Below, in pieces: positions 1 to 64,000 of a stretch of DNA of 64,000 bases (position 1 is its first letter; each line of letters begins with the position of its first letter). Made by a program: the position numbers and the translations under genes. This DNA is from Tetradesmus obliquus (lineage: Eukaryota > Chlorophyta > Chlorophyceae > Sphaeropleales > Scenedesmaceae), in the NCBI GenBank assembly GCA_030272155.1, contig CP126195.1:1533001-1597000 (forward strand), given 5' to 3'. The notes beneath the pieces were generated by a model. It was not told the origin of the DNA. It did no database searches and worked only from the letters and a program-made list of their open reading frames with translations.

Positions 1-409
1 CGCTGGCTGCAGGAATGGCCAGGCATTTTGCAATGGACAGCAGTTGCTGCAGCTAGTATGATGTGGGAATGGCTGTTGCAGCAGTCGCAGCAGTAGCAGC
101 AGCAGCATGTCAGGGAAGTTGATTCCGGAACATCCACAGCATGCAGGGGACACAAAGAGCTTACTGCTTGCAGGACAGGCAGACCTGGCTGCAGCAACAG
201 CACAGCACATGGCGTGCGCAGCTCCGCCTTGTGAGACAACTCCAAACGCAGCTGATGCTGTGTGCATACGTGCCCAAGCGACTGCCTGGCCACACGCATA
301 GCAACCCATCCTTCTGCCACACACTATTGCATGGCATGTTGGTGTATAGTAGCTTTTACATGTTTTGTGTAGCAATCGTGTCTGCACACAATGCTGACTT
401 TACACGCAG
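1..409. other. Unassigned 5' edge, probably kinesin intron sequence
   Basis: The kinesin gene that begins inside this window must have upstream exons encoding the nucleotide-binding half of its motor. I could not identify a P-loop or another recognisable motor segment here. Short open frames exist on both strands but none matches the missing region. The stretch ends at an acceptor (tacacgcag, AG at 408-409) that opens the first recognised exon. Confidence 0.4.
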
Positions 410-2261
410 GGACCCTTGCCGGCTGGCTGTCGGCAAGACAAGCCTTGAGGTGCACGAGGACCCGCTTGCAGGAACACACGTGCCCAACCTGCTGTATGTG
501 GATGTGCAGAGCAGCGGGCAGGTGCTGCAGCTGGTGGCGGCAGGCAACTGCAACCGGGCAACAGCCCACACAGGTGCGCAGGTGCGCATGCGTACTGCAT
601 GCCAGGCAAGGAGATATGAGTGTTGGTACATCAACAGCAGTAGCAGCCGCGGGTCCGCAGGGCAGCCTCTGGAGCAGTTTTGTGTCAGCTAAAGCTGATG
701 CCGCATGGGTGTTACTGGCAGCAAACGCAACAGCTATTGCCAGGTGAGATCGTCAGACAGCAGTTGGGACGGCACAGGCCTGCGCTGCCATGTCACTGGT
801 GCAATCAGCTGCTGCTGCCGGCAAACTTGCCGGTCATTGTGCGCACCGCAGCAGCATTCTTGCCTGCCGGCCTGCCTGTCCATCTGCCGCCCTTCCTGTC
901 TGCCTGCCTGCCTGCCTGCTTTCCACCTACTTTTGTGCGTGTTGGATCCCATCCACAGACAGGAACCAGCACAGCAGCCGCAGCCACGCCATCCTGCAGT
1001 TCTGGCTGGAGCAGCGGCCGCCGGCAGGCGCTGCTGCGGCCCGCGACAGCACTGTGGTGCGCAGCAAGCTCAACTTTGTGGACCTGGCTGGCAGCGAGCG
1101 CTGGGGCAAGGCGCACACAGAGGCAGAGGGCGGCAAGCTGTGAGTGGGGGCGGCAAAGTTGTGTCAAATGTCTCGTTTTGCAGCCGCCAAATGCAGGATG
1201 TTCCCCACACAATTTCTTTCTTTCAAAGTTATAGTGCTGCATGAAGCTTCGAAGCAGGCTAAGCTGCCATCAGCCATAACACTGTGGCTGTAACAGCAGC
1301 ACAGGGCTGTCCAGCACCTGCTCACAGCTGCCGCGGCTGCCTTCTGCCGCCACCTGCATCAGCAACACATTGGCTGAAGAAGCGCCACAGAACCATCCAG
1401 TGCCTGGCTCAAAGCTGCTGCTGCTGCTACTGCTGCTGCTGCCGCTTGCCTGCAATGTGAGCGAGCTCACCTCCATCAACAACTCGCTGTCGGCGCTGGC
1501 GCAGGTGGTGGCGGCACTGACAGACCGAAGCGCCAAGCATGTGCCTTACAGGTGGGTTTGTTGTAGGCTTTTTGAGCAGCTGCGCAACGCTTGTGTTATT
1601 GATGCTGTCATAGCGTGCAGGCTGTGCAGGGCAAGCATATCGGCATGGTGCTGTTTGCGACGTAGCTGCTAGCGCTGCTGCATTTGCAAGACGCATGCGA
1701 GTGCGCGCTGTAGCTGCCCTCAAGAATGAATCAGGTGTATGCCTTCAGGGATGACGTAGGGCATGACACTGCTGGGGGCACCTGGACACACCCCAAGAAT
1801 GACACTGTCGTGATCACCAGCTGTTGCTTTACAACTGCTTCAGCACCACAACCCCTCCAATAGCTGTGGTGCTAGCATCTCTTTCAACTTGAAACTGAGT
1901 TTCCTGGCAGTGCTGCAAGCGGCCCAATGCCTGTATCATACAGACATGATGTCTGGTTGCATCCCTGCCTGGCCACACTGCGTGCAGGTCCAGCCGGCTG
2001 ACGCACCTGCTGCAGGACAGCCTGGGCGGCAACTGCTGCACCAGCCTCATCGTCACGCTGGCGCCCTGCGCAGGTGAGGCGACCGGCATGTGACACAAGC
2101 AGTGAATGCTAGCGTACTGGCAACAGGGCATGCTATGACTTCCTTCCCATCTGGATGACACGGAGTGGCTCACACCAGCGATAGGATGTCCTGGCTCATC
2201 TGTGGTCTTCATGGTTGCGACTGTGGCCGCACACTGCTGTCCCCTGCTGCAATGAGGTCTC

Positions 2262-2335
<74 letters not shown>

Positions 2336-2729
2336 AGACGCCTTCCAGGAGAGCCTGGCCACGCTGCGCTTCGCCGACAGGGCCCGCAACATCGCCAACA
2401 GGGCGGTGGTGAACAGCGCGCACGACACAGACACCATCCTAGCCATCAAGGTGAGACAGGCGATGGGTGCGCCAAAACACAGGCATGTGCATCGACTGCT
2501 ATGCGTGTGGTTTGCTGCAACGCTGACAACACAGGTGCCTTGCCTGCGGAGCTTGCTGGCTGAAGCATACAACTGCACCACAGCAGCCTCCACGGATGTT
2601 GCTGATGTGATGATGATAGTTGCTGGCTGGCTGCGCTGATTTGCAGGAGAGGGAAATCCAGCGCCTGAGGGCGTTGCTGGCCAGCTACGCCTCAGCAGGC
2701 GGGGGCCTGCGCAGCCTGGACAGCAGTTT

Positions 2730-2761
<32 letters not shown>

Positions 2762-4863
2762 GGGGTGCTGAAGGCGGCGAGGGCGGCGCTGAGCAGCAGT
2801 GCGTAAAGGAAGACCAGCAGCAGGTGAGGACATGCATGCGCAGGTGTTTCCGTTGCTGACGATGTGTGGGGCTGATGTAACGGCATAGGGGAGGTGGCTG
2901 CGTGAATTGTGTGTGGTGTGTTGCCCCTACATCGTAACAGTAACCAGGGAACAAAGCTGCTGGCCCCTGCAGCACCGGCAAGTCACACCAAAAGACTTTA
3001 CTCTCCCACCGCCTCTACCTACATTGCACAGTACATTCTGATCACATGCATGTCAGAAGGTGGCATCTATATGCCACAGAAGGGATTTCTGCTGTGCCAA
3101 CGTGCTTCTGTTTCTGCTGCTGCATATGCAGGAGCCTGCCCTGCAGAGCCTGGCTCTGCTGCTGCCACCCAGCAGCCCCAGCACGCCCTTTGCACCAATC
3201 AGCTCACCAGGCAGCCGCGCAAGGTCAACTACTAGGTCAAGTCAACTGCTGATGATGAGCGCAAGCGGCAGCATCAGCAGCAGCAGCTCGACAGGGCCGT
3301 ACAACAGGGCGCAGCTCAACAGCAGCAGCGGCGCAGCCCCCTGTCAGGTGGCAGCGCACAGCAGCAACGCAGCAGCATTGGGTCCAGCCACAGAGCAGCA
3401 TTGGATGCAGCAGGCGCAGCAGCAGCAGAGCCTGCACCACCGACAGCTGAAAACCTGGAAGAAGGAGACAGCGGCGGCGGCTCGGAGCACAGCACAGGCC
3501 GTCAGGCTGACGACAGCGCTGCAGCAGCAGCAGCAGCAGCAGCTGGTGCTGACAAGCGTGCACTTCAAGCTGAGCTGGCAGCAGCACGGGCTGCTCTTGC
3601 ACTGGAGCGCAACATCAGGAGTGCACTGGAGGGGCAGCTGCAGGAGATCTCTGCTGCTGCACAGCAGGCGCAGCAGGATGCAGCAGCAGCAGCTGCAGCA
3701 GCTGGATCTGGCAATGATGGCAGCAGCAGGAACGCAGCAGCAGCAGCAGCAGCAGGAGGAGGTGATGTTCAGCAAGCTGGGAGGGAGACGGTGGTGGGAA
3801 GGTGGCAGCCAGTTGCCAGCAGGGGCAGCAGCAGGAGCAGTGCTGTTGCTGCCTGGGCTGCTGCACCTAACAGCATGTCTGCACGTGCTGCTGCTGCTGA
3901 AGTTGCGCAGCAAAAAGCTGCAGCGCGTGCTGCAGTTGCTGCTGCAGCTGCAGAGAGGCAGCAGGTTGGTACACAGAAACAGCTGCAACTGCAGGAGTTC
4001 GGCATGCGACAGGCAGCAGCACAGCGACGACAACATAAATGTGCATCACCTCCGCAGCAGCAGCAGCAGCAGCAGCAGCCTGCTCCTGTGTTGCACAAAG
4101 ATTGGTGTGATAACTGGCAAGGTAGCTTAGAGCAGCAGCGCAAGTCAAAGAACGGCAGCAACAGTGTCATTAGGTCAGGAAAGCAGCAGCAGGCTGGGAG
4201 CAGCAACCCCATCAAAACAGCAGCAGCAGCAGCAGCGGCGGCAAGCACAGTTAAAGCATGTTCGCCTTTTGAACAGCATGCAGGCAGCAGCTGCGGCAGC
4301 GTTGCGAGTGTGTATGCAAGCTATGACGCTGCAGTCACCAGCGGCACACGCATTAAGCCTAGGTCGCCTGTACGTGGCGCGAAGGGGGCAAGTAGCAAAC
4401 CCACAGCAGCAGCTTGGAAAGCCCATGGTGCAGGTGCAGCAGGCTTCCTTACTGTGCGCGAGGGCCACCGTGAAGTTATCAACAGTGCATGTGGCACCAG
4501 CTTGAGCCCTACATACAGCTGCCCTGCCAGCAGCAGTGCAGGCTACACATGCTTGGGAGGTGCATCAGCGGCAGTTACTGGCTCACCTGCATGCCACATG
4601 ACAGCAGCAGCAGCAGCAGCAGATGGTGATGTGCCACAGCTAATACGCAGCAGTGTGAGCCCAACACCCAAGTCGCCCAAGGCTGCTAGAGGTACGGTGG
4701 CGGCTGCCCAGCATGCAGGATGCAGTGCAGCATCAGCAGCAGGGCAGCTTAGTGCGGCTGCTCTCAAGCCACTGGCTCTGACAACTGCTGTGGCCGCGGG
4801 CAATCGTGCTGCAGCCAGCAGCAGGAGCACTGACACGCACAAGCCCAGGACTGCTGCATGCCC

Positions 4864-4897
<34 letters not shown>

Positions 4898-6124
4898 CAC
4901 AAACGGGTGGGCAAAGGCACAGGGGCAGCAGCGGTGACGGCGGACAGCGGCAGTCGCTCGCCTGGCAGCTGTCAGGGACGCCCCATTGACGATGGCGGCG
5001 CAGCAGCAGCAGCAGCAGCTGGTGGTGGTTGGGGCCGCTCCTGGTTGCTGCAGCAGCTGCAGCAGCAACCACAGCAGAGCCAGCAGCAGCAGCAGCAGCA
5101 GCCGCCGCCTTTGCCAGCCGCTCGCCATGGTCAGGAGTATTCTGAGCAGTCACCAAACAAGCAACACAGCGCGCAGATTGGCAAGCAGGGCAGCCAGCAC
5201 AACAATCAACGGCACAGCCACAGTTTGAGCAGGCAGGGCAGTGCACGGTGCAGGGCAGAGCAAGCGGGCTGTGCACCGCCATTGTGCAATGCTCTGAGTA
5301 GCAAGCTGCTGGAGCAGCAGCACAGTCAGCAGGCCAGTGAATGTGATGGTGAGGCTGTTGCTGCTGCTGCTGATGATTTGGATGCAGCAGCAGCGGCGGC
5401 TGTGGAGTTGCAGGCGCAGCGCAGCTTGGACGCTCCATGCAGTGGCGAGGCTGTTAGCAGCTCTAGTGGAGACACAGCAGCTGTCACAGGAGACATGTCC
5501 TGCTGCAGTGATGCCGCAGGCTGCGCTGCAGCAGTTAGCCAGCCGCAACAGATGGGTGGCCTGCAGGGTGCAGCAGCTGTGGCTGGCGAGCTGCGGAGCT
5601 CAGGCTGCAGCAGGCAGGACAGGCTGAGCCGGCAGGCCGGCTGTGAACCTGAGGACATCAATGAACAGCAGTACAGCCGGCAGGCCAGTGAGCAGCTACA
5701 AGAGCAGACCAGCCAGCAGTACACAGAGCAACTTGAGCAGCAGTACAGCCAGCAGGCCATCGAGCAGCAGTACAGCCAGCAGGCCATCGAGCAGCTTGAG
5801 CAGCAGTACAGCCAGCAGTCCTGTGAGCAGAGAGGGGAGCAGTACAGCCAGCAGTGCACAGAGCAGCTAGAACAGCAGCAAAGCCAGCAGTACAATGAGC
5901 AACTTGAGCAACTTGCCAGCCAGCAGGCCGTTGCGCAACTTGATCAGCAGGTCAGCCAGCAGTACAGTGATCAGCTGGAGGTTCAGGCTAGCCAGCAATA
6001 TACAGATCAGCTAGAAGAGCAGCACAGCCAGCAGGCCACTGAGCAGCTTGAAGACGAGCAGTACAGTGAGGGAGGCTTTGAGGCTGCTGCAGGGGGCACT
6101 GATGGTGCAGCTGGCAGCACCTGA
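410..6124 (+). CDS. Kinesin-like motor protein, 5' partial, with long Gln/Ala-rich tail
   Basis: Microtubule motor ATPase; only the C-terminal half of the motor and the tail are in the window. Exons by splice phase are 410-573, 959-1139, 1462-1551, 1988-2073, 2338-2450, 2647-2823 and 3236-6124, ending in TGA. Visible motor landmarks in order: LEVHEDP, NRATAHTDRNQHSSRSH (switch I), DLAGSER (switch II), LTSINNSLSAL, HVPYRSSRLTHLLQDSLGG, LRFADRARNI. After the neck comes a short helix (EREIQRLRALLASY), then a tail of about 960 residues rich in Gln, Ala and Ser. One coiled-coil-like stretch lies near 3550-3690. The order and spacing are typical of N-terminal-motor kinesins. The LTSIN motif and the Trp after GSER do not let me assign a subfamily. 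The last acceptor (ctactag, 3229-3235) is chosen because it alone keeps the long tail frame open. The function beyond microtubule motility is not readable from the sequence. Confidence 0.85.
2263..2334 (+). repeat. (CTG)24 run forming an intron acceptor tract
   Basis: Twenty-four perfect CTG triplets run directly into the CAG acceptor of the kinesin exon starting at 2338. The repeat therefore replaces a normal polypyrimidine tract. Translated sequence on either side is motor domain, so the run itself is intronic. Confidence 0.9.
5640..6075 (+). repeat. Degenerate Gln-rich repeat in the kinesin tail
   Basis: The coding sequence repeats a 9-12 residue motif of the form SQQ-Y/A-x-EQLEQQ at least ten times, for example YSQQAIEQLEQQ. 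The spacing is irregular and the repeats differ at the DNA level, so this is an aged coding repeat and not a fresh microsatellite. The composition suggests a coiled-coil or low-complexity oligomerising tail. Confidence 0.75.
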
Positions 6125-6562
6125 CAAGAGGGAGCAGTGCCGTTTCACCTTTAGCTTAAGTGGATGTTAAAGTTTGCTTTTGCTTGTAATGGAAACATGA
6201 TGGTGATGCGTGCCTTGAAAGATGATATGGCATACTCCTGATCAAAGCAACCCGCGTGCAAACAGGTTCAGCCCGCACCCCCTGTGGGGACCCGCGTGTT
6301 GGGACACCTGCCGGTCAAGCTGCTGGGTCAAGGTGCTGAGGTGTAGTCGTCATCAAGAGCTCATTGGCAGCAGCTGAAGCACATTCATGTATTATTTTGA
6401 AAGATCGCATTTGAATACACGAGCTCCCAGTGTCTGTGTATGTCTGCCTGTCACGTTTGAGGTGCCTACTTCGAAGTGCTTGCCGCATTGGCAGCAGCTG
6501 CAAAAACAATTGAGCATTAAAACTGAAACGTAGTTTAATATCACATAAGTGTCGGGCGCAAC
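6125..6562. other. Intergenic: kinesin 3' UTR and upstream region of next gene
   Basis: It holds the TGTAA motif at 6185-6189 and otherwise no coding frame I can support. The next gene is in the same orientation and starts at 6563. Confidence 0.6.
6185..6189 (+). promoter_or_regulatory. TGTAA polyadenylation signal, kinesin
   Basis: TGTAA, the signal used by chlorophycean algae in place of AATAAA, lies 61 nt after the kinesin stop codon. Confidence 0.55.
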
Positions 6563-7885
6563 ATGGCATCGTTCTGCCTTGGCCAAGTTCACAGGTGTGT
6601 GAAGCCGTCCTTAGGGTGGGTGCTGCTCTGAGCTGCATGCGGCCGCACAACATGTCACCATTGTTTAATGTTGCTTTGCAGACAACCACGCACAGCCTGG
6701 GGCCGGACGAGCAGCTCGCGCCAGCCTGCTGTGCATGCAGTGCAAAGCAGCAGCAGGTGCTGCTGCAGCACACACGGCAGTAGTGGCAGCAGCAGCACCA
6801 GCAGCAGTAGCAGCAGCAGCACTCAGCATCATTGCAGACTACAACTAAACAGCAGGCGCAGCATGCGGCAGCAGCAGCGGCTGCAAGCAGCAAGCAGCGG
6901 CAGCGAGCCAGGCAGCATGCAAGCGTCATACGACGCTGACAGTGCGGCATCACAACCGATCAGTGCACCATCTAGCACTTCAGCAGCAGCAGCAGGTGAT
7001 GACTACGGCTATATGTCAGAGTATGCTGCACTCAAGCAGCAGCTGCTCGATAACACCCGCAAAAGTGGCGGCGCTATTGGGCTGTATCTGCTGCTGACGG
7101 TCAATGGACAAGCAGCACTAGCAGCGATGGTGGGCGCAGCAGCCAGCTATGCTTACTTGAGCTGGGTGTGCAGAGATGTGGACAATGTGAAGGCGACAGA
7201 CACAGTACCAATTTGGGAGGCAAATAAGGTGCGCAGCTGGTTGTGAAATGCGGCTTTACTTGTTGCGTGAACATGCAGTAGCTTTGTGCAGGACTTATTG
7301 GTTGTAGCAGTGCAAGGCAGCATGGTGTTACCAACCTGACTGTCAGTGGCATGTACGAGTGAAGGGCGCAGCTGGTGCATGCCGACTGTGTGATCTCAAC
7401 ACAGCATTGCAGCGTGCAGCTGCAGTCAAACGAAGCACAGCAGACGCTGTGCTGCAGGCCGCGCGCAGCATGCAGTCTATCCTGTACTCAACGTGCTTTG
7501 TCCCCGGCATCTGTGCAGATTGAGAATGTGCTGCTGCGGCGGGCTGCCAAGGTGAAGGCCGCTTACCAGAAGTCGCTCAACCCGCGGCTGCTGGTACCTG
7601 CAGGGCTGGGGCTGCTGGTGGGCGTGGCTAACAAGGTGGGTGATGGCTGACATGTCATTCTTGTGTTATAACATGGGCTATTGTTGTTAGAACGGTGGGT
7701 GGTCCACTGTTACACCTGCACGTGAGCCTGCAAGACTGCTGAAGGATGTGCTGGCGTAGCAATGCTGGCACCTGTGCTAGGAGAGGCTCTGTAGCTTGTT
7801 ATGGCACTGTGACAAGGGGCAAACAACTTGGTCTGCAATACCAAATGGTGCATCTGACAAAGCAAGGCGTGATAGCCTATTGTCC

Positions 7886-7926
<41 letters not shown>

Positions 7927-9215
7927 GTGCATGCGCAGGTTGCTGGCGAGAACGGGTTAATCCTGGTGCATCCCGGCTATTAGTGCTTGTAGCAACGCAT
8001 TGTGTGACAATCCAAACACCTCTGTTGTGTGCTCTGCTACATGCCGCGACAGGTTGCTGGCGAGAACGGCTTAGACCTGGTATACCCCGGCTGCCTGCTG
8101 CTGGGTTTCCTGAGCTACAAGGGCGCACTCATCGTGAAGCTCATCGACGACCTCACACCAAAGGTGCGAGTGGGTGGCCGGTGAGGGAGCTTGCCTTGAT
8201 TTCTGATGTGTCAGCAGGGTTTTTTGTTGTTGTACAAGGGCGCACTTATTGTGAAGCTTATCGACGATTTCACACCAAAGGTGAGAGTGGGTGGCCAATA
8301 GGGGACCTTGCCTTGATTACTGTGTTTCAGCAGGGTCTTTTTGTCGTACAAGGGCGCACTCATCGTGAAGCTCATCGATGACCTCACACCCAAGGTGGGT
8401 GACACTCTCTGAGGGTTCCAATAAAGGTTGGCAAGGAGTTTGACAAGGAGCTTGGTCAATGAGCCTGTCATTGGCTCCCCAAACGGGCCATGTTACTTGC
8501 ACTCCCCTTCATGTCATTGGTGTGTTATTTCCTTGCAGAGCTTCGGCCCCGAGAAGGAGCGCCCCACTATTGAGAAGTTTGATGAGGATCTGGAGCTAAA
8601 CGAGTGGGGAAGCTCACCCCACACTGCCACCGCTGCTGCTCACTGTAACTTTCATGTCATTAGTGTGTTATTCTCATGTTATTTGTTGTGGTTTTTTGCA
8701 GAGCTTCCGGCGCCGAGAAGGAGCGCCCCACGATTGAGGAGTTTGATGAGGAGCTGGAGCTGGACCAGTCGGGACACCAAACTTGCACTGCCACTTCTGC
8801 TGCCCACTGTTTCTATGTCATTGGCATGTTATTCACATGTTACTCGTTGTGTCATTCTGCAGAGCTTTGGCCCCGAAAAGGATCGCCCCATGATTGAGAA
8901 GTTCGATGAGGAGCTGGAGCTGGACCAGTGGGGGCGCAAAATTCACACTGCCACCGCTGCTGCTTGCCATTTATTTGCACGACAATAGTATGTTATGTAA
9001 CATGTTACCGGTTGTGTTATTTGCAGAGCTTCGGCCCCGAGAAGGAGCGGCCTACAATTGAGAAGTTTGATGAGGAGCTGGAGCTGGACCAGTGGGGGCG
9101 GCCCCGTAAGCGGCTGGCAAACCCGATTGACGTCATGCCTGAGGACAAGCAGGCCAAGGCATATGAGGAGCTGGAGAAGCAGCTTGAAAGACAAGCAGAG
9201 CGGGAGCAGCAGTAG
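6563..9215 (+). CDS. Probable plastid membrane protein, AtpI/CGL160-like
   Basis: Exons 6563-6594, 6682-7228, 7519-7635, 8053-8163 and 9027-9215 join in perfect phase to 331 residues. The start (ATGGCATCG) is preferred because it yields an Ala/Ser/Arg-rich N-terminus without acidic residues, as in a chloroplast transit peptide. After a low-complexity linker come four hydrophobic stretches, near GGAIGLYLLLTV, AALAAMVGAAASYAYLSWV, LLVPAGLGLLVGVA and YPGCLLLGFLSY. The second is followed by RDVDNVK, which resembles the AtpI/UncI-type membrane domain found in the ATP-synthase assembly factor CGL160. The C-terminus is charged (FGPEKERPTIEKFDEELELDQWG) and ends in a Glu/Gln helix. The family assignment is inference from topology and a short motif. 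A different thylakoid membrane protein is possible. Exons 4 and 5 and the 3' end are surrounded by tandem decayed copies. Confidence 0.5.
7887..7925 (+). repeat. (CTG)13 run before a duplicate acceptor
   Basis: Thirteen CTG triplets lie just upstream of the acceptor (atgcgcag) of a decayed exon-4 copy at 7939. Confidence 0.85.
7939..8394 (+). repeat. Tandem copies of exon 4 of the AtpI/CGL160-like gene
   Basis: The functional exon is 8053-8163. A head copy with an intact acceptor starts at 7939, 114 bp upstream, but runs into TAG. Two tail copies end in intact donors at 8280 and 8394 (AAG followed by GTGAGA or GTGGGT), 117 and 114 bp apart. The tail copies encode YKGALIVKLIDDLTPK-like peptides. 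Confidence 0.85.
8539..9110 (+). repeat. Four tandem copies of exon 5 start with acceptor, about 162 bp period
   Basis: Acceptors open at 8539, 8702, 8863 and 9027. Each copy encodes a version of SFGPEKERPTIEKFDEELEL followed by about 85 nt of shared intron-like sequence ending in a T-rich stretch and TGCAG. Copy 2 carries a one-base insertion (agcttccgg). Copies 1 and 3 remain open through the motif. The fourth is the head of the real terminal exon. Confidence 0.9.
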
Positions 9216-9430
9216 CAGGAGTTGCACCAGTTGTCGAGGTGTTACTTGCCACAGGACAAGCAAGCCAAGGCATATGAGGAGCTGGAGAAGCAGCTGCTGC
9301 AGCAGGCGGAGCAAGAGCAGCAGTAGCAGGTGTTAGCAACAGTTGTGATGTGTGACTGCCACAGCGCAAGCTGGCCAAGGCGTATAAGGAGCTGGAGCGT
9401 GGCAGGCAGAACGAGAGCAGCAGTAGCAGC
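9133..9430 (+). repeat. Three tandem copies of the C-terminal coding end, each with its own stop
   Basis: The last codons of the gene (AKAYEELEKQL then QQ-TAG at 9215) recur at about 9254-9327 and 9361-9430. Both recurrences are preceded by acceptor-like gccacag and both end in cagcagtag. The first downstream copy encodes an intact AKAYEELEKQLLQQAEQEQQ end. They lie in the presumptive 3' UTR or act as alternative terminal exons. Confidence 0.8.
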
Positions 9431-10487
9431 GTGCAGCCTCATCTGTGCCGCGCTTGTGACTGTTCATCACTGTTGTCAGCGTGCATTGACACGTCAGATG
9501 GCCGCTTAGTGTCAGCAGCAAAGTCTTCGTGTTTTTTTACCCTGCAACAGCGGAGGACGGGTGTGGCGAGCAGTTTCATGAGCAGCGCTGGCAACCCAGT
9601 CTGAGTGCAGCAACAATGGCGCGGCTTTCCTGCCAGGACCCCTCGTGGTGCCAGCACACCCCGTGCTGGTGTTGTTGCATTTGTGTCGATTGTGCAGCAG
9701 GCTGCTGGTTTTGTCAGCAGCAATGTGCTGCCACAACAGCAGGTGCAGATGCAGCAGTTGTGCACCGTCATTTCCATCGTGTGGCGTTTCAATCACTACC
9801 ATTCATGGTATGCAGCTGCTGATTGTTGTGTCTGACAGGGCAGAATACTGGGCAGAGAGCAGTTTGTGTTGCATGTGCATCTGAGCATATGCAGCAATAC
9901 GGCACTTGTTGCGCTGGCTGCAGCAAATCGGCAGCACCTTATGCTGGTACCAGCGTACGCACACCTGAAACGTGTCAGGTGTCAGGTGTTAGGTGTGTAA
10001 CTGACATTTGACAATGGTACAATGGCACAATGCGTCTGTAGTAACCCCAGCGGTGCTGACTCAAAGTTGGCTCAAAATTGAACATATTGAACATGGTGGT
10101 TGCTGGGTATGTGGACGTGCAAGGATATCACTTGAACACGCGTGTTCTGCCATTGTTTTTTTGTGGTTTTTGGCACTATTGGCACTGCTGCAGACCTACA
10201 AAACACGCGATCGTCGCGTGCCTGTCCTCGTACATGACATCATAGCTTCAGCTTGAATTTTGTGTGAGCGTGACTGGCAAACACTGGTGCACGCAAGCAC
10301 GTTTCGTACACACCCCTTGGAGAACCCCACCACTTGAAAGTGTGGGCTGAAACATAAACGCAAGTGCTGCAGTCTGATACACATCATTGCTGATTAAATA
10401 TATCAAGGCTATTCAGCGCCAATTAATCTTGCGTGTGACAGGATTTCCTCCTTACCTTGCACGACAGAGGGAGCCTTTCGTCTAAGC
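9431..10487. other. Intergenic, 3' flank and upstream region of the transporter
   Basis: No coding frame is supported. A TGTAA occurs at 9996-10000 and could end transcripts of the upstream gene, which would then have a 3' UTR of about 780 nt including the duplicated ends. The stretch after 10380 is AT-richer and leads to the ATG at 10488. Confidence 0.45.
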
Positions 10488-13400
10488 ATGGCAGATGTTG
10501 CGGAGGACGAGGGATCCTTTCAAAAGCCTCGTTGGTTCACTCCTGGCAGGCTGCTGCTTATCTTTTGCATCACCAACCTAGTGGTGTACCTGGACAGAGG
10601 TAGGAGGAACCCTGCTTGCCCTGCTGTGCTGTTGTCAGGTTGAATGAGCCTGCATACACTTGCCACATCTACTGTATGCTTACATCCCCGTGTGTGCTCC
10701 GTACAGGTGTCATAGCAAGCAATGGCGTGAATGGATCACCAAGGACAGAGCAGCAGCCCATGGGCTCGGGCATACAGGTGCGTGCAACAGCAACAGCAGC
10801 AGCAGTAGCAGCAGCAACAGCAGCAAACGCATCAGGCGCATGCGTCTTAATGTCGCGTTGAAGATCAGACTGAGCCCTTGATGGTGTTGTAGTGTTCCTC
10901 AAAGTCCATGACTGTTGTGTCCAGCAGTGTGCACAGCTGGTGCCCTGCCCTTGCTACCTAATGCAGCCCAACCAGTACTGCCAGCGATGCTTGCCTGTCC
11001 GCTGGCTATCAGGTGCACTTCCACACACAGAACCAACAGCAGAAGACGTACTCCTGCTGCTCCGTCTTGGTCAACGTTCCTGCAGGGCGAGTTTGACTTG
11101 AGCAACACGCAGGATGGCTTTCTGGCGACTGCTTTCCTGGTGGGCCTGCTGCTGGCCTCGCCAGTGTTCTCAGAGTCCTGCAAGCACTACAGGTGAGACC
11201 CTGGTTTGTTATATTCACACAGTATGTGGTTGTTCATAGTAAACATGCCCTGCAGCGTGCTGCAGCAGGGGGTTCTCAGAGTCCTGCAAGCACTACAGGT
11301 GAGGCGCTGGTTTGTACAGTTTTTGTTATTTGCCGCACTTATTACGGGTTTGTACAGGTTTTGTTATCTTGCCACACTTACTATAATGTGGATGTCATAG
11401 TAAATGTTCTTGAGACGTGCTGCAGCAACTATTGCCATGCTTGGCAGGTGCCCTGTTTGCGGCGGTTGGGCGCGGTGGGGTCACTATCAGCAGATGCTGC
11501 ATATGCTTGCATGGCAGCAGTATGCGCCGGCAGCGCTATATCTGACACGCCCCTCCTGCAGTGCCCTGTGCAGCACCTAAAACTTTTGCATCTCACGTCA
11601 ACACGCCATCATCTCAGAGTAACACGCGTCATTCGACATGCATCTGTTACTGGTGCATGCAGCGCCTTCCGCCTGATTGGCATTGGTATGGGCACCTGGA
11701 CCCTGGCCATGTTTGACTGCGGACTAACATATGTTATTTTTTGCATACGTGCAGCGCCTTCTGCCTGATAGGCATTGGTATGGGCACCTGGGCCCTTGCC
11801 ACGTTTGGCTGCGGACTAACACATGTTATTCTGCAAATCTGCAGCGCCTTCCGCCTGATTGGCATTGGTATGGGCACCTGGACCCTGGCCATGTTTGGCT
11901 GCGGACTAAGATATGTTACTTTTGCATATGTGCAGCGCCTTCCGCCTGATTGGCATTGGTATGGGCACCTGGGCCCTGGCCACGTTTGGCTGCGGACTAA
12001 CATATGTTATTTTTGCATGTGTGCAGCGCCTTCCGCCTGATTGGCATTGGCATGGGCACCTGGCCCCTAACCACGTCTGGCTGCGGACTAACATATGTTA
12101 TTTTTGCAAATATGCAGCGCATTCCGCCTGATTGGCATTGGCATGGGCACCTGGGCCCTGGCCACGTTTGGCTGCGGCTTGGCAGTGGGTTTCAAGTCGC
12201 TCATCTTCTGCCGCATGCTGGTGGGCGTTGGAGAGGCGTCATTCGTGGCACTGGCAGCTCCCTTCATAGGTGAGCGGTACAGCAATACAAGCAGTACAGC
12301 AGCACGGCAGTGCAGCAGTACAGCAGTGCGGCTGGCAGCCGCAATGTGGCGTTGGCAGCATTCCTCATGAACACACAGCAGCACAGCTAGCGGCAGCTCT
12401 AAGCAGGAGATAAGTACGGATGATGGCTGCATTAATGATAATATTATCATAGTCTTGACAGGCAGCATCTTCTGCCGCATGCTGGTGGGCGTGTGCGAGG
12501 CGTCATTTGTGGCACTAGCAGCACCCTTCATAGGTGAGCAGCACAGCAATACAAGCAGTACAGCAGCACAGCAAAGCAGCAGTGCAGCACACCAGCTGCC
12601 AGCTGCAATGTGGCGCTGGCAGCACCCTTCATAGGTGAGCGGTACGGCAGCACGACATTGCACCAGTGTAGCAATGCGGCTGGCAGCTGTATCACGGCTC
12701 TGGCAGTGCCCTGCATAGGCAAGCGGTACAGCGGGCAGCAGCGCTCTTAGAACTGAAGCAGGGAAGCAGTACAGCTGATGGCTGCATTGTCATAGTCTGC
12801 ACGGGCAGCATCTTCTGCCGCATGCTGGTGGGTGTGGGCGACGCATCATTTGTGGCACTGGCAGCACTGTTCATAGGTGAGCGGCTGTACAGCAGTGCAG
12901 CAATACGGCTGGTGGCTGGGTAATTATGGTCTGCGCATTCAGCTTCGTCTGCCGCATGCTGGTGGGCGAGGCGAGGCGGTACGGCAGTATGGCACTGCAC
13001 TGCATTGTATCGGCACTGCACACAACCAACACTCACTGCACTGCAACTGCAAACAACATTGCCTGCAGCACAACCTTCATTCCTGGCATGCCGGTTCACA
13101 AAGTATAATGTCACTACTGAACCTGCTGAATCTTGCTGCTACCCCTACTGTATGTGTACATTGCTGCAGACGACTACGCGCCGCCTGCTGCCAAGGCGCG
13201 CTGGTTCGCCACCTTCTACCTGTGCATTCCCACTGGTTTCGCGGCAGGCTACATCTATGGGGGGCTCGTGTCTGCTGCACTGGGCTGGCGTGCCGCCTTC
13301 TTCATAGAGAGTGCGGCGATCCTGCCGTTTGTCGTGTTTGCGTTTGTGAGCAGGCCGCTGCACCTGACAGGCAGCAGGGAGACAGGGCCAGGTGAGCTGC

Positions 13401-14742
13401 TGCTGGGGTGGTTGAGCTTGCTATGCTTTTCAGCACCTCAAATGCGCTTGCTGCGCCTGTTACATGTTGCTGCTACCTCTAGGTGCACCTGCAGTCACTG
13501 TGATGATGCGGCAGCTTGCTTGTGTCTTGGCTGCTGTGGTTTCTGCTCTGATGCTGTTCTTCAGCTTAGTGCCTGCTGCATAGAAGTTCTGGCACCATCA
13601 TAGCTGCTACCGCCGCCGCCTCTGCTGCTGCTACTGCTGCTGCTGCTGCTGCTGCAGATCCCGACGCGCCCAAGTCGTTCAAAGATGTGACGACGGAGCT
13701 TGCACTCGACGCCAGCAGGGTGGCATCGCACACTGTGTGGCTGCACATGACAGCAGCCTACGTCATGTACACAGCCGTGCTAGGTGTGTATGCCTTCTGG
13801 GGCCCAAAAGCAGGCAAGCGCATCTACCAGCTGCAGGGCGAGTCGGCTGACGTTGTATTTGGCGGCGTAACGGTTATAACGGGCGTGTTTGGGTCGTTGT
13901 TTGGCGGCCTGGCGCTGGACGCGCTGGGATCTACGCTGTCGAATGCAAATCTGGTGTGCGGCGTGTCAAACCTCGTGGGCTTGGTGTTTGTGCTGGCCTC
14001 GTTTCTGGCAGCCAAGAGCTTCACAGCATTCATTGTTTTGTTTGCACTGGGAGAGCTCGCGCTATTCATGATGCAGGCTCCAGTCAATGCAATTGGTATG
14101 TGGTCGGTTCCGCCGGCGCTGCGGCCCCTAGCGATCTCCATGGTCACTGTGGCCATCCATCTGCTTGGCGACGTGCCGTCGCCGCCGCTGGTTGGCGCGA
14201 TTCAAAGTGCATTAGAGGCCGGCAAAGCGCCGGCGGAGGCCGATGCGCAGTGGCGCATCAGCATGTCGCTGATCAGCTTGCTGCTGGCTTTCAGTGGCGC
14301 TACGTTTCTGCGGGGCTCGTTTGTTTCACGTCGTGCGAAGGATTACAGGAAGGTGGATGAGCTTGCGGCAGCGACGGCAGCTGCCGAACACCACCACATG
14401 CATTTGCCGCAACATACAGCTGCAGGTGCCGATGCAGATGATGGCAGCAGCGGGTTGTTGGGTTCTAGGGTTTCATCGCTGCCAGGCTCGCCCAGCAGGC
14501 CGGGGCACCGGCGGCGGGGCAGCAGCGGCAGCTTGCTGCAGAACAGCGCGGCGGCTGGCAGCAGCGGCAGTTTGAATGGCGGCGGCGGCAGTGGTGGTGC
14601 TACTGCTGCTGGCGGTGGAGGCAATGGCGGTTGGCTGCCAACGGCTGCTGATGTTGCTGCTGCTGCTGGTGATGACAAGCAGCCTCTGTTAGATCCGGAG
14701 GACCCCGGCAGCAGCAGCCCGCCGCAGCGGCATAGGGACTAG
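10488..14742 (+). CDS. Spinster-like major facilitator superfamily transporter
   Basis: Six exons (10488-10599, 10707-10777, 11086-11192, 12118-12269, 13170-13391, 13658-14742) join in phase to 582 residues. Diagnostic Spinster segments appear in order: VVYLDRGVIASNGVNGSP in helix 1, FDLSNTQDGFLATAFLVG, FRLIGIGMGTWALATFGCG, FCRMLVGVGEASFVALAAP, then DDYAPPAAKARWFATFYLC and GYIYGG. The C-terminal half supplies further hydrophobic helices (for example FGGVTVITGVFGSLFGGLAL). A cytosolic tail of about 130 residues is rich in Ser, Gly and Ala. Relatives export sphingosine phosphate or lysophospholipids from lysosomes or vacuoles. Substrate and membrane here are inference. Exon 4 is the last of six tandem copies, and the donor end of exon 4 is also copied downstream. 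Confidence 0.88.
11264..11298 (+). repeat. Copy of exon 3 tail with donor
   Basis: The last about 30 nt of transporter exon 3 (ttctcagagtcctgcaagc) and its donor recur once, ending at 11298, 106 bp after the true donor at 11192. Confidence 0.85.
11659..12180 (+). repeat. Six tandem copies of an acceptor plus exon 4 head, 90-92 bp period
   Basis: Copies begin (AG of the acceptor) at 11661, 11753, 11843, 11934, 12025 and 12116. Each contains TGCAG, the codons for AFRLIGIGMGTW and part of LATFGCG, then actaac or actaag, atatgtta-type sequence and the next TGCAG. The actaac element looks like a branch point. Only the sixth copy continues into the rest of exon 4. All copies keep the acceptor AG. 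Confidence 0.92.
12199..12972 (+). repeat. Copies of exon 4 tail with donor
   Basis: The functional exon tail (IFCRMLVGVGEASFVALAAPFI) ends at donor 12269. Copies with intact CATAG-GTGAGC ends lie at 12533, 12634 (short) and 12876. A decayed copy near 12716 has GC in place of GT. A further fragment (tctgccgcatgctggtgggcg) lies near 12948. Intron-like cagtacagcag sequence is copied with them. Confidence 0.85.
13627..13657 (+). repeat. CTG-rich acceptor tract of transporter exon 6
   Basis: A slightly interrupted CTG run ends in CAG immediately before the exon starting at 13658, the same arrangement as at 2263-2337. Confidence 0.75.
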
Positions 14743-15600
14743 GGTCTGAAGGTGGACTAGCAGCGCTGATGGCGTGTGTGAGATGCTGCACAGATGTTTA
14801 GTTTAATTTCAGTAGGTATGTGACGCTTACAGTTGTTGCTGCTTGTGGTGTAGGTGCGGTGTTTATTGTGGTGCAGCCGGCGCCTGCAAGCGCGGTGATC
14901 AGCAGTGCGCAAGGCACACAGCTGTAGCCGCTGCTGTGGCACTGTTGCACCTAGCTAGCTAGCTAGCTAGCTACTGCAGGTGGGTAGCTAGCTTCAGCGC
15001 TGAAGACGGCTGCTTGCAGCTCTTCTTACACGGAACCAAGTGTAGCAGCTGCTCACGCATGTGGTGGTCGAAGAGTTTGTTGTGTGGGCTGTCTGGCCTG
15101 GATGCGGATCATGCTCTTGATGTCAATATGTTGTTGGGCGGCTCTCATGCTTGTTGCGTTAATGTTCTGTTTGTTTGTTAGACGTAAAGTGTTCGTCCAA
15201 GCTTGCTTTGCTGCCCTGCATACGCTTGCAATGTCGGCACTGTGTCAAGTGAGCTCAGCTCACTTCCAGGCTGGTGCTTCTTGCCTGGATAGCGTTGCAC
15301 GCTGTTGTTGTGACAGTTAGCCATCTACACTGGAAGCGCACATCATGACAAGCAGTAATCCGAGGAGACCGGTCTGCACTAATGAGTTTGCAAGATATCT
15401 GAAGTTCACACTACACACCTTGAATTTCACGATTGCTTCCAGGCTATAGGAGGTTGGCCAGGTCGTTCAATCATGAGTCAGAACTTCAACGGCATTGTGT
15501 ACACAATAAGCGCAATGCAACGGCACACATCATTCACAACCCCCTCTTGCCAAAAGGACTCGGCCGTTGGCGCGAATGCTGTGCAACTCAAAGCAATCAT
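14743..15600. other. Convergent intergenic region
   Basis: It lies between the 3' ends of the transporter (+) and the TOUGH-like gene (-). I see no gene: the open frame near 15084-15320 has no supporting features. The region contains the CTAG tetranucleotide run and leads into the 37-bp minisatellite. Confidence 0.5.
14951..14973. repeat. (CTAG)n tetranucleotide run
   Basis: Five tandem CTAG units plus CTA; self-complementary. A short related stretch (gtagctagct) follows after about 12 nt. Confidence 0.9.
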
Positions 15601-15933
15601 TGCCAAGGCGGCCCTCGTGCAACATGTTGCTGTATATTGCCAAGGCGGCCCTCGTGCAACATGTTGCTGTATATTGCCAAGGCGGCCCTCGTGCAACATG
15701 TTGCTGTATATTGCCAAGGCGGCCCTCGTGCAACATGTTGCTGTATATTGCCAAGGCGGCCCTCGTGCAACATGTTGCTGTATATTGCCAAGGCGGCCCT
15801 CGTGCAACATGTTGCTGTATATTGCCAAGGCGGCCCTCGTGCAACATGTTGCTGTATATTGCCAAGGCGGCCCTCGTGCAACATGTTGCTGTATATTGCC
15901 AAGGCGGCCCTCGTGCAACATGTTGCTGTCGAT
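15601..15933. repeat. 37-bp minisatellite, nine copies
   Basis: The unit starts tgccaaggcggccctcgtgc and ends in tgtatat. Eight copies are essentially identical. The ninth (15897-15933) ends tgtcgat and stops three bases before the TOUGH-like stop codon. Because 37 is not a multiple of 3 and the unit has no stop codon in most readings, long spurious frames cross it on both strands. Confidence 0.97.
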
Positions 15934-15936
15934 TCC

Positions 15937-17025
15937 TCACTCACTCTCACTGTCGTTGCTGCTGCCACTGTCACTGCCGTCGCTACCACTGCCTTCTCGC
16001 TTGGACGCTTTCCGCTCACGCCGCTTGCTGCTGCTGCTGCTGCGCTTGTGCTTGCTGCCCTTGGATTCCTTCTTGTGCTTCTTCTTCTTGCTGCTGCTTT
16101 TGGACTCCTTTTTGTGCTTCTTTTTGTGCTTGCTGCTGCTTTTGCTGCTGCCGCCTTTGCTGCGCAGGGCGGCCAGGGCTTGTAGGATAGCCTCCTTCTC
16201 ACTCGGCTGCTGCTGCTGCTGCTGCTGCTCTGCGCCGGCTGCTGTGCTTCTGCGCATGAAAGCGTCGGCCAGGCCTGCAGGCACAAGCAACAGACGCAAA
16301 GGTAGCATCAGTGGTCACGCAACAAGGCAGCAGATGTGACAGCACTGTTCGGGTTTGTTGACAGTTGAGTGCTTAATGACAACTGACGTCACACACTGCC
16401 AGCTTGGCTGAGCACGCCGCACAATTAACCTTGCAGCCAACCGGAACCACTGTGAGTGTCTTGCCATGAGATTTTGTCCATGTGCATGCAGCAGGCTCAT
16501 AGACGGACATTTGATTAACTTGCAGCTATGGCGGCGGGGGACCCATACATGTGAGTGAGCATAATGTTGCAATGTGAGTTTGCACTTGTGCATCCTGGAA
16601 CTCCTCACATTGTGCAGCACAAACTCACCTTTTGCAGCTTGGCCTACAGCCGCAGTCTCGCCCCTGCCTCGGTAACCTGGCTGCTGCTGCTGCTGCCGCA
16701 AGGGCACCTCAGCTCCTGCATCAGCCACTGCTGCTGCAGCTGCTCCATTCACCAAGCCACTGCTGCGCCCCTCCCCTTCTGCTGCTGCTGCTGCTGCTGG
16801 CTGCTGCTGCTCCTCTTCCTCTTCTGACTCTGTCACGTCTTCAAAGATTGCCTTGAAGAGATCTAGCGGCTTCTCTAGCAGCGGCATGTCAAACTCTTCC
16901 TGATCTGCTTCGACGGCAGTGTCTGCAGCAGCAGCTGCTGCTTCCGCCACAGGTTGTGCATCACCAGCCTTAGCTGCATCTGCTGCTGCAGGTTGACCCT
17001 CGGCTGCAGCAGATGCTGTAGCCGC

Positions 17026-17059
<34 letters not shown>

Positions 17060-17137
17060 GCCGCTGCTGCGTCTGCTAGCGCATTATCCTGGGCGATGTC
17101 CTGCATGATGCTGTCAAGGAAGGATGCAGGATCAGCA

Positions 17138-17168
<31 letters not shown>

Positions 17169-17795
17169 GCAAACCCTGCTGCTGCTGCCAGTCCTGCAGT
17201 AGCCGCTCCTCCTCTGCTGCTGCCAGTGCTGCAGCAGCAGCTGCTGCCGTGTCTGGCAGCGCAAGGAACTCCGATTTAAACTTTGGCATCTGAACGGGTG
17301 CAGCTTTGCCCTTATAAGGGTCTGGTACATTGAAGCGCTTGCATAGCAGCGGCACGGGCCTCCAATCCTCAAAGGTGCGTACCGGCAGCTGCGCAGCCTT
17401 CGCTGCCGCCGCTGCAGCTGCCGCTGCTGTTGCCGCCGCATCATCTGCTGCTGGTTTGCTGGAGCGCTGGACTGCTGCTGCTCCTGGTGCTGCAGCTGAC
17501 TCATCTAAAATTGTCAAGCCAGCTCTCTGCAGCTGCTGCTCTTGCTTTGGGTGTCTCAGCCCTGCTACTGCCTGCTGCTGCAGCTGGTAAGCTTCACCCA
17601 TGTCTTGCTGCTCCCCACGCACAAATGCACTGCCCAGCGCTGCTGCTAGCCGCTGCTGATCAGTGGTGGCAACAGATCCCTGCAGCGGCTTCTGCTGCTG
17701 CTGCTGCTGCTGCTTGCCTGCAGCAGATGCAGGCAGGGGTGTCTCACCAAGCAGTGCCATTCTATCTTGGACACTCAAGGGCCCCTGAGGCCTTC

Positions 17796-17834
<39 letters not shown>

Positions 17835-20800
17835 CTCCTGCAGCACCTGCCTCTTTCTGATTGCCTGGAGGCACCCCAGCTGCTGCAGCAGCAGCTGACG
17901 AGCGTTGCTGCTGCTGCTGCTGCAGCTGCTGCAGCCGCCAGCGATAGTACTCATGCCCCTTGCCTCCCAGTAGGAACTGATATTTGCTGGGGTTCTGCTG
18001 CGCTTGTTTGCGTGCCAGCGCTTCAACTAGCTGCCCACTCCTGCTGACCTGTGCAGCCAATGTGTCTATCTGCCTGGCTAGAGCAGCATCAGTAGGTGGA
18101 GGGACTGGTGCCGCATCCTGCTGCACAGCTGGCTGCAACTCTGCAGCAGCAGCAGCAGCAGCAGGAGCAGGAGCAGGAGCTGCTGCTGCTGCCGCGGCGG
18201 CTGCAGCTGCTGCAGCAGCAGCTGCCGCTTGAGAGCCGCCTGCTGCTACGGCCGCTGCTGCCGCTGCTGCAGCAGCCTTGGCTGCAGCAAACCCTGCTGC
18301 TGCAGGATCCGCTGCACTAGCACCTGCTACTCCTCCCGCTGCTGCTGCTGCTGGTGACGGCGTAAACTTGTGGAACGCCACAAAGTTTGCAGGAACTTTT
18401 GGCGGCGGGTACTCTGGGAAGTTCACAATCTGGCTGGCTGCCCTGAAGTTCGGTATGAAGCTGCCGTGCTGCTGCTGCTGCTGCCGGCTGGTGAGGGCCA
18501 GCACTGGCTCGTGCTGTGCTGCTGCGATGCGTGCTGCTGCTGGGGCCCTGCCTGCTGGGTTGAAGCGGTCTTCATCATCTGCAGTGCGGTACAGTGCAAT
18601 GGTGCAGCACAGTGCAGTACAGGGTCAGTACAGTAGGTACAGTTCAGCATAGTACACAGAGAGTGTGCTGCCTGCTGGGTTGAAGCGGTCTTCATTGTCT
18701 GCAGTACAGTGCAGTGCAGTACAGTGCAGTACAGTACAGAACGGTTCAGCACAGAGCATAGAGAGTGTGCTGCTGCTAGGGCCCTGCCTGCTGGGTTGAA
18801 GCGGTCTGTACCGTCTGCAGTACAATTTGATGCAGCGTGGTGCAGTGCAGTTCCATGCAAATCCAGTTTGGTGCATGCAGTGCAACAAGGGGTGTACGAG
18901 AGCAGTAGGACAGCACACTGGAGGTCAATGCAAGATGTCATGCTCGCATCAGCTAGCAAAGGCGGCAAGAGTGCCCAAAGATTTCACAGTGCGTAACACA
19001 CAGCACCGCTTGCATGCAGGCGGCTGTACAGCACAAAGCAGCTCACATTTCGTGCTGCACGGCAGCTGCGCATAACCTGACTCTGAAGCCTCCTCAGGCA
19101 TTACTAAGGGCACTACATGGCTGCAGCATCGCATTCAAATGCACAGCACTACGCATGCTTTTTTTTACTACACAGCGCCTCACCTGACTCTGAGGCCTCC
19201 TCATACGCAAACACCTCCTGCCGCTGGCCCTTGCGAGCCACCAGCTCAGCACTAGCATCAACATAATCCTCGAGGTACCCCATCGTATCTGTCTCCTCCA
19301 ATGCACCAGTGCCAAATGCAACGCCGCGTTGCCGCTGCTGCTGCTGCTGCCGCTGCTGCTGCCCGCCAAACCCTGCGCCACTGCCTCCGGCTTGTGCTTG
19401 TGTCCTGCCGGCTTCCACTTTCTGGCGCTTGCGGCTTCGAAACTCCTCAGCTCCTTCGAAAGGGTCAAACCCTAAACCATGCAGGTCCTGCTTAGGGTCT
19501 AGCACATACATCGGGGTGTTCTCGATGCTCACGCCTGCGATTGTACCCCACTTGCTGCTGCCGCCGCTGCCAGCTGCATCACCCGCTGCTGCTGCTGCTG
19601 CTGGGCCGCCGATGCCGCGGCCTTGGCGCCAGCCCATCTTTTGCAGCAGCTGCACGCCAATGCTGCTGCTGACTGGCTCAAAGAATTCCAAGGGGACTGC
19701 GCCAGGGATGGCGCTGGGCCGAGACGCTGCTGCTGCCGCTGCCTGTGCGCGTGCAAGCTCTGCTTCTGTGCTGCCAAAGGTGTCATAAGAGGCCTGTATA
19801 CAACCAGAACAGACGGAGGTGGCAGGGCAAGACAGTAATTGTTTTGATACGTGCTGGTGCATATGTACGCATGCAAACTAGCCAGCAGGCACATGCGACA
19901 GTTGTGCGGCTGCCTACAGGATGCTGGTGACTTAGAAAGGCATCATAGTAAGTATCACTTACCCCAACAAGCAGAGGACAAAAGCATGCGGCAGCAATAA
20001 ACACCATTGCACCCACCTTCAACCCCAGCCCCTTCTTCTGCCGCTCCTCCAGCTCATCCTCGTCCATGAACTGCTCAATGCTCTGCTGCTGCCGCTGGCC
20101 TGGCGCTGCACGGCTGGAGGCAAAGCTGCTGGGCTGCCAGCCCTCCTGCAGGGGCAGAGAGGTTTGCAGGGCCAGAAATGTTTGCAGGAAAGTTTGCAGG
20201 AAGATCTGTAAGCAGGCAGATTGTAGTTATGCATGTACTGCTGAAAATTTTGCTGCTGGTCATGGTGAGTTGCCTGCTGACAGGGCTACAGCCACTGCAA
20301 TGACAAGGCCAGAAACCTTCTGCCACTGCTGCTGCTACTCTGGTGAACAAGCTGCTGCTGGGCCGCACCTTGGAGCCGACTGTGTCGTAGCAGCCTGCTG
20401 AGTTGCATCTGCTGCTATGATCAGGCTGCTGCTGGGCCGCACCTTGGAGCCGACTGTGTTGTAGTAGCCTGCTGAGAATCCTCCCATGAATGCGCCATGG
20501 AAGCGGCGCCGGCCCTGCTCGTCAGTGACCTCCTGCTGGTGCACCGGCAGGCTCCTGCAAGCAGTACGGAACCGTACAGTGCGGTACAGCGCAGTGGAGT
20601 ACAGTCAAGTACAGCGCAGTGCAGTACAGTGCAATGCAGTTGTCAGCGGCCTCCTGCTGGTGCACCGGCAGGCTCCTGCAAGCAGTACGCGACAGTACAG
20701 TGCGGTACAGCGCAGTGGATTACAGTCAAGTACGGGCAATGCAGTACAGTGCAATGCAGTTGTCAGCGGCCTCCTGCTGGTGCACCGGCAGGCTCCTGCA

Positions 20801-21273
20801 AGCAGTAAGACACAATGCAGTGCAGTGCAGTGCGGCGTAGCAGGGAGAGGAGACCATGCATATAGGCAAGCAGCAGATCACAGCACAGTCCAGTTCCACT
20901 GCAGGAAAGCAGAGTGACGACGTGGTATGTAGAAGCGGTCTTGCAATTTGCATGTGTGCGTGTGTCAAGGCCGCATGCATGGGAGACAGTACGGTGCAGC
21001 TGCAGTGCGCTGCTGGTGGACTATGGCACACTATACAGCACAAAGACCAGGTTGAGATCACACATTATTGCGATATGTAAATGCTTGGGTGGCATGCCAG
21101 GTATGTGTTGCACTCTTCAGCTGGGTACTGCTGCTGGCGCTGCTGCTGCACACACGTGCACACCTTGTGAGTGCTGGATCCTTTTTGCTGCCTGCAGCGG
21201 CCGCAGTAGTTTCTCCCTCATCTTGAAGAGACGTTCCATAGAACACATAGTCATCTTCATCTGATTCTGCCAT
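15937..21273 (-). CDS. TGH: SURP and G-patch domain RNA-processing protein (TOUGH/GPATCH1-like)
   Basis: Exons on the minus strand (21273-21164, 20554-20443, 20145-20017, 19793-19184, 18578-16629, 16274-15937) join in phase to 1082 residues. GPATCH1-family landmarks: acidic start [36 protein letters not shown] followed by [15 protein letters not shown], a G-patch near residues 158-182 ([15 protein letters not shown]), a SURP module near 490-540 ([20 protein letters not shown] then NPSKYQFL and HEYYRWRL), [35 protein letters not shown], and a Lys/Ser-rich tail. The SURP plus G-patch combination is that of plant TOUGH, a nuclear factor linked to microRNA processing and splicing. The exact role here is inference. 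A second in-frame ATG at 21297 is less likely because the family starts at the acidic motif. Long Ala and Gln runs inflate the protein. Introns hold copies of exon edges. Confidence 0.88.
18549..18822 (-). repeat. Three copies of exon 5 head with acceptor in the TOUGH-like gene
   Basis: The functional acceptor opens the exon at 18578. The segment cctgctgggttgaagcggtc plus the adjoining CTGCAG acceptor recurs at 18671 and 18787, about 118 bp apart. Copy 2 still encodes NEDRFNPA. Copy 3 is diverged in the first codons. Both copies lie upstream of the true exon on the minus strand. Confidence 0.88.
19071..19105 (-). repeat. Decayed copy of exon 4 tail, TOUGH-like gene
   Basis: The minus-strand exon end (EEASES, donor at 19184) recurs once about 110 bp into the intron, with the donor changed. 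Confidence 0.6.
20353..20475 (-). repeat. Copy of exon 2 tail with donor, TOUGH-like gene
   Basis: The sequence ctgctgggccgcaccttgga, containing the exon 2 end and its donor, is present twice about 73 bp apart. The functional donor follows 20443; the copy lies further into the intron. Confidence 0.85.
20521..20810 (-). repeat. Three copies of exon 2 head with acceptor, TOUGH-like gene
   Basis: The segment ctcctgctggtgcaccggca plus the following gctcctgcaagcag recurs at about 20521, 20641 and 20761 with a period of 120 bp. The sequence includes the CTTGCAG acceptor and codons for SLPVHQQE. Only the first (lowest coordinate) copy continues into [14 protein letters not shown]. Confidence 0.92.
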
Positions 21274-22086
21274 CTGGCATGGGGTGGTGCTGTGCACTAC
21301 TGTCCAGCCCCTGCTGCTGCTACTGCTGCATCTTCAGCTGCACGTGCCGCCAACCGTGGGCTGCAAATTGCAGAACGCCTTTATGTCACTAGCATGAGCC
21401 AAACGGCTGCACTGTGCGAAGATCAATCAGCAATATGGCATGCCATCTGAGTCGGGACCTTCGGAACCCGGACCCTGTTATTGGAGCAATCACACTTCCT
21501 CCTGAGCCTGGTTGCTTATCTGATAGTTCTGCAAGGGGATAATCATGTCATTGTGATTGTGAGCAAGGCAGCTATGCTAAGCGTATCTTGGTGCACGTAG
21601 CCAAGCCGTTTCTTGTTGGTTCCGTGACGACGCGTTCCCTGCTACCTATAGTTGTCCGTCGCTTTCGCCAACCGTGCTTGTTTTGATAAAGTAGATGGTA
21701 TCGTGCGTTCTGCAAGGGCAGACAAGCTTTGGCTGTGCTACTGAACACACTGTCTGACACCCAGCAGTAGGAACAGAAGTGAGTGCCCATTGCTGCTTTA
21801 CATCAAGAGCTAGGCTCAAATTACCCAATGTGCATCTCCTCATGGTTCTTGAACATACAGTGTTGCTTGACTGGTGTCTTTGCACCATGTTTGTTCAGTC
21901 ACCTGATGTAACCTCGCTGGTGGTTGCACATGCCAAGCCTGGCACAGCTGCATATCTTGCACGCACAGTAACTCATAGTGATGCATGCCTTCAGCACTAC
22001 ACATTGCTGCTGTAACTTCTTCCACTGTTCCTGCTCCCTGCAGCCTTGGCAGCAGTTGACGCAGCTGCATCAGCCGCAGCAGCAGC
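21274..22086. other. Divergent intergenic region (shared 5' flank)
   Basis: About 810 bp separate the start codons of the TOUGH-like gene (-) and the sulfate transporter (+). I see no coding frame worth reporting. Promoters for both genes must lie here, but no TATA box or other element stands out. Confidence 0.5.
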
Positions 22087-25000
22087 ATGGCGTCAAACCG
22101 CAACTCGCCCCATGGCCGCTGGCCCCGTGGTGGTGCTTCAATCGATGACGAGCGGACAGCAGCTGCAGGAACTGCTCCTAGAGCAACCATTGGCAGCATC
22201 AATGGATGTGATGCGCCAGCAGGCTGTGAGTCACAGCCAGCAGGAGCCAAGAAGGAGCTGCCAATGCGGCATTCCTTTCCAGGCAAGTACTGGGTCGATT
22301 GCTGTGCACCTTGCAAATGCCTGCAGGGTCGTGTTCAAAATGGTGTGCAGATCCAGTGATGCAGCAGCACCAAGGGTGCCGTTGCGGGCGCAGCAGCTGC
22401 CCAGCAACTGCATGCAGTGTTGCAGTCGCAGCATTTGCAGTTGCAGGAGACAGACGGCTGGTGGTGCAGCAGCACTGCACTGCAGATCTGGTGCAGCATC
22501 CAAGCACAGCAGCTGCTGGCATATAAGATGTCAGGTCCAGCAGGTCACCTGGTGCCTCTGGCGCTCCAGGCCTTTTCTGCAAGCCTGCACACAGACACCA
22601 GGCTTTCAGCAGTTGCTCTACATGCAGCACAAGCGCGCAGCTCTGCAGCAATGCCAGCTCTGTACAGTTCGCTTCTATGTTATGGTCAGGTCCAGCTGTG
22701 CCAGCGACAGTGAGTAAGGTAGCGGTTCCAGCTACAGCGCATATGGCAACTCTGCTGCTCCTGCACCAGCACTATGTATCAGCAGCCGCTCCTGCTTCTC
22801 CTGCAACCACCCACCAGCGCCTTTCTGCTGCTGCTTTTGGTCTTGCAGGCACTCTGCTGCCAGGCATCCGCACACGGGCCACACGGTCAGGGCTGCAGCC
22901 GCGTATGTCAGAGGCCCCAGGCCCTGCATACCCCTGGCCGCAGTTCCAACAGGAGGCCGGTGGTGCACTGACAGGCCTGTGCGGGAAAATGGCCAAGCCG
23001 TTTGCTAGGTGAGCGGAAGCTTGCAGGAACGGCGAGTGCAGCAGCTTGCAGGAGCAGCAGATGCGGCAGGTTAATGGAACGGCAAGTGCAGCGGCTTGCA
23101 GGAGCAGCACCTGCAGCAGCTTGCCAGCACTGCAGATGTGGCACCTTGCCGGAGTGTCTGGTGCAGCAGCTTGCAGGCACATCAAGTGCACCAGCACACA
23201 GACGGCAGCAGCCAGTTGCTGGTGTTGCAGCTGCTTGTGTCTGAGTCCTTGCAGGAAGATGTGCCATGCCTCTTGTGAACAACAGCCAGTCAATTGCCTC
23301 GGTGCTGGCGTGTTGTGCTGTGCAGGGCGCGTGCGCGTGTGGCAGGGTTCACCTTTCTCGACTGGCTGCAGCTGTTCCTGCCCTGCGTGAAGTGGCTGCG
23401 CACTTACAAGGTCAAGGAGTACCTGCTGGTGAGCGCAGCAGACGCATCATCCAATGCATCTGCAGCTGATACATCATACACCGCCACAGTGCTGCTAGGG
23501 ATATAGACATGTCTGGCGTGGGGCTCAGCAACAGCTGCAGCAAGCTGCAGCAAGCGACAGGCTTGAGTTTCATTGAAAGCAGCGCAGGGTTGTGCCAAGG
23601 GTTGGCTAGATTAGCTTAACTGTTGCAGCAGGGCAGCAAGCAGCGCGCTAGACGGTACCAGGCTGCCCCAGCAGGACACGCTTCTGTGACTGTGTGGTCA
23701 AAGCAAGCTGCTGCTGCTGCTGTCGTGATGCAACTAAACTTTCCTTGTCATGGGCCACGGCGCTGCCTGTGCTGCAGTGGGACATCATTGCTGGCGTGTC
23801 GGTGGGCTTCATGGTGGTGCCGCAGGGCATGAGCTACGCCAATATCGCGGGCGTGCCCTCTGTGTATGGCCTGTACGGTGCGTGAACAACATTCGTGCAG
23901 TTGAATCTGCATGCCGTGTGTCTGCACCTCAGGTGTGCGGCATCTGCCCCAGCAACCTGCTGCATGCAGTGTCAAGCATGCGCAGCTTTCAGCAATATGA
24001 CTAAGTAACTTTGTAGCAACCTGACACTTGCTAGTATCACAAGGAAATCATATCTGTGCAGCTACCTGACACTCACCCAAGTACACAGCCCAACCCTTTG
24101 TTAGGCAAGGGTCTGATGGCATCAGTCAACTCACATGGGGAGCACTGCTGCTACTGCTGCTGCTGCTGCTGCTGCTGCGCAGGCGCCTTCATGCCAGTGC
24201 TGGTGTATGCGCTGTTTGGCAGCAGCAAGGAGCTGGCGGTGGGCCCAGTGGCGGTCACTTCGCTGCTGATCTCATCGTCGCTGAAGGAGCTGGTGCCTGG
24301 CGCTGAGGACATCACAAACCCCAACAACCCGCCGCCGGACATGGTGAGCATGCAGTGCACAGCTGATGTTCGCAGGGTGCTTGTCAAATGCAGATGGTGT
24401 GCCATCCTCCTGCTTGAAGTGCTGCATCTGCGCAGGAGATGACATGTGTCGGCGGGAGCTCTGTTGCGCCATGATAGAGCTGCACACCAAGCATCAACCC
24501 AGTGCTGCCATCTAGCTGCCTGTATCACTGCAATGTGTTGCGCTTAATATGGCTGCGCAACTGCTGCTTCCCTTCTTGTCTGCTGTGCCTGCAGGTGGGC
24601 GTGCAGCAGCAGTACAACCAGCACGCCATCCAGCTGTCGCTGCTGGTGGCGTGCATGTACACGGCTGTGGGCGTGTTCAACTTGGGCTTCCTCACAAACT
24701 TCCTGAGCCACTCGGTGAGGCCACAGCATGCATGGGGGTGGTGTAAAGCACCCTGCATTGTGTTTCCCTGTTTGTGCTGATGTTGCTGGCCAGCCACTCA
24801 GTGATGTGCCGTTTTTAGATCAGCAACGGCACCAGGCAGTGGGGCGCCCCAGCTTGACGCTGCTGCCAGTCTGCTGACAAGGTGCAGCCTTTGACGTAGA
24901 AGTGTTGTCACCTGAAACTTGGTATATCAGAAGCATTGCGCAAGTGATCCCAGGGCATATCGGGCATCACATGTTTACTGCTGCTGCTGCAGGTGATTGG

Positions 25001-28000
25001 GGGCTTCACGAGTGGCGCCGCCATCATCATCGGCATGTCACAGGTGTGCTGCGCTGCGCAGTGCTGCTCCACACACACCTCAGATACAGCAACATGGCGC
25101 TGCTGCTTGTTGTTGCAACACTTGCAACATATCATATGCATGTTGTGATGCACTCTGTTTCAAGGCGTTCAGTTATCCTTGTGCTGCCGCTGCAACATAT
25201 ACCACTGCTGCTGCTGCTGCCGCAGCTCAAGTACATCCTGGGCTATTCGGTGCCGCGTGCGGACAAGGTGCAGGAGCAGGTCCACGCCTACATCGCGGGA
25301 ATACAGGGCTTTGTGTGGCAGGAGTACATTATGGGCGTCACCATCCTCACGTGAGCGTGGCAGGCTGCTGGTCCTGGCAGTGCTGCGAATGTTTTGGATG
25401 TACTGTAGTTGTTTGCTGTAAGAGTACATAAGGCGTGACCATCTTACGTGAGCGTGTTAGGCTGCTGGTTCTGGCAGTGCTGGATGAAGTATGAATGTTC
25501 AGCTACATAAGAGCATCTTGGGCGTCACACGAGTCCTGCTTTTGATCTACCGCGCAGCATGCTGCTGACCATGAAGTACTACGGCAAGCGCCACCCAAAG
25601 CTCAAGTGGCTGCGCCCCCTGGGCCCCATCAGCGCCTGCGTGATCGCCATCATCGCGGCGGTAGCTGGGGACCTGGAGCATAAGGGGATCCGCATTGTGG
25701 GCAAGATCCCCAAGGGTGAGGCCCAAAGGATATATGAGGCAGGCTCAGGGGATGCATATCATACGGTAGGGTATGATGTAGGAGCACAGGCATGTGAGAT
25801 GGACCTGGAGCACAGGGGCATCCGCATCGTGGGCAAGATCCCTAAGGGTGAGGCTCAAGGGGTGTATAAGGGATCGTCAATGGATGTATGGGACAGACTT
25901 CAACGTAGGGTTTAAGCATAGAATGATGCTGCTGGACCTGGAGCACAGGGGATCCGCATCGTGGGCAAGATCTCCAAGGGTGAGTAGGGACACATGAGAC
26001 AGCAGCGTTGAGCAGGTCTCGGGCAACTGGTGGGTTTGTGGTGCTTGCTCAGCACAGCACATGCACCTGCATTGTGGTGCTTGCTCAGCACAGCACATGC
26101 ACCTGCATTGTGGGCAATGTCCCCAAGCGTGAGAGCTGCTGGGCCGTGTACAGGGCAGCATTGAGCAAGTCTTGGGAGGGGGCGGCGGGGGGCAGGTGTG
26201 AGGTACTTGCTCAGCACAGCAGCGGCATTTGCATCGTGTGCAAGGTCTCCATGATGTTTAGCACAGCGATGTCAGCCTTACCCCAACCCAACCTCCCTCA
26301 GCGCTGTGCCTCTCACACGTGCTGCAGGCCTGCCCAGCCCCACGGTCAACATGTGGATGCCCATGAGCGACTTCAGCCAGCTGGCCCCTCTTGCGCTGGT
26401 GGTGATGATGGTGGACCTGTCATGTGTTGTATGTGTGACGTAGTGCCTCTCTCATGCCCCGCAGGCCTGCCCAGCCCCACAGTGAGCATGTGGATGCCCA
26501 TGAGCGACTTCAGCCAGCTGGCCCCTCTTGCACTGGTGGTGATGCTGGTGGACCTGCTGGAGAGCACATCCATTGCACGGGCACTGGCTGCCAAGGGCAA
26601 GTACCAGCTGGCCGCCAACCAGGTGGGTTGGAATGAACCCTGGCATGTGTTTCGGCTTGTGCTGTTAATCTGTTGGAGATGTGGCTGGGAGTGGCAAGTG
26701 CCAGTTGGCCGCAATACAGCGTGCTGTGGCCGGTTGGCTTGGCAGTGTGCCCCTGGCCCTGGTGGTGATGCTGGTGGACCTGCTGCAGAGCACAAGCATT
26801 GCACGCGCGCTGGCAGCAAAGGGCAAGTACCAGCTGGCCGCCAACCAGGTGCGTGCTAGTGTGGTCCAGTATGCTGTTTTGCACCAATATGCTGCTGTGG
26901 AAGGTGCTGCTGGTGATGCTGGTGGGCCTGCTGCAGATGACAAGCACGAGCACTGGCTGCCAAGGGCAATTACCAGCTGGCCGCCAACCAGGTGCGTAGG
27001 TGCAAGGCACACAAGAAACCAGGCGTGTGTTTCAGCTGGTATCGATGCTGGTGGTATTGCAGATGTGGCTGGGAGCGGCAAGTGCCACCTGGCTATCAAC
27101 CAAGTGCGTGCCAGATTGTTCAAGTATGCTGCTTTGTATCAGCGTGCTGCTGCTGTTTGTGGCTGTGGATGGCACTGGTGGTGATGCTGGTGGACCTGCT
27201 GGAGAGCAAGCATTGCACGCGCTCTGGCTGCCAAGGGCAAGTACCAGCTGGCCGCCAACCAGGTGCGTTGACACAAGGCAAACAACGAAGTGCGCCGTGC
27301 GTTGTAGCTGGCAGCTGGTGGTGTGGGCTCTCACCCCACTTCTCGATGTGCTGATGTGCGCGCGTTCTGTGTCACTGTCCGCCGCACCAGCCCTGGCCTG
27401 GCCAACTTTGCCGGTGACTGCCGCTGCTCACGTGCCAATGTGCTTGCATCACACTTGTTGATGTGGTGACTTGCGTGTGTTCTGTGCCTTTGTGTGTTTT
27501 GCCTGGCCTGGCCTCACTGCAGGAGATGGTGGGGCTGGGGCCTGGCCACCTTACCAGTGACAGCAATGCACGTGCGGATGTGCTTTCACCCCACTTGTCA
27601 GTTTGCTGATGTGCATGTGTCGTGTGTCTCTGTCTGCCTCACCTGCCCTGGCCTGCCCGCAGGAGATCGTGGGTCTGGGCCTGGCCAACTTTGCGGGCAG
27701 CGCGTTCAACGCCTACAGCACCACAGGCTCCTTCAGCAGAAGCGCCGTCAACTACGACTCAGGTGCGCAGGGTAGCTGCATTTTCAGGGACAGCTTTATG
27801 TTTTCGAATTTGCTGGTGCCCAGCGGTGTCAGCTGTGTGGGCCCTTCTAGTGCAGCCACGTAGCATATGAAACAGCTTATGCATATAACTTTGGCGCCAC
27901 CATCAACATCCTTCAGTAGCAGCATCCACTTGCGCGCCGCTGCCATCAGATCCTGGCATGTGCGCGCGGGATGTGTGGCCTCTGCATCTGATCAGTTGCT

Positions 28001-28214
28001 GCTGCTGCTGTGGCCCCTGATGGCTTTTCGCAGGCTGCAAGACAGGCCTTTCTGGCATTGTTACTGCGTGCGTGGTGGGGCTGGTGCAGCTGGTGCTGAT
28101 CGCTTGCTGCTGCTGCTGCTGCTGCTGCCACTGGCCTGTCGCAGGCTGCAAGACGGGCCTGTCTGGCTTTGTGACTGCGTGCGTGGTGGGGCTGGTGCTG
28201 CTGGTGCTGATCGC

Positions 28215-28263
<49 letters not shown>

Positions 28264-31200
28264 TGTTGCTGCCTTCACCGACCTGTCGCAGGCTGCAAGA
28301 CGGGCCTGTCTGGCTTTGTGACTGCGTGCGTGGTGGGGCTGGTGCTGCTGGTGCTGACGCCCGTGTTTGAGAAGCTGCCGCTCAACGTGATGGGCGCGAT
28401 CGTGGTCAGCGGCGTCAGCGGGCTCTTCGAGTACGAGCAGGCGGTGCACCTCTTCAAGGTGGGTGCAATTGTGTACACATGGGCCTGTGTGTACACATGG
28501 GCCTGTGTGCCACTGCAAGGTTTGTGATGTGCACCTGATCCTGCTGTGGCAATGCAAGGCAGTTTGAGTAGGAGCAGGCGGTGCACCTCTTCAAGGTGAG
28601 GTGTTCGCTTCAGTTGAGTGTGCGCTTGCACCTGCTGTGCTGTTGCAAACGCCTGTGATGTGCACCTGATCGCACCTACGGCGATGCAAGGCAGTTTTGA
28701 GTACGAGCAGGCGGTGCACCTCTTCAAGGTGAGGTTTTCTGCTTCAGCTGGGTGTACGCATGGGCCGGTTGTGCCGTTGCAAGGCGTGTGACGTGCACCA
28801 TGTCACGGGCGTCAGCGGGCCCTTTGAGTACGAGCAGGCGGTGCACCTCTTCAAGGTGGGTGCATGTGTACACATGGGCCTGTGTGCCTCTGTAAGAATT
28901 CGTGATGTGCACCTGAGCCTGCTGTGGCTATGCAAGGCTCTTCGAGTACGAGCAGGCGGTGCACCTGTTCAAGGTGAGGTGTTCGCTTCAACCTCTTCAT
29001 GGGTGTGCGCGTGGGCCTGCTGTGCTGTTGCAAATGCCTGTGATGTGCACCTGATCGCACCTACGGCGATGCAAGGCAGTTTGAGTACGAGCAGGCGGTG
29101 CACCTCTTCAAGGTGAGCTAAGGACTTCAGTTGAGTGTGTGCATGGCCCTGCTGTGCAAGGCCAGTGGTGTGCACCTGACCGTGCTGCGGCACTACTTTC
29201 AATGTTGAGCCAAGTGCTGGTTGTTGAACATAGCAAAATTTGCTGTGTCCCACCTGCTTGAACCCTCAACCCCTGCAGATGCACGTCTTTGTCTCCTTCC
29301 ATCCTGCTTGTGCAGGTGCGCAAGCTGGACTGGCTGGTGTGGATGACGTCATTCTGCAGCACCATGTTCCTGGGCGTGGAGATTGGCCTGGCCATCAGCA
29401 TCGGGCTGGCGCTGCTGATCGTGGTGTACGAGAGCGCATTCCCACACACGGCGCTGCTGGGCCGCGTGGGCAACACAACCATCTACCGCAACGTGAAGCA
29501 GTTCCCTAACAGCCAGGTGGGTTTGCAGCATGGTGTGCTTCTGGGATGATCTAATACACTGCGTGTTTGGACCGACTAGCCACAACAGTCTGCCCCAATG
29601 TGCAGCATTTCTGGGCCGCGTGGGCAACACCACCATCTACCGCAATGTGAAGCAGTGCCCCAACAGCCAAGAGCGTGTGAGTTAATGGAGGGCAGCTGTG
29701 GCACGCAGGCTCTGCATATGCCAGGCTGGGGCGATTTTCACCCGTGTATGGCTAGTGTGCAGGTTGCTGCTGCTGCTGCTGCATCAGCGGGTTGTGGTTG
29801 TTATATTTGCCGACTACAACATGTTGGTGTACACCACTTCTCCTTCACTGCACTTGCTGCTTTTGTTGCTGCGGTTGCTCTCCAGGTGCTGCCGGGCATT
29901 GCGGCATGCCGCGTGGACGCCCCGATGTACTTTGCCAACGTGCAGTACATCCACGACAGGCTGCGCAAGTACGTGGCGAGGGCTGGGCAGTACAGCGAGG
30001 CGGGCGGCATGCCGCTGCAGTACCTGCTGCTGGACATGAGCCCAGTGACGCACATAGACAGCACAGGTGCGTGCTTGGGTGCAGTTGAGCGGCTGAGTGT
30101 CGTGAGGGTAACATGTTTGTGTGTTGGAAAGCTTACTGCAGTACCTGCTGCTTGACATGAGTCCAGTCACACACATTGACAGCACAGGTGGGTTTGTGAT
30201 TAGAGCTGAGGGTGTGGCTATTCCCGGCTCACGCTAGGGGCAATCCAGGGTGCGTGGCACAAGAAGGACGTGCTGCAGTACACCAGGGCCTGTTTGTGAT
30301 GGTATCGGCAGTTGCAGGAGGACGTGCCGCAGTGCACCAGGGCTGTTGAAAGTTCTGCCTCTGCTGCTTTAAGCACGTGATGGAGGCGCTGCGCGGCACC
30401 CTGCAGCATATGTACTAGCACACTGTGTTTGAACAGCAATGCCTGCTCTGCGCTTTGCCAAGTCGAGCCTTTGCTTTGTGGACGTGCGGGCTTGGCATGC
30501 GGCCTGCATCAGAATCAGCATTGCCTCACCATGACAGCGCCTAAACAGCGTTCTGTCTGCATGCTGTTGTGTGTGCTGCAGGCGCGCACCTGCTGGAGTC
30601 GCTGCATGAGGAGATGGGCCACCAGGGCGTGCAGCTGGGGCTGTGCAACCCAGGTGGGTTGCAAGCGCCTGTGCTCTGCCACTGGGTTGGCATCACAGTA
30701 GCACTGGCAGAGCAGCACACGGGCCTCATGTGCTGTGACATACATCATAGGCACGTCCCTTGTCCCTTTGTCTGTGTGCATACTCATCACTGATGTTGTG
30801 GCAGCTTCACTGTGGGGCTTCACTGGAACCCAGCAATGCTACAGCCCCAACGACGTGTGTTCAGCTACCTATCTGTCCTGACTTCCGTGCTGCAGGCGCT
30901 GCCGTGGTGGAGCTGCTGGAGCGCACCGGCTTCCTCGAGGTGCCCGGCCAACATAGGGCCTGCAATGCTCCCGCCATAATCACCCATCCTGCACTGGCAT
31001 GTATCTATCTGTTTGATGCGCAGGTGCTGCCGTGGTCGAGCTGCTGGAGCGCACCGGCTTCCCCGAGGCACTCAATGGTTAATGCTGCCTCTCACCGTCA
31101 CTTCTGTACCGTCATGTATGTATTGCAGGTGCTGCTGTGGTTGAGCTGCTGGAGCGCACCGGCTTCCCCGAGGTGCTGGGCCGCGAGTGGATCTTTGTGC

Positions 31201-31862
31201 GCATGCACGACGCAGTGGTGCGCTGCCTGGCCACCATGGTGGCATGCGGGCACCCCATCAAGCCCACCGCAGCCATAGACAGCGCCGCAGTGTCGCCCAG
31301 GGCTGCGCAGGTGCGTCGTTCAGCTCTGTACACTGTGTGTAAGGTTGTTTCGCTTGCGCATCCGCACATCCCCATCCTTGCTTGTCTTGTGGTTGCCGCA
31401 ATCTTCTGTGTTGCCATCTCTGCCTGCCTGGCTGCAATCGCCTTGCTTGCACGGCGCTGCTGAACTCCCCGCTTGCTAGCTTGCAAGCTTCGTCATCACG
31501 TGTGCCTGCTCAGCAAAAGTATAAAACCTCTTACTGTTGGTTTGCGCGCTGTTGCAGGCGCTGCTGGACTCTCCGCTGGCTCGCCAGAGCACGCGCGGCA
31601 CGCCGGCAGACACCGACGCCACGCTGCTGTGCAGCTTCGACGTGCCGGGCGCGCTGCAGCACAGCAGCAGCCACGCGGGCGAGGCGCTGCTGGGAGCAGG
31701 CGGCAGCCCCCGCTGCGGCAACAGTTATAACACAGGTGGCAGTGTGGTGGTGCCCATTGATGCACAGCTGGCGGCTGCGCTGGTGCCGACGCTGTCGAGA
31801 GGGTACAGCGGCAATGTGTGGCTGCCTGCTGCTGGCAGTGTGAGGTTTGCGGAGCCTGGGGA

Positions 31863-31897
<35 letters not shown>

Positions 31898-32307
31898 TGC
31901 TGCCGGCAGGATGCAGCAGCAGCATGGGTGTGCTACCAGAGCTGAGAGTGCCGTCAGGGAAGCTGGATCGCCACTCGCCGTTTGCGGCGGCATACGGCGG
32001 GCTGAATGCTGTATTGGCGCCAACAGTGGGTGTGGCTGCTGCAGACGAGCAGCAGCAGCAACAGCAGGTGCCGCGTCCGAGCAGGTTGAGCGGGGCTGGC
32101 GGCAGCAGCGCTGGCAGCTTGAGCAGCCGGCCCCGGGGCAGCAGCGGCGGCGGCAGCGCTCGCGCCGGTAGAGGGGACGGGCCATACTCTGAAGCATTAC
32201 TGAGCAGCCCGGCGCATACGCCCACAGCAGCGGATGCGGCACTAGTAGATGCAGCGGATGCGCCTCCCAGCAGCGGGAGTGCAGCAGGCTGGAACATACC
32301 GCGGTAG
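22087..32307 (+). CDS. SulP/SLC26 sulfate transporter with STAS domain
   Basis: Seventeen exons join in phase to 975 residues: 22087-22225, 22849-23008, 23326-23428, 23778-23877, 24183-24343, 24595-24714, 24993-25043, 25226-25350, 25558-25715, 26465-26622, 27663-27762, 28292-28458, 29316-29516, 29886-30066, 30582-30653, 31129-31310, 31558-32307. Family landmarks: [10 protein letters not shown], the SulP signature [94 protein letters not shown], and a STAS domain from about residue 582 ([40 protein letters not shown]). The Asp-Ser-Thr loop is present. The tail of about 250 residues is Ser/Gly/Ala-rich and unlike the family norm. Eukaryotic members carry sulfate or related anions across the plasma or plastid membrane; the location here is not readable. 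Six or more exon edges are duplicated in adjacent introns. Confidence 0.92.
25670..25979 (+). repeat. Three copies of exon 9 tail with donor, exact 132-bp period
   Basis: The exon end coding [16 protein letters not shown] ends at donors 25715, 25847 and 25979. Copies 2 and 3 keep the GGTGAG donor. Copy 3 has lost one base, breaking the frame. Smaller scraps (attgtgggcaatgtccccaa and similar) continue to about 26250. Confidence 0.9.
26328..27262 (+). repeat. Five copies of parts of exon 10
   Basis: The functional exon is 26465-26622. A head copy with acceptor begins at 26328. Tail copies with the AACCAG-GTGCGT type donor end at 26848, 26991 and 27262. They encode versions of [20 protein letters not shown] and GKYQLAANQ. 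The 26848 copy is intact; the others have internal deletions. Confidence 0.88.
28034..28330 (+). repeat. Three copies of exon 12 head with acceptor, plus CTG runs
   Basis: Acceptors TCGCAG open at 28034, 28145 and 28292. Each encodes [17 protein letters not shown] or a near variant. In the first two copies the exon text runs into CTG triplets (seven, and fourteen at 28218-28259), which in turn lead to the next acceptor. Only the third continues into [18 protein letters not shown]. Confidence 0.9.
28428..29112 (+). repeat. Six copies of exon 12 tail with donor
   Basis: The exon end coding [11 protein letters not shown] has donors at 28458 (functional), 28595, 28728, 28855, 28973 and 29112, with periods of 118-139 bp. 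All keep AAG-GTGAG or GTGGG. Copy 2 has a TAG in place of the Tyr codon. Intervening intron-like sequence (gtgatgtgcacctgatc) is also repeated. Confidence 0.92.
29604..29676 (+). repeat. Copy of exon 13 tail
   Basis: The exon end coding [15 protein letters not shown] and PNSQ recurs once; its donor is altered to agagcgtgtgag. Confidence 0.85.
30133..30187 (+). repeat. Copy of exon 14 tail with donor
   Basis: The STAS segment [16 protein letters not shown] and its donor recur once, 121 bp after the true donor at 30066, with synonymous-type changes. Confidence 0.88.
30896..31185 (+). repeat. Three copies of exon 16 head with acceptor
   Basis: Acceptors open at 30896, 31024 and 31129. Each encodes [12 protein letters not shown] and either LE or PE. 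Only the third continues into [19 protein letters not shown]. Confidence 0.9.
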
Positions 32308-32690
32308 CAGCGGCACTGCCTTCCTTCCATGACTATTGGGTGATCAGCCAGAAGCAGCAATGCAAGTGGCTTGAAAGCAATGGGTTGTTGTTTCGACTGC
32401 ATTTATATCATCCTCGGGCTTCATTTGCGTTTTCGGACCTCACCAGCGTATCCGTGTGCGCTGCTGGATGATGTGATCTGGTTGTAAATCAGTGCATAAA
32501 ACTCGGGGCTGCACGTGGCGCATACCACAACCATTGTTGGCTGTGACACAGCTCGGTGCTGCGGCTGCTGCTTCTGATGGAGGTGACGTGGATGATGTAC
32601 CGTTTGCTGGACTGATATGGCTTGATGGGTAACATGATGATGCTGGACTGATTGACTTCACTGCAGTGACACGGCTGTGTCATGCATATC
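32308..32690. other. 3' flank of the sulfate transporter
   Basis: It contains a TGTAA polyadenylation motif at 32483-32487 and no supported coding frame. Confidence 0.5.
32483..32487 (+). promoter_or_regulatory. TGTAA polyadenylation signal, sulfate transporter
   Basis: TGTAA lies about 175 nt after the stop codon at 32307, in the algal consensus form. Confidence 0.5.
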
Positions 32691-33640
32691 AATGCATTTC
32701 AATGCAGCGCGCTGCATAGTCGCGCGACTATGAACGGGGCATGTCTGAGCTGTAATCGGCAAAAGGTACAGCGGGTCATTCCTGGGACTCCGCAGTGCAA
32801 ACTTGTGCCTATGTGCATGCCCACTCACAGCAGCTGGGAGATGCCGTGCAAAGGCTGCAAAACTTCCAGTCTCTGGATCTGAAAACCATAGCGCGTGCTT
32901 TTGATGGCGTCTTGTATCAGCAGTGGCAGGGATGCCCTGTCAACCCGCGTGATGCTGCTAGTGGTCATGGTGTCTACAGTACTTATGAGCGGTGGTTTGC
33001 GGCATGCTCTTCTGCTGACATGCTGTCTGTGAGCCCAGCTTTATGGTGCCCAGATTATGTCTCTCAAACTGCTGGGATCAACAGAGAGCATCTGGGGTCC
33101 TTGACCCGTTTCCGTTTGGGTGCTCATGATTTACGTGTCTGCAGTGGCAGGTGGCAGCGACCACCTGTGCCGCGAAGTGACAGGGTGTGCCTACGCCCTG
33201 GCTGCCAGTCTGAGGTTGTTGAGGATGAGTTTCATATGGTCTTTGAGTGCCCTTTCTATGCACCAGTCCGCGAGCGATTTGCTATGTTGTTCGAACCCTT
33301 CGGGGACTCGTCACAAACATGGGCTACTATTGCTGGTTGCCACCCAGCAGGCGATGACATGATCAATTTATGAAGCAGGCACCTGCTATGGTGGCCGCTT
33401 TTGTGCACTGCTGCTATCTGATGCGGTGTCACCCGGACACTGATCCTGAGGTCTTTCTGTCCTCTCAGGCTATTGCTCAAGCTATTGATGATGCTGATGA
33501 GTTTTTTTCTGCGTTTTCGTCTGACGGTTTGGACGATGATGAGTTGTTCTTCGATGTTTCCTCCCCCTTTGAGCCTCTCGTTGGCTCCTGACTGGGGTTC
33601 CCACTCCTCGTTGAGTGGAGCATGTAATGTAATGTAATGT
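32690..33640 (+). mobile_element. LINE-type retrotransposon 3' fragment, dead
   Basis: The open frame 32795-33373 resembles the C-terminus of a non-LTR retrotransposon polyprotein. It has an LxRFRLGAHDLRV-type segment followed by PRSDRVCLRPGC and EDEFHMVFECPFY, a Cys-Cys-His-Cys zinc-binding arrangement found after the reverse transcriptase. The frame breaks at about 33373, and a second frame (33370-33591) continues the protein, consistent with a one-base deletion. The fragment ends near 33623-33640 in tandem TGTAA units, the kind of simple 3' tail seen in several LINE clades. No reverse-transcriptase core is present, so it is 5' truncated. The start boundary is approximate and I found no target-site duplication. 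Confidence 0.65.
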
Positions 33641-33649
33641 ATGCCTATG

Positions 33650-34534
33650 TTTCAGCATGCACTGAAGCATCGGTCCCGCGGAAACCACATTCCCCATTAC
33701 AACGCATAAAAGCGTGTCCAAGCCGTACATGTTACACACACACATGCCACTATGGGCAACGCCACAGCCAGCCACAGCCGACACTGCAGTGCTGTAACTT
33801 AGCACCACACAGCCAGATCCCTGCCAGATAACGCCATCCGCGTCTGACGTCCAAACCACTGCTGTAGGCTCACATGTCCTTGAGCACCACTATGGTCAAA
33901 GCAAATCCACAAATCATCCACAAGTCATCCACAGCAGACCATCCACAAGCCATCCACAACGGGCTAGGGCCGTCCACAAGGCCGTCCACAACCGGAACGG
34001 TCCACAACCGTTGTGGATAAGCCTCGATCGCGTGTGGATCATGTTGTGGATTGTGCAAATGAGCCTCGAATCACTGCTTAAACACGTTTACATATACAAT
34101 ATATGAGTTGTAAATAATGTTCCGTCGAGCTTGTGCCCGTACGCGAGCACAGCGAGCAGCAGCAGCTGCAGCTGCTAGCATGCCATCGCCGCTGATGCTG
34201 CATCTGCAGGATGATAATAAAGGATATCAACATGTGCTGGTAGTCCATGCTGATGTTGATACCAAAGGACAACAAGCAGCAGTAGCAGCAGCAGCCAGCA
34301 TGCATGTCATCCCTCCTGCTGCCACATTAAGACAGAGGACAGCATGCTTGGGGTGAAGTGCAAAGCAATGCAGTGTCCACAACATGTAACCATGTCAACT
34401 GTTCATATCACAAGGTACGTCTGCCAGACATCCCTCCAGGCACACCCTGCATGTGCTTGCGCTGATGCTCCACAATACACACACTAGCTGTACAATAGCA
34501 TGTTCAAATGTATGTGCCGCACAGACTCCTCCGC
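33650..34534. other. Convergent intergenic region with TCCACAA cluster
   Basis: No gene is supported. It holds the TCCACAA repeat cluster and then AT-rich sequence. A TTACA at 34088-34092 is TGTAA on the minus strand and could end the gene that stops at 34535. Confidence 0.45.
33906..34050. repeat. TCCACA/TGTGGA cluster
   Basis: About eight TCCACA motifs in 100 bp are followed by three in inverse orientation. TCCACAA (34001-34007) and TTGTGGA (34011-34017) form an inverted repeat with a 3-nt spacer. Weaker inverse copies occur again near 50820-50875. Confidence 0.8.
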
Positions 34535-35563
34535 TTAGTCCCTAAGCCTCGCTGGCTTCATACGTGCTCGCTTCGCCCTGGATCCGTCTTCCACTTCTCC
34601 TGTTGCTGCAGCTGCTGCTGCTGCTGCTGCTGCTGCAGCACCACATACTGCTGCCTCCTGCAGCTCGCACTCAGCTGCTGCTGCCTCCGCTGCTGCACCA
34701 TCTGATGCTTCCTCCTGCAGCTCGCTATCCCCATCCCCACTGTTAGCTGCATCCTCCTCCTCCTCCTCGCTGCCGTCTGCTGCACCACCGGATCCCCATC
34801 CATCATCACTGCTGCTGCCCCCACCCAACTCAGCACTGTCCTCATCCGACAGCTTGCGCTTCCGGCCCTTGCTGCCACCTGCACTGCCGCCCTTGCCGCC
34901 CTTGCCCTTGCCGCCCTTGCCGCCGGCCTTCTTGCGCCTGCCCTCAGGCTTGCCTGCACCACCCCCTGTGTCACGCGGCAGACGGCCGACTGGCTTCTCG
35001 GCACCTGGCGGGCGGGCAATCTGCTTGTCGCTTGGCGGCACACCAGCCTCAACAGCAGCAGCTAAGGCAGCCTGCAGCAGCAGTCGCAACAGCCAGCACA
35101 ACAGTGAAACAGGGTTGATGATGACATGGTGAAGATACCACGTAAAAATGCATGCATGGCTGGTTTATGTTGTTCACAAGCAGGTAGCATGTGCCCAAGC
35201 ATAGGACCTGCAGTGCAGGTGCGCACCTGCACGACAACAGGGACATAACATGCACTTGTATCAGATGCAGACGAATGCCACGGCCTACAAATACCTTGCA
35301 TCCGCATCCGCAGCAAAGCGCCAAAATTGCTCCCAATGCAACCAACTCATGACTGTGCAATACTGTCCACAACACAACATCCAGCTGCAATTTCTTTGAT
35401 CATACGTTGACAAGGCAAGCTCACCCCCATGTTCTCTACCAGCAGTGTCTTGACAGAGCTAGGAGAGAACCCAGAATTCTCCAGCACCTCCTTGTACTGC
35501 AAAGCATCTGCAAACTCAGCAGCACCCTGCTCACGGGCAGCAGCAGTGTTGGGCGGTGCAGGC

Positions 35564-35598
<35 letters not shown>

Positions 35599-35666
35599 CT
35601 GCTGCTGCCGCTGCTGCTGCGATGCTAGTCTGCTGGAGCGCCTAGACGCGCCATCATCTTCAGCTT

Positions 35667-35706
<40 letters not shown>

Positions 35707-36005
35707 AGCTGCCTGTACACCGTCCCCAAGCTGTTGCTGCTGCAGCTGGCTTGCATGCCTGCCAGGCCTGCTAGGGGTTGCGTGATCCCTTCCCGCATCT
35801 GCACCCCTCTCTGCTGCTGATGATGATGATGCTGCTGCCGCTGCTGCTGCCTGCGCACCACGCTCATGCTGCATCTGCTGTTGCGGCTGCTGCAGCTGGC
35901 TTGCAAGCCTGGCAGAACGCCTACCAGGAGTCAAGCCATCATCACCTGCTGCGTCTGCACCTCTTCCTCCTAATACTGTTGCTGCCGGCGCACCATCCCC
36001 ATAGT

Positions 36006-36036
<31 letters not shown>

Positions 36037-38489
36037 TGCAAGCCTGGCAGAACGCCTGCTAGGAGTCAAAGCATCACCCCCTGCTTCTGCACCTGCTGCT
36101 GCGCCTGCCTGCGTGCCGGTGTCATTCTGCGTCGCTGCAAACGCGGACACATCCAGCAGCATACCAGCATCTTCTTGCCCGCTGTCCGGCCCTGGCGCCT
36201 CTGCTGCTGCTCCTGCTGCGCGCTCCACACCCCCGATTACAGGGAAAGGTGGCTGTGAGAAGCGGCGGCCCTGCACAGCAGTGACAATGATAGAAGCAGT
36301 ATGCTGCAAAATGTTCAACACTTGTGATATATGGCTGTAAACACTGAGCAGTCTGCTACATGATAGCAAGCGCTCTTGAACGCAACACTCGACCAAGCCA
36401 GTGAGGTAGGTACCGTAACGTTGTGATGATCAGGGATATGCTGCTGCTGTCAAGGCTAGTTATAACGTTGCGCAACGTTGCCATCAAGCATGGCAGAAAC
36501 CAAACGCACATACTGTGCTTTTGCTCTTTAGCAATGAACAAGCACCGGCAGGCGACTCCCTCCGATCTATTCTACAGCGAGAGATACTCCGCTCCTGCAG
36601 ATCTACCTGTCTAGAGCCGACTGAGCCGCCACTGCCTGACACTGTGCCCTGGCCTGCAGAGCTGTCCCGGTTGTAGTAGAGCTGGTGCAGCCGCACGAGT
36701 GGAGCAGGCAGCTTGCTGCTGGAGCCGTCCTTCTGGTGGCGCGCATCGTATAAGTTGCCAAACGCTGCGCGCCAGCTGTCGGCGCCCTCCTCCGCCTTCC
36801 CTAGCGGCGCGCACTTGCCGACTTCGCAGTCGGGTCGTACTCCTTCATCATGGAGTTGAGCACCTCCCTGGACTGCTGCTTGCGCGTCCTGCATGGTTTG
36901 TCGGAGTGTTCAGCAGCGATTGCAGCATCATTGAAACCCTAAAAAAGCAGTGTGAACAGTAGTATATCACAAGTTTTTCGCAAGTGTGGGTGAGTATACT
37001 GAGTATGCAGATGCTGATGTGCTGAGTGATATCGTCAGGTACATGGAAGCATATGTAGCACGCTTCTGCTGCCTGCCAGCCAACAGAGTCGGCTATCAGT
37101 GCTGTCCTGTAGCCCGTACCCTTGCCCATCCGCTCACACCTGCAGCTGCATCTGGCAGCAAACACTTGCCTTTCGAAGTGCTCCTTCCAGCCACTGATGT
37201 CCTTGTTGGAGTTCATCTTGAAGGCGATCTGTGCGCAGCACGTGTCCATGTCGGGCCACTGCTCATCCGTTGTTGCGCAGGTGGGAGCCAGCATCTGGCC
37301 CTTGATGCGGCACTTTCTCCATACCAGTTCAACGCCAGGTGTGCCAAGCTCGGGCACCTCTTCTAGGCTGCTGGCGGTGAGCTCCTGTGTCGTGTCTGTC
37401 TCAGCGTTGTGCACCCGGTACACCTGCAACAGTGAACACAAACTTGCAGGGTAGCCCAACATGATGTGCTGCTTATCGGACAGCATGCTGAGCCTCAACC
37501 GTTCTTATTCAAACCATGCACGCTATCACCAACTTCCATTATCATAATGATCAGCTCCGAGGATGACGAAGCTGCTGCTAAAATACATGCGTTCATTTAT
37601 CCTGGCAGCTGATCATGATAGCATGCTATCCTCCTCCTGCGCAGGCATATGTCACCGTGCATGATGCCCAACTATATACCCATCGTCACACATTGAGTAT
37701 GTGTCAAATCACATAACATGTTGCCATCAGGTTTTCCATGTTTGGAGAACACCAACATAAACCTGCAGAGCACGTGCAAGCATACGCTAGCTGTACACTA
37801 GCTGCACGAAACCTGTACACCACTCACGAGCGTAGTGTGTGTTCGCTTTGCCCAGTACTGCTGCAGCTTCCTTGTGATAGAAGATGCGGAGAGCATGCTG
37901 CCATCGCCACCGCCACCGCCACCGCTGCTGCTGCCAGAGGCGCGCTGCTGCCTGCTGCCCCTGCTGTTGCCTGCACCACTGCTGACTGTTGCACCTGCGC
38001 GACAAGACGTGAAGTCAAACGCCGCATCCTGCAGTCAAGGTGTTCATACCATCCCTGCTGATTTTAGCCTGAAAGCACCGGCAGTAATCACCTGTGGGAA
38101 CATCTGCCCAGATCACCAGCGTGGTGTCCTCGACTGTGAACCCGTGGGCGCGGCAGCTGTCAGCGTCTGCCTCATGCACCAACGCGGCCAACACCTCCTT
38201 GTCTACGATGGGACCGCCTTTGCGCAATCTGAGCGACTGCGGCGCCGTGTTCTCCAACCCCAGCTGCGTGCAGAGGCCACCGAAGGCCAGGTTCACGTTC
38301 CTGTAAAAGGCAGCGGCCAGCGCCTCGCTCGATTTGCCGAATCTAACGATCCAAACGTTTCAAACTTTTTGCCTGCGCAGATCTTGACCTCAGTTATGTA
38401 GACTGTGTCTGCTGCATGGTTGCCCCGAGCAGCAGCCCCAAGAGCAACGTCTGCGATGGTTTCATCCATATGGCGTGATGCGATGGCTG
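34535..38489 (-). CDS. Unrecognised gene with RRSARLA-type repeats and basic/acidic tail; two apparent frame breaks
   Basis: I do not recognise this gene. Supported minus-strand exons are 38342-38092, 37994-37828, 37423-37140, 36888-36607, 36270-35425 and 35071-34535. An open stretch up to about 38489 (TVYITEVKICAGKKFE) is probably part of it. Exon phases agree throughout except inside exon 36888-36607. There the frame that fits the 5' junction (SREVLNSMMKEYDPTAK) meets a stop, while the frame that fits the 3' junction (WRAAFGNLYDARHQKDG) is shifted as if two bases were inserted near 36804-36812. A second disagreement lies near 38340. The C-terminal third repeats a TPxRRSARLAxQ motif four times between Ala and Gln runs, and ends in Gly/Lys-rich basic then Glu/Asp-rich segments, suggesting a nuclear protein. 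It may be a decaying gene, a transposon passenger, or a real gene with sequencing errors. Confidence 0.45.
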
Positions 38490-39150
38490 CTGAGAATCCC
38501 ACAGCTCGCTGTCAGTGTACTTGGACGCAACGTCTGGAGGAAGGGTCTGGACAGCTGTTACAACAGCGTGAACCCCACATTTGAAAAACAGATCATAGGA
38601 AGAGTTATCTGGTCAGTTTACACCTATTTATTTATCATGGCCCAATAATATTATGGACTTGGCGCAGGTAGCAGCTAACTCATGTCCGCTAGACTACCAG
38701 CACGAGCAGCTGGCAACTGCTGTTCTGCTCCGAGTCCATAGCGCCTCTCTGTTAGTGCTCACAGTACCACCAGTGCGCACAGTACCACTACCAGATAACT
38801 ATTACTTGTACTGTACGTACAGCTAGTATGCCACCTTGACTTGGTGCCTGCTTGTTTCTGTATTTTCAAAACCGACATCAGCAGCTGCTCGCGAGCAGTG
38901 AGCTCACTTGTGTTGAAGGTGGCCACGGTGGTATACATAGCTGGGTGGTACAGGCAAAGCAAACACCACTGGAAGCAAGTTCTTTGGCAGCCTGTCGGGT
39001 CCGCATGTCTTTGAGTGGGTAAGCTGTGTGACGCGACCTGCTGGTGTGCATTCTGTGCAGAGTGCAGGATGTGAATGGGCCAGCTCTTTGCAGCTGAATA
39101 GTGTTTTGAGGCACGCCGTGATTGCTTGCTGCGCTGCCAGTGATCAGCAT
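38490..39150. other. Unassigned, between the RRSARLA gene and the tandem array
   Basis: Upstream exons of the minus-strand gene may lie here, but I could not recognise any. Short open frames on both strands lack features. Confidence 0.4.
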
Positions 39151-42100
39151 TTGTTGTCTGGCAGGCGCGCCGCAAGCAACGGCCTCGCCTGTGCTCGCGT
39201 GGCTTCACCAAAGCAGATGATCATTGCTGCCTGCAGCTCCTGCAGTTGAGACACCACTTTGCGCAGCGCAGGCTGCCTTCGCCTGTGTTTCGCTGCAGGC
39301 GCTGTTGATTGTGGGCATGTTTGCTGGCATGCCAAACATGCCTGCTGCGCTGCCGGCCGTCTGTGTCTCAGCGGCTGTTGTCTCGCAGGTGTGTACAGCA
39401 GGCAGCAGCAGCAGAATGTGTGTGCAAGCAGGCGTGCCGCAAGCAGTGGTCTTGCCTGCGCTGAAGCTGCGTGCTTCACCACAACAGATTATCAGTGCTT
39501 CTTTCAGGTCCTGCAGTTGAGAGGACACCAGTTTGCGCAGCGCAGGCTGCCTTCCCCTGTGATTTGCTGCAGGCGCTGTTGATTGTGAGCATGTTTGCTG
39601 GCATGCCACGCATGCCTGCTGCGCTGCCGGCCGTCTGCGTCACAGCGGCTGTTGTCTTGCAGGTGTGCACAGCAGGCAGCAGCAGCATATTGTATGCGCC
39701 AACAAACGCGCCGCAAGCAGGGGCCTTGAAAGGCAATTGCCTGCGCTTGCGCTGCGTGCTTCACCACGGCAAATGATGCTGCCTTCAGCTCCTGCAGTCG
39801 GGACACCAGTTTGCGCAGCGCAAGCTGCCTTCGCCTGTGGTTAGCTGCAGGCGCTGCTGATTGTGAGCATGTTTGATGGCATGCCACGCATGCTTGCTGC
39901 GCTGCCGGCCGTCTGTGTCTAAGCGCCTGTTGTCTTGCAGGTGTGTACAGCAGGCAGCAGCAGCACATTGTGTGCGCAAACAAACGCGCTGCAAGCAGGG
40001 GCCTTGAGAGGCAGTTGCCTGCGGTTGCGCTGCGTGCTTCACCACAGCAGATGATACTTGCTTCCTTCAGCTCCTGCAATCGAGACACCAGTTTGCGCAG
40101 CGCAGGCTGCCTTCCCCTGTGATTTGCTGCAGGCGCTAGCGCCACAGCGCTGTTGATTGTGAGCATGTTTGCTGGCATGCCACGCATGCCTGCTGCGCTG
40201 CCGGCCGTCTGCGTCACAGCGGCTGTTGTCTTGCAGGTGTGCACAGCAGGCAGCAGCAGTACATTGTGTGCGCAAACAAACGCGCCGCAAGCAGGGGCCT
40301 TGAAAGGCAGTTGCCTGCGCTTGCGCTGCGTGCTTCACCACAGCAGATGATCATTGCCGCCTTCAGCTCCTGCAATCGAGACACCAGTTTGTGCAGCGCA
40401 GGCTGCCTTCCCCTGTGATTTGCGGCAGGCGCTGTTGATTGTGAGCATGTTTGATGGCATGCCACGCATGCTTGCTGCGCTGCCGGCCGTCTGTGACTAA
40501 GCGGCTGTTGTCTCGCAGGTGTGTACAGCAGGCAGCAGCAGCACATTGTGTGCGCAAACAAACGCGCCGCAAGCAGCGGCCTTGAGAGGCAGTTGCCTGC
40601 GGTTGCGCTGCGTGCTTCACCACAGCAGATGATCATTGCCGCCTTCAGCTCCTGCAATCGAGACACCAGTTTGCGCAGCGCAGGCTGCCTTCCCCTGTGA
40701 TTTGCTGCAGGCGCTGTTGATTGTGAGCATGTTTGCTGGCATGCCACGCATGCCTGCTGCGCTGCCGGCCGTCTGCGTCACAGCGGCTGTTGTCTTGCAG
40801 GTGTGTACAGCAGGCAGCAGCAGCACATTGTGTGCGCAAACAAACGCGCTGCAAGCAGGAGCCTTGAGCGGCAGTTGCCTGCGGTTGCGCTGCGTGCTTC
40901 ACCACAGCAGATGATACTTGCTTCCTTCAGCTCCTGCAATCGAGACACCAGTTTGCGCAGCGCAGGCTGCCTTCCCCTGTGATTTGCTGCAGGCGCTGTT
41001 GATTGTGAGCATGTTTGCTGGCATGCCACGCATGCCTGCTGCGCTGCCGGCCGTCTGCGTCACAGCGGCTGTTGTCTTGCAGGTGTGTACAGCAGGCAGC
41101 AGCAGCACATTGTGTGCGCAAACAAACGCGCTGCAAGCAGGAGCCTTGAGCGGCAGTTGCCTGCGGTTGCGCTGCGTGCTTCACCACAGCAGATGATACT
41201 TGCTTCCTTCAGCTCCTGCAATCGAGACACCAGTTTGCGCAGCGCAGGCTGCCTTCCCCTGTGATTTGCTGCAGGCGCTAGCGCCACAGCTTTGTTGATT
41301 GTGAGCATGTTTGCTGGCATGCCACGCATGCCTGCTGCGCTGCCGGCCGTCTGCGTCACAGCGGCTGTTGTCTTGCAGGTGTGCACAGCAGGCAGCAGCA
41401 GCACATTGTGTGCGCAAACAAACGCACCGCAAGCAGCGGCCTTGAGAGGCAGTTGCCTGCGGTTGCGCTGCGTGCTTCACCACAGCAGATGATCATTGCC
41501 GCCTTCAGCTCCTGCAATCGAGACACCAGTTTGCGCAGCGCAGGCTGCCTTCCCCTGTGATTTGCTGCAGGCGCTGTTGATTGTGAGCATGTTTGATGGC
41601 ATGCCACGCATGCCTGCTGCGCTGCCGGCCGTCTGCGTCACAGCGGCTGTTGTCTTGCAGGTGTGTACAGCAGGTAGCAGCAGCACATTGTGTGCGCAAA
41701 CAAACGCGCTGCAAGCAGGAGCCTTGAGCGGCAGTTGCCTGCGGTTGCGCTGCGTGCTTCACCACAGCAGATGATACTTGCTTCCTTCAGCTCCTGCAAT
41801 CGAGACACCAGTTTGCGCAGCGCAGGCTGCCTTCCCCTGTGATTTGCTGCAGGCGCTAGCGCCACAGCGCTGTTGATTGTGAGCATGTTTGCTGGCATGC
41901 CACGCATGCCTGCTGCGCTGCCGGCCGTCTGCGTCACAGCGGCTGTTGTCTTGCAGGTGTGCACAGCAGGCAGCAGCAGCACATTGTGTGCGCAAACAAA
42001 CGCGCCGCAAGCAGGGGCCTTGAAAGGCAGTTGCCTGCGCTTGCGCTGCGTGCTTCAACACAGCAGATGATCATTGCCGCCTTCAGCTCCTGCAATCGAG

Positions 42101-43520
42101 ACACCAGTTTGTGCAGCGCAGGCTGCCCTCCCCTGTGATTTGCGGCAGGCGCTGTTGATTGTGAGCATGTTTGATGGCATGCCACGCATGCTTGCTGCGC
42201 TGCCGGCCGCCTGTGTGTAAGCGCCTGTTGTCTCGCAGGTGTGTACAGCAGGCAGCAGCAGCACATTGTGTGCGCAAACAAACGCGCTGCAAGCAGGGGC
42301 CTTGAGCGGCAGTTGCCTGCGGTTGCGCTGCGTGCTTCACCACAGCAGATGATACTTTCTTCCTTCAGCTCCTGCAATCGAGACACCAGTTTGCGCAGCG
42401 CAGGCTGCCTTCCCCTGTGATTTGCTGCAGGCGCTAGCGCCACAGCGCTGTTGATTGTGAGCATGTTTGCTGGCATGCCACGCATGCCTGCTGCGCTGCC
42501 GGCCGTCTGCGTCACAGCGGCTGTTGTCTTGCAGGTGTGCACAGCAGGCAGCAGCAGCACATTGTGTGCGCAAACAAACGCGCCGCAAGCAGGGGCCTTG
42601 AAAGGCAGTTGCCTGCGCTTGCGCTGCGTGCTTCAACACAGCAGATGATCATTGCCGCCTTCAGCTCCTGCAATCGAGACACCAGTTTGTGCAGCGCAGG
42701 CTGCCCTCCCCTGTGATTTGCGGCAGGCGCTGTTGATTGTGAGCATGTTTGATGGCATGCCACGCATGCTTGCTGCGCTGCCGGCCGCCTGTGTGTAAGC
42801 GCCTGTTGTCTCGCAGGTGTGTACAGCAGGCAGCAGCAGCACATTGTGTGCGCAAACAAACGCGCCGCAAGCAGGGGCCTTGAGCGGCAGTTGCCTGCGC
42901 TTGCGCTGCGTGCTTCACCACAGCAGATGATTATTGCCGCCTTTAGCTCCTGCAATCGAGACACCAGTTTGTGCAGCGCAGGCTGCCTTCCCCTGTGATT
43001 TGCGGCAGGCGCTGTTGATTGTGAGCATGTTTGATGGCATGCCACGCATGCTTGCTGCGCTGCCGGCCGTCTGTGACTAAGCGCCTGTTGTCTCGCAGGT
43101 GTGTACAGCAGGCAGCAGCAGCACATTGTGTGAGCAAGCAGGCGTGCAGCAAGCAGTGGTCTTGCCTGCGCTGAAGCTGCGTGCTTCACCACAACAGATT
43201 ATCAGTGCTTCTTTCAGGTCCTGCAGTTGAGAGGACACCAGTTTGCGCAGCGCAGGCTGCCTTCCCCTGTGATTTGCTGCAGGCGCTGTTGATTGTGAGC
43301 ATGTTTGCTGGCATGCCACGCATGCCTGCTGCGCTGCCGGCCGTCTGCGTCACAGCGGCTGTTGTCTTGCAGGTGTGCACAGCAGGCAGCAGCAGCAGAT
43401 TGTGTGAGCAAGCAGGGGCCTTGAAAGGCAGTTGCCTGCGCTTGCGCTGCGTGCTTCACCAAAGCAGATGATCATTGCTGCCTGCAGCTCCTGCAGTTGA
43501 GACAGCAGTTTGCCTAGCGC
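39150..43520. repeat. Tandem array of about 282-bp units, 15 copies, with exon-like 90-nt core
   Basis: The landmark gcatgtttg recurs at 39315, 39599, 39867, 40163, 40444, 40727, 41009, 41304, 41587, 41883, 42164, 42461, 42743, 43024 and 43299. Spacings are 281-284 bp, or 295-297 bp where about 14 bp (gcgctagcgccaca) is inserted; the outermost spacings differ. On the plus strand each unit holds a 90-nt stretch bounded by CTGCAG and CAG-GTGTG that reads ALLIVSMFAGMPRMPAALPA then VCVTAAVVLQ without a stop in most copies; some copies read FDGMPRML and carry stops. Two variants alternate in the right half, giving a higher-order period of about 578 bp. The edge copies share variants not found inside. 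Confidence 0.93.
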
Positions 43521-44061
43521 CGTCATCGGCTGCCAGCGCTGGCCCACTGCTTCAATCGCCAGGCCACCAAACATGCTGTGTAATTGATGTTTGGAGCGCA
43601 GCACTTTGGAGAGCAGCATGCACAGCGCTCAACTTCTGCTCGCTGTGTGCAACTGCAAGTAATTGACGAAGCCTTTCAAACAAGTTGGAAGTTGCTTGCA
43701 TAGGTTATGATCTTGTGCTGTAACACGAGGCTTCTGCAATGCCTAGCTACTAGCTAGTAGCATGCTGTCTGACACGCTACATCCGCGCTTTCAACTGTAC
43801 AAGCGCTCCTGCCAACACTTCTGTGCATTGCAGCACACGGCGGAGCATCAGGCTGGCCCGCCATGAGAATTTGATGTTGTACTGCAACATTTCATCACTG
43901 GCAGCACTTCTACAACTGCTTGAACAGGGAACCATTGCGGGATGCCATGCTGGCAGCATAAGCAGTGTTACACTGATCAGCGATGACATCAGGCTGTTGA
44001 CTGATTGACTGTCCCTTGTTTTGTAACGTCAGATAAGCAGGTAAAGAGTTCCTTTGTCAAC

Positions 44062-44103
<42 letters not shown>

Positions 44104-44616
44104 TAACATCATCATCTGTTGCCCATCGAGCCATCGTGCCCAGGCCCCACTAGAACGGCAGCAGCAGGGAGCACTGCTCCATCATGTTTGTAAGTATCAC
44201 GCGCACCTCAAGCCAAGGTACAACATACATGATTGTTTTTCAGTGTGACCCGAAAGTCAAAACGTGCCACACAAGTGCATCCGTACTCTGCCAGCACAAA
44301 GCAACAGCGATTGCTGTTGCACGCTCGCATGTTGTCACTGGATGCAGATGAGTATAATCCCATGTACTGGGGCACTCAATTCAACTGTAACAACAAAAAC
44401 ACACGAAGCATCAGCAAAGGAAGAAGCCCTGCACAATGTACAACATTAAGTCATGCAAAAAAGCCTTATGGTACAGTTGGCTGCCTGCCACGCTGTCAGG
44501 CAGCTGACAATGCATGGATTGCACAGCTCGCATTGATCAGTGCATCCACTAGCCTCCCCATGCAATGCATATCTTGTGCGCATAGGCAAGCCCAAGACGT
44601 TACCACACAGTAACAA
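43521..44616. other. Unassigned, 3' flank of the transposase gene
   Basis: It contains the (CAT)14 run and an open frame (44233-44613, +) without recognisable features. I see no terminal inverted repeat that would mark the transposon end. Confidence 0.4.
44062..44103. repeat. (CAT)14 microsatellite
   Basis: Fourteen perfect CAT triplets, flanked by two further atcatcat scraps. Confidence 0.95.
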
Positions 44617-47296
44617 TCAGCGCCGGCCGCCAGTCCTGAAGCGCAGAGGCACAAACGCCCACCACACACAGCCATCAGAGCCAGTGTAGTGCTGCTTGTA
44701 TGCGGGCGCGTAGATGCAGCTCAGCAACACTGGGTAGTCCAGGTCGAGGTACGTGCTCTCCCTGCTGCCGGTATCTTTGCCAAAGAGAATCATGCTGTCA
44801 AGGCCGCAGATATCGTTATCTTCATACGGCCGCTTGTAAGGCAGCAGATCACACAGCGCAAACAAGAGCACGCCAGCACGCTGTGACTGCTGCACGGCAG
44901 GTGCAGGCAGCGAGATCTCCAGGTACCGGCTCACACGGCCCACATATGGCTTGGTGACATCACCAACAGCATAAGGCACTACAACAAAGCTGCCGTCCCT
45001 GCTGCGTGACCTTGAGTGGGCTGTGCTGGTTGCATAGAAACCGCCAGGCAGCAGCGCTTCTGTGTAACAGCGCACAGTCACACCACCCCAGTTATCCAGC
45101 CACAACTGCTGCTCATCTTCACCACCAACAGCATCCATGTTACAGGCCACTGCATTCCTAGCAGCATCCTGCACCTGCTGCGTCCACACTTCACTGCCTG
45201 CTGGTTTGCCTGCGCCAAGCAGCTGACCGACCTCATCACCTATCACGTGCTGTCGCCCGCGCGGGGCCTTGCCGCTGTACTCCTGCCAAGTCTGCAGGTC
45301 AGCATACCGCAGACGCCACTGCTGCAGCGCCCGCCTCACCATGTCATCACCCACCATGGTCTTCTCGGGCTCAGCGCGGGTGCGCAGCTTGACGCGCTGC
45401 TTGAAGTCGCCGACCAAGCGCTCCACCCAGAGCTCAAACTGCTCGTAGGTGTTGCCGCGCTGAATGCACTGCACCGTCAGCTGGCACGCCAGCAGGTGGA
45501 GGTTGTAGGTGCAAAGTTCCCCATCCCGCGAGTACTGCAGCAACAGCAGCAGCAGCAGCAGCAGCAGTGGGCAATGTTTCAGATGCGTGAGCAGTTCGTA
45601 TACAACTGCGTAGTTGTGACTACTGCTTGTTGCATCAACCCGAGCCCTACGACTGCACATCACAATGCAGCGGCAGCTTGCAAGGTGACGTGCTGCACTA
45701 CCTGCCCATGCATCTGTCAACTGCTACAACAGCAACACAAGTTACATAGCTGCGCATGCAATGACTGCAACCCCGCACCTGCTCCACCAGCTTGCCATAC
45801 TCTAGCAGTTCTTGACCGGCACGCGTGGCTGCGGCCACGTACTCCGCATGGGTCTCATACCCCACATGGCCAAGGTGGAAGGCAGCAAAGCGTTTCAAGT
45901 GCCCAAAGGCCTTCTTGGTGAGGTCAGGCTGCAGCACGTCCTCCAGCTTGTTGCCTCGCTGCACAGGCCTGAACACCATGGGCAGGTGGCACTGCAGCGC
46001 ACGGCTGCACTCCTCAATCTGCATGGAGGCATTGCTGGTGAAGGGGTTGCGGAACTTCCTGTTGAAGTTGGGGTGCAGCGTCGTGGAAGGTAGACGGCCA
46101 CGGATCACCTCGCGCCCCCACTCGGTGATGCGAAAGGGGTTTGAGGCGGGGTCGTTGTCTCCATCCTGTAGGACAGGCAGCGGCACACATCCAAATCAGC
46201 ATGCCACCAAATAACAGTGTAGGTCCATTCACAAGTTCTACAGAGCCGCATGCATGCAAACAGACTGCATGCATGCATGCAAGCTGTTTGCGCAAACAGA
46301 CCGCTGGCACTTGCACGCACGCATCGACAGGCGCGAGCCAGCTCTGGTTACAACACGCTCAACTTTACTAGCAGGTATGCGCTGTGGCAATGTTCAGCCA
46401 ACAAAGCCATTTGGCCACATGCAAGTGGCGCAAAGCTCAACACATGATGACAATGAACGTTTGCAGCCTCCACCTGCCACTGCCCAACACTGATGAGATG
46501 TCACGTCATAAGCAACGCACCTGCGCACCCTTGCGCTCTGCTTTGGCAAAGGCTTTGCTGAGCCAGTTCTTGAACACACCCAGGTGGAATGCATGGCAGA
46601 ACGGGACAACCCACAGGCGGGCCGGATGAACCCAGTACAGGTCACGCAGCAGCAGGCTCCAGCCTTTGAAGCGGTTGCCCGGAGGCGGCTTGAAGCCACG
46701 GGACCTGTTCATAGCTGCTGCTATACCTTGAGCAGTCTGCTGCTGAGGATTCAGCAAGCGGTCGTCGTTGTGCCCCATTTGGAAGCTCTTGCCCTGGCCA
46801 GCACCTGCAGTTGTTGGCACAGGGCTGCAGTACCCCAGAAACCGCACCACCCCGCGGCGCATGGTGCCCATGAGCTTGCAGAAAGCGCACGCAAAGTAAG
46901 CGATGAAGTTTGCGTGGGTGCACTGGAGCTTGGCCCGGGCAGGGGAGTCAGCAAACACGCCGCCAAGCACAGCAAAGTGCCTGAAGACCTGCGCAAGGAC
47001 TCTCTTGCCTGAGCTGTCCCGAGTGGCCGGTGTGACCTCAATGCCATGCTCTGCAGGACCAGAAACATGCATGACGCTCGTCAGTGGCAGTACATATTAT
47101 AATTGAAAATCACACAGACAGAACACAAACGAGTATAGAAAGAACCAGGCACACGGTTGCAGCTGTGGTGCAAGCTGAATGCAAGAACATCATGCTGGAT
47201 GTTGCGCTGCGTGCACGCACGAGAAAGAGAAGGAGCCAGTAAATGTGATGGAACGAGCTTCTGCACTCACCCTCATCGGTGGCCGACTGCTTTTGC

Positions 47297-47327
<31 letters not shown>

Positions 47328-50300
47328 CACAACACGGTGCTGCTGCATGCTGTCCGCTTTCTGGCTGCTGCTGCTGTACATGCTGAGGCCCAGCTACAGG
47401 CTGTTGCCGAGCAGCATTGTCCTGCTGCTGCTGCTGCTGCTGCTGCGTGGCTGGCTTTGCAGGGGCAAGACGAAGCAGGCTCTTGGTCAGCGGTGCAAGG
47501 AAAGCGTCCATCACAGTCGGCTCAGTGGGACCCTCGATGCACAGCACCAGCTTATGCCACTCACGGCGGGCTGAAAGACCATTTGGGAGGCCACAGTACC
47601 TGCACATTGGTAGCAGTGTCAACAAGATCAGGATGTTGAATGTTGCATATCGGCATTGCAAGGCATCGCAACAGCACACTATTCACTTATCAGGTTGGTT
47701 CCTAAGGAAACAATGCAACAATGTTGTCTGCTCAAACCAAACTGTAAAAGGGCCAGCAGCGCGCACTGCCCTTAGCAAGTACCCACAGCTTGCTGATTGC
47801 GCTGCAAGCTCACCGCATGAACATCAGGCCGGTGGAGTGCTGCACAAAGCTGTACGGCTGCGCAAAGTCAAAGCCTAGGTCGATGACTCCATGCAGGGTG
47901 CTCGTCAACACCCCGCCCACTGCTTTGTTCAACCTTTTGAACTCTGGACTTGCCCAGTAGCTGCCGACACGTTGCACCTTGGCAGACTTGAGCGCAGCAA
48001 CAAATTCGGGATCTGCCATGAGCTCCTTGATGCTGTCTTCTGGAAGGACGAACCAAAAGCGCTGAACGTAACAGTCAGCAGCACCATCATCGCCACCAGC
48101 AAGAAAGAAAGGGCTTGTCAACAGACATCAAAAGAAAGTGGGATGCAGTCGAGGACAGCTTTACATGCAACTGCGCTTAACACCAGCAGCGATGAATTGC
48201 AGCGATCAGTGGCCTGTGGAGCAGCTGCAGCCGAACAGCAGACTGCGGACAAGCTCAAAAACAAGCATGTACTACAGTTCAGCAATAGCAAGTGCCACGT
48301 ACCCGCACAGGCACCAAGCGCCCCAGCACTGTCCTGAAGCGCTTGCCGTTGCACTTCTTGCAGCAGTCATCTTTGTGCTTGTGCCAGTGCTCCTTGGGCG
48401 TTGGCTCCCAGCCGGTGCAGCCGGCCTGGCACGAGTGCCACTCAATGGTGCTGATGTCGCGCACCTCCATGACCTGCTTCATGAGGTAGTACGACAACGG
48501 CAAGTTGTTGCCCTGCGGGCAAACAGGCACAACACACAGCGCGGCATGTGACACATAGGATCAGAATGAGTCAACTACAGAGAAGCAATGCCGGCTGCTG
48601 GCGTCTGCAGAGTAGTGCGCTCTATCGCAATCTGTACAAGCCTACATAACATGCTTCAGTGCAAATCAAAAAAATAAGCATGTGATAGCATACACGTTCA
48701 CTGCTGCCAATCATCTCACCTGCGGCAGCAGCAACTGGCACAGCATGCCCAGCAGCGCAGCAAAGGCAGCATCGCGCACGCAGTGGTCCATCTTCCATGC
48801 CACGAGCATGAACACTGCTTGGTAAATCAGCAGCTTGCTGGTTTCCGTCTGGCTTTCCCAGAGTGGGTCAGTCAGGTGGCTGCAGAACCATTCCGCCCTG
48901 CTGCTGTCAGCATTGCTGCCTGTAGCACCTGGAAGGCCCAGGTCAACGCTGGCCCCCTCATCCTGCAAATCCACTGACATGCCGTCGTCCTCGAGGTCTA
49001 CAGACATGCCAGCGTCGCTGCTGCTGTCAGATCTGCTGTCCCATTCATCGCCAGCACCAGGCTGCTGCTCCTGCTGCTCCTGCTGCTGCTCTTCCTCATC
49101 TTGCCACAGGTGAGACTGCTCCTGCTGCTGCTGCTGCTGCTGCAGCCACTGCTCCTGTTGCGGCTGCTGTGGGCCAAACCCAGCTGCTGCTGCGATACTT
49201 CCTGGCATTGTAGCCAAGACCGCTGCGTACAGGTCTTCCTGCAAGGCACCAGTGAACCCACCAACTGTCAGGGGATAAGGCTGGGCAGCAGCTATACACG
49301 CGGGCCAACGCAACAGCCTGGATATACAGCTATGCTGCAGCATGATTGATGGCACACTGCAACTTCGACTACAGTATCTGACACATGCTGTTGTCGCCTG
49401 CTTGCATGCCCCTATGAGGCGACGAACATGTACCAAACCTTCAAGTCAAAGTCAAGGGTAGCAGCTGGGTCACTTACGCCCAAGTGCGCGGCAATCTCTT
49501 CCTCTGTGAACTCTGCTTGGTACAGGTCCACAGCAAGCGTTTGAGCCTGACGCAGCTCAGCAGTTGTCGAGCCAGGTGCCTGCGGCTGGTCACGATCAGC
49601 TGCCGTCGATGGCTGGTCAGCGTCTGTCGGCCATGCCTCTATGGCGTCGAACCATGCTTCACCATCTTCAGCGGCTGCATCAGCAGTGTCTTTGTCGGCT
49701 GCTGCAGCAGCAGCGCTGCTGGTACCTGCTGCTGCAGCAGCGTCACCAGCAGCAGGTACCAGCAGCGCTGCTGCTGCAGTTGCTGCTGCTGCTGCTGTGA
49801 TGCCTGCAGCAGAGGGTGGGCCTGCCTCCGGCATGTCACCTAGCAGGCAGTTGAAAACGGGTTTCATGAAAGCATGCAAAACCGTCGGATGCACGGCGCA
49901 AGCACAAGCACAGGCATGCTGCAGGGGTTGGGGCTGCCTCAGCTGCTGCCAGCATCATTATGCAGGGTGATCAACCACCGAGCAGCAAGTCTTGATGACA
50001 TATGAACATAACCATACGACACATTCTGTCATATCAACTGCTCTATCCACTACTGCTGCAACAAGCAGGACACCGCAACCGGACCCTCACTGTCGCCTGC
50101 AGCTGCAGCGTCCACGTCCATGTCCTGCGGAGCGCTGCGAGGTGCGGGATCGACCAGGGGGCATTTTTCGGGGCCATGGTAAAGGTTGAACTGCGTTTTC
50201 TGCCGCGGGTCTGGCCGCTGGCACCTTCTACATTTTCTCGTCAACTCCTTGCCGTTTGTGTCAAAGACGACGACAGCTTTGTCAAACTCGGTGCCTTTGG

Positions 50301-50340
50301 CGCCTTTCTCAATCATAAGCACGTCACGGAATACACATAG
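44617..50340 (-). CDS. TNP2-like (CACTA/En-Spm type) transposase, nine exons, frame intact
   Basis: Minus-strand exons 50340-50091, 49839-49478, 49280-48720, 48512-48303, 48061-47814, 47599-47271, 47050-46521, 46165-45779 and 45534-44617 join in one open frame; from the first ATG (50316) it gives 1256 residues. An upstream exon may carry the true start. Order of features: a C-x2-C...H-x4-C finger (KCRRCQ to EKCP), Ala/Gln/Glu linkers, a second Cys cluster (CCKKC), DLGFDFAQP (candidate first catalytic Asp), LVLCIEGPTEPTVMDAFLAP, VFADSPARAKL (second Asp), CTHANFIAYFACAFCKL, LCTYNLHLLACQLTVQ, and FELWVERLVGDFK (candidate Glu). This matches the TNP2 layout of CACTA transposases: Cys pairs, DG/DF, I-GP-P-d-fL-PL, D-PA, C-x2-C, then F-ER-G. 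Catalytic residues are inferred. No CACTA termini were found, so it could be a domesticated copy. Confidence 0.72.
45541..45568 (-). repeat. CTG-rich acceptor tract of transposase last exon
   Basis: On the minus strand CTG triplets with one TTG run into the CTGCAG acceptor that opens the exon at 45534. Confidence 0.8.
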
Positions 50341-50764
50341 CTGGCGTGTGAGAGCTGAGCCAGAGAACCAGAGGGAAGGCCGGCAGCTAGTAGAGTGGGT
50401 GCTTGCGCACTCGAAAGCAACATTGATGCGGTATCAAAACTAAATTATATGCAGGTGGGCTTAGGATGTGTGTGACCTCCTGATGGATGCTGCAAGGGCA
50501 GTGTAACTAGTTACTGACAGTCAGTGGGGGTCTCTTGACAGGCCCACTTCATGTCTGCCTCATGCTGACATAAATCCACCATGAAATCATTGGCTTATGC
50601 ACATATGTTGCACCGAGCACTTGCAAAAGCGGTTTGCATGGCTTCCACATCATGTGTGAGTTGCTGTGTCTGGAGGCATCCTGAAGCTGCAGCTCCGCTC
50701 ATGTTCCCCCTGAAAAACTAAATGTAAGATGGTATGAACAGATATTTTTGCAGTGAGAGGGGGG
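50341..50764. other. Gap between transposase 5' side and FAP81 3' end
   Basis: No coding frame is supported. It contains the unresolved upstream part of the transposase gene and the 3' UTR of FAP81 (minus strand). Confidence 0.45.
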
Positions 50765-52486
50765 CTAATGGCTTCCTTGCATTGTTCCACAAGCCAGGGC
50801 AAGTACCATCCACAGCTTGTTCCTGTGGATGCTGAATGGGGTGCTTGTGGATGAGTTGAGGACATTCTGTGGATGCTTTTTGCCATAGTGCACTGCCAGA
50901 TACTCTTGCGCCTCATCAAACGTGCCGCAGCCCTGCAGCCGCACGCTGCAGCCCGCGCCGTGCGCCACAGACAGTCGCAGCTCTGCAGCACCCGGGCCAT
51001 TGCCAGCCGCCACACACGTCACTGTGATGCGCTGGCTTTTAGGCATGCCTAGGCCCCTGCCTGGGATCTCCCCAGCTGCAGGCTCCACTGCAAAGCGAGT
51101 GAGGCTGGCAGCGCCACCTGCTGCTGCTGCTCCTGCTGCTGGCAGGGAGACTAGCTGTGCCTGCCATGCGGCGTCTACACGGCTGGGGTTGGTGAGCAGC
51201 AACTGAAGTGGCCGGGGTGCTGCGGGGTGCACCAGGCCAAAGTCCAGGCTGGCTGGTGCTGCTGTCAGGGCCGGGTGCAGCACAGTAGCCGCCAGTGGCA
51301 GGCGCTGCAAGCAAGCAAGCAAGCAAGAGGAGCAGAATGAGCAGAGCAGGCAGCAGCGTTCATTGCTACAGGCATATGAGGCATGCTGGTCTCCGATGGT
51401 GATGTGACGCAGACATATTATTGCAGTCGAAGGCAGCCAAACGACGCCTTTGTCGCACCCACGTGGGCAGCGTGCACTACTAGTAGTAAGAAGCTGTGCA
51501 TGGCAGGTGCAGCAGTGCAGGTGCAGTACACGCGGGTCTAGCCTGCGCTGAGCACAAGGTGCACATCGCTCACCTGCTGCTGGCCATTTGCAGCGGTCAC
51601 CACCAGCGCACCAGCGAGCTCCACATCTCGCTGCAGCACAGCAGCGCTGCCGTCTGCAGCTGCTGCTGGTGCTGCTGCAGCTGCTGGTTCCAGGGCTGAT
51701 GCTGGTGGTGTGAACAGCACTGTGGCATCTGCAGACTCCCCAGGAGGCAGCAGCAGCATGTCTGTGCCGCCGCCGGTGCTGCTGCTGCTCCCGGCTGCCA
51801 GGCTGCTGGTGCCCTTCATGCCTCTGCGTCAACGAGGAGAGAGCACATCCACGGCGACATTAGTTGTACTGCACGTCCATGCAGCTATGCACCAGCCAGC
51901 ACGAGATGCACCAACAAGCTCCAGAGTGCATATGTCCTATAGTAGCCACAGTGCAGCACACCTAGTTCTTATGCAGGTTCACTCTTGAGTAAGTGTGCGT
52001 GCGTAAAACACTCGCGCATCTCACCTGAAAGCCACCGGGTCCTGCACCACAGACGGCACTGCAGCCGCCAGCACAAACGGCCCCTCCACTCCCAGCTGGA
52101 ATGCCAGCGGGCAGCCAGCTGTATTGACCAGTGTGATGCAGTGCCTGAAGCTGGCATGGCTGCCAGGTGCATGTGTGCTGCAGCAAGTCCATTGCAGGCA
52201 GCTGGGGTCCTCTGTGGTGAGCTGTGCTGGCACTGTGGAGGCTGACAGGGACAGCTGCAGCGGTGGCATGGGGGCAGGCGGGGGTGCTGCAGCAGCGTGG
52301 AAGCCACCTGCAACAGCACACACACAAACAGCAGCAGCAGCAGATATCAGCAAATGCGTAAGCTGAGCTGGTGATTCTGGCGCGGATGTTGCAGCCTGTT
52401 GATACAATGAGTTGGCACCTGCAGGCTCTTGGTACCGCCAACCCACCTGACACAATCAGCTCCAACGGCCCTCCTGCCCCGGCAGC

Positions 52487-52523
<37 letters not shown>

Positions 52524-53156
52524 TGCTGCCTTGGCCACAGCGTGACTGTCAGGCTGCCGCTGCCACTGCTACTGTTTGAAGCGTCATCGTGCTGCTGCAC
52601 AAAGTACTGCCTGCCCACCAAGTTCACGCTGTGCGTTCCTACCTGCCAGCTGCTGAACCTGACGGTGAACTTCTGCTGCTGCCCTGCAGGCACCACACAC
52701 TCGCTAGGCTCCACAACGAATGCACCAGAGCCTGCATATTCTGAACCTGACATGATGCCTGCCTCCTCCAAAAGGCCAACATTGCCTCCTGCTGCTGCTG
52801 CTGCTGTGCTGCTAAGGCTTGCCTGCGCTTGCTGCTGCTGCTTCCTCTGCTGCGCCATTGCCTGCAGCTTTGTCATCAGGCTGCTCGGACCACCGCTAGG
52901 CAGCATTGCATCAAACTGCGGCGCCTCTACGGATTCAGCATTTGACCCTTCAGTCAATGCTGCTGTTTGTTCAGCGCCACCAGCAGCAGCATCCGCTGCT
53001 GCGTCCTGTGCCGGTAGCTGCTGCTCTGGTTCTGCCTGCGCTGACACTGCCACTGCAGCAGCAGCAGCCTTGCTGTCTCGTGGCTGCTGCTTCTTGCCCT
53101 GCCCAGATGCAGCACCACTGCCAGATGTGTTCTTCCCCCCACCACTCACAGATGAA

Positions 53157-53191
<35 letters not shown>

Positions 53192-56100
53192 GTTGCCTCC
53201 AGTAGCGCTGGCAGCAGCGCCAGGCCCTGCTTTCGCAGCTGCAGCACCTGCAGACGATGATGACTTGCCTCCAGCCCCACTCCCACTTGCTGAAGCGCCT
53301 GGCTTGCTGCCGTGGGCCTTGCCACCTGCTGCACTTGTGAGCTCTGGACTGCTCCTGCCGCTGGCTGCATGCGGCTCAGCAGCAGCTGCTGCTGCTGCTG
53401 TTGTGTCCACACTGGCACAGCTCAGCCTGCTGCTTCGTCGCTGCTCAGCATTGGTAAGCAGTGCAGCTGCACCTTGTTCATCTGCTGCATCTGTAGGCAG
53501 GAAGCTGATCCGCGTGCTGCTGCTGCCGGCATCAGTGGCGCATCCTGCTGCTGCTGCTGCCGCTGCTGTTAGCTGCAGAGGTGTTGTGCTTGGATCGTCC
53601 CAGGTCAGCCGCATTGGCAGCGCACCTGTAAAGTAAAAAATGTCATATGGCACGATGCGTTACACAGAGTTCAACAACTGGGAAACCACAGGGTTGGCTG
53701 GCTCGTCAAGACAACTTACTGAGCGCTGCGGCGGCCTGCTGCACCACACACACAGCAGCGCATGATGGTGTGTATATCAGAGTCCTGTGCAACAACCACA
53801 TGTACGCGTGCGCCACTGCTTCACCTAATGCATCGAGCACAAGCAGCTACACAAATGATTTGGTTCACCAAGCAGCCAGCGCCGTTGCTCACCAGTGTTG
53901 ACCACGTAGAACTGGCGCTCATGCAGCACCCCAACAGGCACCACACCCAGCGCCAGCTGCACAGCAGTCACTCCAGCCACCTCAGCAGCACTGCTGCTGC
54001 TGGCGGCAGTACTGCCAGCTTCCGCTGCTGCTGATGTGCCAGCCAACTGCATACTGTTGCTGTGGCTGCTGCCGTCATCAGCAGTAGCTGTCAAACTGAC
54101 ATGCTGCCTACCAACAGCAGCTGCAGCTGCTCCCAGCAACCCAGCCGCATCCTTGCCAGCTGCTGTTGCTCGCTGCGCATGCTGGGCAGACAGCAGTGCC
54201 TGCAGGCCCTGCAGCAGCACCCGCTCCTTGCTGAGCACCAGCGGGGAGCCCACCACAGCCAGGCGCAATGGAATGCGCTTCACTGGCAAGTCGCCCACCT
54301 GCAGCAGCAACAGCAGCAGCAGCATCACCGCCAGGCGTGACGTGGTCAGTAGCTCGTACTACTAACAATGCAGTGCAGCACTCTCTGCAACGCATAGCCG
54401 ACAAGCCATCTGTGGATGATTCGCGAAACATACCCTAGCCACCATCTTTGTGGTAAATGACATAACTGTGCTATGGTGACACTAGCGCTGTTGTGGGCAC
54501 CTGTATGCACAGCTCATCCACGTATGTGCCTGGCAGGTTGCTGTACGCCACCAGCTGCAGTTCCACACAGCCCCACCCCAGCAGCTGCCCAGCTGCCGGC
54601 TGCACACACACAGCACAGCCGGCAGTACCCTGGCCCAGCGCGGCAGCTGCTGCTGCTGCCACCTGGCGTGCTGCCATCATAATGTTTCCAGCAGATGACC
54701 GGAAGGGCCCTGGGACACTGTTAGCCATGCCTTGCATCAACTGCTGCTGCTGCTGTAGGGTTGAGCCTGCAAGTCCACTGGGCACTGACACTGCCAAGTT
54801 GGCTGCTGTGAAGCTCCCCGTGTGAAGTGCTGAAGCAGCCAGCGACGTTCCCAGTGTGCATCCTGCTGCGGCATTTCCCGCTGACACTGCAGCTGCCAGG
54901 CGTGCGGCAATGCTTGAGCGCTGCTGCTGGTTTCCAGATCCTGTGCGCCGCGGCCGTCCTTGGCTGCTGCCACTGCTGCTCACATTCATTGTTTGAGCCC
55001 CTGACACACCCAAAGCTGATAGTTGCTGCTGCTGCTGTGCTGGTGCTGGCAGAGCTGGCAAGGTGCTGATCGGCAGCCCAGCAGCACTGCTCATCCTGCT
55101 GCCCTTTGTGCACTGCGCTGCTGCTGCTGCGCCAGCGCTGCTTGCAACACCTGCTTTGTCGCATGGATCGCTTTGCAGCTGTGCCAGACTGGTTGCAGCA
55201 GCTGCTGCTGGGAACCTAGTCACCCAGGCTCTGTATGTTGTGCTGATGGACGTAAGGTTCGTAACCCGCAGCACCAGCTCACTCAGCTGATGGATGGCTG
55301 TCAGGCCAAAGTCCGCAAGCAGTGGCTCATGCCGTGCCTCTGCTGCTGCTGCACTGCCGTCGTCACCAGCAGCGCTTCCACTTGCACGATCACCCAGCAA
55401 CTGCGGGATCCCACCTCTGCTGCTGCTGCTGTGGCTGCTGCAGGTCTGCTGTGGCTGCCGCACAATTGCATAATCAACTTGAAGGCCCTCAACAAGCGCT
55501 TCAACCACCAAACCAGCCAGCTGGCTCATGGCAGGCACCTCACAGCAGCACAGCAGCTGCACTGGGCCCACCCGGGTTGGCTCCAGCAGCAGCTGCAGCT
55601 GCAGGCTCTGCTGCGGCTGCAGCCAGCCACTGGCAGGTGATATGTGCAGGGCAAGGTGTCCAGATGCTTCCCCTGGCGGCTGCTCTGGCCCTGCCTGAAA
55701 ATTAGCATCAGCATTTGCACTGTCACTGCTGCTGCTGCTGCTGCCATCAGTGAGCTGCTTTGGTGCAGCTGCAGCTGCAACCATGCCACTGCTGCTGTGT
55801 TGAGCAGCGCCCGCGTGCAGCTGCTGCATCGTCCAGCTGAACTGCAGCGGCAACCGTGACGTGTTTGTGATGGTGATGCTGCGCTGCTGCTGCAGCCCCA
55901 GGTAGGCCCGCTGCAGGTGCACCCTGCGCATGCAGCCACAATGTGGTGACAAAACCAGGATACATGGAGATTATAACAAAGCACATGCACAGGTGAAGCA
56001 TCTTCTGGCCATCGGTACTCAAACCACGGAAACCATCAACTGTATCTGCTTTGAACAGCCATCAGTGCCGCACCTGTAAGTGTCCAGCACCACACAGGGC

Positions 56101-59100
56101 TCTGCCACCGTCACTAGCACCTGGACATAGTGCAGCTGGCTCAGCGCACTGTGCTGCTGCTGCTGCTGCTGCTGCTGACAGCCATCAGCTGCAACTTCAT
56201 AGCCATCCAGCTGCGTGGAATTGTGTGCGCTGCTGCTGCTGCTGACCTGCAGCAGCAGCCTGTGGCTGCCTTTGCAGCTGCCGAAGACCGTCACTGCTGT
56301 TGCGCATGATGCAGAATGCCCCAGGGTGCCGCTTGCTGGCTCCAGCTGCAACTGCATGGCTGGGCAAGTGGACTGCAGAGGGTAGCAGCATGGCGATGCC
56401 AGCAGAGAAGAGTCAGCTTGTGTCACAGCTGTGTGTAAAAGTATGCGTGGGGCGCAGCATGCTGGGTGCACAGCACAGCCGTACAGAAGCATGCTTCCAA
56501 CAGGGCACAAACCACACCAGCATATTGCTGTGGCTCAGACATCTAACAGTATACTGCAGAGTTCACTATTATGCGCACTGCCTCATGCACTGAAGCACCA
56601 GCGACCAGGCAACAATGTGAACCATCCCATAAGGCATATGTGTGCAACTTCTGCGCCTCACCTCAGGATCTAGCTGCTCCAAGCGCCAGTCAGTGCTGCA
56701 GCTGGCAGCAGCATTGCACAGCTGCAGCTGCTGCGTGCTGCTGCTGCCCACACATATGATCCCAAAGTCCAGCACAGCCTGAGCCGGCACGACTGCTGCC
56801 TCGGCAACAATTGCCCTTGCTGACAGAGTGATTGAAGGCCTGTGTGTCACTCTGCACAGCAGCTTCTCCGTGTGACTTCCCGCTGCCAGGCCTGTGAAGT
56901 TCACAGTGAGCTGCATTGACCCACAGCTGGGAACTGTGCCTGATGAAGGCACTACCTCAACAGCCACAGCCTGCTGCTGCTGGCTGGCCCTTTTCCTGCC
57001 AGTTCGGTTGCTGCCGTGCCTGCTTGCTTTCACACTGCCAAGCACTTCAATGGTGAAGTGCGCAGGTGCAGGCGAGTCATTCTGCAGTTCCAGCAGCTGC
57101 TGCCTGACCTCTCCAACTGTCAGCTGACCAGGCAAGGCTATCACTGAAGATGGCTGCACTGCCAAGCAGATTGGCACCCCCAGCCCCTCCAGCCCAACTG
57201 TCGCAACAGAATCCCAACCGCTTTCCCCTGCAGCAAGCCTTGCTGCTGCCACTGCTGCCTCCACTGCTGCTGCTGCGTCACCGGCTGCACCAGCACTGCT
57301 GCCACTGCCGCTGCTGCTGCAGCTTGTCCTGCTCTTCCTGGCTGCTGCTGGGCTCAATGATGTCATCAAGGCATCACCTGACCGCTCAACTAGCAGCATA
57401 GCTGACGCTGCATGCTCCGCTACAGCTGGCGGTGCAAACTCAAGTATGAACTCACGCACCTCACCCGCCTGCAGCACGCCAGCGCTGGGGTGCACTGTGA
57501 AGGCAGCTGACTGCTCAGTGTCAGCACCTGTATGCTGCTGCTGCTGCTGCTGCTGCTCCTGCTCCTGCTGCAGCACTGCTTTGTTGTGCCCTGCTCCTGC
57601 ACCACTGCTGTGTGATGCTGCTGGCAACCGCATTGCCGCTGCAGCCAAGCCTGCTGCCGTGTGTGCACTGGCTGCTGGCGGCTGCAATGGCTCCACCTGC
57701 CACTTGAAAGGGAAAGGCAGCTTGGTTGAGTTGTGCACCTTCACCCTGCGGAAGCAGCTGCACCCTGGGTTCACCTGCGAGAGCCGATGGACACAGGCAG
57801 ACACATGTTTGAGCAGCGATGTAAGGACCAAAGTGACACGGACTTCACAGGAAGACATGCATATCTGCAAGTGACCAGACAGGTGCTGGATGAGACTCAC
57901 ATGGGGTGCGCTGGTCTTACCATAAAGCACGCCTGGCATGTCACAGGACCAATTCCCACCCCCAAACAATGTCAGCAGCATTGATGCTGCTCACAAGCAT
58001 TGCTATGCCAGTTCTATCAACAGTGGTTGTTCATCACCACTCGTTGCTCACCTGGCCAAACCAAACAGGTGCCTGTGCATCCTCCTGCTGCAGCTGCCTG
58101 CCATCAATTTCCACCAGCTGCACAGTCACATCGCTGCCTCGCCCAACCACCCTCAGCTGCCGCACTGTGCAGTTGTCACATATCAGCACATAATTTGCCG
58201 CATGATGCCCTGGGCAGTCAGGTGTGAACTTTACATCCAGCTGGCCTGAAGCTCCCGGTGGAAGCTCCAGGTACGTTGGCGTCACCGCAAACGGCCCGCA
58301 CACTGCTGCAGCTGCTGCTGAGAAGGCTGTTTCTGGCTCAGCCGCAGCAGCTGCAGCGACGGCTGCTGCTTTGTCAGGGAAGCTACCGGACGTTGATGTG
58401 AAAGTTGAGGCCTGCTGCTGGCCCTGCTGCTGCTGCTGCTGCTGTTCAGCAGCTTGCAGGGACTCCCACTCATGTGCAGGCAGCAGCAAGAAACGGCCAT
58501 GCCCACCAGTGTTGGTGAAGTTGACGGTCCGGCTGCGGCTGTTGCCCACCAGCACATCCCCCGCCTGCCAAGCAGCCAGCCAGTGCAGCTTAATGATAGC
58601 GCACAGATGGAAAAAGCACGTCAACAGATGCACGTGACTTGCACATCAAATTATGTTCCTGGGTCACAGGTGGCCTACAGAAGCTGTCGCTTCACCATGC
58701 TTGCATCCGCGCATGCAACTTGCCGCTGCAGCAACAGATCTTCTGCCGAACCCTTAGCGCATATCAGCCTATCGCAAGCATGCTGGCCTGGTATTTCTTC
58801 TCACCTGCAACTCATCAGGCAGTGACAGCCTGGGGTGTGGCCGGCTGCCCCGCAGTGCCACCTCAAAGCGGCCCAGCTGCGTCTGCACAGCAAACGCGTC
58901 AGCATAGTCGCCCAGAGTGTCTGGCGTGAAGCACACAGACACCTCCGCACACATGCCGGGCGCCAGCTCGTTCGCGCCAGCGCCAGTAGGGTCAGCTCCA
59001 GGGAACCTGCAGCAGCAGTAACAGCAGCATAGTTTCGTCACTGGTGCCAAAGATGTGCGCACATCTGTGTTGTCAGCATGCAGCATGCCAAGCACCAGAT

Positions 59101-59718
59101 CTGACAAGCAGGCACAACATACGCTCACAACAGCCATAACAACTGCTAGTTTATACTGTAGTTATGCACACTGCTTGCCCGCACCTTGGCAGGGACACCT
59201 GGAAGTAGCGCGAGGCAGGCGGCAGCAGCCGCAGCCCGCGCATCACGCCGCCCACATTCTGCAGCTGTACTGTTGCAAAGTACACGCCCCCAGGCTCGTA
59301 CGCATCAAACAGCACGCCAGCAGCAGGCGACACCTGAAAGCCGGCATCCTCTGCAAGCACGCAGCCCGCTGCTGTTGCCGCTGCTGTCGTGTGCGGCACT
59401 GGGCTCCTGCCGCTGCGGGTGGGGCTGCGGCTCCTGCTCTTGCCCCTGCTGCTGGCCCTGCCGCTGCTGCCGCTGCTTGTGTGCTGCTGCTGCATGCGCA
59501 GGGAACTGCCACCACGCATGCCTTGAGCCAGCATTGCTGCTGTTGCTGCTGGCATGGGGTAGCGAGGGTTGCGCAGGAAGGAGAGCTTGTGGTACATGCT
59601 CTTGATGATCCTGCAGGAGCAGAGCCACAGCAGCAGCAAGCAGCAAGCAGCAAGCCCATAGGTTTGAGCACGCTCACTATTCCAGGTATCATACAAAAAC
59701 AGCAAGCTACATTGCTCT

Positions 59719-59757
<39 letters not shown>

Positions 59758-60048
59758 TGCAGCCTCGTTCTGTTTGACCATCCCTTGACCGGGCACCATG
59801 TGCTTCGCACCTCTCCTCAGCTTCTCGCTGGTCTGGTGTCATGATTCCTGCAAGCGCCTTGTGCCGTGCTGCTGCAGCTGCAAGCTTCTGGTTCACTTCC
59901 TCTTGCGGCAGCTGGGACCAAGGAACACTTTTGGGTGCTGGGCGAAAGCCAGCATGGGCTGTGCCTGCAGCACCCTGCCCTGATGCTTGCAGGACTCCAT
60001 GTTGCTTGCTGTTGCTGCTGGCTCCCGGAACGTTAGTGCTGCTTGTTG

Positions 60049-60095
<47 letters not shown>

Positions 60096-61109
60096 GTTGC
60101 GAGCTTCTGCGTCCTGACAGCTGCAATCCTGCCGGCTGCAATGGTTTGACGCACCTGCAGCAAAGTCAAGTGCAGTTGTTTGCTGTGGTAAATTGGAGAA
60201 AATCAAACATGGTAAAGCAGAGCATCAGAATGCATGGAGACCAGCTGCTGCTGTCAGCCTGGGGGCATGCTTGGCCAACTACTGCTGTGTTCTTGACACC
60301 GCTCATTTTGCTCAGCCATCACAGGCAGGTACAGCTGTCGAAGTGATGGCGGAGCCATCAGCACACCTTCAGGTTGTTGGTTGCCTGCAAGTAGTGTGGG
60401 TCCGCGTCCTTATCACGGTACTCAAACACTGCAGGAGGCAGCACCTCTTTCTGCTGCTGTGCGCGCTGATGCTGAACAATCACAGCAGGGTCCAGCAGCT
60501 TGGAGCCACCCAGGAGTGCTGCATCTGCTGCAAACTGCGCTGGCTTTGCAGGAAGGCCTGCTTGACGCCAGGCTGGCGTGTACGCTGCATCTGCTGCAGC
60601 TAGCGCCTCCTGCTCTCGCTGCTTCGCCTGATGCGCTGCCTGCTCCAGCTGCTGCTGCGCCTGCGATGCTGCAGCTGCTTCTGCTGCGAACTGCGGTGCA
60701 GATGAGCCAGCACAGAGTGAAGGTGAGCCACAGATGGCTCAAACTGCAACATTTTGCCAGCTGCAAAGTTGCAAGAAAGCTGAGCAAAAGCAATATCTGC
60801 GTGGCTGTTGTAACTCACTTTCTGTTTGATGCCTTCAATCCTTGCTGCATAGGCGTCAGAAGCTGCAAACGCCGCTGCTGTGGTTGCGCTGATGCTTGCA
60901 GCTGCACTGGCATCAGCTGAATCACGCTGCTGCTCATTGTTGTGTACAGGATCATAAGCAATAGTTGAAACGTCTTCTGCTTGGGCGCTTTCGTTGCTGC
61001 TGGGCGCAGGAGCAGCGGGTGTTCCAAGCACATCACAGAAGACAGAGGCAAGTGCTGCCTGAAAGGTGTTCAATGGCTGGGTGCGCTTGATGGCGCTGCT
61101 GCCGTCCAT
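50765..61109 (-). CDS. FAP81: Cilia/flagella-associated protein FAP81 (DLEC1/CFAP81 homologue)
   Basis: Fourteen minus-strand exons (61109-60819, 60690-60367, 60154-59811, 59610-59185, 59006-58805, 58564-58052, 57774-56662, 56372-56074, 55923-54501, 54298-53893, 53625-52447, 52307-52025, 51823-51574, 51304-50765) join in exact phase to 2530 residues. The protein is a chain of immunoglobulin-like ASH/MSP-type modules. Segments aligning in order with DLEC1 as I know it: FPGADPTGAGANELAPGM with SVCFTPDTLGDYADAF, VNFTNTGGHGRFLLLP, LICDNCTVRQLRVVGRGSDV, VHLQRAYLGLQQQRSITITN, QVGDLPVKRIPLRL, and the C-terminal RLQGCGTFDEAQEYL. The family is a ciliary axoneme component near the central apparatus. 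The protein is longer than human DLEC1 because of Ala, Ser and Gln runs, chiefly in exons 9 and 11. The ATG at 61109 opens the first exon with no better candidate upstream. No exon-edge duplications are present. Confidence 0.9.
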
Positions 61110-62480
61110 GCAGACTGCTGTAACACAATCATACGTTATTATTTAACTTCATTTAGTCGCCGAACCAAACAGCACTGCCGGTGACAAAGCTGAAGGCAGC
61201 AGTCAAATAGGTGACAGTCAAGCAAGATGGCATGTGATCCTGCAGACAGTAAAGCTGCCACGTGCTTAAATCAAAAACAATGATGTTTAAGTGAGACCAT
61301 AGACACAGAGCACGAGATGTGCGCGTAGGGTTTGAAAGTGTTGAAGGTTGCGTAGATTACGATGCACGATGATACTGCCGGATTGCCTTGACTTTACACA
61401 TAGTTTATTCAGATGCGAAGAATTTTTGTTTGCTTTCAGATTGATGCTGGTGAAGCAGGCGCTCGGCATCAGGGCTGCCTGGCAGAGGCACTGGCAGTTG
61501 AGCTGGCCAGTCCATGAACTGCACAGACATTGTGTTCCCCTCACCCAAGGCACAGCATGCTGCCACAGATGAACAGACTCACTGCACAAGCACTGAGGCA
61601 AGAGACCATTTGATTTGCCACGAAGCGCAGTTACGTCCTGTCTTTCTCGCCTTTGAAGCGAGCTGCATTGCAGTGCAGCTGCACTGCAGTACATGGATGT
61701 TGGCGTTGAATTGTCACCCGTCTGACGTGCTGTTTTCGGGCAATTTGGTGGTCAAGTGCTTCAAGTGCAACCTGCCTTCACAATTTCAGGCATCGGTGCA
61801 TTTCAGCACGTGGCATGCTGGCCAGCCGTGTTACAACACGGCCAAATTGGTGCGGAGGCTGCACAGTGCACACAACGCAGTTACTGACCCAAATTTGCTG
61901 CTGTGACAGGCGACTTCAAAATGCAACAGACCTGGAGTTGGGCCGCTGGAACACTTGCTTCAGGGGCTCAGCCCATCTGCCTATGCTTGCATTGCTTGCC
62001 AAGCCCATTGGCCTGTGCTGGCATTGCTTACCAAGCGCTCTGCCTTGACAGCGCTAGCGTGTGCTGACGTTTGTACATGTGTCGACTGACCTAGAGTGCC
62101 TGCAGGTGAGACAGTGATATGAAGAGCCAAACAACATATGTATGGCCGGCTGCAGCTGGTACGGCGGCCACTGTAAGTTGCACGCTGTACTCACGTGTGC
62201 TCTTGCTGCAGCAGCTGGCTTCTGCTCAGCTTTAGTGCAAGTGAAGACGTCATCCAGGCTGGGCTCAAGCGCTCAATCGCTTGGATATTGCATTTGAAAG
62301 GGGGTGGTGTGACGGAAATCGCAGTGCAACGGCAGATCAGCGCCCGACGTCGCAAACTGTCAGCGCGCGTACTTTTCTTGAACTTAACGGGCGCATCCCG
62401 GTGACTGGAAAAACGTAAAATGTGCTTCTATGTAAGGTGTTACGACAATTTATTGTTTGACACTGGTTGAAATAGCAGCA
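61110..62480. other. Unassigned region upstream of FAP81
   Basis: The FAP81 promoter must lie at its left end. An open frame at 61514-61906 (+) has several Cys and His but no motif I can name. No gene is claimed. Confidence 0.4.
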
Positions 62481-62491
62481 GCGCGTCATTG

Positions 62492-62689
62492 TCAGCGACG
62501 GCAGGTGGGTGGGACCCAGCCCTGACTGCCCTTCAAAACAACTCTCAGGGCATCAGAGCCACCGTTGCTTGGCGTGAGTAGCACCACCCGCACCATATCA
62601 GTCACGTGAAGGGATGCTTGCGGCAGATCATGCTCTGCACCGGTACGGCTGGCTGCTAGCTCAACAGCCAGCTGCTCAATGTACTGCAA
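62492..62689 (-). CDS. Possible terminal exon, unknown protein
   Basis: A 65-residue open frame has normal composition for this window (VTDMVRVVLLTPSNGGSDAL) and lacks triplet-repeat bias. It could be the last exon of a minus-strand gene starting further right. No partner exon was found, so this is weak. Confidence 0.22.
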   Translation of the reverse strand: MQYIEQLAVELAASRTGAEHDLPQASLHVTDMVRVVLLTPSNGGSDALRVVLKGSQGWVPPTCRR

Positions 62690-62710
62690 CGGCGTAGCAG
62701 TGCTACGCCG
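62690..62710. repeat. Perfect 9-bp inverted repeat with 3-nt loop
   Basis: cggcgtagc (62690-62698) and gctacgccg (62702-62710) are perfect inverse complements around AGT. Confidence 0.9.
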
Positions 62711-62874
62711 TGTGTGGCATACATGTGTGCATCAACATGGATCTGCGAATGCACCTTGGTGGCCTATCCCACTGGGTTGCTGCAAGGTGGGCTGCATATA
62801 TGATAGCAATTCAACACTGCACTCATTGCTGTGTCTGGTGGTCTGATCAAATGCGTGTTGTGTGTCCCTCGCAG

Positions 62875-63177
62875 CCCGCGCTCATCACAGCGGCGACACC
62901 GACAGCCACTTCAAAAGCAAGTTGCATTATGAATGCACAGATGGCAGCACACAAGCTGCAGCAGCAGCTGTGGTGGCAGCGGGGTAAGAACAGCTGCTCG
63001 CAGCATGCCATGATTTTGCAGCCGGAAAAGGCCGTTGCAAAGAAGCGCAACAGTGCAGGCAGCGGCAAGCATGGCACTCCGTCATGTGTTGTTGCTGCTG
63101 CAATTCTTGCGAGCTGGAGGCTGAGGAGAGTGAAGCAGAAGACACAAGCACGCGCTGAAGCCGCAGCAACAGTGTAG
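62875..63177 (+). CDS. Possible 3' terminal exon, unknown protein
   Basis: The acceptor ccctcgcag opens a 100-codon frame ending in TAG. It encodes a basic, Ala/Lys/Arg-rich end (EKAVAKKRNSAGSGKHG, LRRVKQKTQARAEAAATV). No upstream exon is recognised and the antisense frame is also open, so support is thin. Confidence 0.27.
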   Translation, partial: PALITAATPTATSKASCIMNAQMAAHKLQQQLWWQRGKNSCSQHAMILQPEKAVAKKRNSAGSGKHGTPSCVVAAAILASWRLRRVKQKTQARAEAAATV

Positions 63178-64000
63178 CACACCACTGTGGAATTAGCAGT
63201 GGCAGTACCTTGGTCTTGGCGGGAACGACAAATCTTGGCGGGGCCGACGGTTTGTAGTGACCGGCGCCCGTTCATCATCAGCCGACCGTTTGTTAAGGAT
63301 TAACAAGGATCACGGTAAGAATACCAGTTGGCTAAGGAATCCACAGGAGGCCTGCCCGGAAGGAATGTGGGTGGCTACTTAAGGCGAGTCCTGAGAGTAG
63401 CCGGCCATCCAATCAATTACCCAATTGATGTCTCAGATGTTTCTAATAGTGCTTATTTCCATCATGCTCTCTGTACCTCTCTACTTCGGCCTCCAGAGCT
63501 TCTCTAAGAGGTACAGTCGTTAGGTTTTTCCTGTAAGGGGATTGGCGGACTGTCATAGTGGTAGCTGAGAGCAACAGGGCGGCAACAGCATCTGTGTGTG
63601 CTGTTGCAGTGGGCGTACTGCCAAAGCACACCGTTGTATTCCTGTTTGGTGCAGCCGCGGCTGCGGTGCAGCCCAACCTGGCAACGGCAGCCCACGCAGC
63701 TCAAAGGCTGCAGCGCATCCTGCAGCAGCAGTGACGTCAGCAGGCGCGGCAATCAAGACCCTGACAAAGACGAGCCTCGTCTGTCCGGGACAGAGCGCTG
63801 TCACGAATGACGTTCAGCATGTGGCATGGGGAAAGCGCGGCGCACACTGCACGCGAGTGTCTGCCAAGGTTTTTTCGGTCTGCCATCATTGATCTTTCGC
63901 TGAGCATGGTGGACAGCTGCTGCACTGTGCGTTCTAGATAGGCACCAACTGCGAAGCGGACAGCTGAGAGCTGTTACAGTACATGCAGTGCTGCCACCAG
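63178..64000. other. Unassigned right edge
   Basis: The stretch 63280-63540 is AT-richer than its surroundings and lacks triplet repeats. A minus-strand open frame (63443-63676) ends in a charged helix-like segment (REALEAEVERYREHDGNK). It may be part of a mobile element or of a gene outside the window; I cannot tell. Confidence 0.3.

Follow-up and report, generated by a model that had tools for sequence, protein, structure and literature searches.

Copies of exon edges in algal introns as possible scars of repair between diverged alleles

Why should the introns of four neighbouring genes carry repeated copies of the edges of their own exons? The window considered here, a stretch of 64,000 nucleotides, was reported in a preliminary description to hold extra segments centred on splice sites in its CGL160-like, Spinster-like, TOUGH-like and SulP genes, and arrays of such segments do lie where they were reported, as seen with TRF and by direct reading. 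The curated, hand-checked models of the SulP, Spinster-like and CGL160-like genes contain 32 edge copies at 15 exon edges, located in the adjoining introns or in the 3' flank; one of these 15 is a stop-codon edge rather than a splice edge. Together with two TOUGH-like arrays of acceptor plus exon head, three copies each, these edges bear out the original estimate of at least 15 events. The name of the first gene, CGL160/AtpI-like, is that of the preliminary description, and its features are as follows:

7519..7635, plus strand: exon preceding the first one to be affected (gene model)
7939..7978, plus strand: copy of the acceptor and head of exon 8053-8163
8053..8163, plus strand: parent exon (open frame, splice sites)
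8233..8280, plus strand: copy 1 of the tail and donor of exon 8053-8163
8347..8394, plus strand: copy 2 of the tail and donor of exon 8053-8163
8539..8936, plus strand: three acceptor and head copies of exon 9027-9215, period ~164
9027..9215, plus strand: last parent exon, stop codon included
9247..9429, plus strand: copies of the stop-codon end of the coding sequence in the 3' flank (9247-9326 scored, a weaker one by eye)

The Spinster-like gene, of the MFS type, contains a 91-bp array, most spacers of which include the branch-point-like motif ACTAAC. On direct reading, the copies of this array show neutral-looking decay among themselves. Shorter copies of the tail of exon 12118-12270 can be followed by eye to ~13000.

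11086..11194, plus strand: parent exon
11272..11300, plus strand: copy of the tail and donor of exon 11086-11194
11663..12086, plus strand: five acceptor and head copies of exon 12118-12270, period 91
12118..12270, plus strand: parent exon
12466..12877, plus strand: two scored tail and donor copies of exon 12118-12270

The copies in the TOUGH-like gene lie on the opposite strand:

18531..18851, minus strand: three acceptor and exon-head copies (direct reading)
20329..20476, minus strand: repeated exon-edge piece, offset 80
20521..20833, minus strand: three acceptor and exon-head copies, period 120 (TRF, direct reading)

The SulP gene carries copies at both kinds of splice edge; nothing at its exon 24183-24343 enters the counts. 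A paralogue on contig C14 has one exon tail accompanied by nine whole or partial copies within 1.3 kb.

22085..32307, plus strand: SulP gene, 17 exons (curated model), PF00916 and PF01740
25801..25979, plus strand: two tail and donor copies of exon 25558-25715
26328..26417, plus strand: one acceptor and head copy of exon 26465-26622
26759..27262, plus strand: three tail and donor copies of exon 26465-26622
28034..28210, plus strand: two acceptor and head copies of exon 28292-28458
28563..29112, plus strand: five tail and donor copies of exon 28292-28458
29611..29669, plus strand: tail copy of exon 29316-29516, intron flanks non-homologous
30136..30187, plus strand: tail copy of exon 29886-30066, intron flanks non-homologous
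30898..31068, plus strand: two acceptor and head copies of exon 31129-31310

The phenomenon, first described for these four genes, extends well beyond them: of 25 further 10-kb loci chosen blind, 15 contain scored local duplications. Gene models outside the window came from a self-trained gene finder, and 76 exon predictions were reclassified as copies; by our reading, the finder mistook a copy for an exon at two or more sites (L018, L026). Of 543 exon edges tested, 68, or roughly one in eight, have at least one copy. Low-complexity or satellite loci (L012, L024, L027) account for five of these edges and for twelve copies, and their removal leaves 63 edges and 115 copies; the 62 events used for the flank-homology test are those 63 minus one with a spacer of <25 bp. 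Of 118 copies detected for 497 edges, 105 stop no more than 5 bp from the exon edge. Offsets are mostly 75-165 bp (median 129, 93 events), a slightly wider range than the 90-165 bp first given, and the splice dinucleotide is usually retained, as had been noted (86 of the 102 copies that reach to within 2 bp of the edge). Exon-edge copying is, moreover, not splice-specific. The copied edges follow conservation beyond splice sites to the ends of coding sequences, stop codon included, as at 9247-9326 in the CGL160-like gene and in L013, L021 and L026. Copies were found at 5 of 18 stop-codon edges, one of the five in satellite, and at 0 of 15 start-codon edges tested.

The main rival to the reading favoured below is ordinary tandem duplication, whereby local duplications of ~75-165 bp would arise everywhere, those within exons would be purged, and those spanning an edge would be tolerated, their copy being intronic, and then decay. 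The observed offsets agree with this, as do some arrays that are near identical including their intron part (L022, L026). Its geometry, however, predicts fewer boundary events and more intron-only events than are seen. In the 25 loci a splice boundary falls within 38 of 71 events, whereas 19.7 would be expected and 500 simulations gave at most 31; intron-only events number 12 (25.5 expected) and intergenic ones 0 (5.5 expected). The window likewise exceeds chance, with 15 of 24 events against 7.4 (maximum 14 in 500 simulations). When age is matched by the noncoding part, over window and loci together, an exon edge is spanned by 27 of 42 events where 10.3 are expected, and at >=90% identity by 9 of 16 where 3.6 are expected. 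Both the simulations and this control cover arrays of up to 1500 bp, up to 7 copies and offsets of up to 400. The concentration at boundaries, which had been said to exceed what whole-exon duplication predicts, thus survives tests of random placement and of age bias: random geometry proved insufficient in two tests, and age ascertainment fails as a cause, as the excess persists after conditioning on noncoding sequence. For the youngest events of the random-placement test the excess is weaker, as tandem duplication would have it (at >=88% identity 14 of 31 where 8.2 are expected, with simulations reaching 16; 5 of 7 where 2.9 are expected when full length is required as well).

The divergence between copy and parent is of the coding type. 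For the nearest copy in 62 events, 127 of 2466 sites at codon positions 1 and 2 differ (5.2%) and 217 of 1221 at position 3 (17.8%), a ratio of 0.29 (bootstrap 0.21-0.38), whereas by our reckoning ~0.5-0.6 is to be expected if the parent is constrained and the copy has no use; even the upper bound lies below the 0.5 that tandem duplication leads one to expect. At the level of these events positions 1 and 2 thus appear to differ less than dead copies should. Nine events with poorly aligned exons are absent from the 53-event set, an omission that favours a low ratio and that the 62-event figures restore. Among the 53, codon changes comprise 148 synonymous, 67 nonsynonymous and 1 stop; the 14 that come from the curated window genes have 16/536 differences at positions 1 and 2 and 44/266 at position 3. 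All five differences between the SulP copy 30136..30187 and its parent are at third positions. Gap openings number 21 in 3704 exon-versus-copy columns and 152 in 8890 noncoding columns. Base composition does not account for the third-position excess, because G and C are no more mutable than A and T in noncoding columns. Third-position divergence is also uniform over the 53 events (chi2 56, 52 df; 80-158 predicted for uniform ages), which again counts against tandem duplication, and it is nearly equal with or without flank homology (0.163, 0.176, 0.165; 0.178, 0.192, 0.167 by flank class in all 62). Two comparisons side with tandem duplication. Unselected HSPs, a set that includes low-complexity loci and gene-finder errors, give 0.069 and 0.068 at positions 1 and 2 and 0.138 in noncoding sequence, so that divergence is half the noncoding value, as expected of dead self-copies; and copies compared with one another show no clear third-position excess (6/76, 8/75, 11/73).

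Such divergence could also mean that the copies are used, as alternative exons or as competing splice sites under selection. The synonymous bias, the retained dinucleotides and a slight surplus of good second splice sites (7 of the 62 nearest copies have one within 6 bp, where random positions would give 2.8) are compatible with use. Most copies are, however, half exons that possess one splice site: of the 62 nearest copies, 55 have no good second site within 6 bp and 50 have none within 15 bp, so that the 55 lack the pair of acceptor and donor that bounds a cassette or mutually exclusive exon. With 10 frameshifting indels across the 53 events as well, use of the copies is improbable, and selection for competing splice sites, as put forward in the preliminary description, leaves the constrained-looking codons of half exons unexplained.

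The intron flanks of copy and parent divide the 62 events. Homology with z>=3 is found in 37, as plain tandem duplication would give, and z<2 in 19, which it does not predict; 6 fall between. Of the 19, 17 have an acceptable exon alignment, and in the eight shown as alignments the exon match has 90-98% identity and continues for 0-8 bp beyond the splice site or stop codon. A few events are 98-100% identical throughout (L022, L026). The direct tandem arrangement originally described therefore fails for some events, in which the flanks of both copies are unrelated and no direct repeat of exon plus intron exists. Growth of introns by local re-replication, also proposed at the outset, is correct in that introns grow by these copies, but simple local re-copying is insufficient, because the flanks are non-homologous in 19 of 62 events and the exon parts have diverged as if coding. 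Nor does the assembly offer another source for three of four copies searched genome-wide, which match only themselves and their parent; the fourth also matches local sister copies and, more weakly, a SulP paralogue. Taken together, tandem duplication on its own is a plausible explanation, but not the one that we consider most probable.

We lean instead, tentatively and at somewhat less than even confidence, towards the copies being scars of faulty repair between diverged coding alleles, most likely those of the two haplotypes in an alga whose vegetative cells are diploid. Known repair models join recombination between homologues or homeologues to end joining. The haplotypes would still match in exons, which would form islands, while introns would often no longer match. 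A break in or near an exon would lead to invasion of the same exon on the homologue, and synthesis would run to the exon end and from tens of bases to ~150 into the homologue's intron. There the new end, lacking a match, would be linked by end joining to the remaining broken end of the cell's own copy, with its own exon end and intron retained. The product would be exon tail, donor, start of the foreign intron, the same exon tail and its own donor; exon heads would give the mirror image, and the end of a coding sequence would follow the same scheme. The extra edge copy being intronic, the outer contiguous copy could still be spliced into a normal mRNA and the scar would survive, and some scars may later have been expanded by ordinary tandem slippage. 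Copy and parent would once have been alleles, with a divergence probably older than their joining. Weighing against repair scars are the 37 homologous flanks, the few events that are near identical throughout, the neutral-looking decay in the Spinster-like array, the unselected HSPs and copy-against-copy counts, the weaker boundary excess among the youngest events and the lack of copies at start edges; the analysis covered one assembly, and a second haplotype was not seen.

Reports on algae of the suspected group offer some context. The assembly of S. obliquus DOE0152z has 208 Mb, against ~109 Mb for UTEX 393 (PMC5552973), one Scenedesmus strain is termed "likely diploid", its haploid genome measuring 103.4 Mbp (excerpt of PMC7955037), and one T. 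obliquus is given as a diploid with extensive heterozygosity, possibly a hybrid (Biondi et al. 2024, as summarised in an excerpt of PMC12636532). If the present alga belongs to this group, these reports fit the repair-scar reading. They also suit an assembly artefact, in which diverged haplotypes of a heterozygous diploid would have been joined, and the differences do look allelic. This is, if anything, less probable than use of the copies: the listed stretches contain no N, the assembly consists of 17 contigs of 3-11 Mb, and multi-copy arrays show a decay of their own. Units of ~100 bp are also far shorter than long-read overlaps. Least probable is the initial suggestion that replication or repair is targeted to splice junctions, through R-loops for instance, or else through the splicing machinery: copies do end close to the edge, as any edge-crossing duplication would make them, and in the printed cases without flank homology the match runs only 0-8 bp beyond the splice site, but such a process predicts neither copies of stop-codon ends (in L013 the match stops just past the stop codon) nor coding-type divergence.

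Tandem exon duplication, as in mutually exclusive exons, likewise places extra exon-like sequence of synonymous-biased divergence beside the parent; the copies described here share both traits but mostly comprise just one exon end, bearing one splice site. Intron gain by proto-splice-site duplication (excerpt of PMC2891723) also duplicates exon sequence locally, part of it becoming intronic. It creates an intron at a new position within an exon from an internal AG/GY site, whereas here the copied piece is an exon end and the copy sits in an existing intron bounded by the parent exon, enlarging it; no new intron position was seen. Introners and intron-creating transposons (PMC9860276) are similarly a genome-wide source of intron sequence but are dispersed, the same sequence occurring at many unrelated loci, while the four copies searched are gene-specific and were found at their own locus, one also at a paralogue. 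In the allodiploid Auxenochlorella, diverged homologues in one nucleus recombine during mitotic repair (excerpt of PMC12636532), as repair scars would require; scars confined to the edges of conserved exons with unmatched introns do not feature in that excerpt. Titles and abstract openings of the open-access papers searched likewise contain no description of exon-edge copies of this kind.

Intron lengthening and repair between diverged homologues are open questions, usually approached indirectly, and exon-edge copying would be a simple route to intron growth. Extrapolated from 68 of 543 edges, the whole genome should hold thousands of copies. Rather more cautiously still, exons may serve as homology islands for repair in a probably hybrid diploid, where each abortive repair would leave a scar at an edge, introns would grow genome-wide and fragments of the second haplotype would be stored within them. 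If so, gene finders need to be warned of false exons such as the 76 relabelled here, and turnover in hybrids should be much faster at the edges of introns than in their interior. Heterozygous diploidy would then be recognisable from a single haplotype, and introns would constitute a fossil record of past heterozygosity, legible in one haploid assembly.

The genes of the window bear out the preliminary description in that adjoining introns repeat exon ends together with the splice site: 32 copies lie at 15 edges of three curated genes (SulP, Spinster-like and CGL160-like), and the TOUGH-like gene, on the minus strand, carries two additional arrays. The duplications are wider than these genes and are found across much of the sampled genome, 127 copies occurring on 68 of the 543 edges tested in all material (28/269 acceptors and 40/274 donors). 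Low-complexity edges and those with little adjoining intron had been excluded from this count beforehand, and five of the 68 copy-bearing edges belong to loci of satellite or low-complexity sequence. Longer queries, with such loci excluded, gave 118 copies from 497 edges, of which 105 copies stop no more than 5 bp from the exon edge and 6 at more than 15 bp. Spread between loci is strong (mean 2.84 scored events, variance 9.06, 25 loci), with 10 of the 25 loci lacking a scored event.

The window belongs to contig C5 of a 104.66-Mb genome in 17 contigs, and has eukaryotic introns, a GC content of ~57% and numerous CAG/CTG runs. The sample beyond it comprised 25 stretches of 10 kb, their positions picked blind to sequence, together with eight partly overlapping SulP loci (~26 kb in total) and 1.5 kb on contig C14. 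Gene models came from a self-trained hidden Markov gene finder, which recovered most of the SulP gene (17 hand-curated exons, open translation, Pfam PF00916 and PF01740) and clean multi-exon genes in two stretches, L029 and L032, whose proteins appear to be dynein-like; these long genes have regular introns of ~200 bp and, unlike other loci, no scored duplications. Pfam matches, obtained for several of the genes with hand-cut query pieces, support the Spinster-like gene (MFS) and, in other stretches, a GCS2 gene (L013), a UBA protein (L018), a mannosyltransferase and an FMN oxidoreductase (L019) and a GTPase (L026). The CGL160-like protein had no Pfam match with a query partly not derived from the sequence; CGL160, Spinster and TOUGH are names taken over from the preliminary description. 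Further repeats and duplications in the sampled DNA are the following.

Window 39452-43520: satellite, unit ~282 bp, ~14 copies, 89% alike; parts are called coding on the minus strand by the gene finder.
Window 15599-15929: 37-bp unit, ~9 perfect copies, between the Spinster-like and TOUGH-like genes; looks very recent.
Window 5662-6066: CAG-rich repeat within a predicted exon, with superposed periods of 12, 36 and 72.
Window 26306-27322: duplication within duplication, smaller exon-tail copies lying inside a unit of offset 374 and 72% identity; the region was therefore duplicated in layers.
L026, ~3631-3899: exon-head copies in a GTP_EFTU-domain gene, presumably resembling spliceosomal EFTUD2; the gene finder joined one copy into the protein.
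L004 (a stretch of C14), ~1690-1790 and ~2205-2300: ~90-bp stretches in an intron of a SulP paralogue, by eye apparent mutual reverse complements; the pair looks like a small inverted-repeat element.

When every duplication was re-placed randomly within its own locus, a splice boundary was expected in 19.7 of 71 events and was found in 38; intron-only events numbered 12 against 25.5 expected, and intergenic events 0 against 5.5. In the full-length tandem subset, 15 of 21 events include a boundary (8.2 expected, simulated maximum 14). The excess is weaker among the youngest sets, as those of at least 88% identity fall within the simulated range (14/31, 8.2 expected, simulations up to 16; if also full-length tandem, 5/7, 2.9 expected, simulations up to 6), which speaks for ordinary tandem duplication with tolerance of the extra copy. 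With age, intron-only duplications fade faster than exon-edge ones, and the count was therefore repeated in window and loci with detection and identity taken from the noncoding part of each duplication alone. An exon edge was then spanned by 27 of 42 duplications (10.3 expected), by 13 of 24 at 85% identity (5.6 expected) and by 9 of 16 at 90% (3.6 expected). Because the excess survives this age control, as it does random placement, it goes beyond tolerance and geometry and argues against simple tandem duplication.

Comparison of the intron beside the parent exon with that beside its nearest copy cuts both ways. Flanks are clearly homologous (z >=3) in 37 of 62 events, in favour of tandem duplication, but not in 19 (z <2), with 6 intermediate. 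In eight of the 19, the exon parts are 90-98% identical and the match breaks 0-8 bp from the splice site or stop codon, the splice site being kept at the copy in 6 of 7 splice-edge cases; had tandem duplication made copies of such identity, a recognisable intron should lie alongside. Exon edge and copy are 44-155 bp apart in 18 of the 19 events and 1167 bp apart in the other.

Over all 62 events, nearest copy and parent differ at 0.053 of first, 0.050 of second and 0.178 of third codon positions, and base composition does not favour third positions. A useless copy changes alike at all positions, so that by our reckoning positions 1+2 should show at least 0.5 times the divergence of position 3 if the parent is fully constrained; the observed ratio is 0.29 (0.21-0.38) in all 62 events, 0.20 in 53 well-aligned events and 0.18 in curated genes, again against tandem duplication. 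The unselected HSP set looks more like dead self-copies, with divergence at positions 1+2 half the noncoding value and no clear third-position excess in copy-against-copy differences (6/76, 8/75 and 11/73 at positions 1, 2 and 3); this set, which includes low-complexity loci and misannotated exons, may be a truer average than the event-level ratio. In multi-copy arrays, changes private to copies number 15, 12 and 37 at the three positions in the window and 43, 36 and 68 in the loci; lineages are mixed in these counts, which support no firm conclusion. Third-position divergence is homogeneous across the 53 events (chi2 56, 52 df, where steady copy birth predicts 80-158), a narrow spread that may partly be a detection-limit effect. 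Overall, tandem duplication with tolerance appears a rather doubtful source of the copies.

The remaining alternatives fare worse. Most copies carry one splice site only, as a good second site is scarce near the inner end (within 6 bp in 7 of 62 nearest copies, 2.8 expected at random places; within 15 bp in 12, 6.7 expected); a small minority may be exon-like, but the lack of a partner site in most makes use of the copies as exons very improbable. Among 18 stop-codon edges tested, 5 have a downstream copy of the CDS end, one of these in satellite, as against 0 of 15 tested start edges; in L013 the match ends four bases beyond the stop codon. What the copied sites have in common is a border of conserved coding sequence, and copying at stop codons makes a process targeted to splice sites highly unlikely. 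The mechanisms put forward in the preliminary description (such targeting, local re-replication or selected competing splice sites) are partly supported at best. Assembly error is scarcely credible.

Since single-site copies are hardly usable as exons, their coding-type divergence probably preceded the juxtaposition of copy and parent. Three of four searched copies have no other occurrence in the assembly besides their own locus, and the fourth otherwise matches local sister copies and a weaker paralogue alone. This leaves, as the simplest origin, a second allele of the gene that differs at ~17% of third positions; published work describes Scenedesmus/Tetradesmus strains as diploid and heterozygous (PMC5552973; PMC7955037; Biondi et al. 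2024 via PMC12636532). Repair, we infer, would invade the conserved exon of a diverged homologue, synthesis would continue beyond the exon end into the homologue's non-matching intron, and end joining would complete the event, giving two exon edges in succession, the first followed by the start of the foreign intron and the second by the cell's own intron; later slippage could multiply this scar, producing arrays like the one with the 91-bp period. Repair between homologues would account both for the scarcity of intergenic and intron-only events and for copying at stop-codon edges, and the exon-edge copies of T. obliquus could quite plausibly be its scars.
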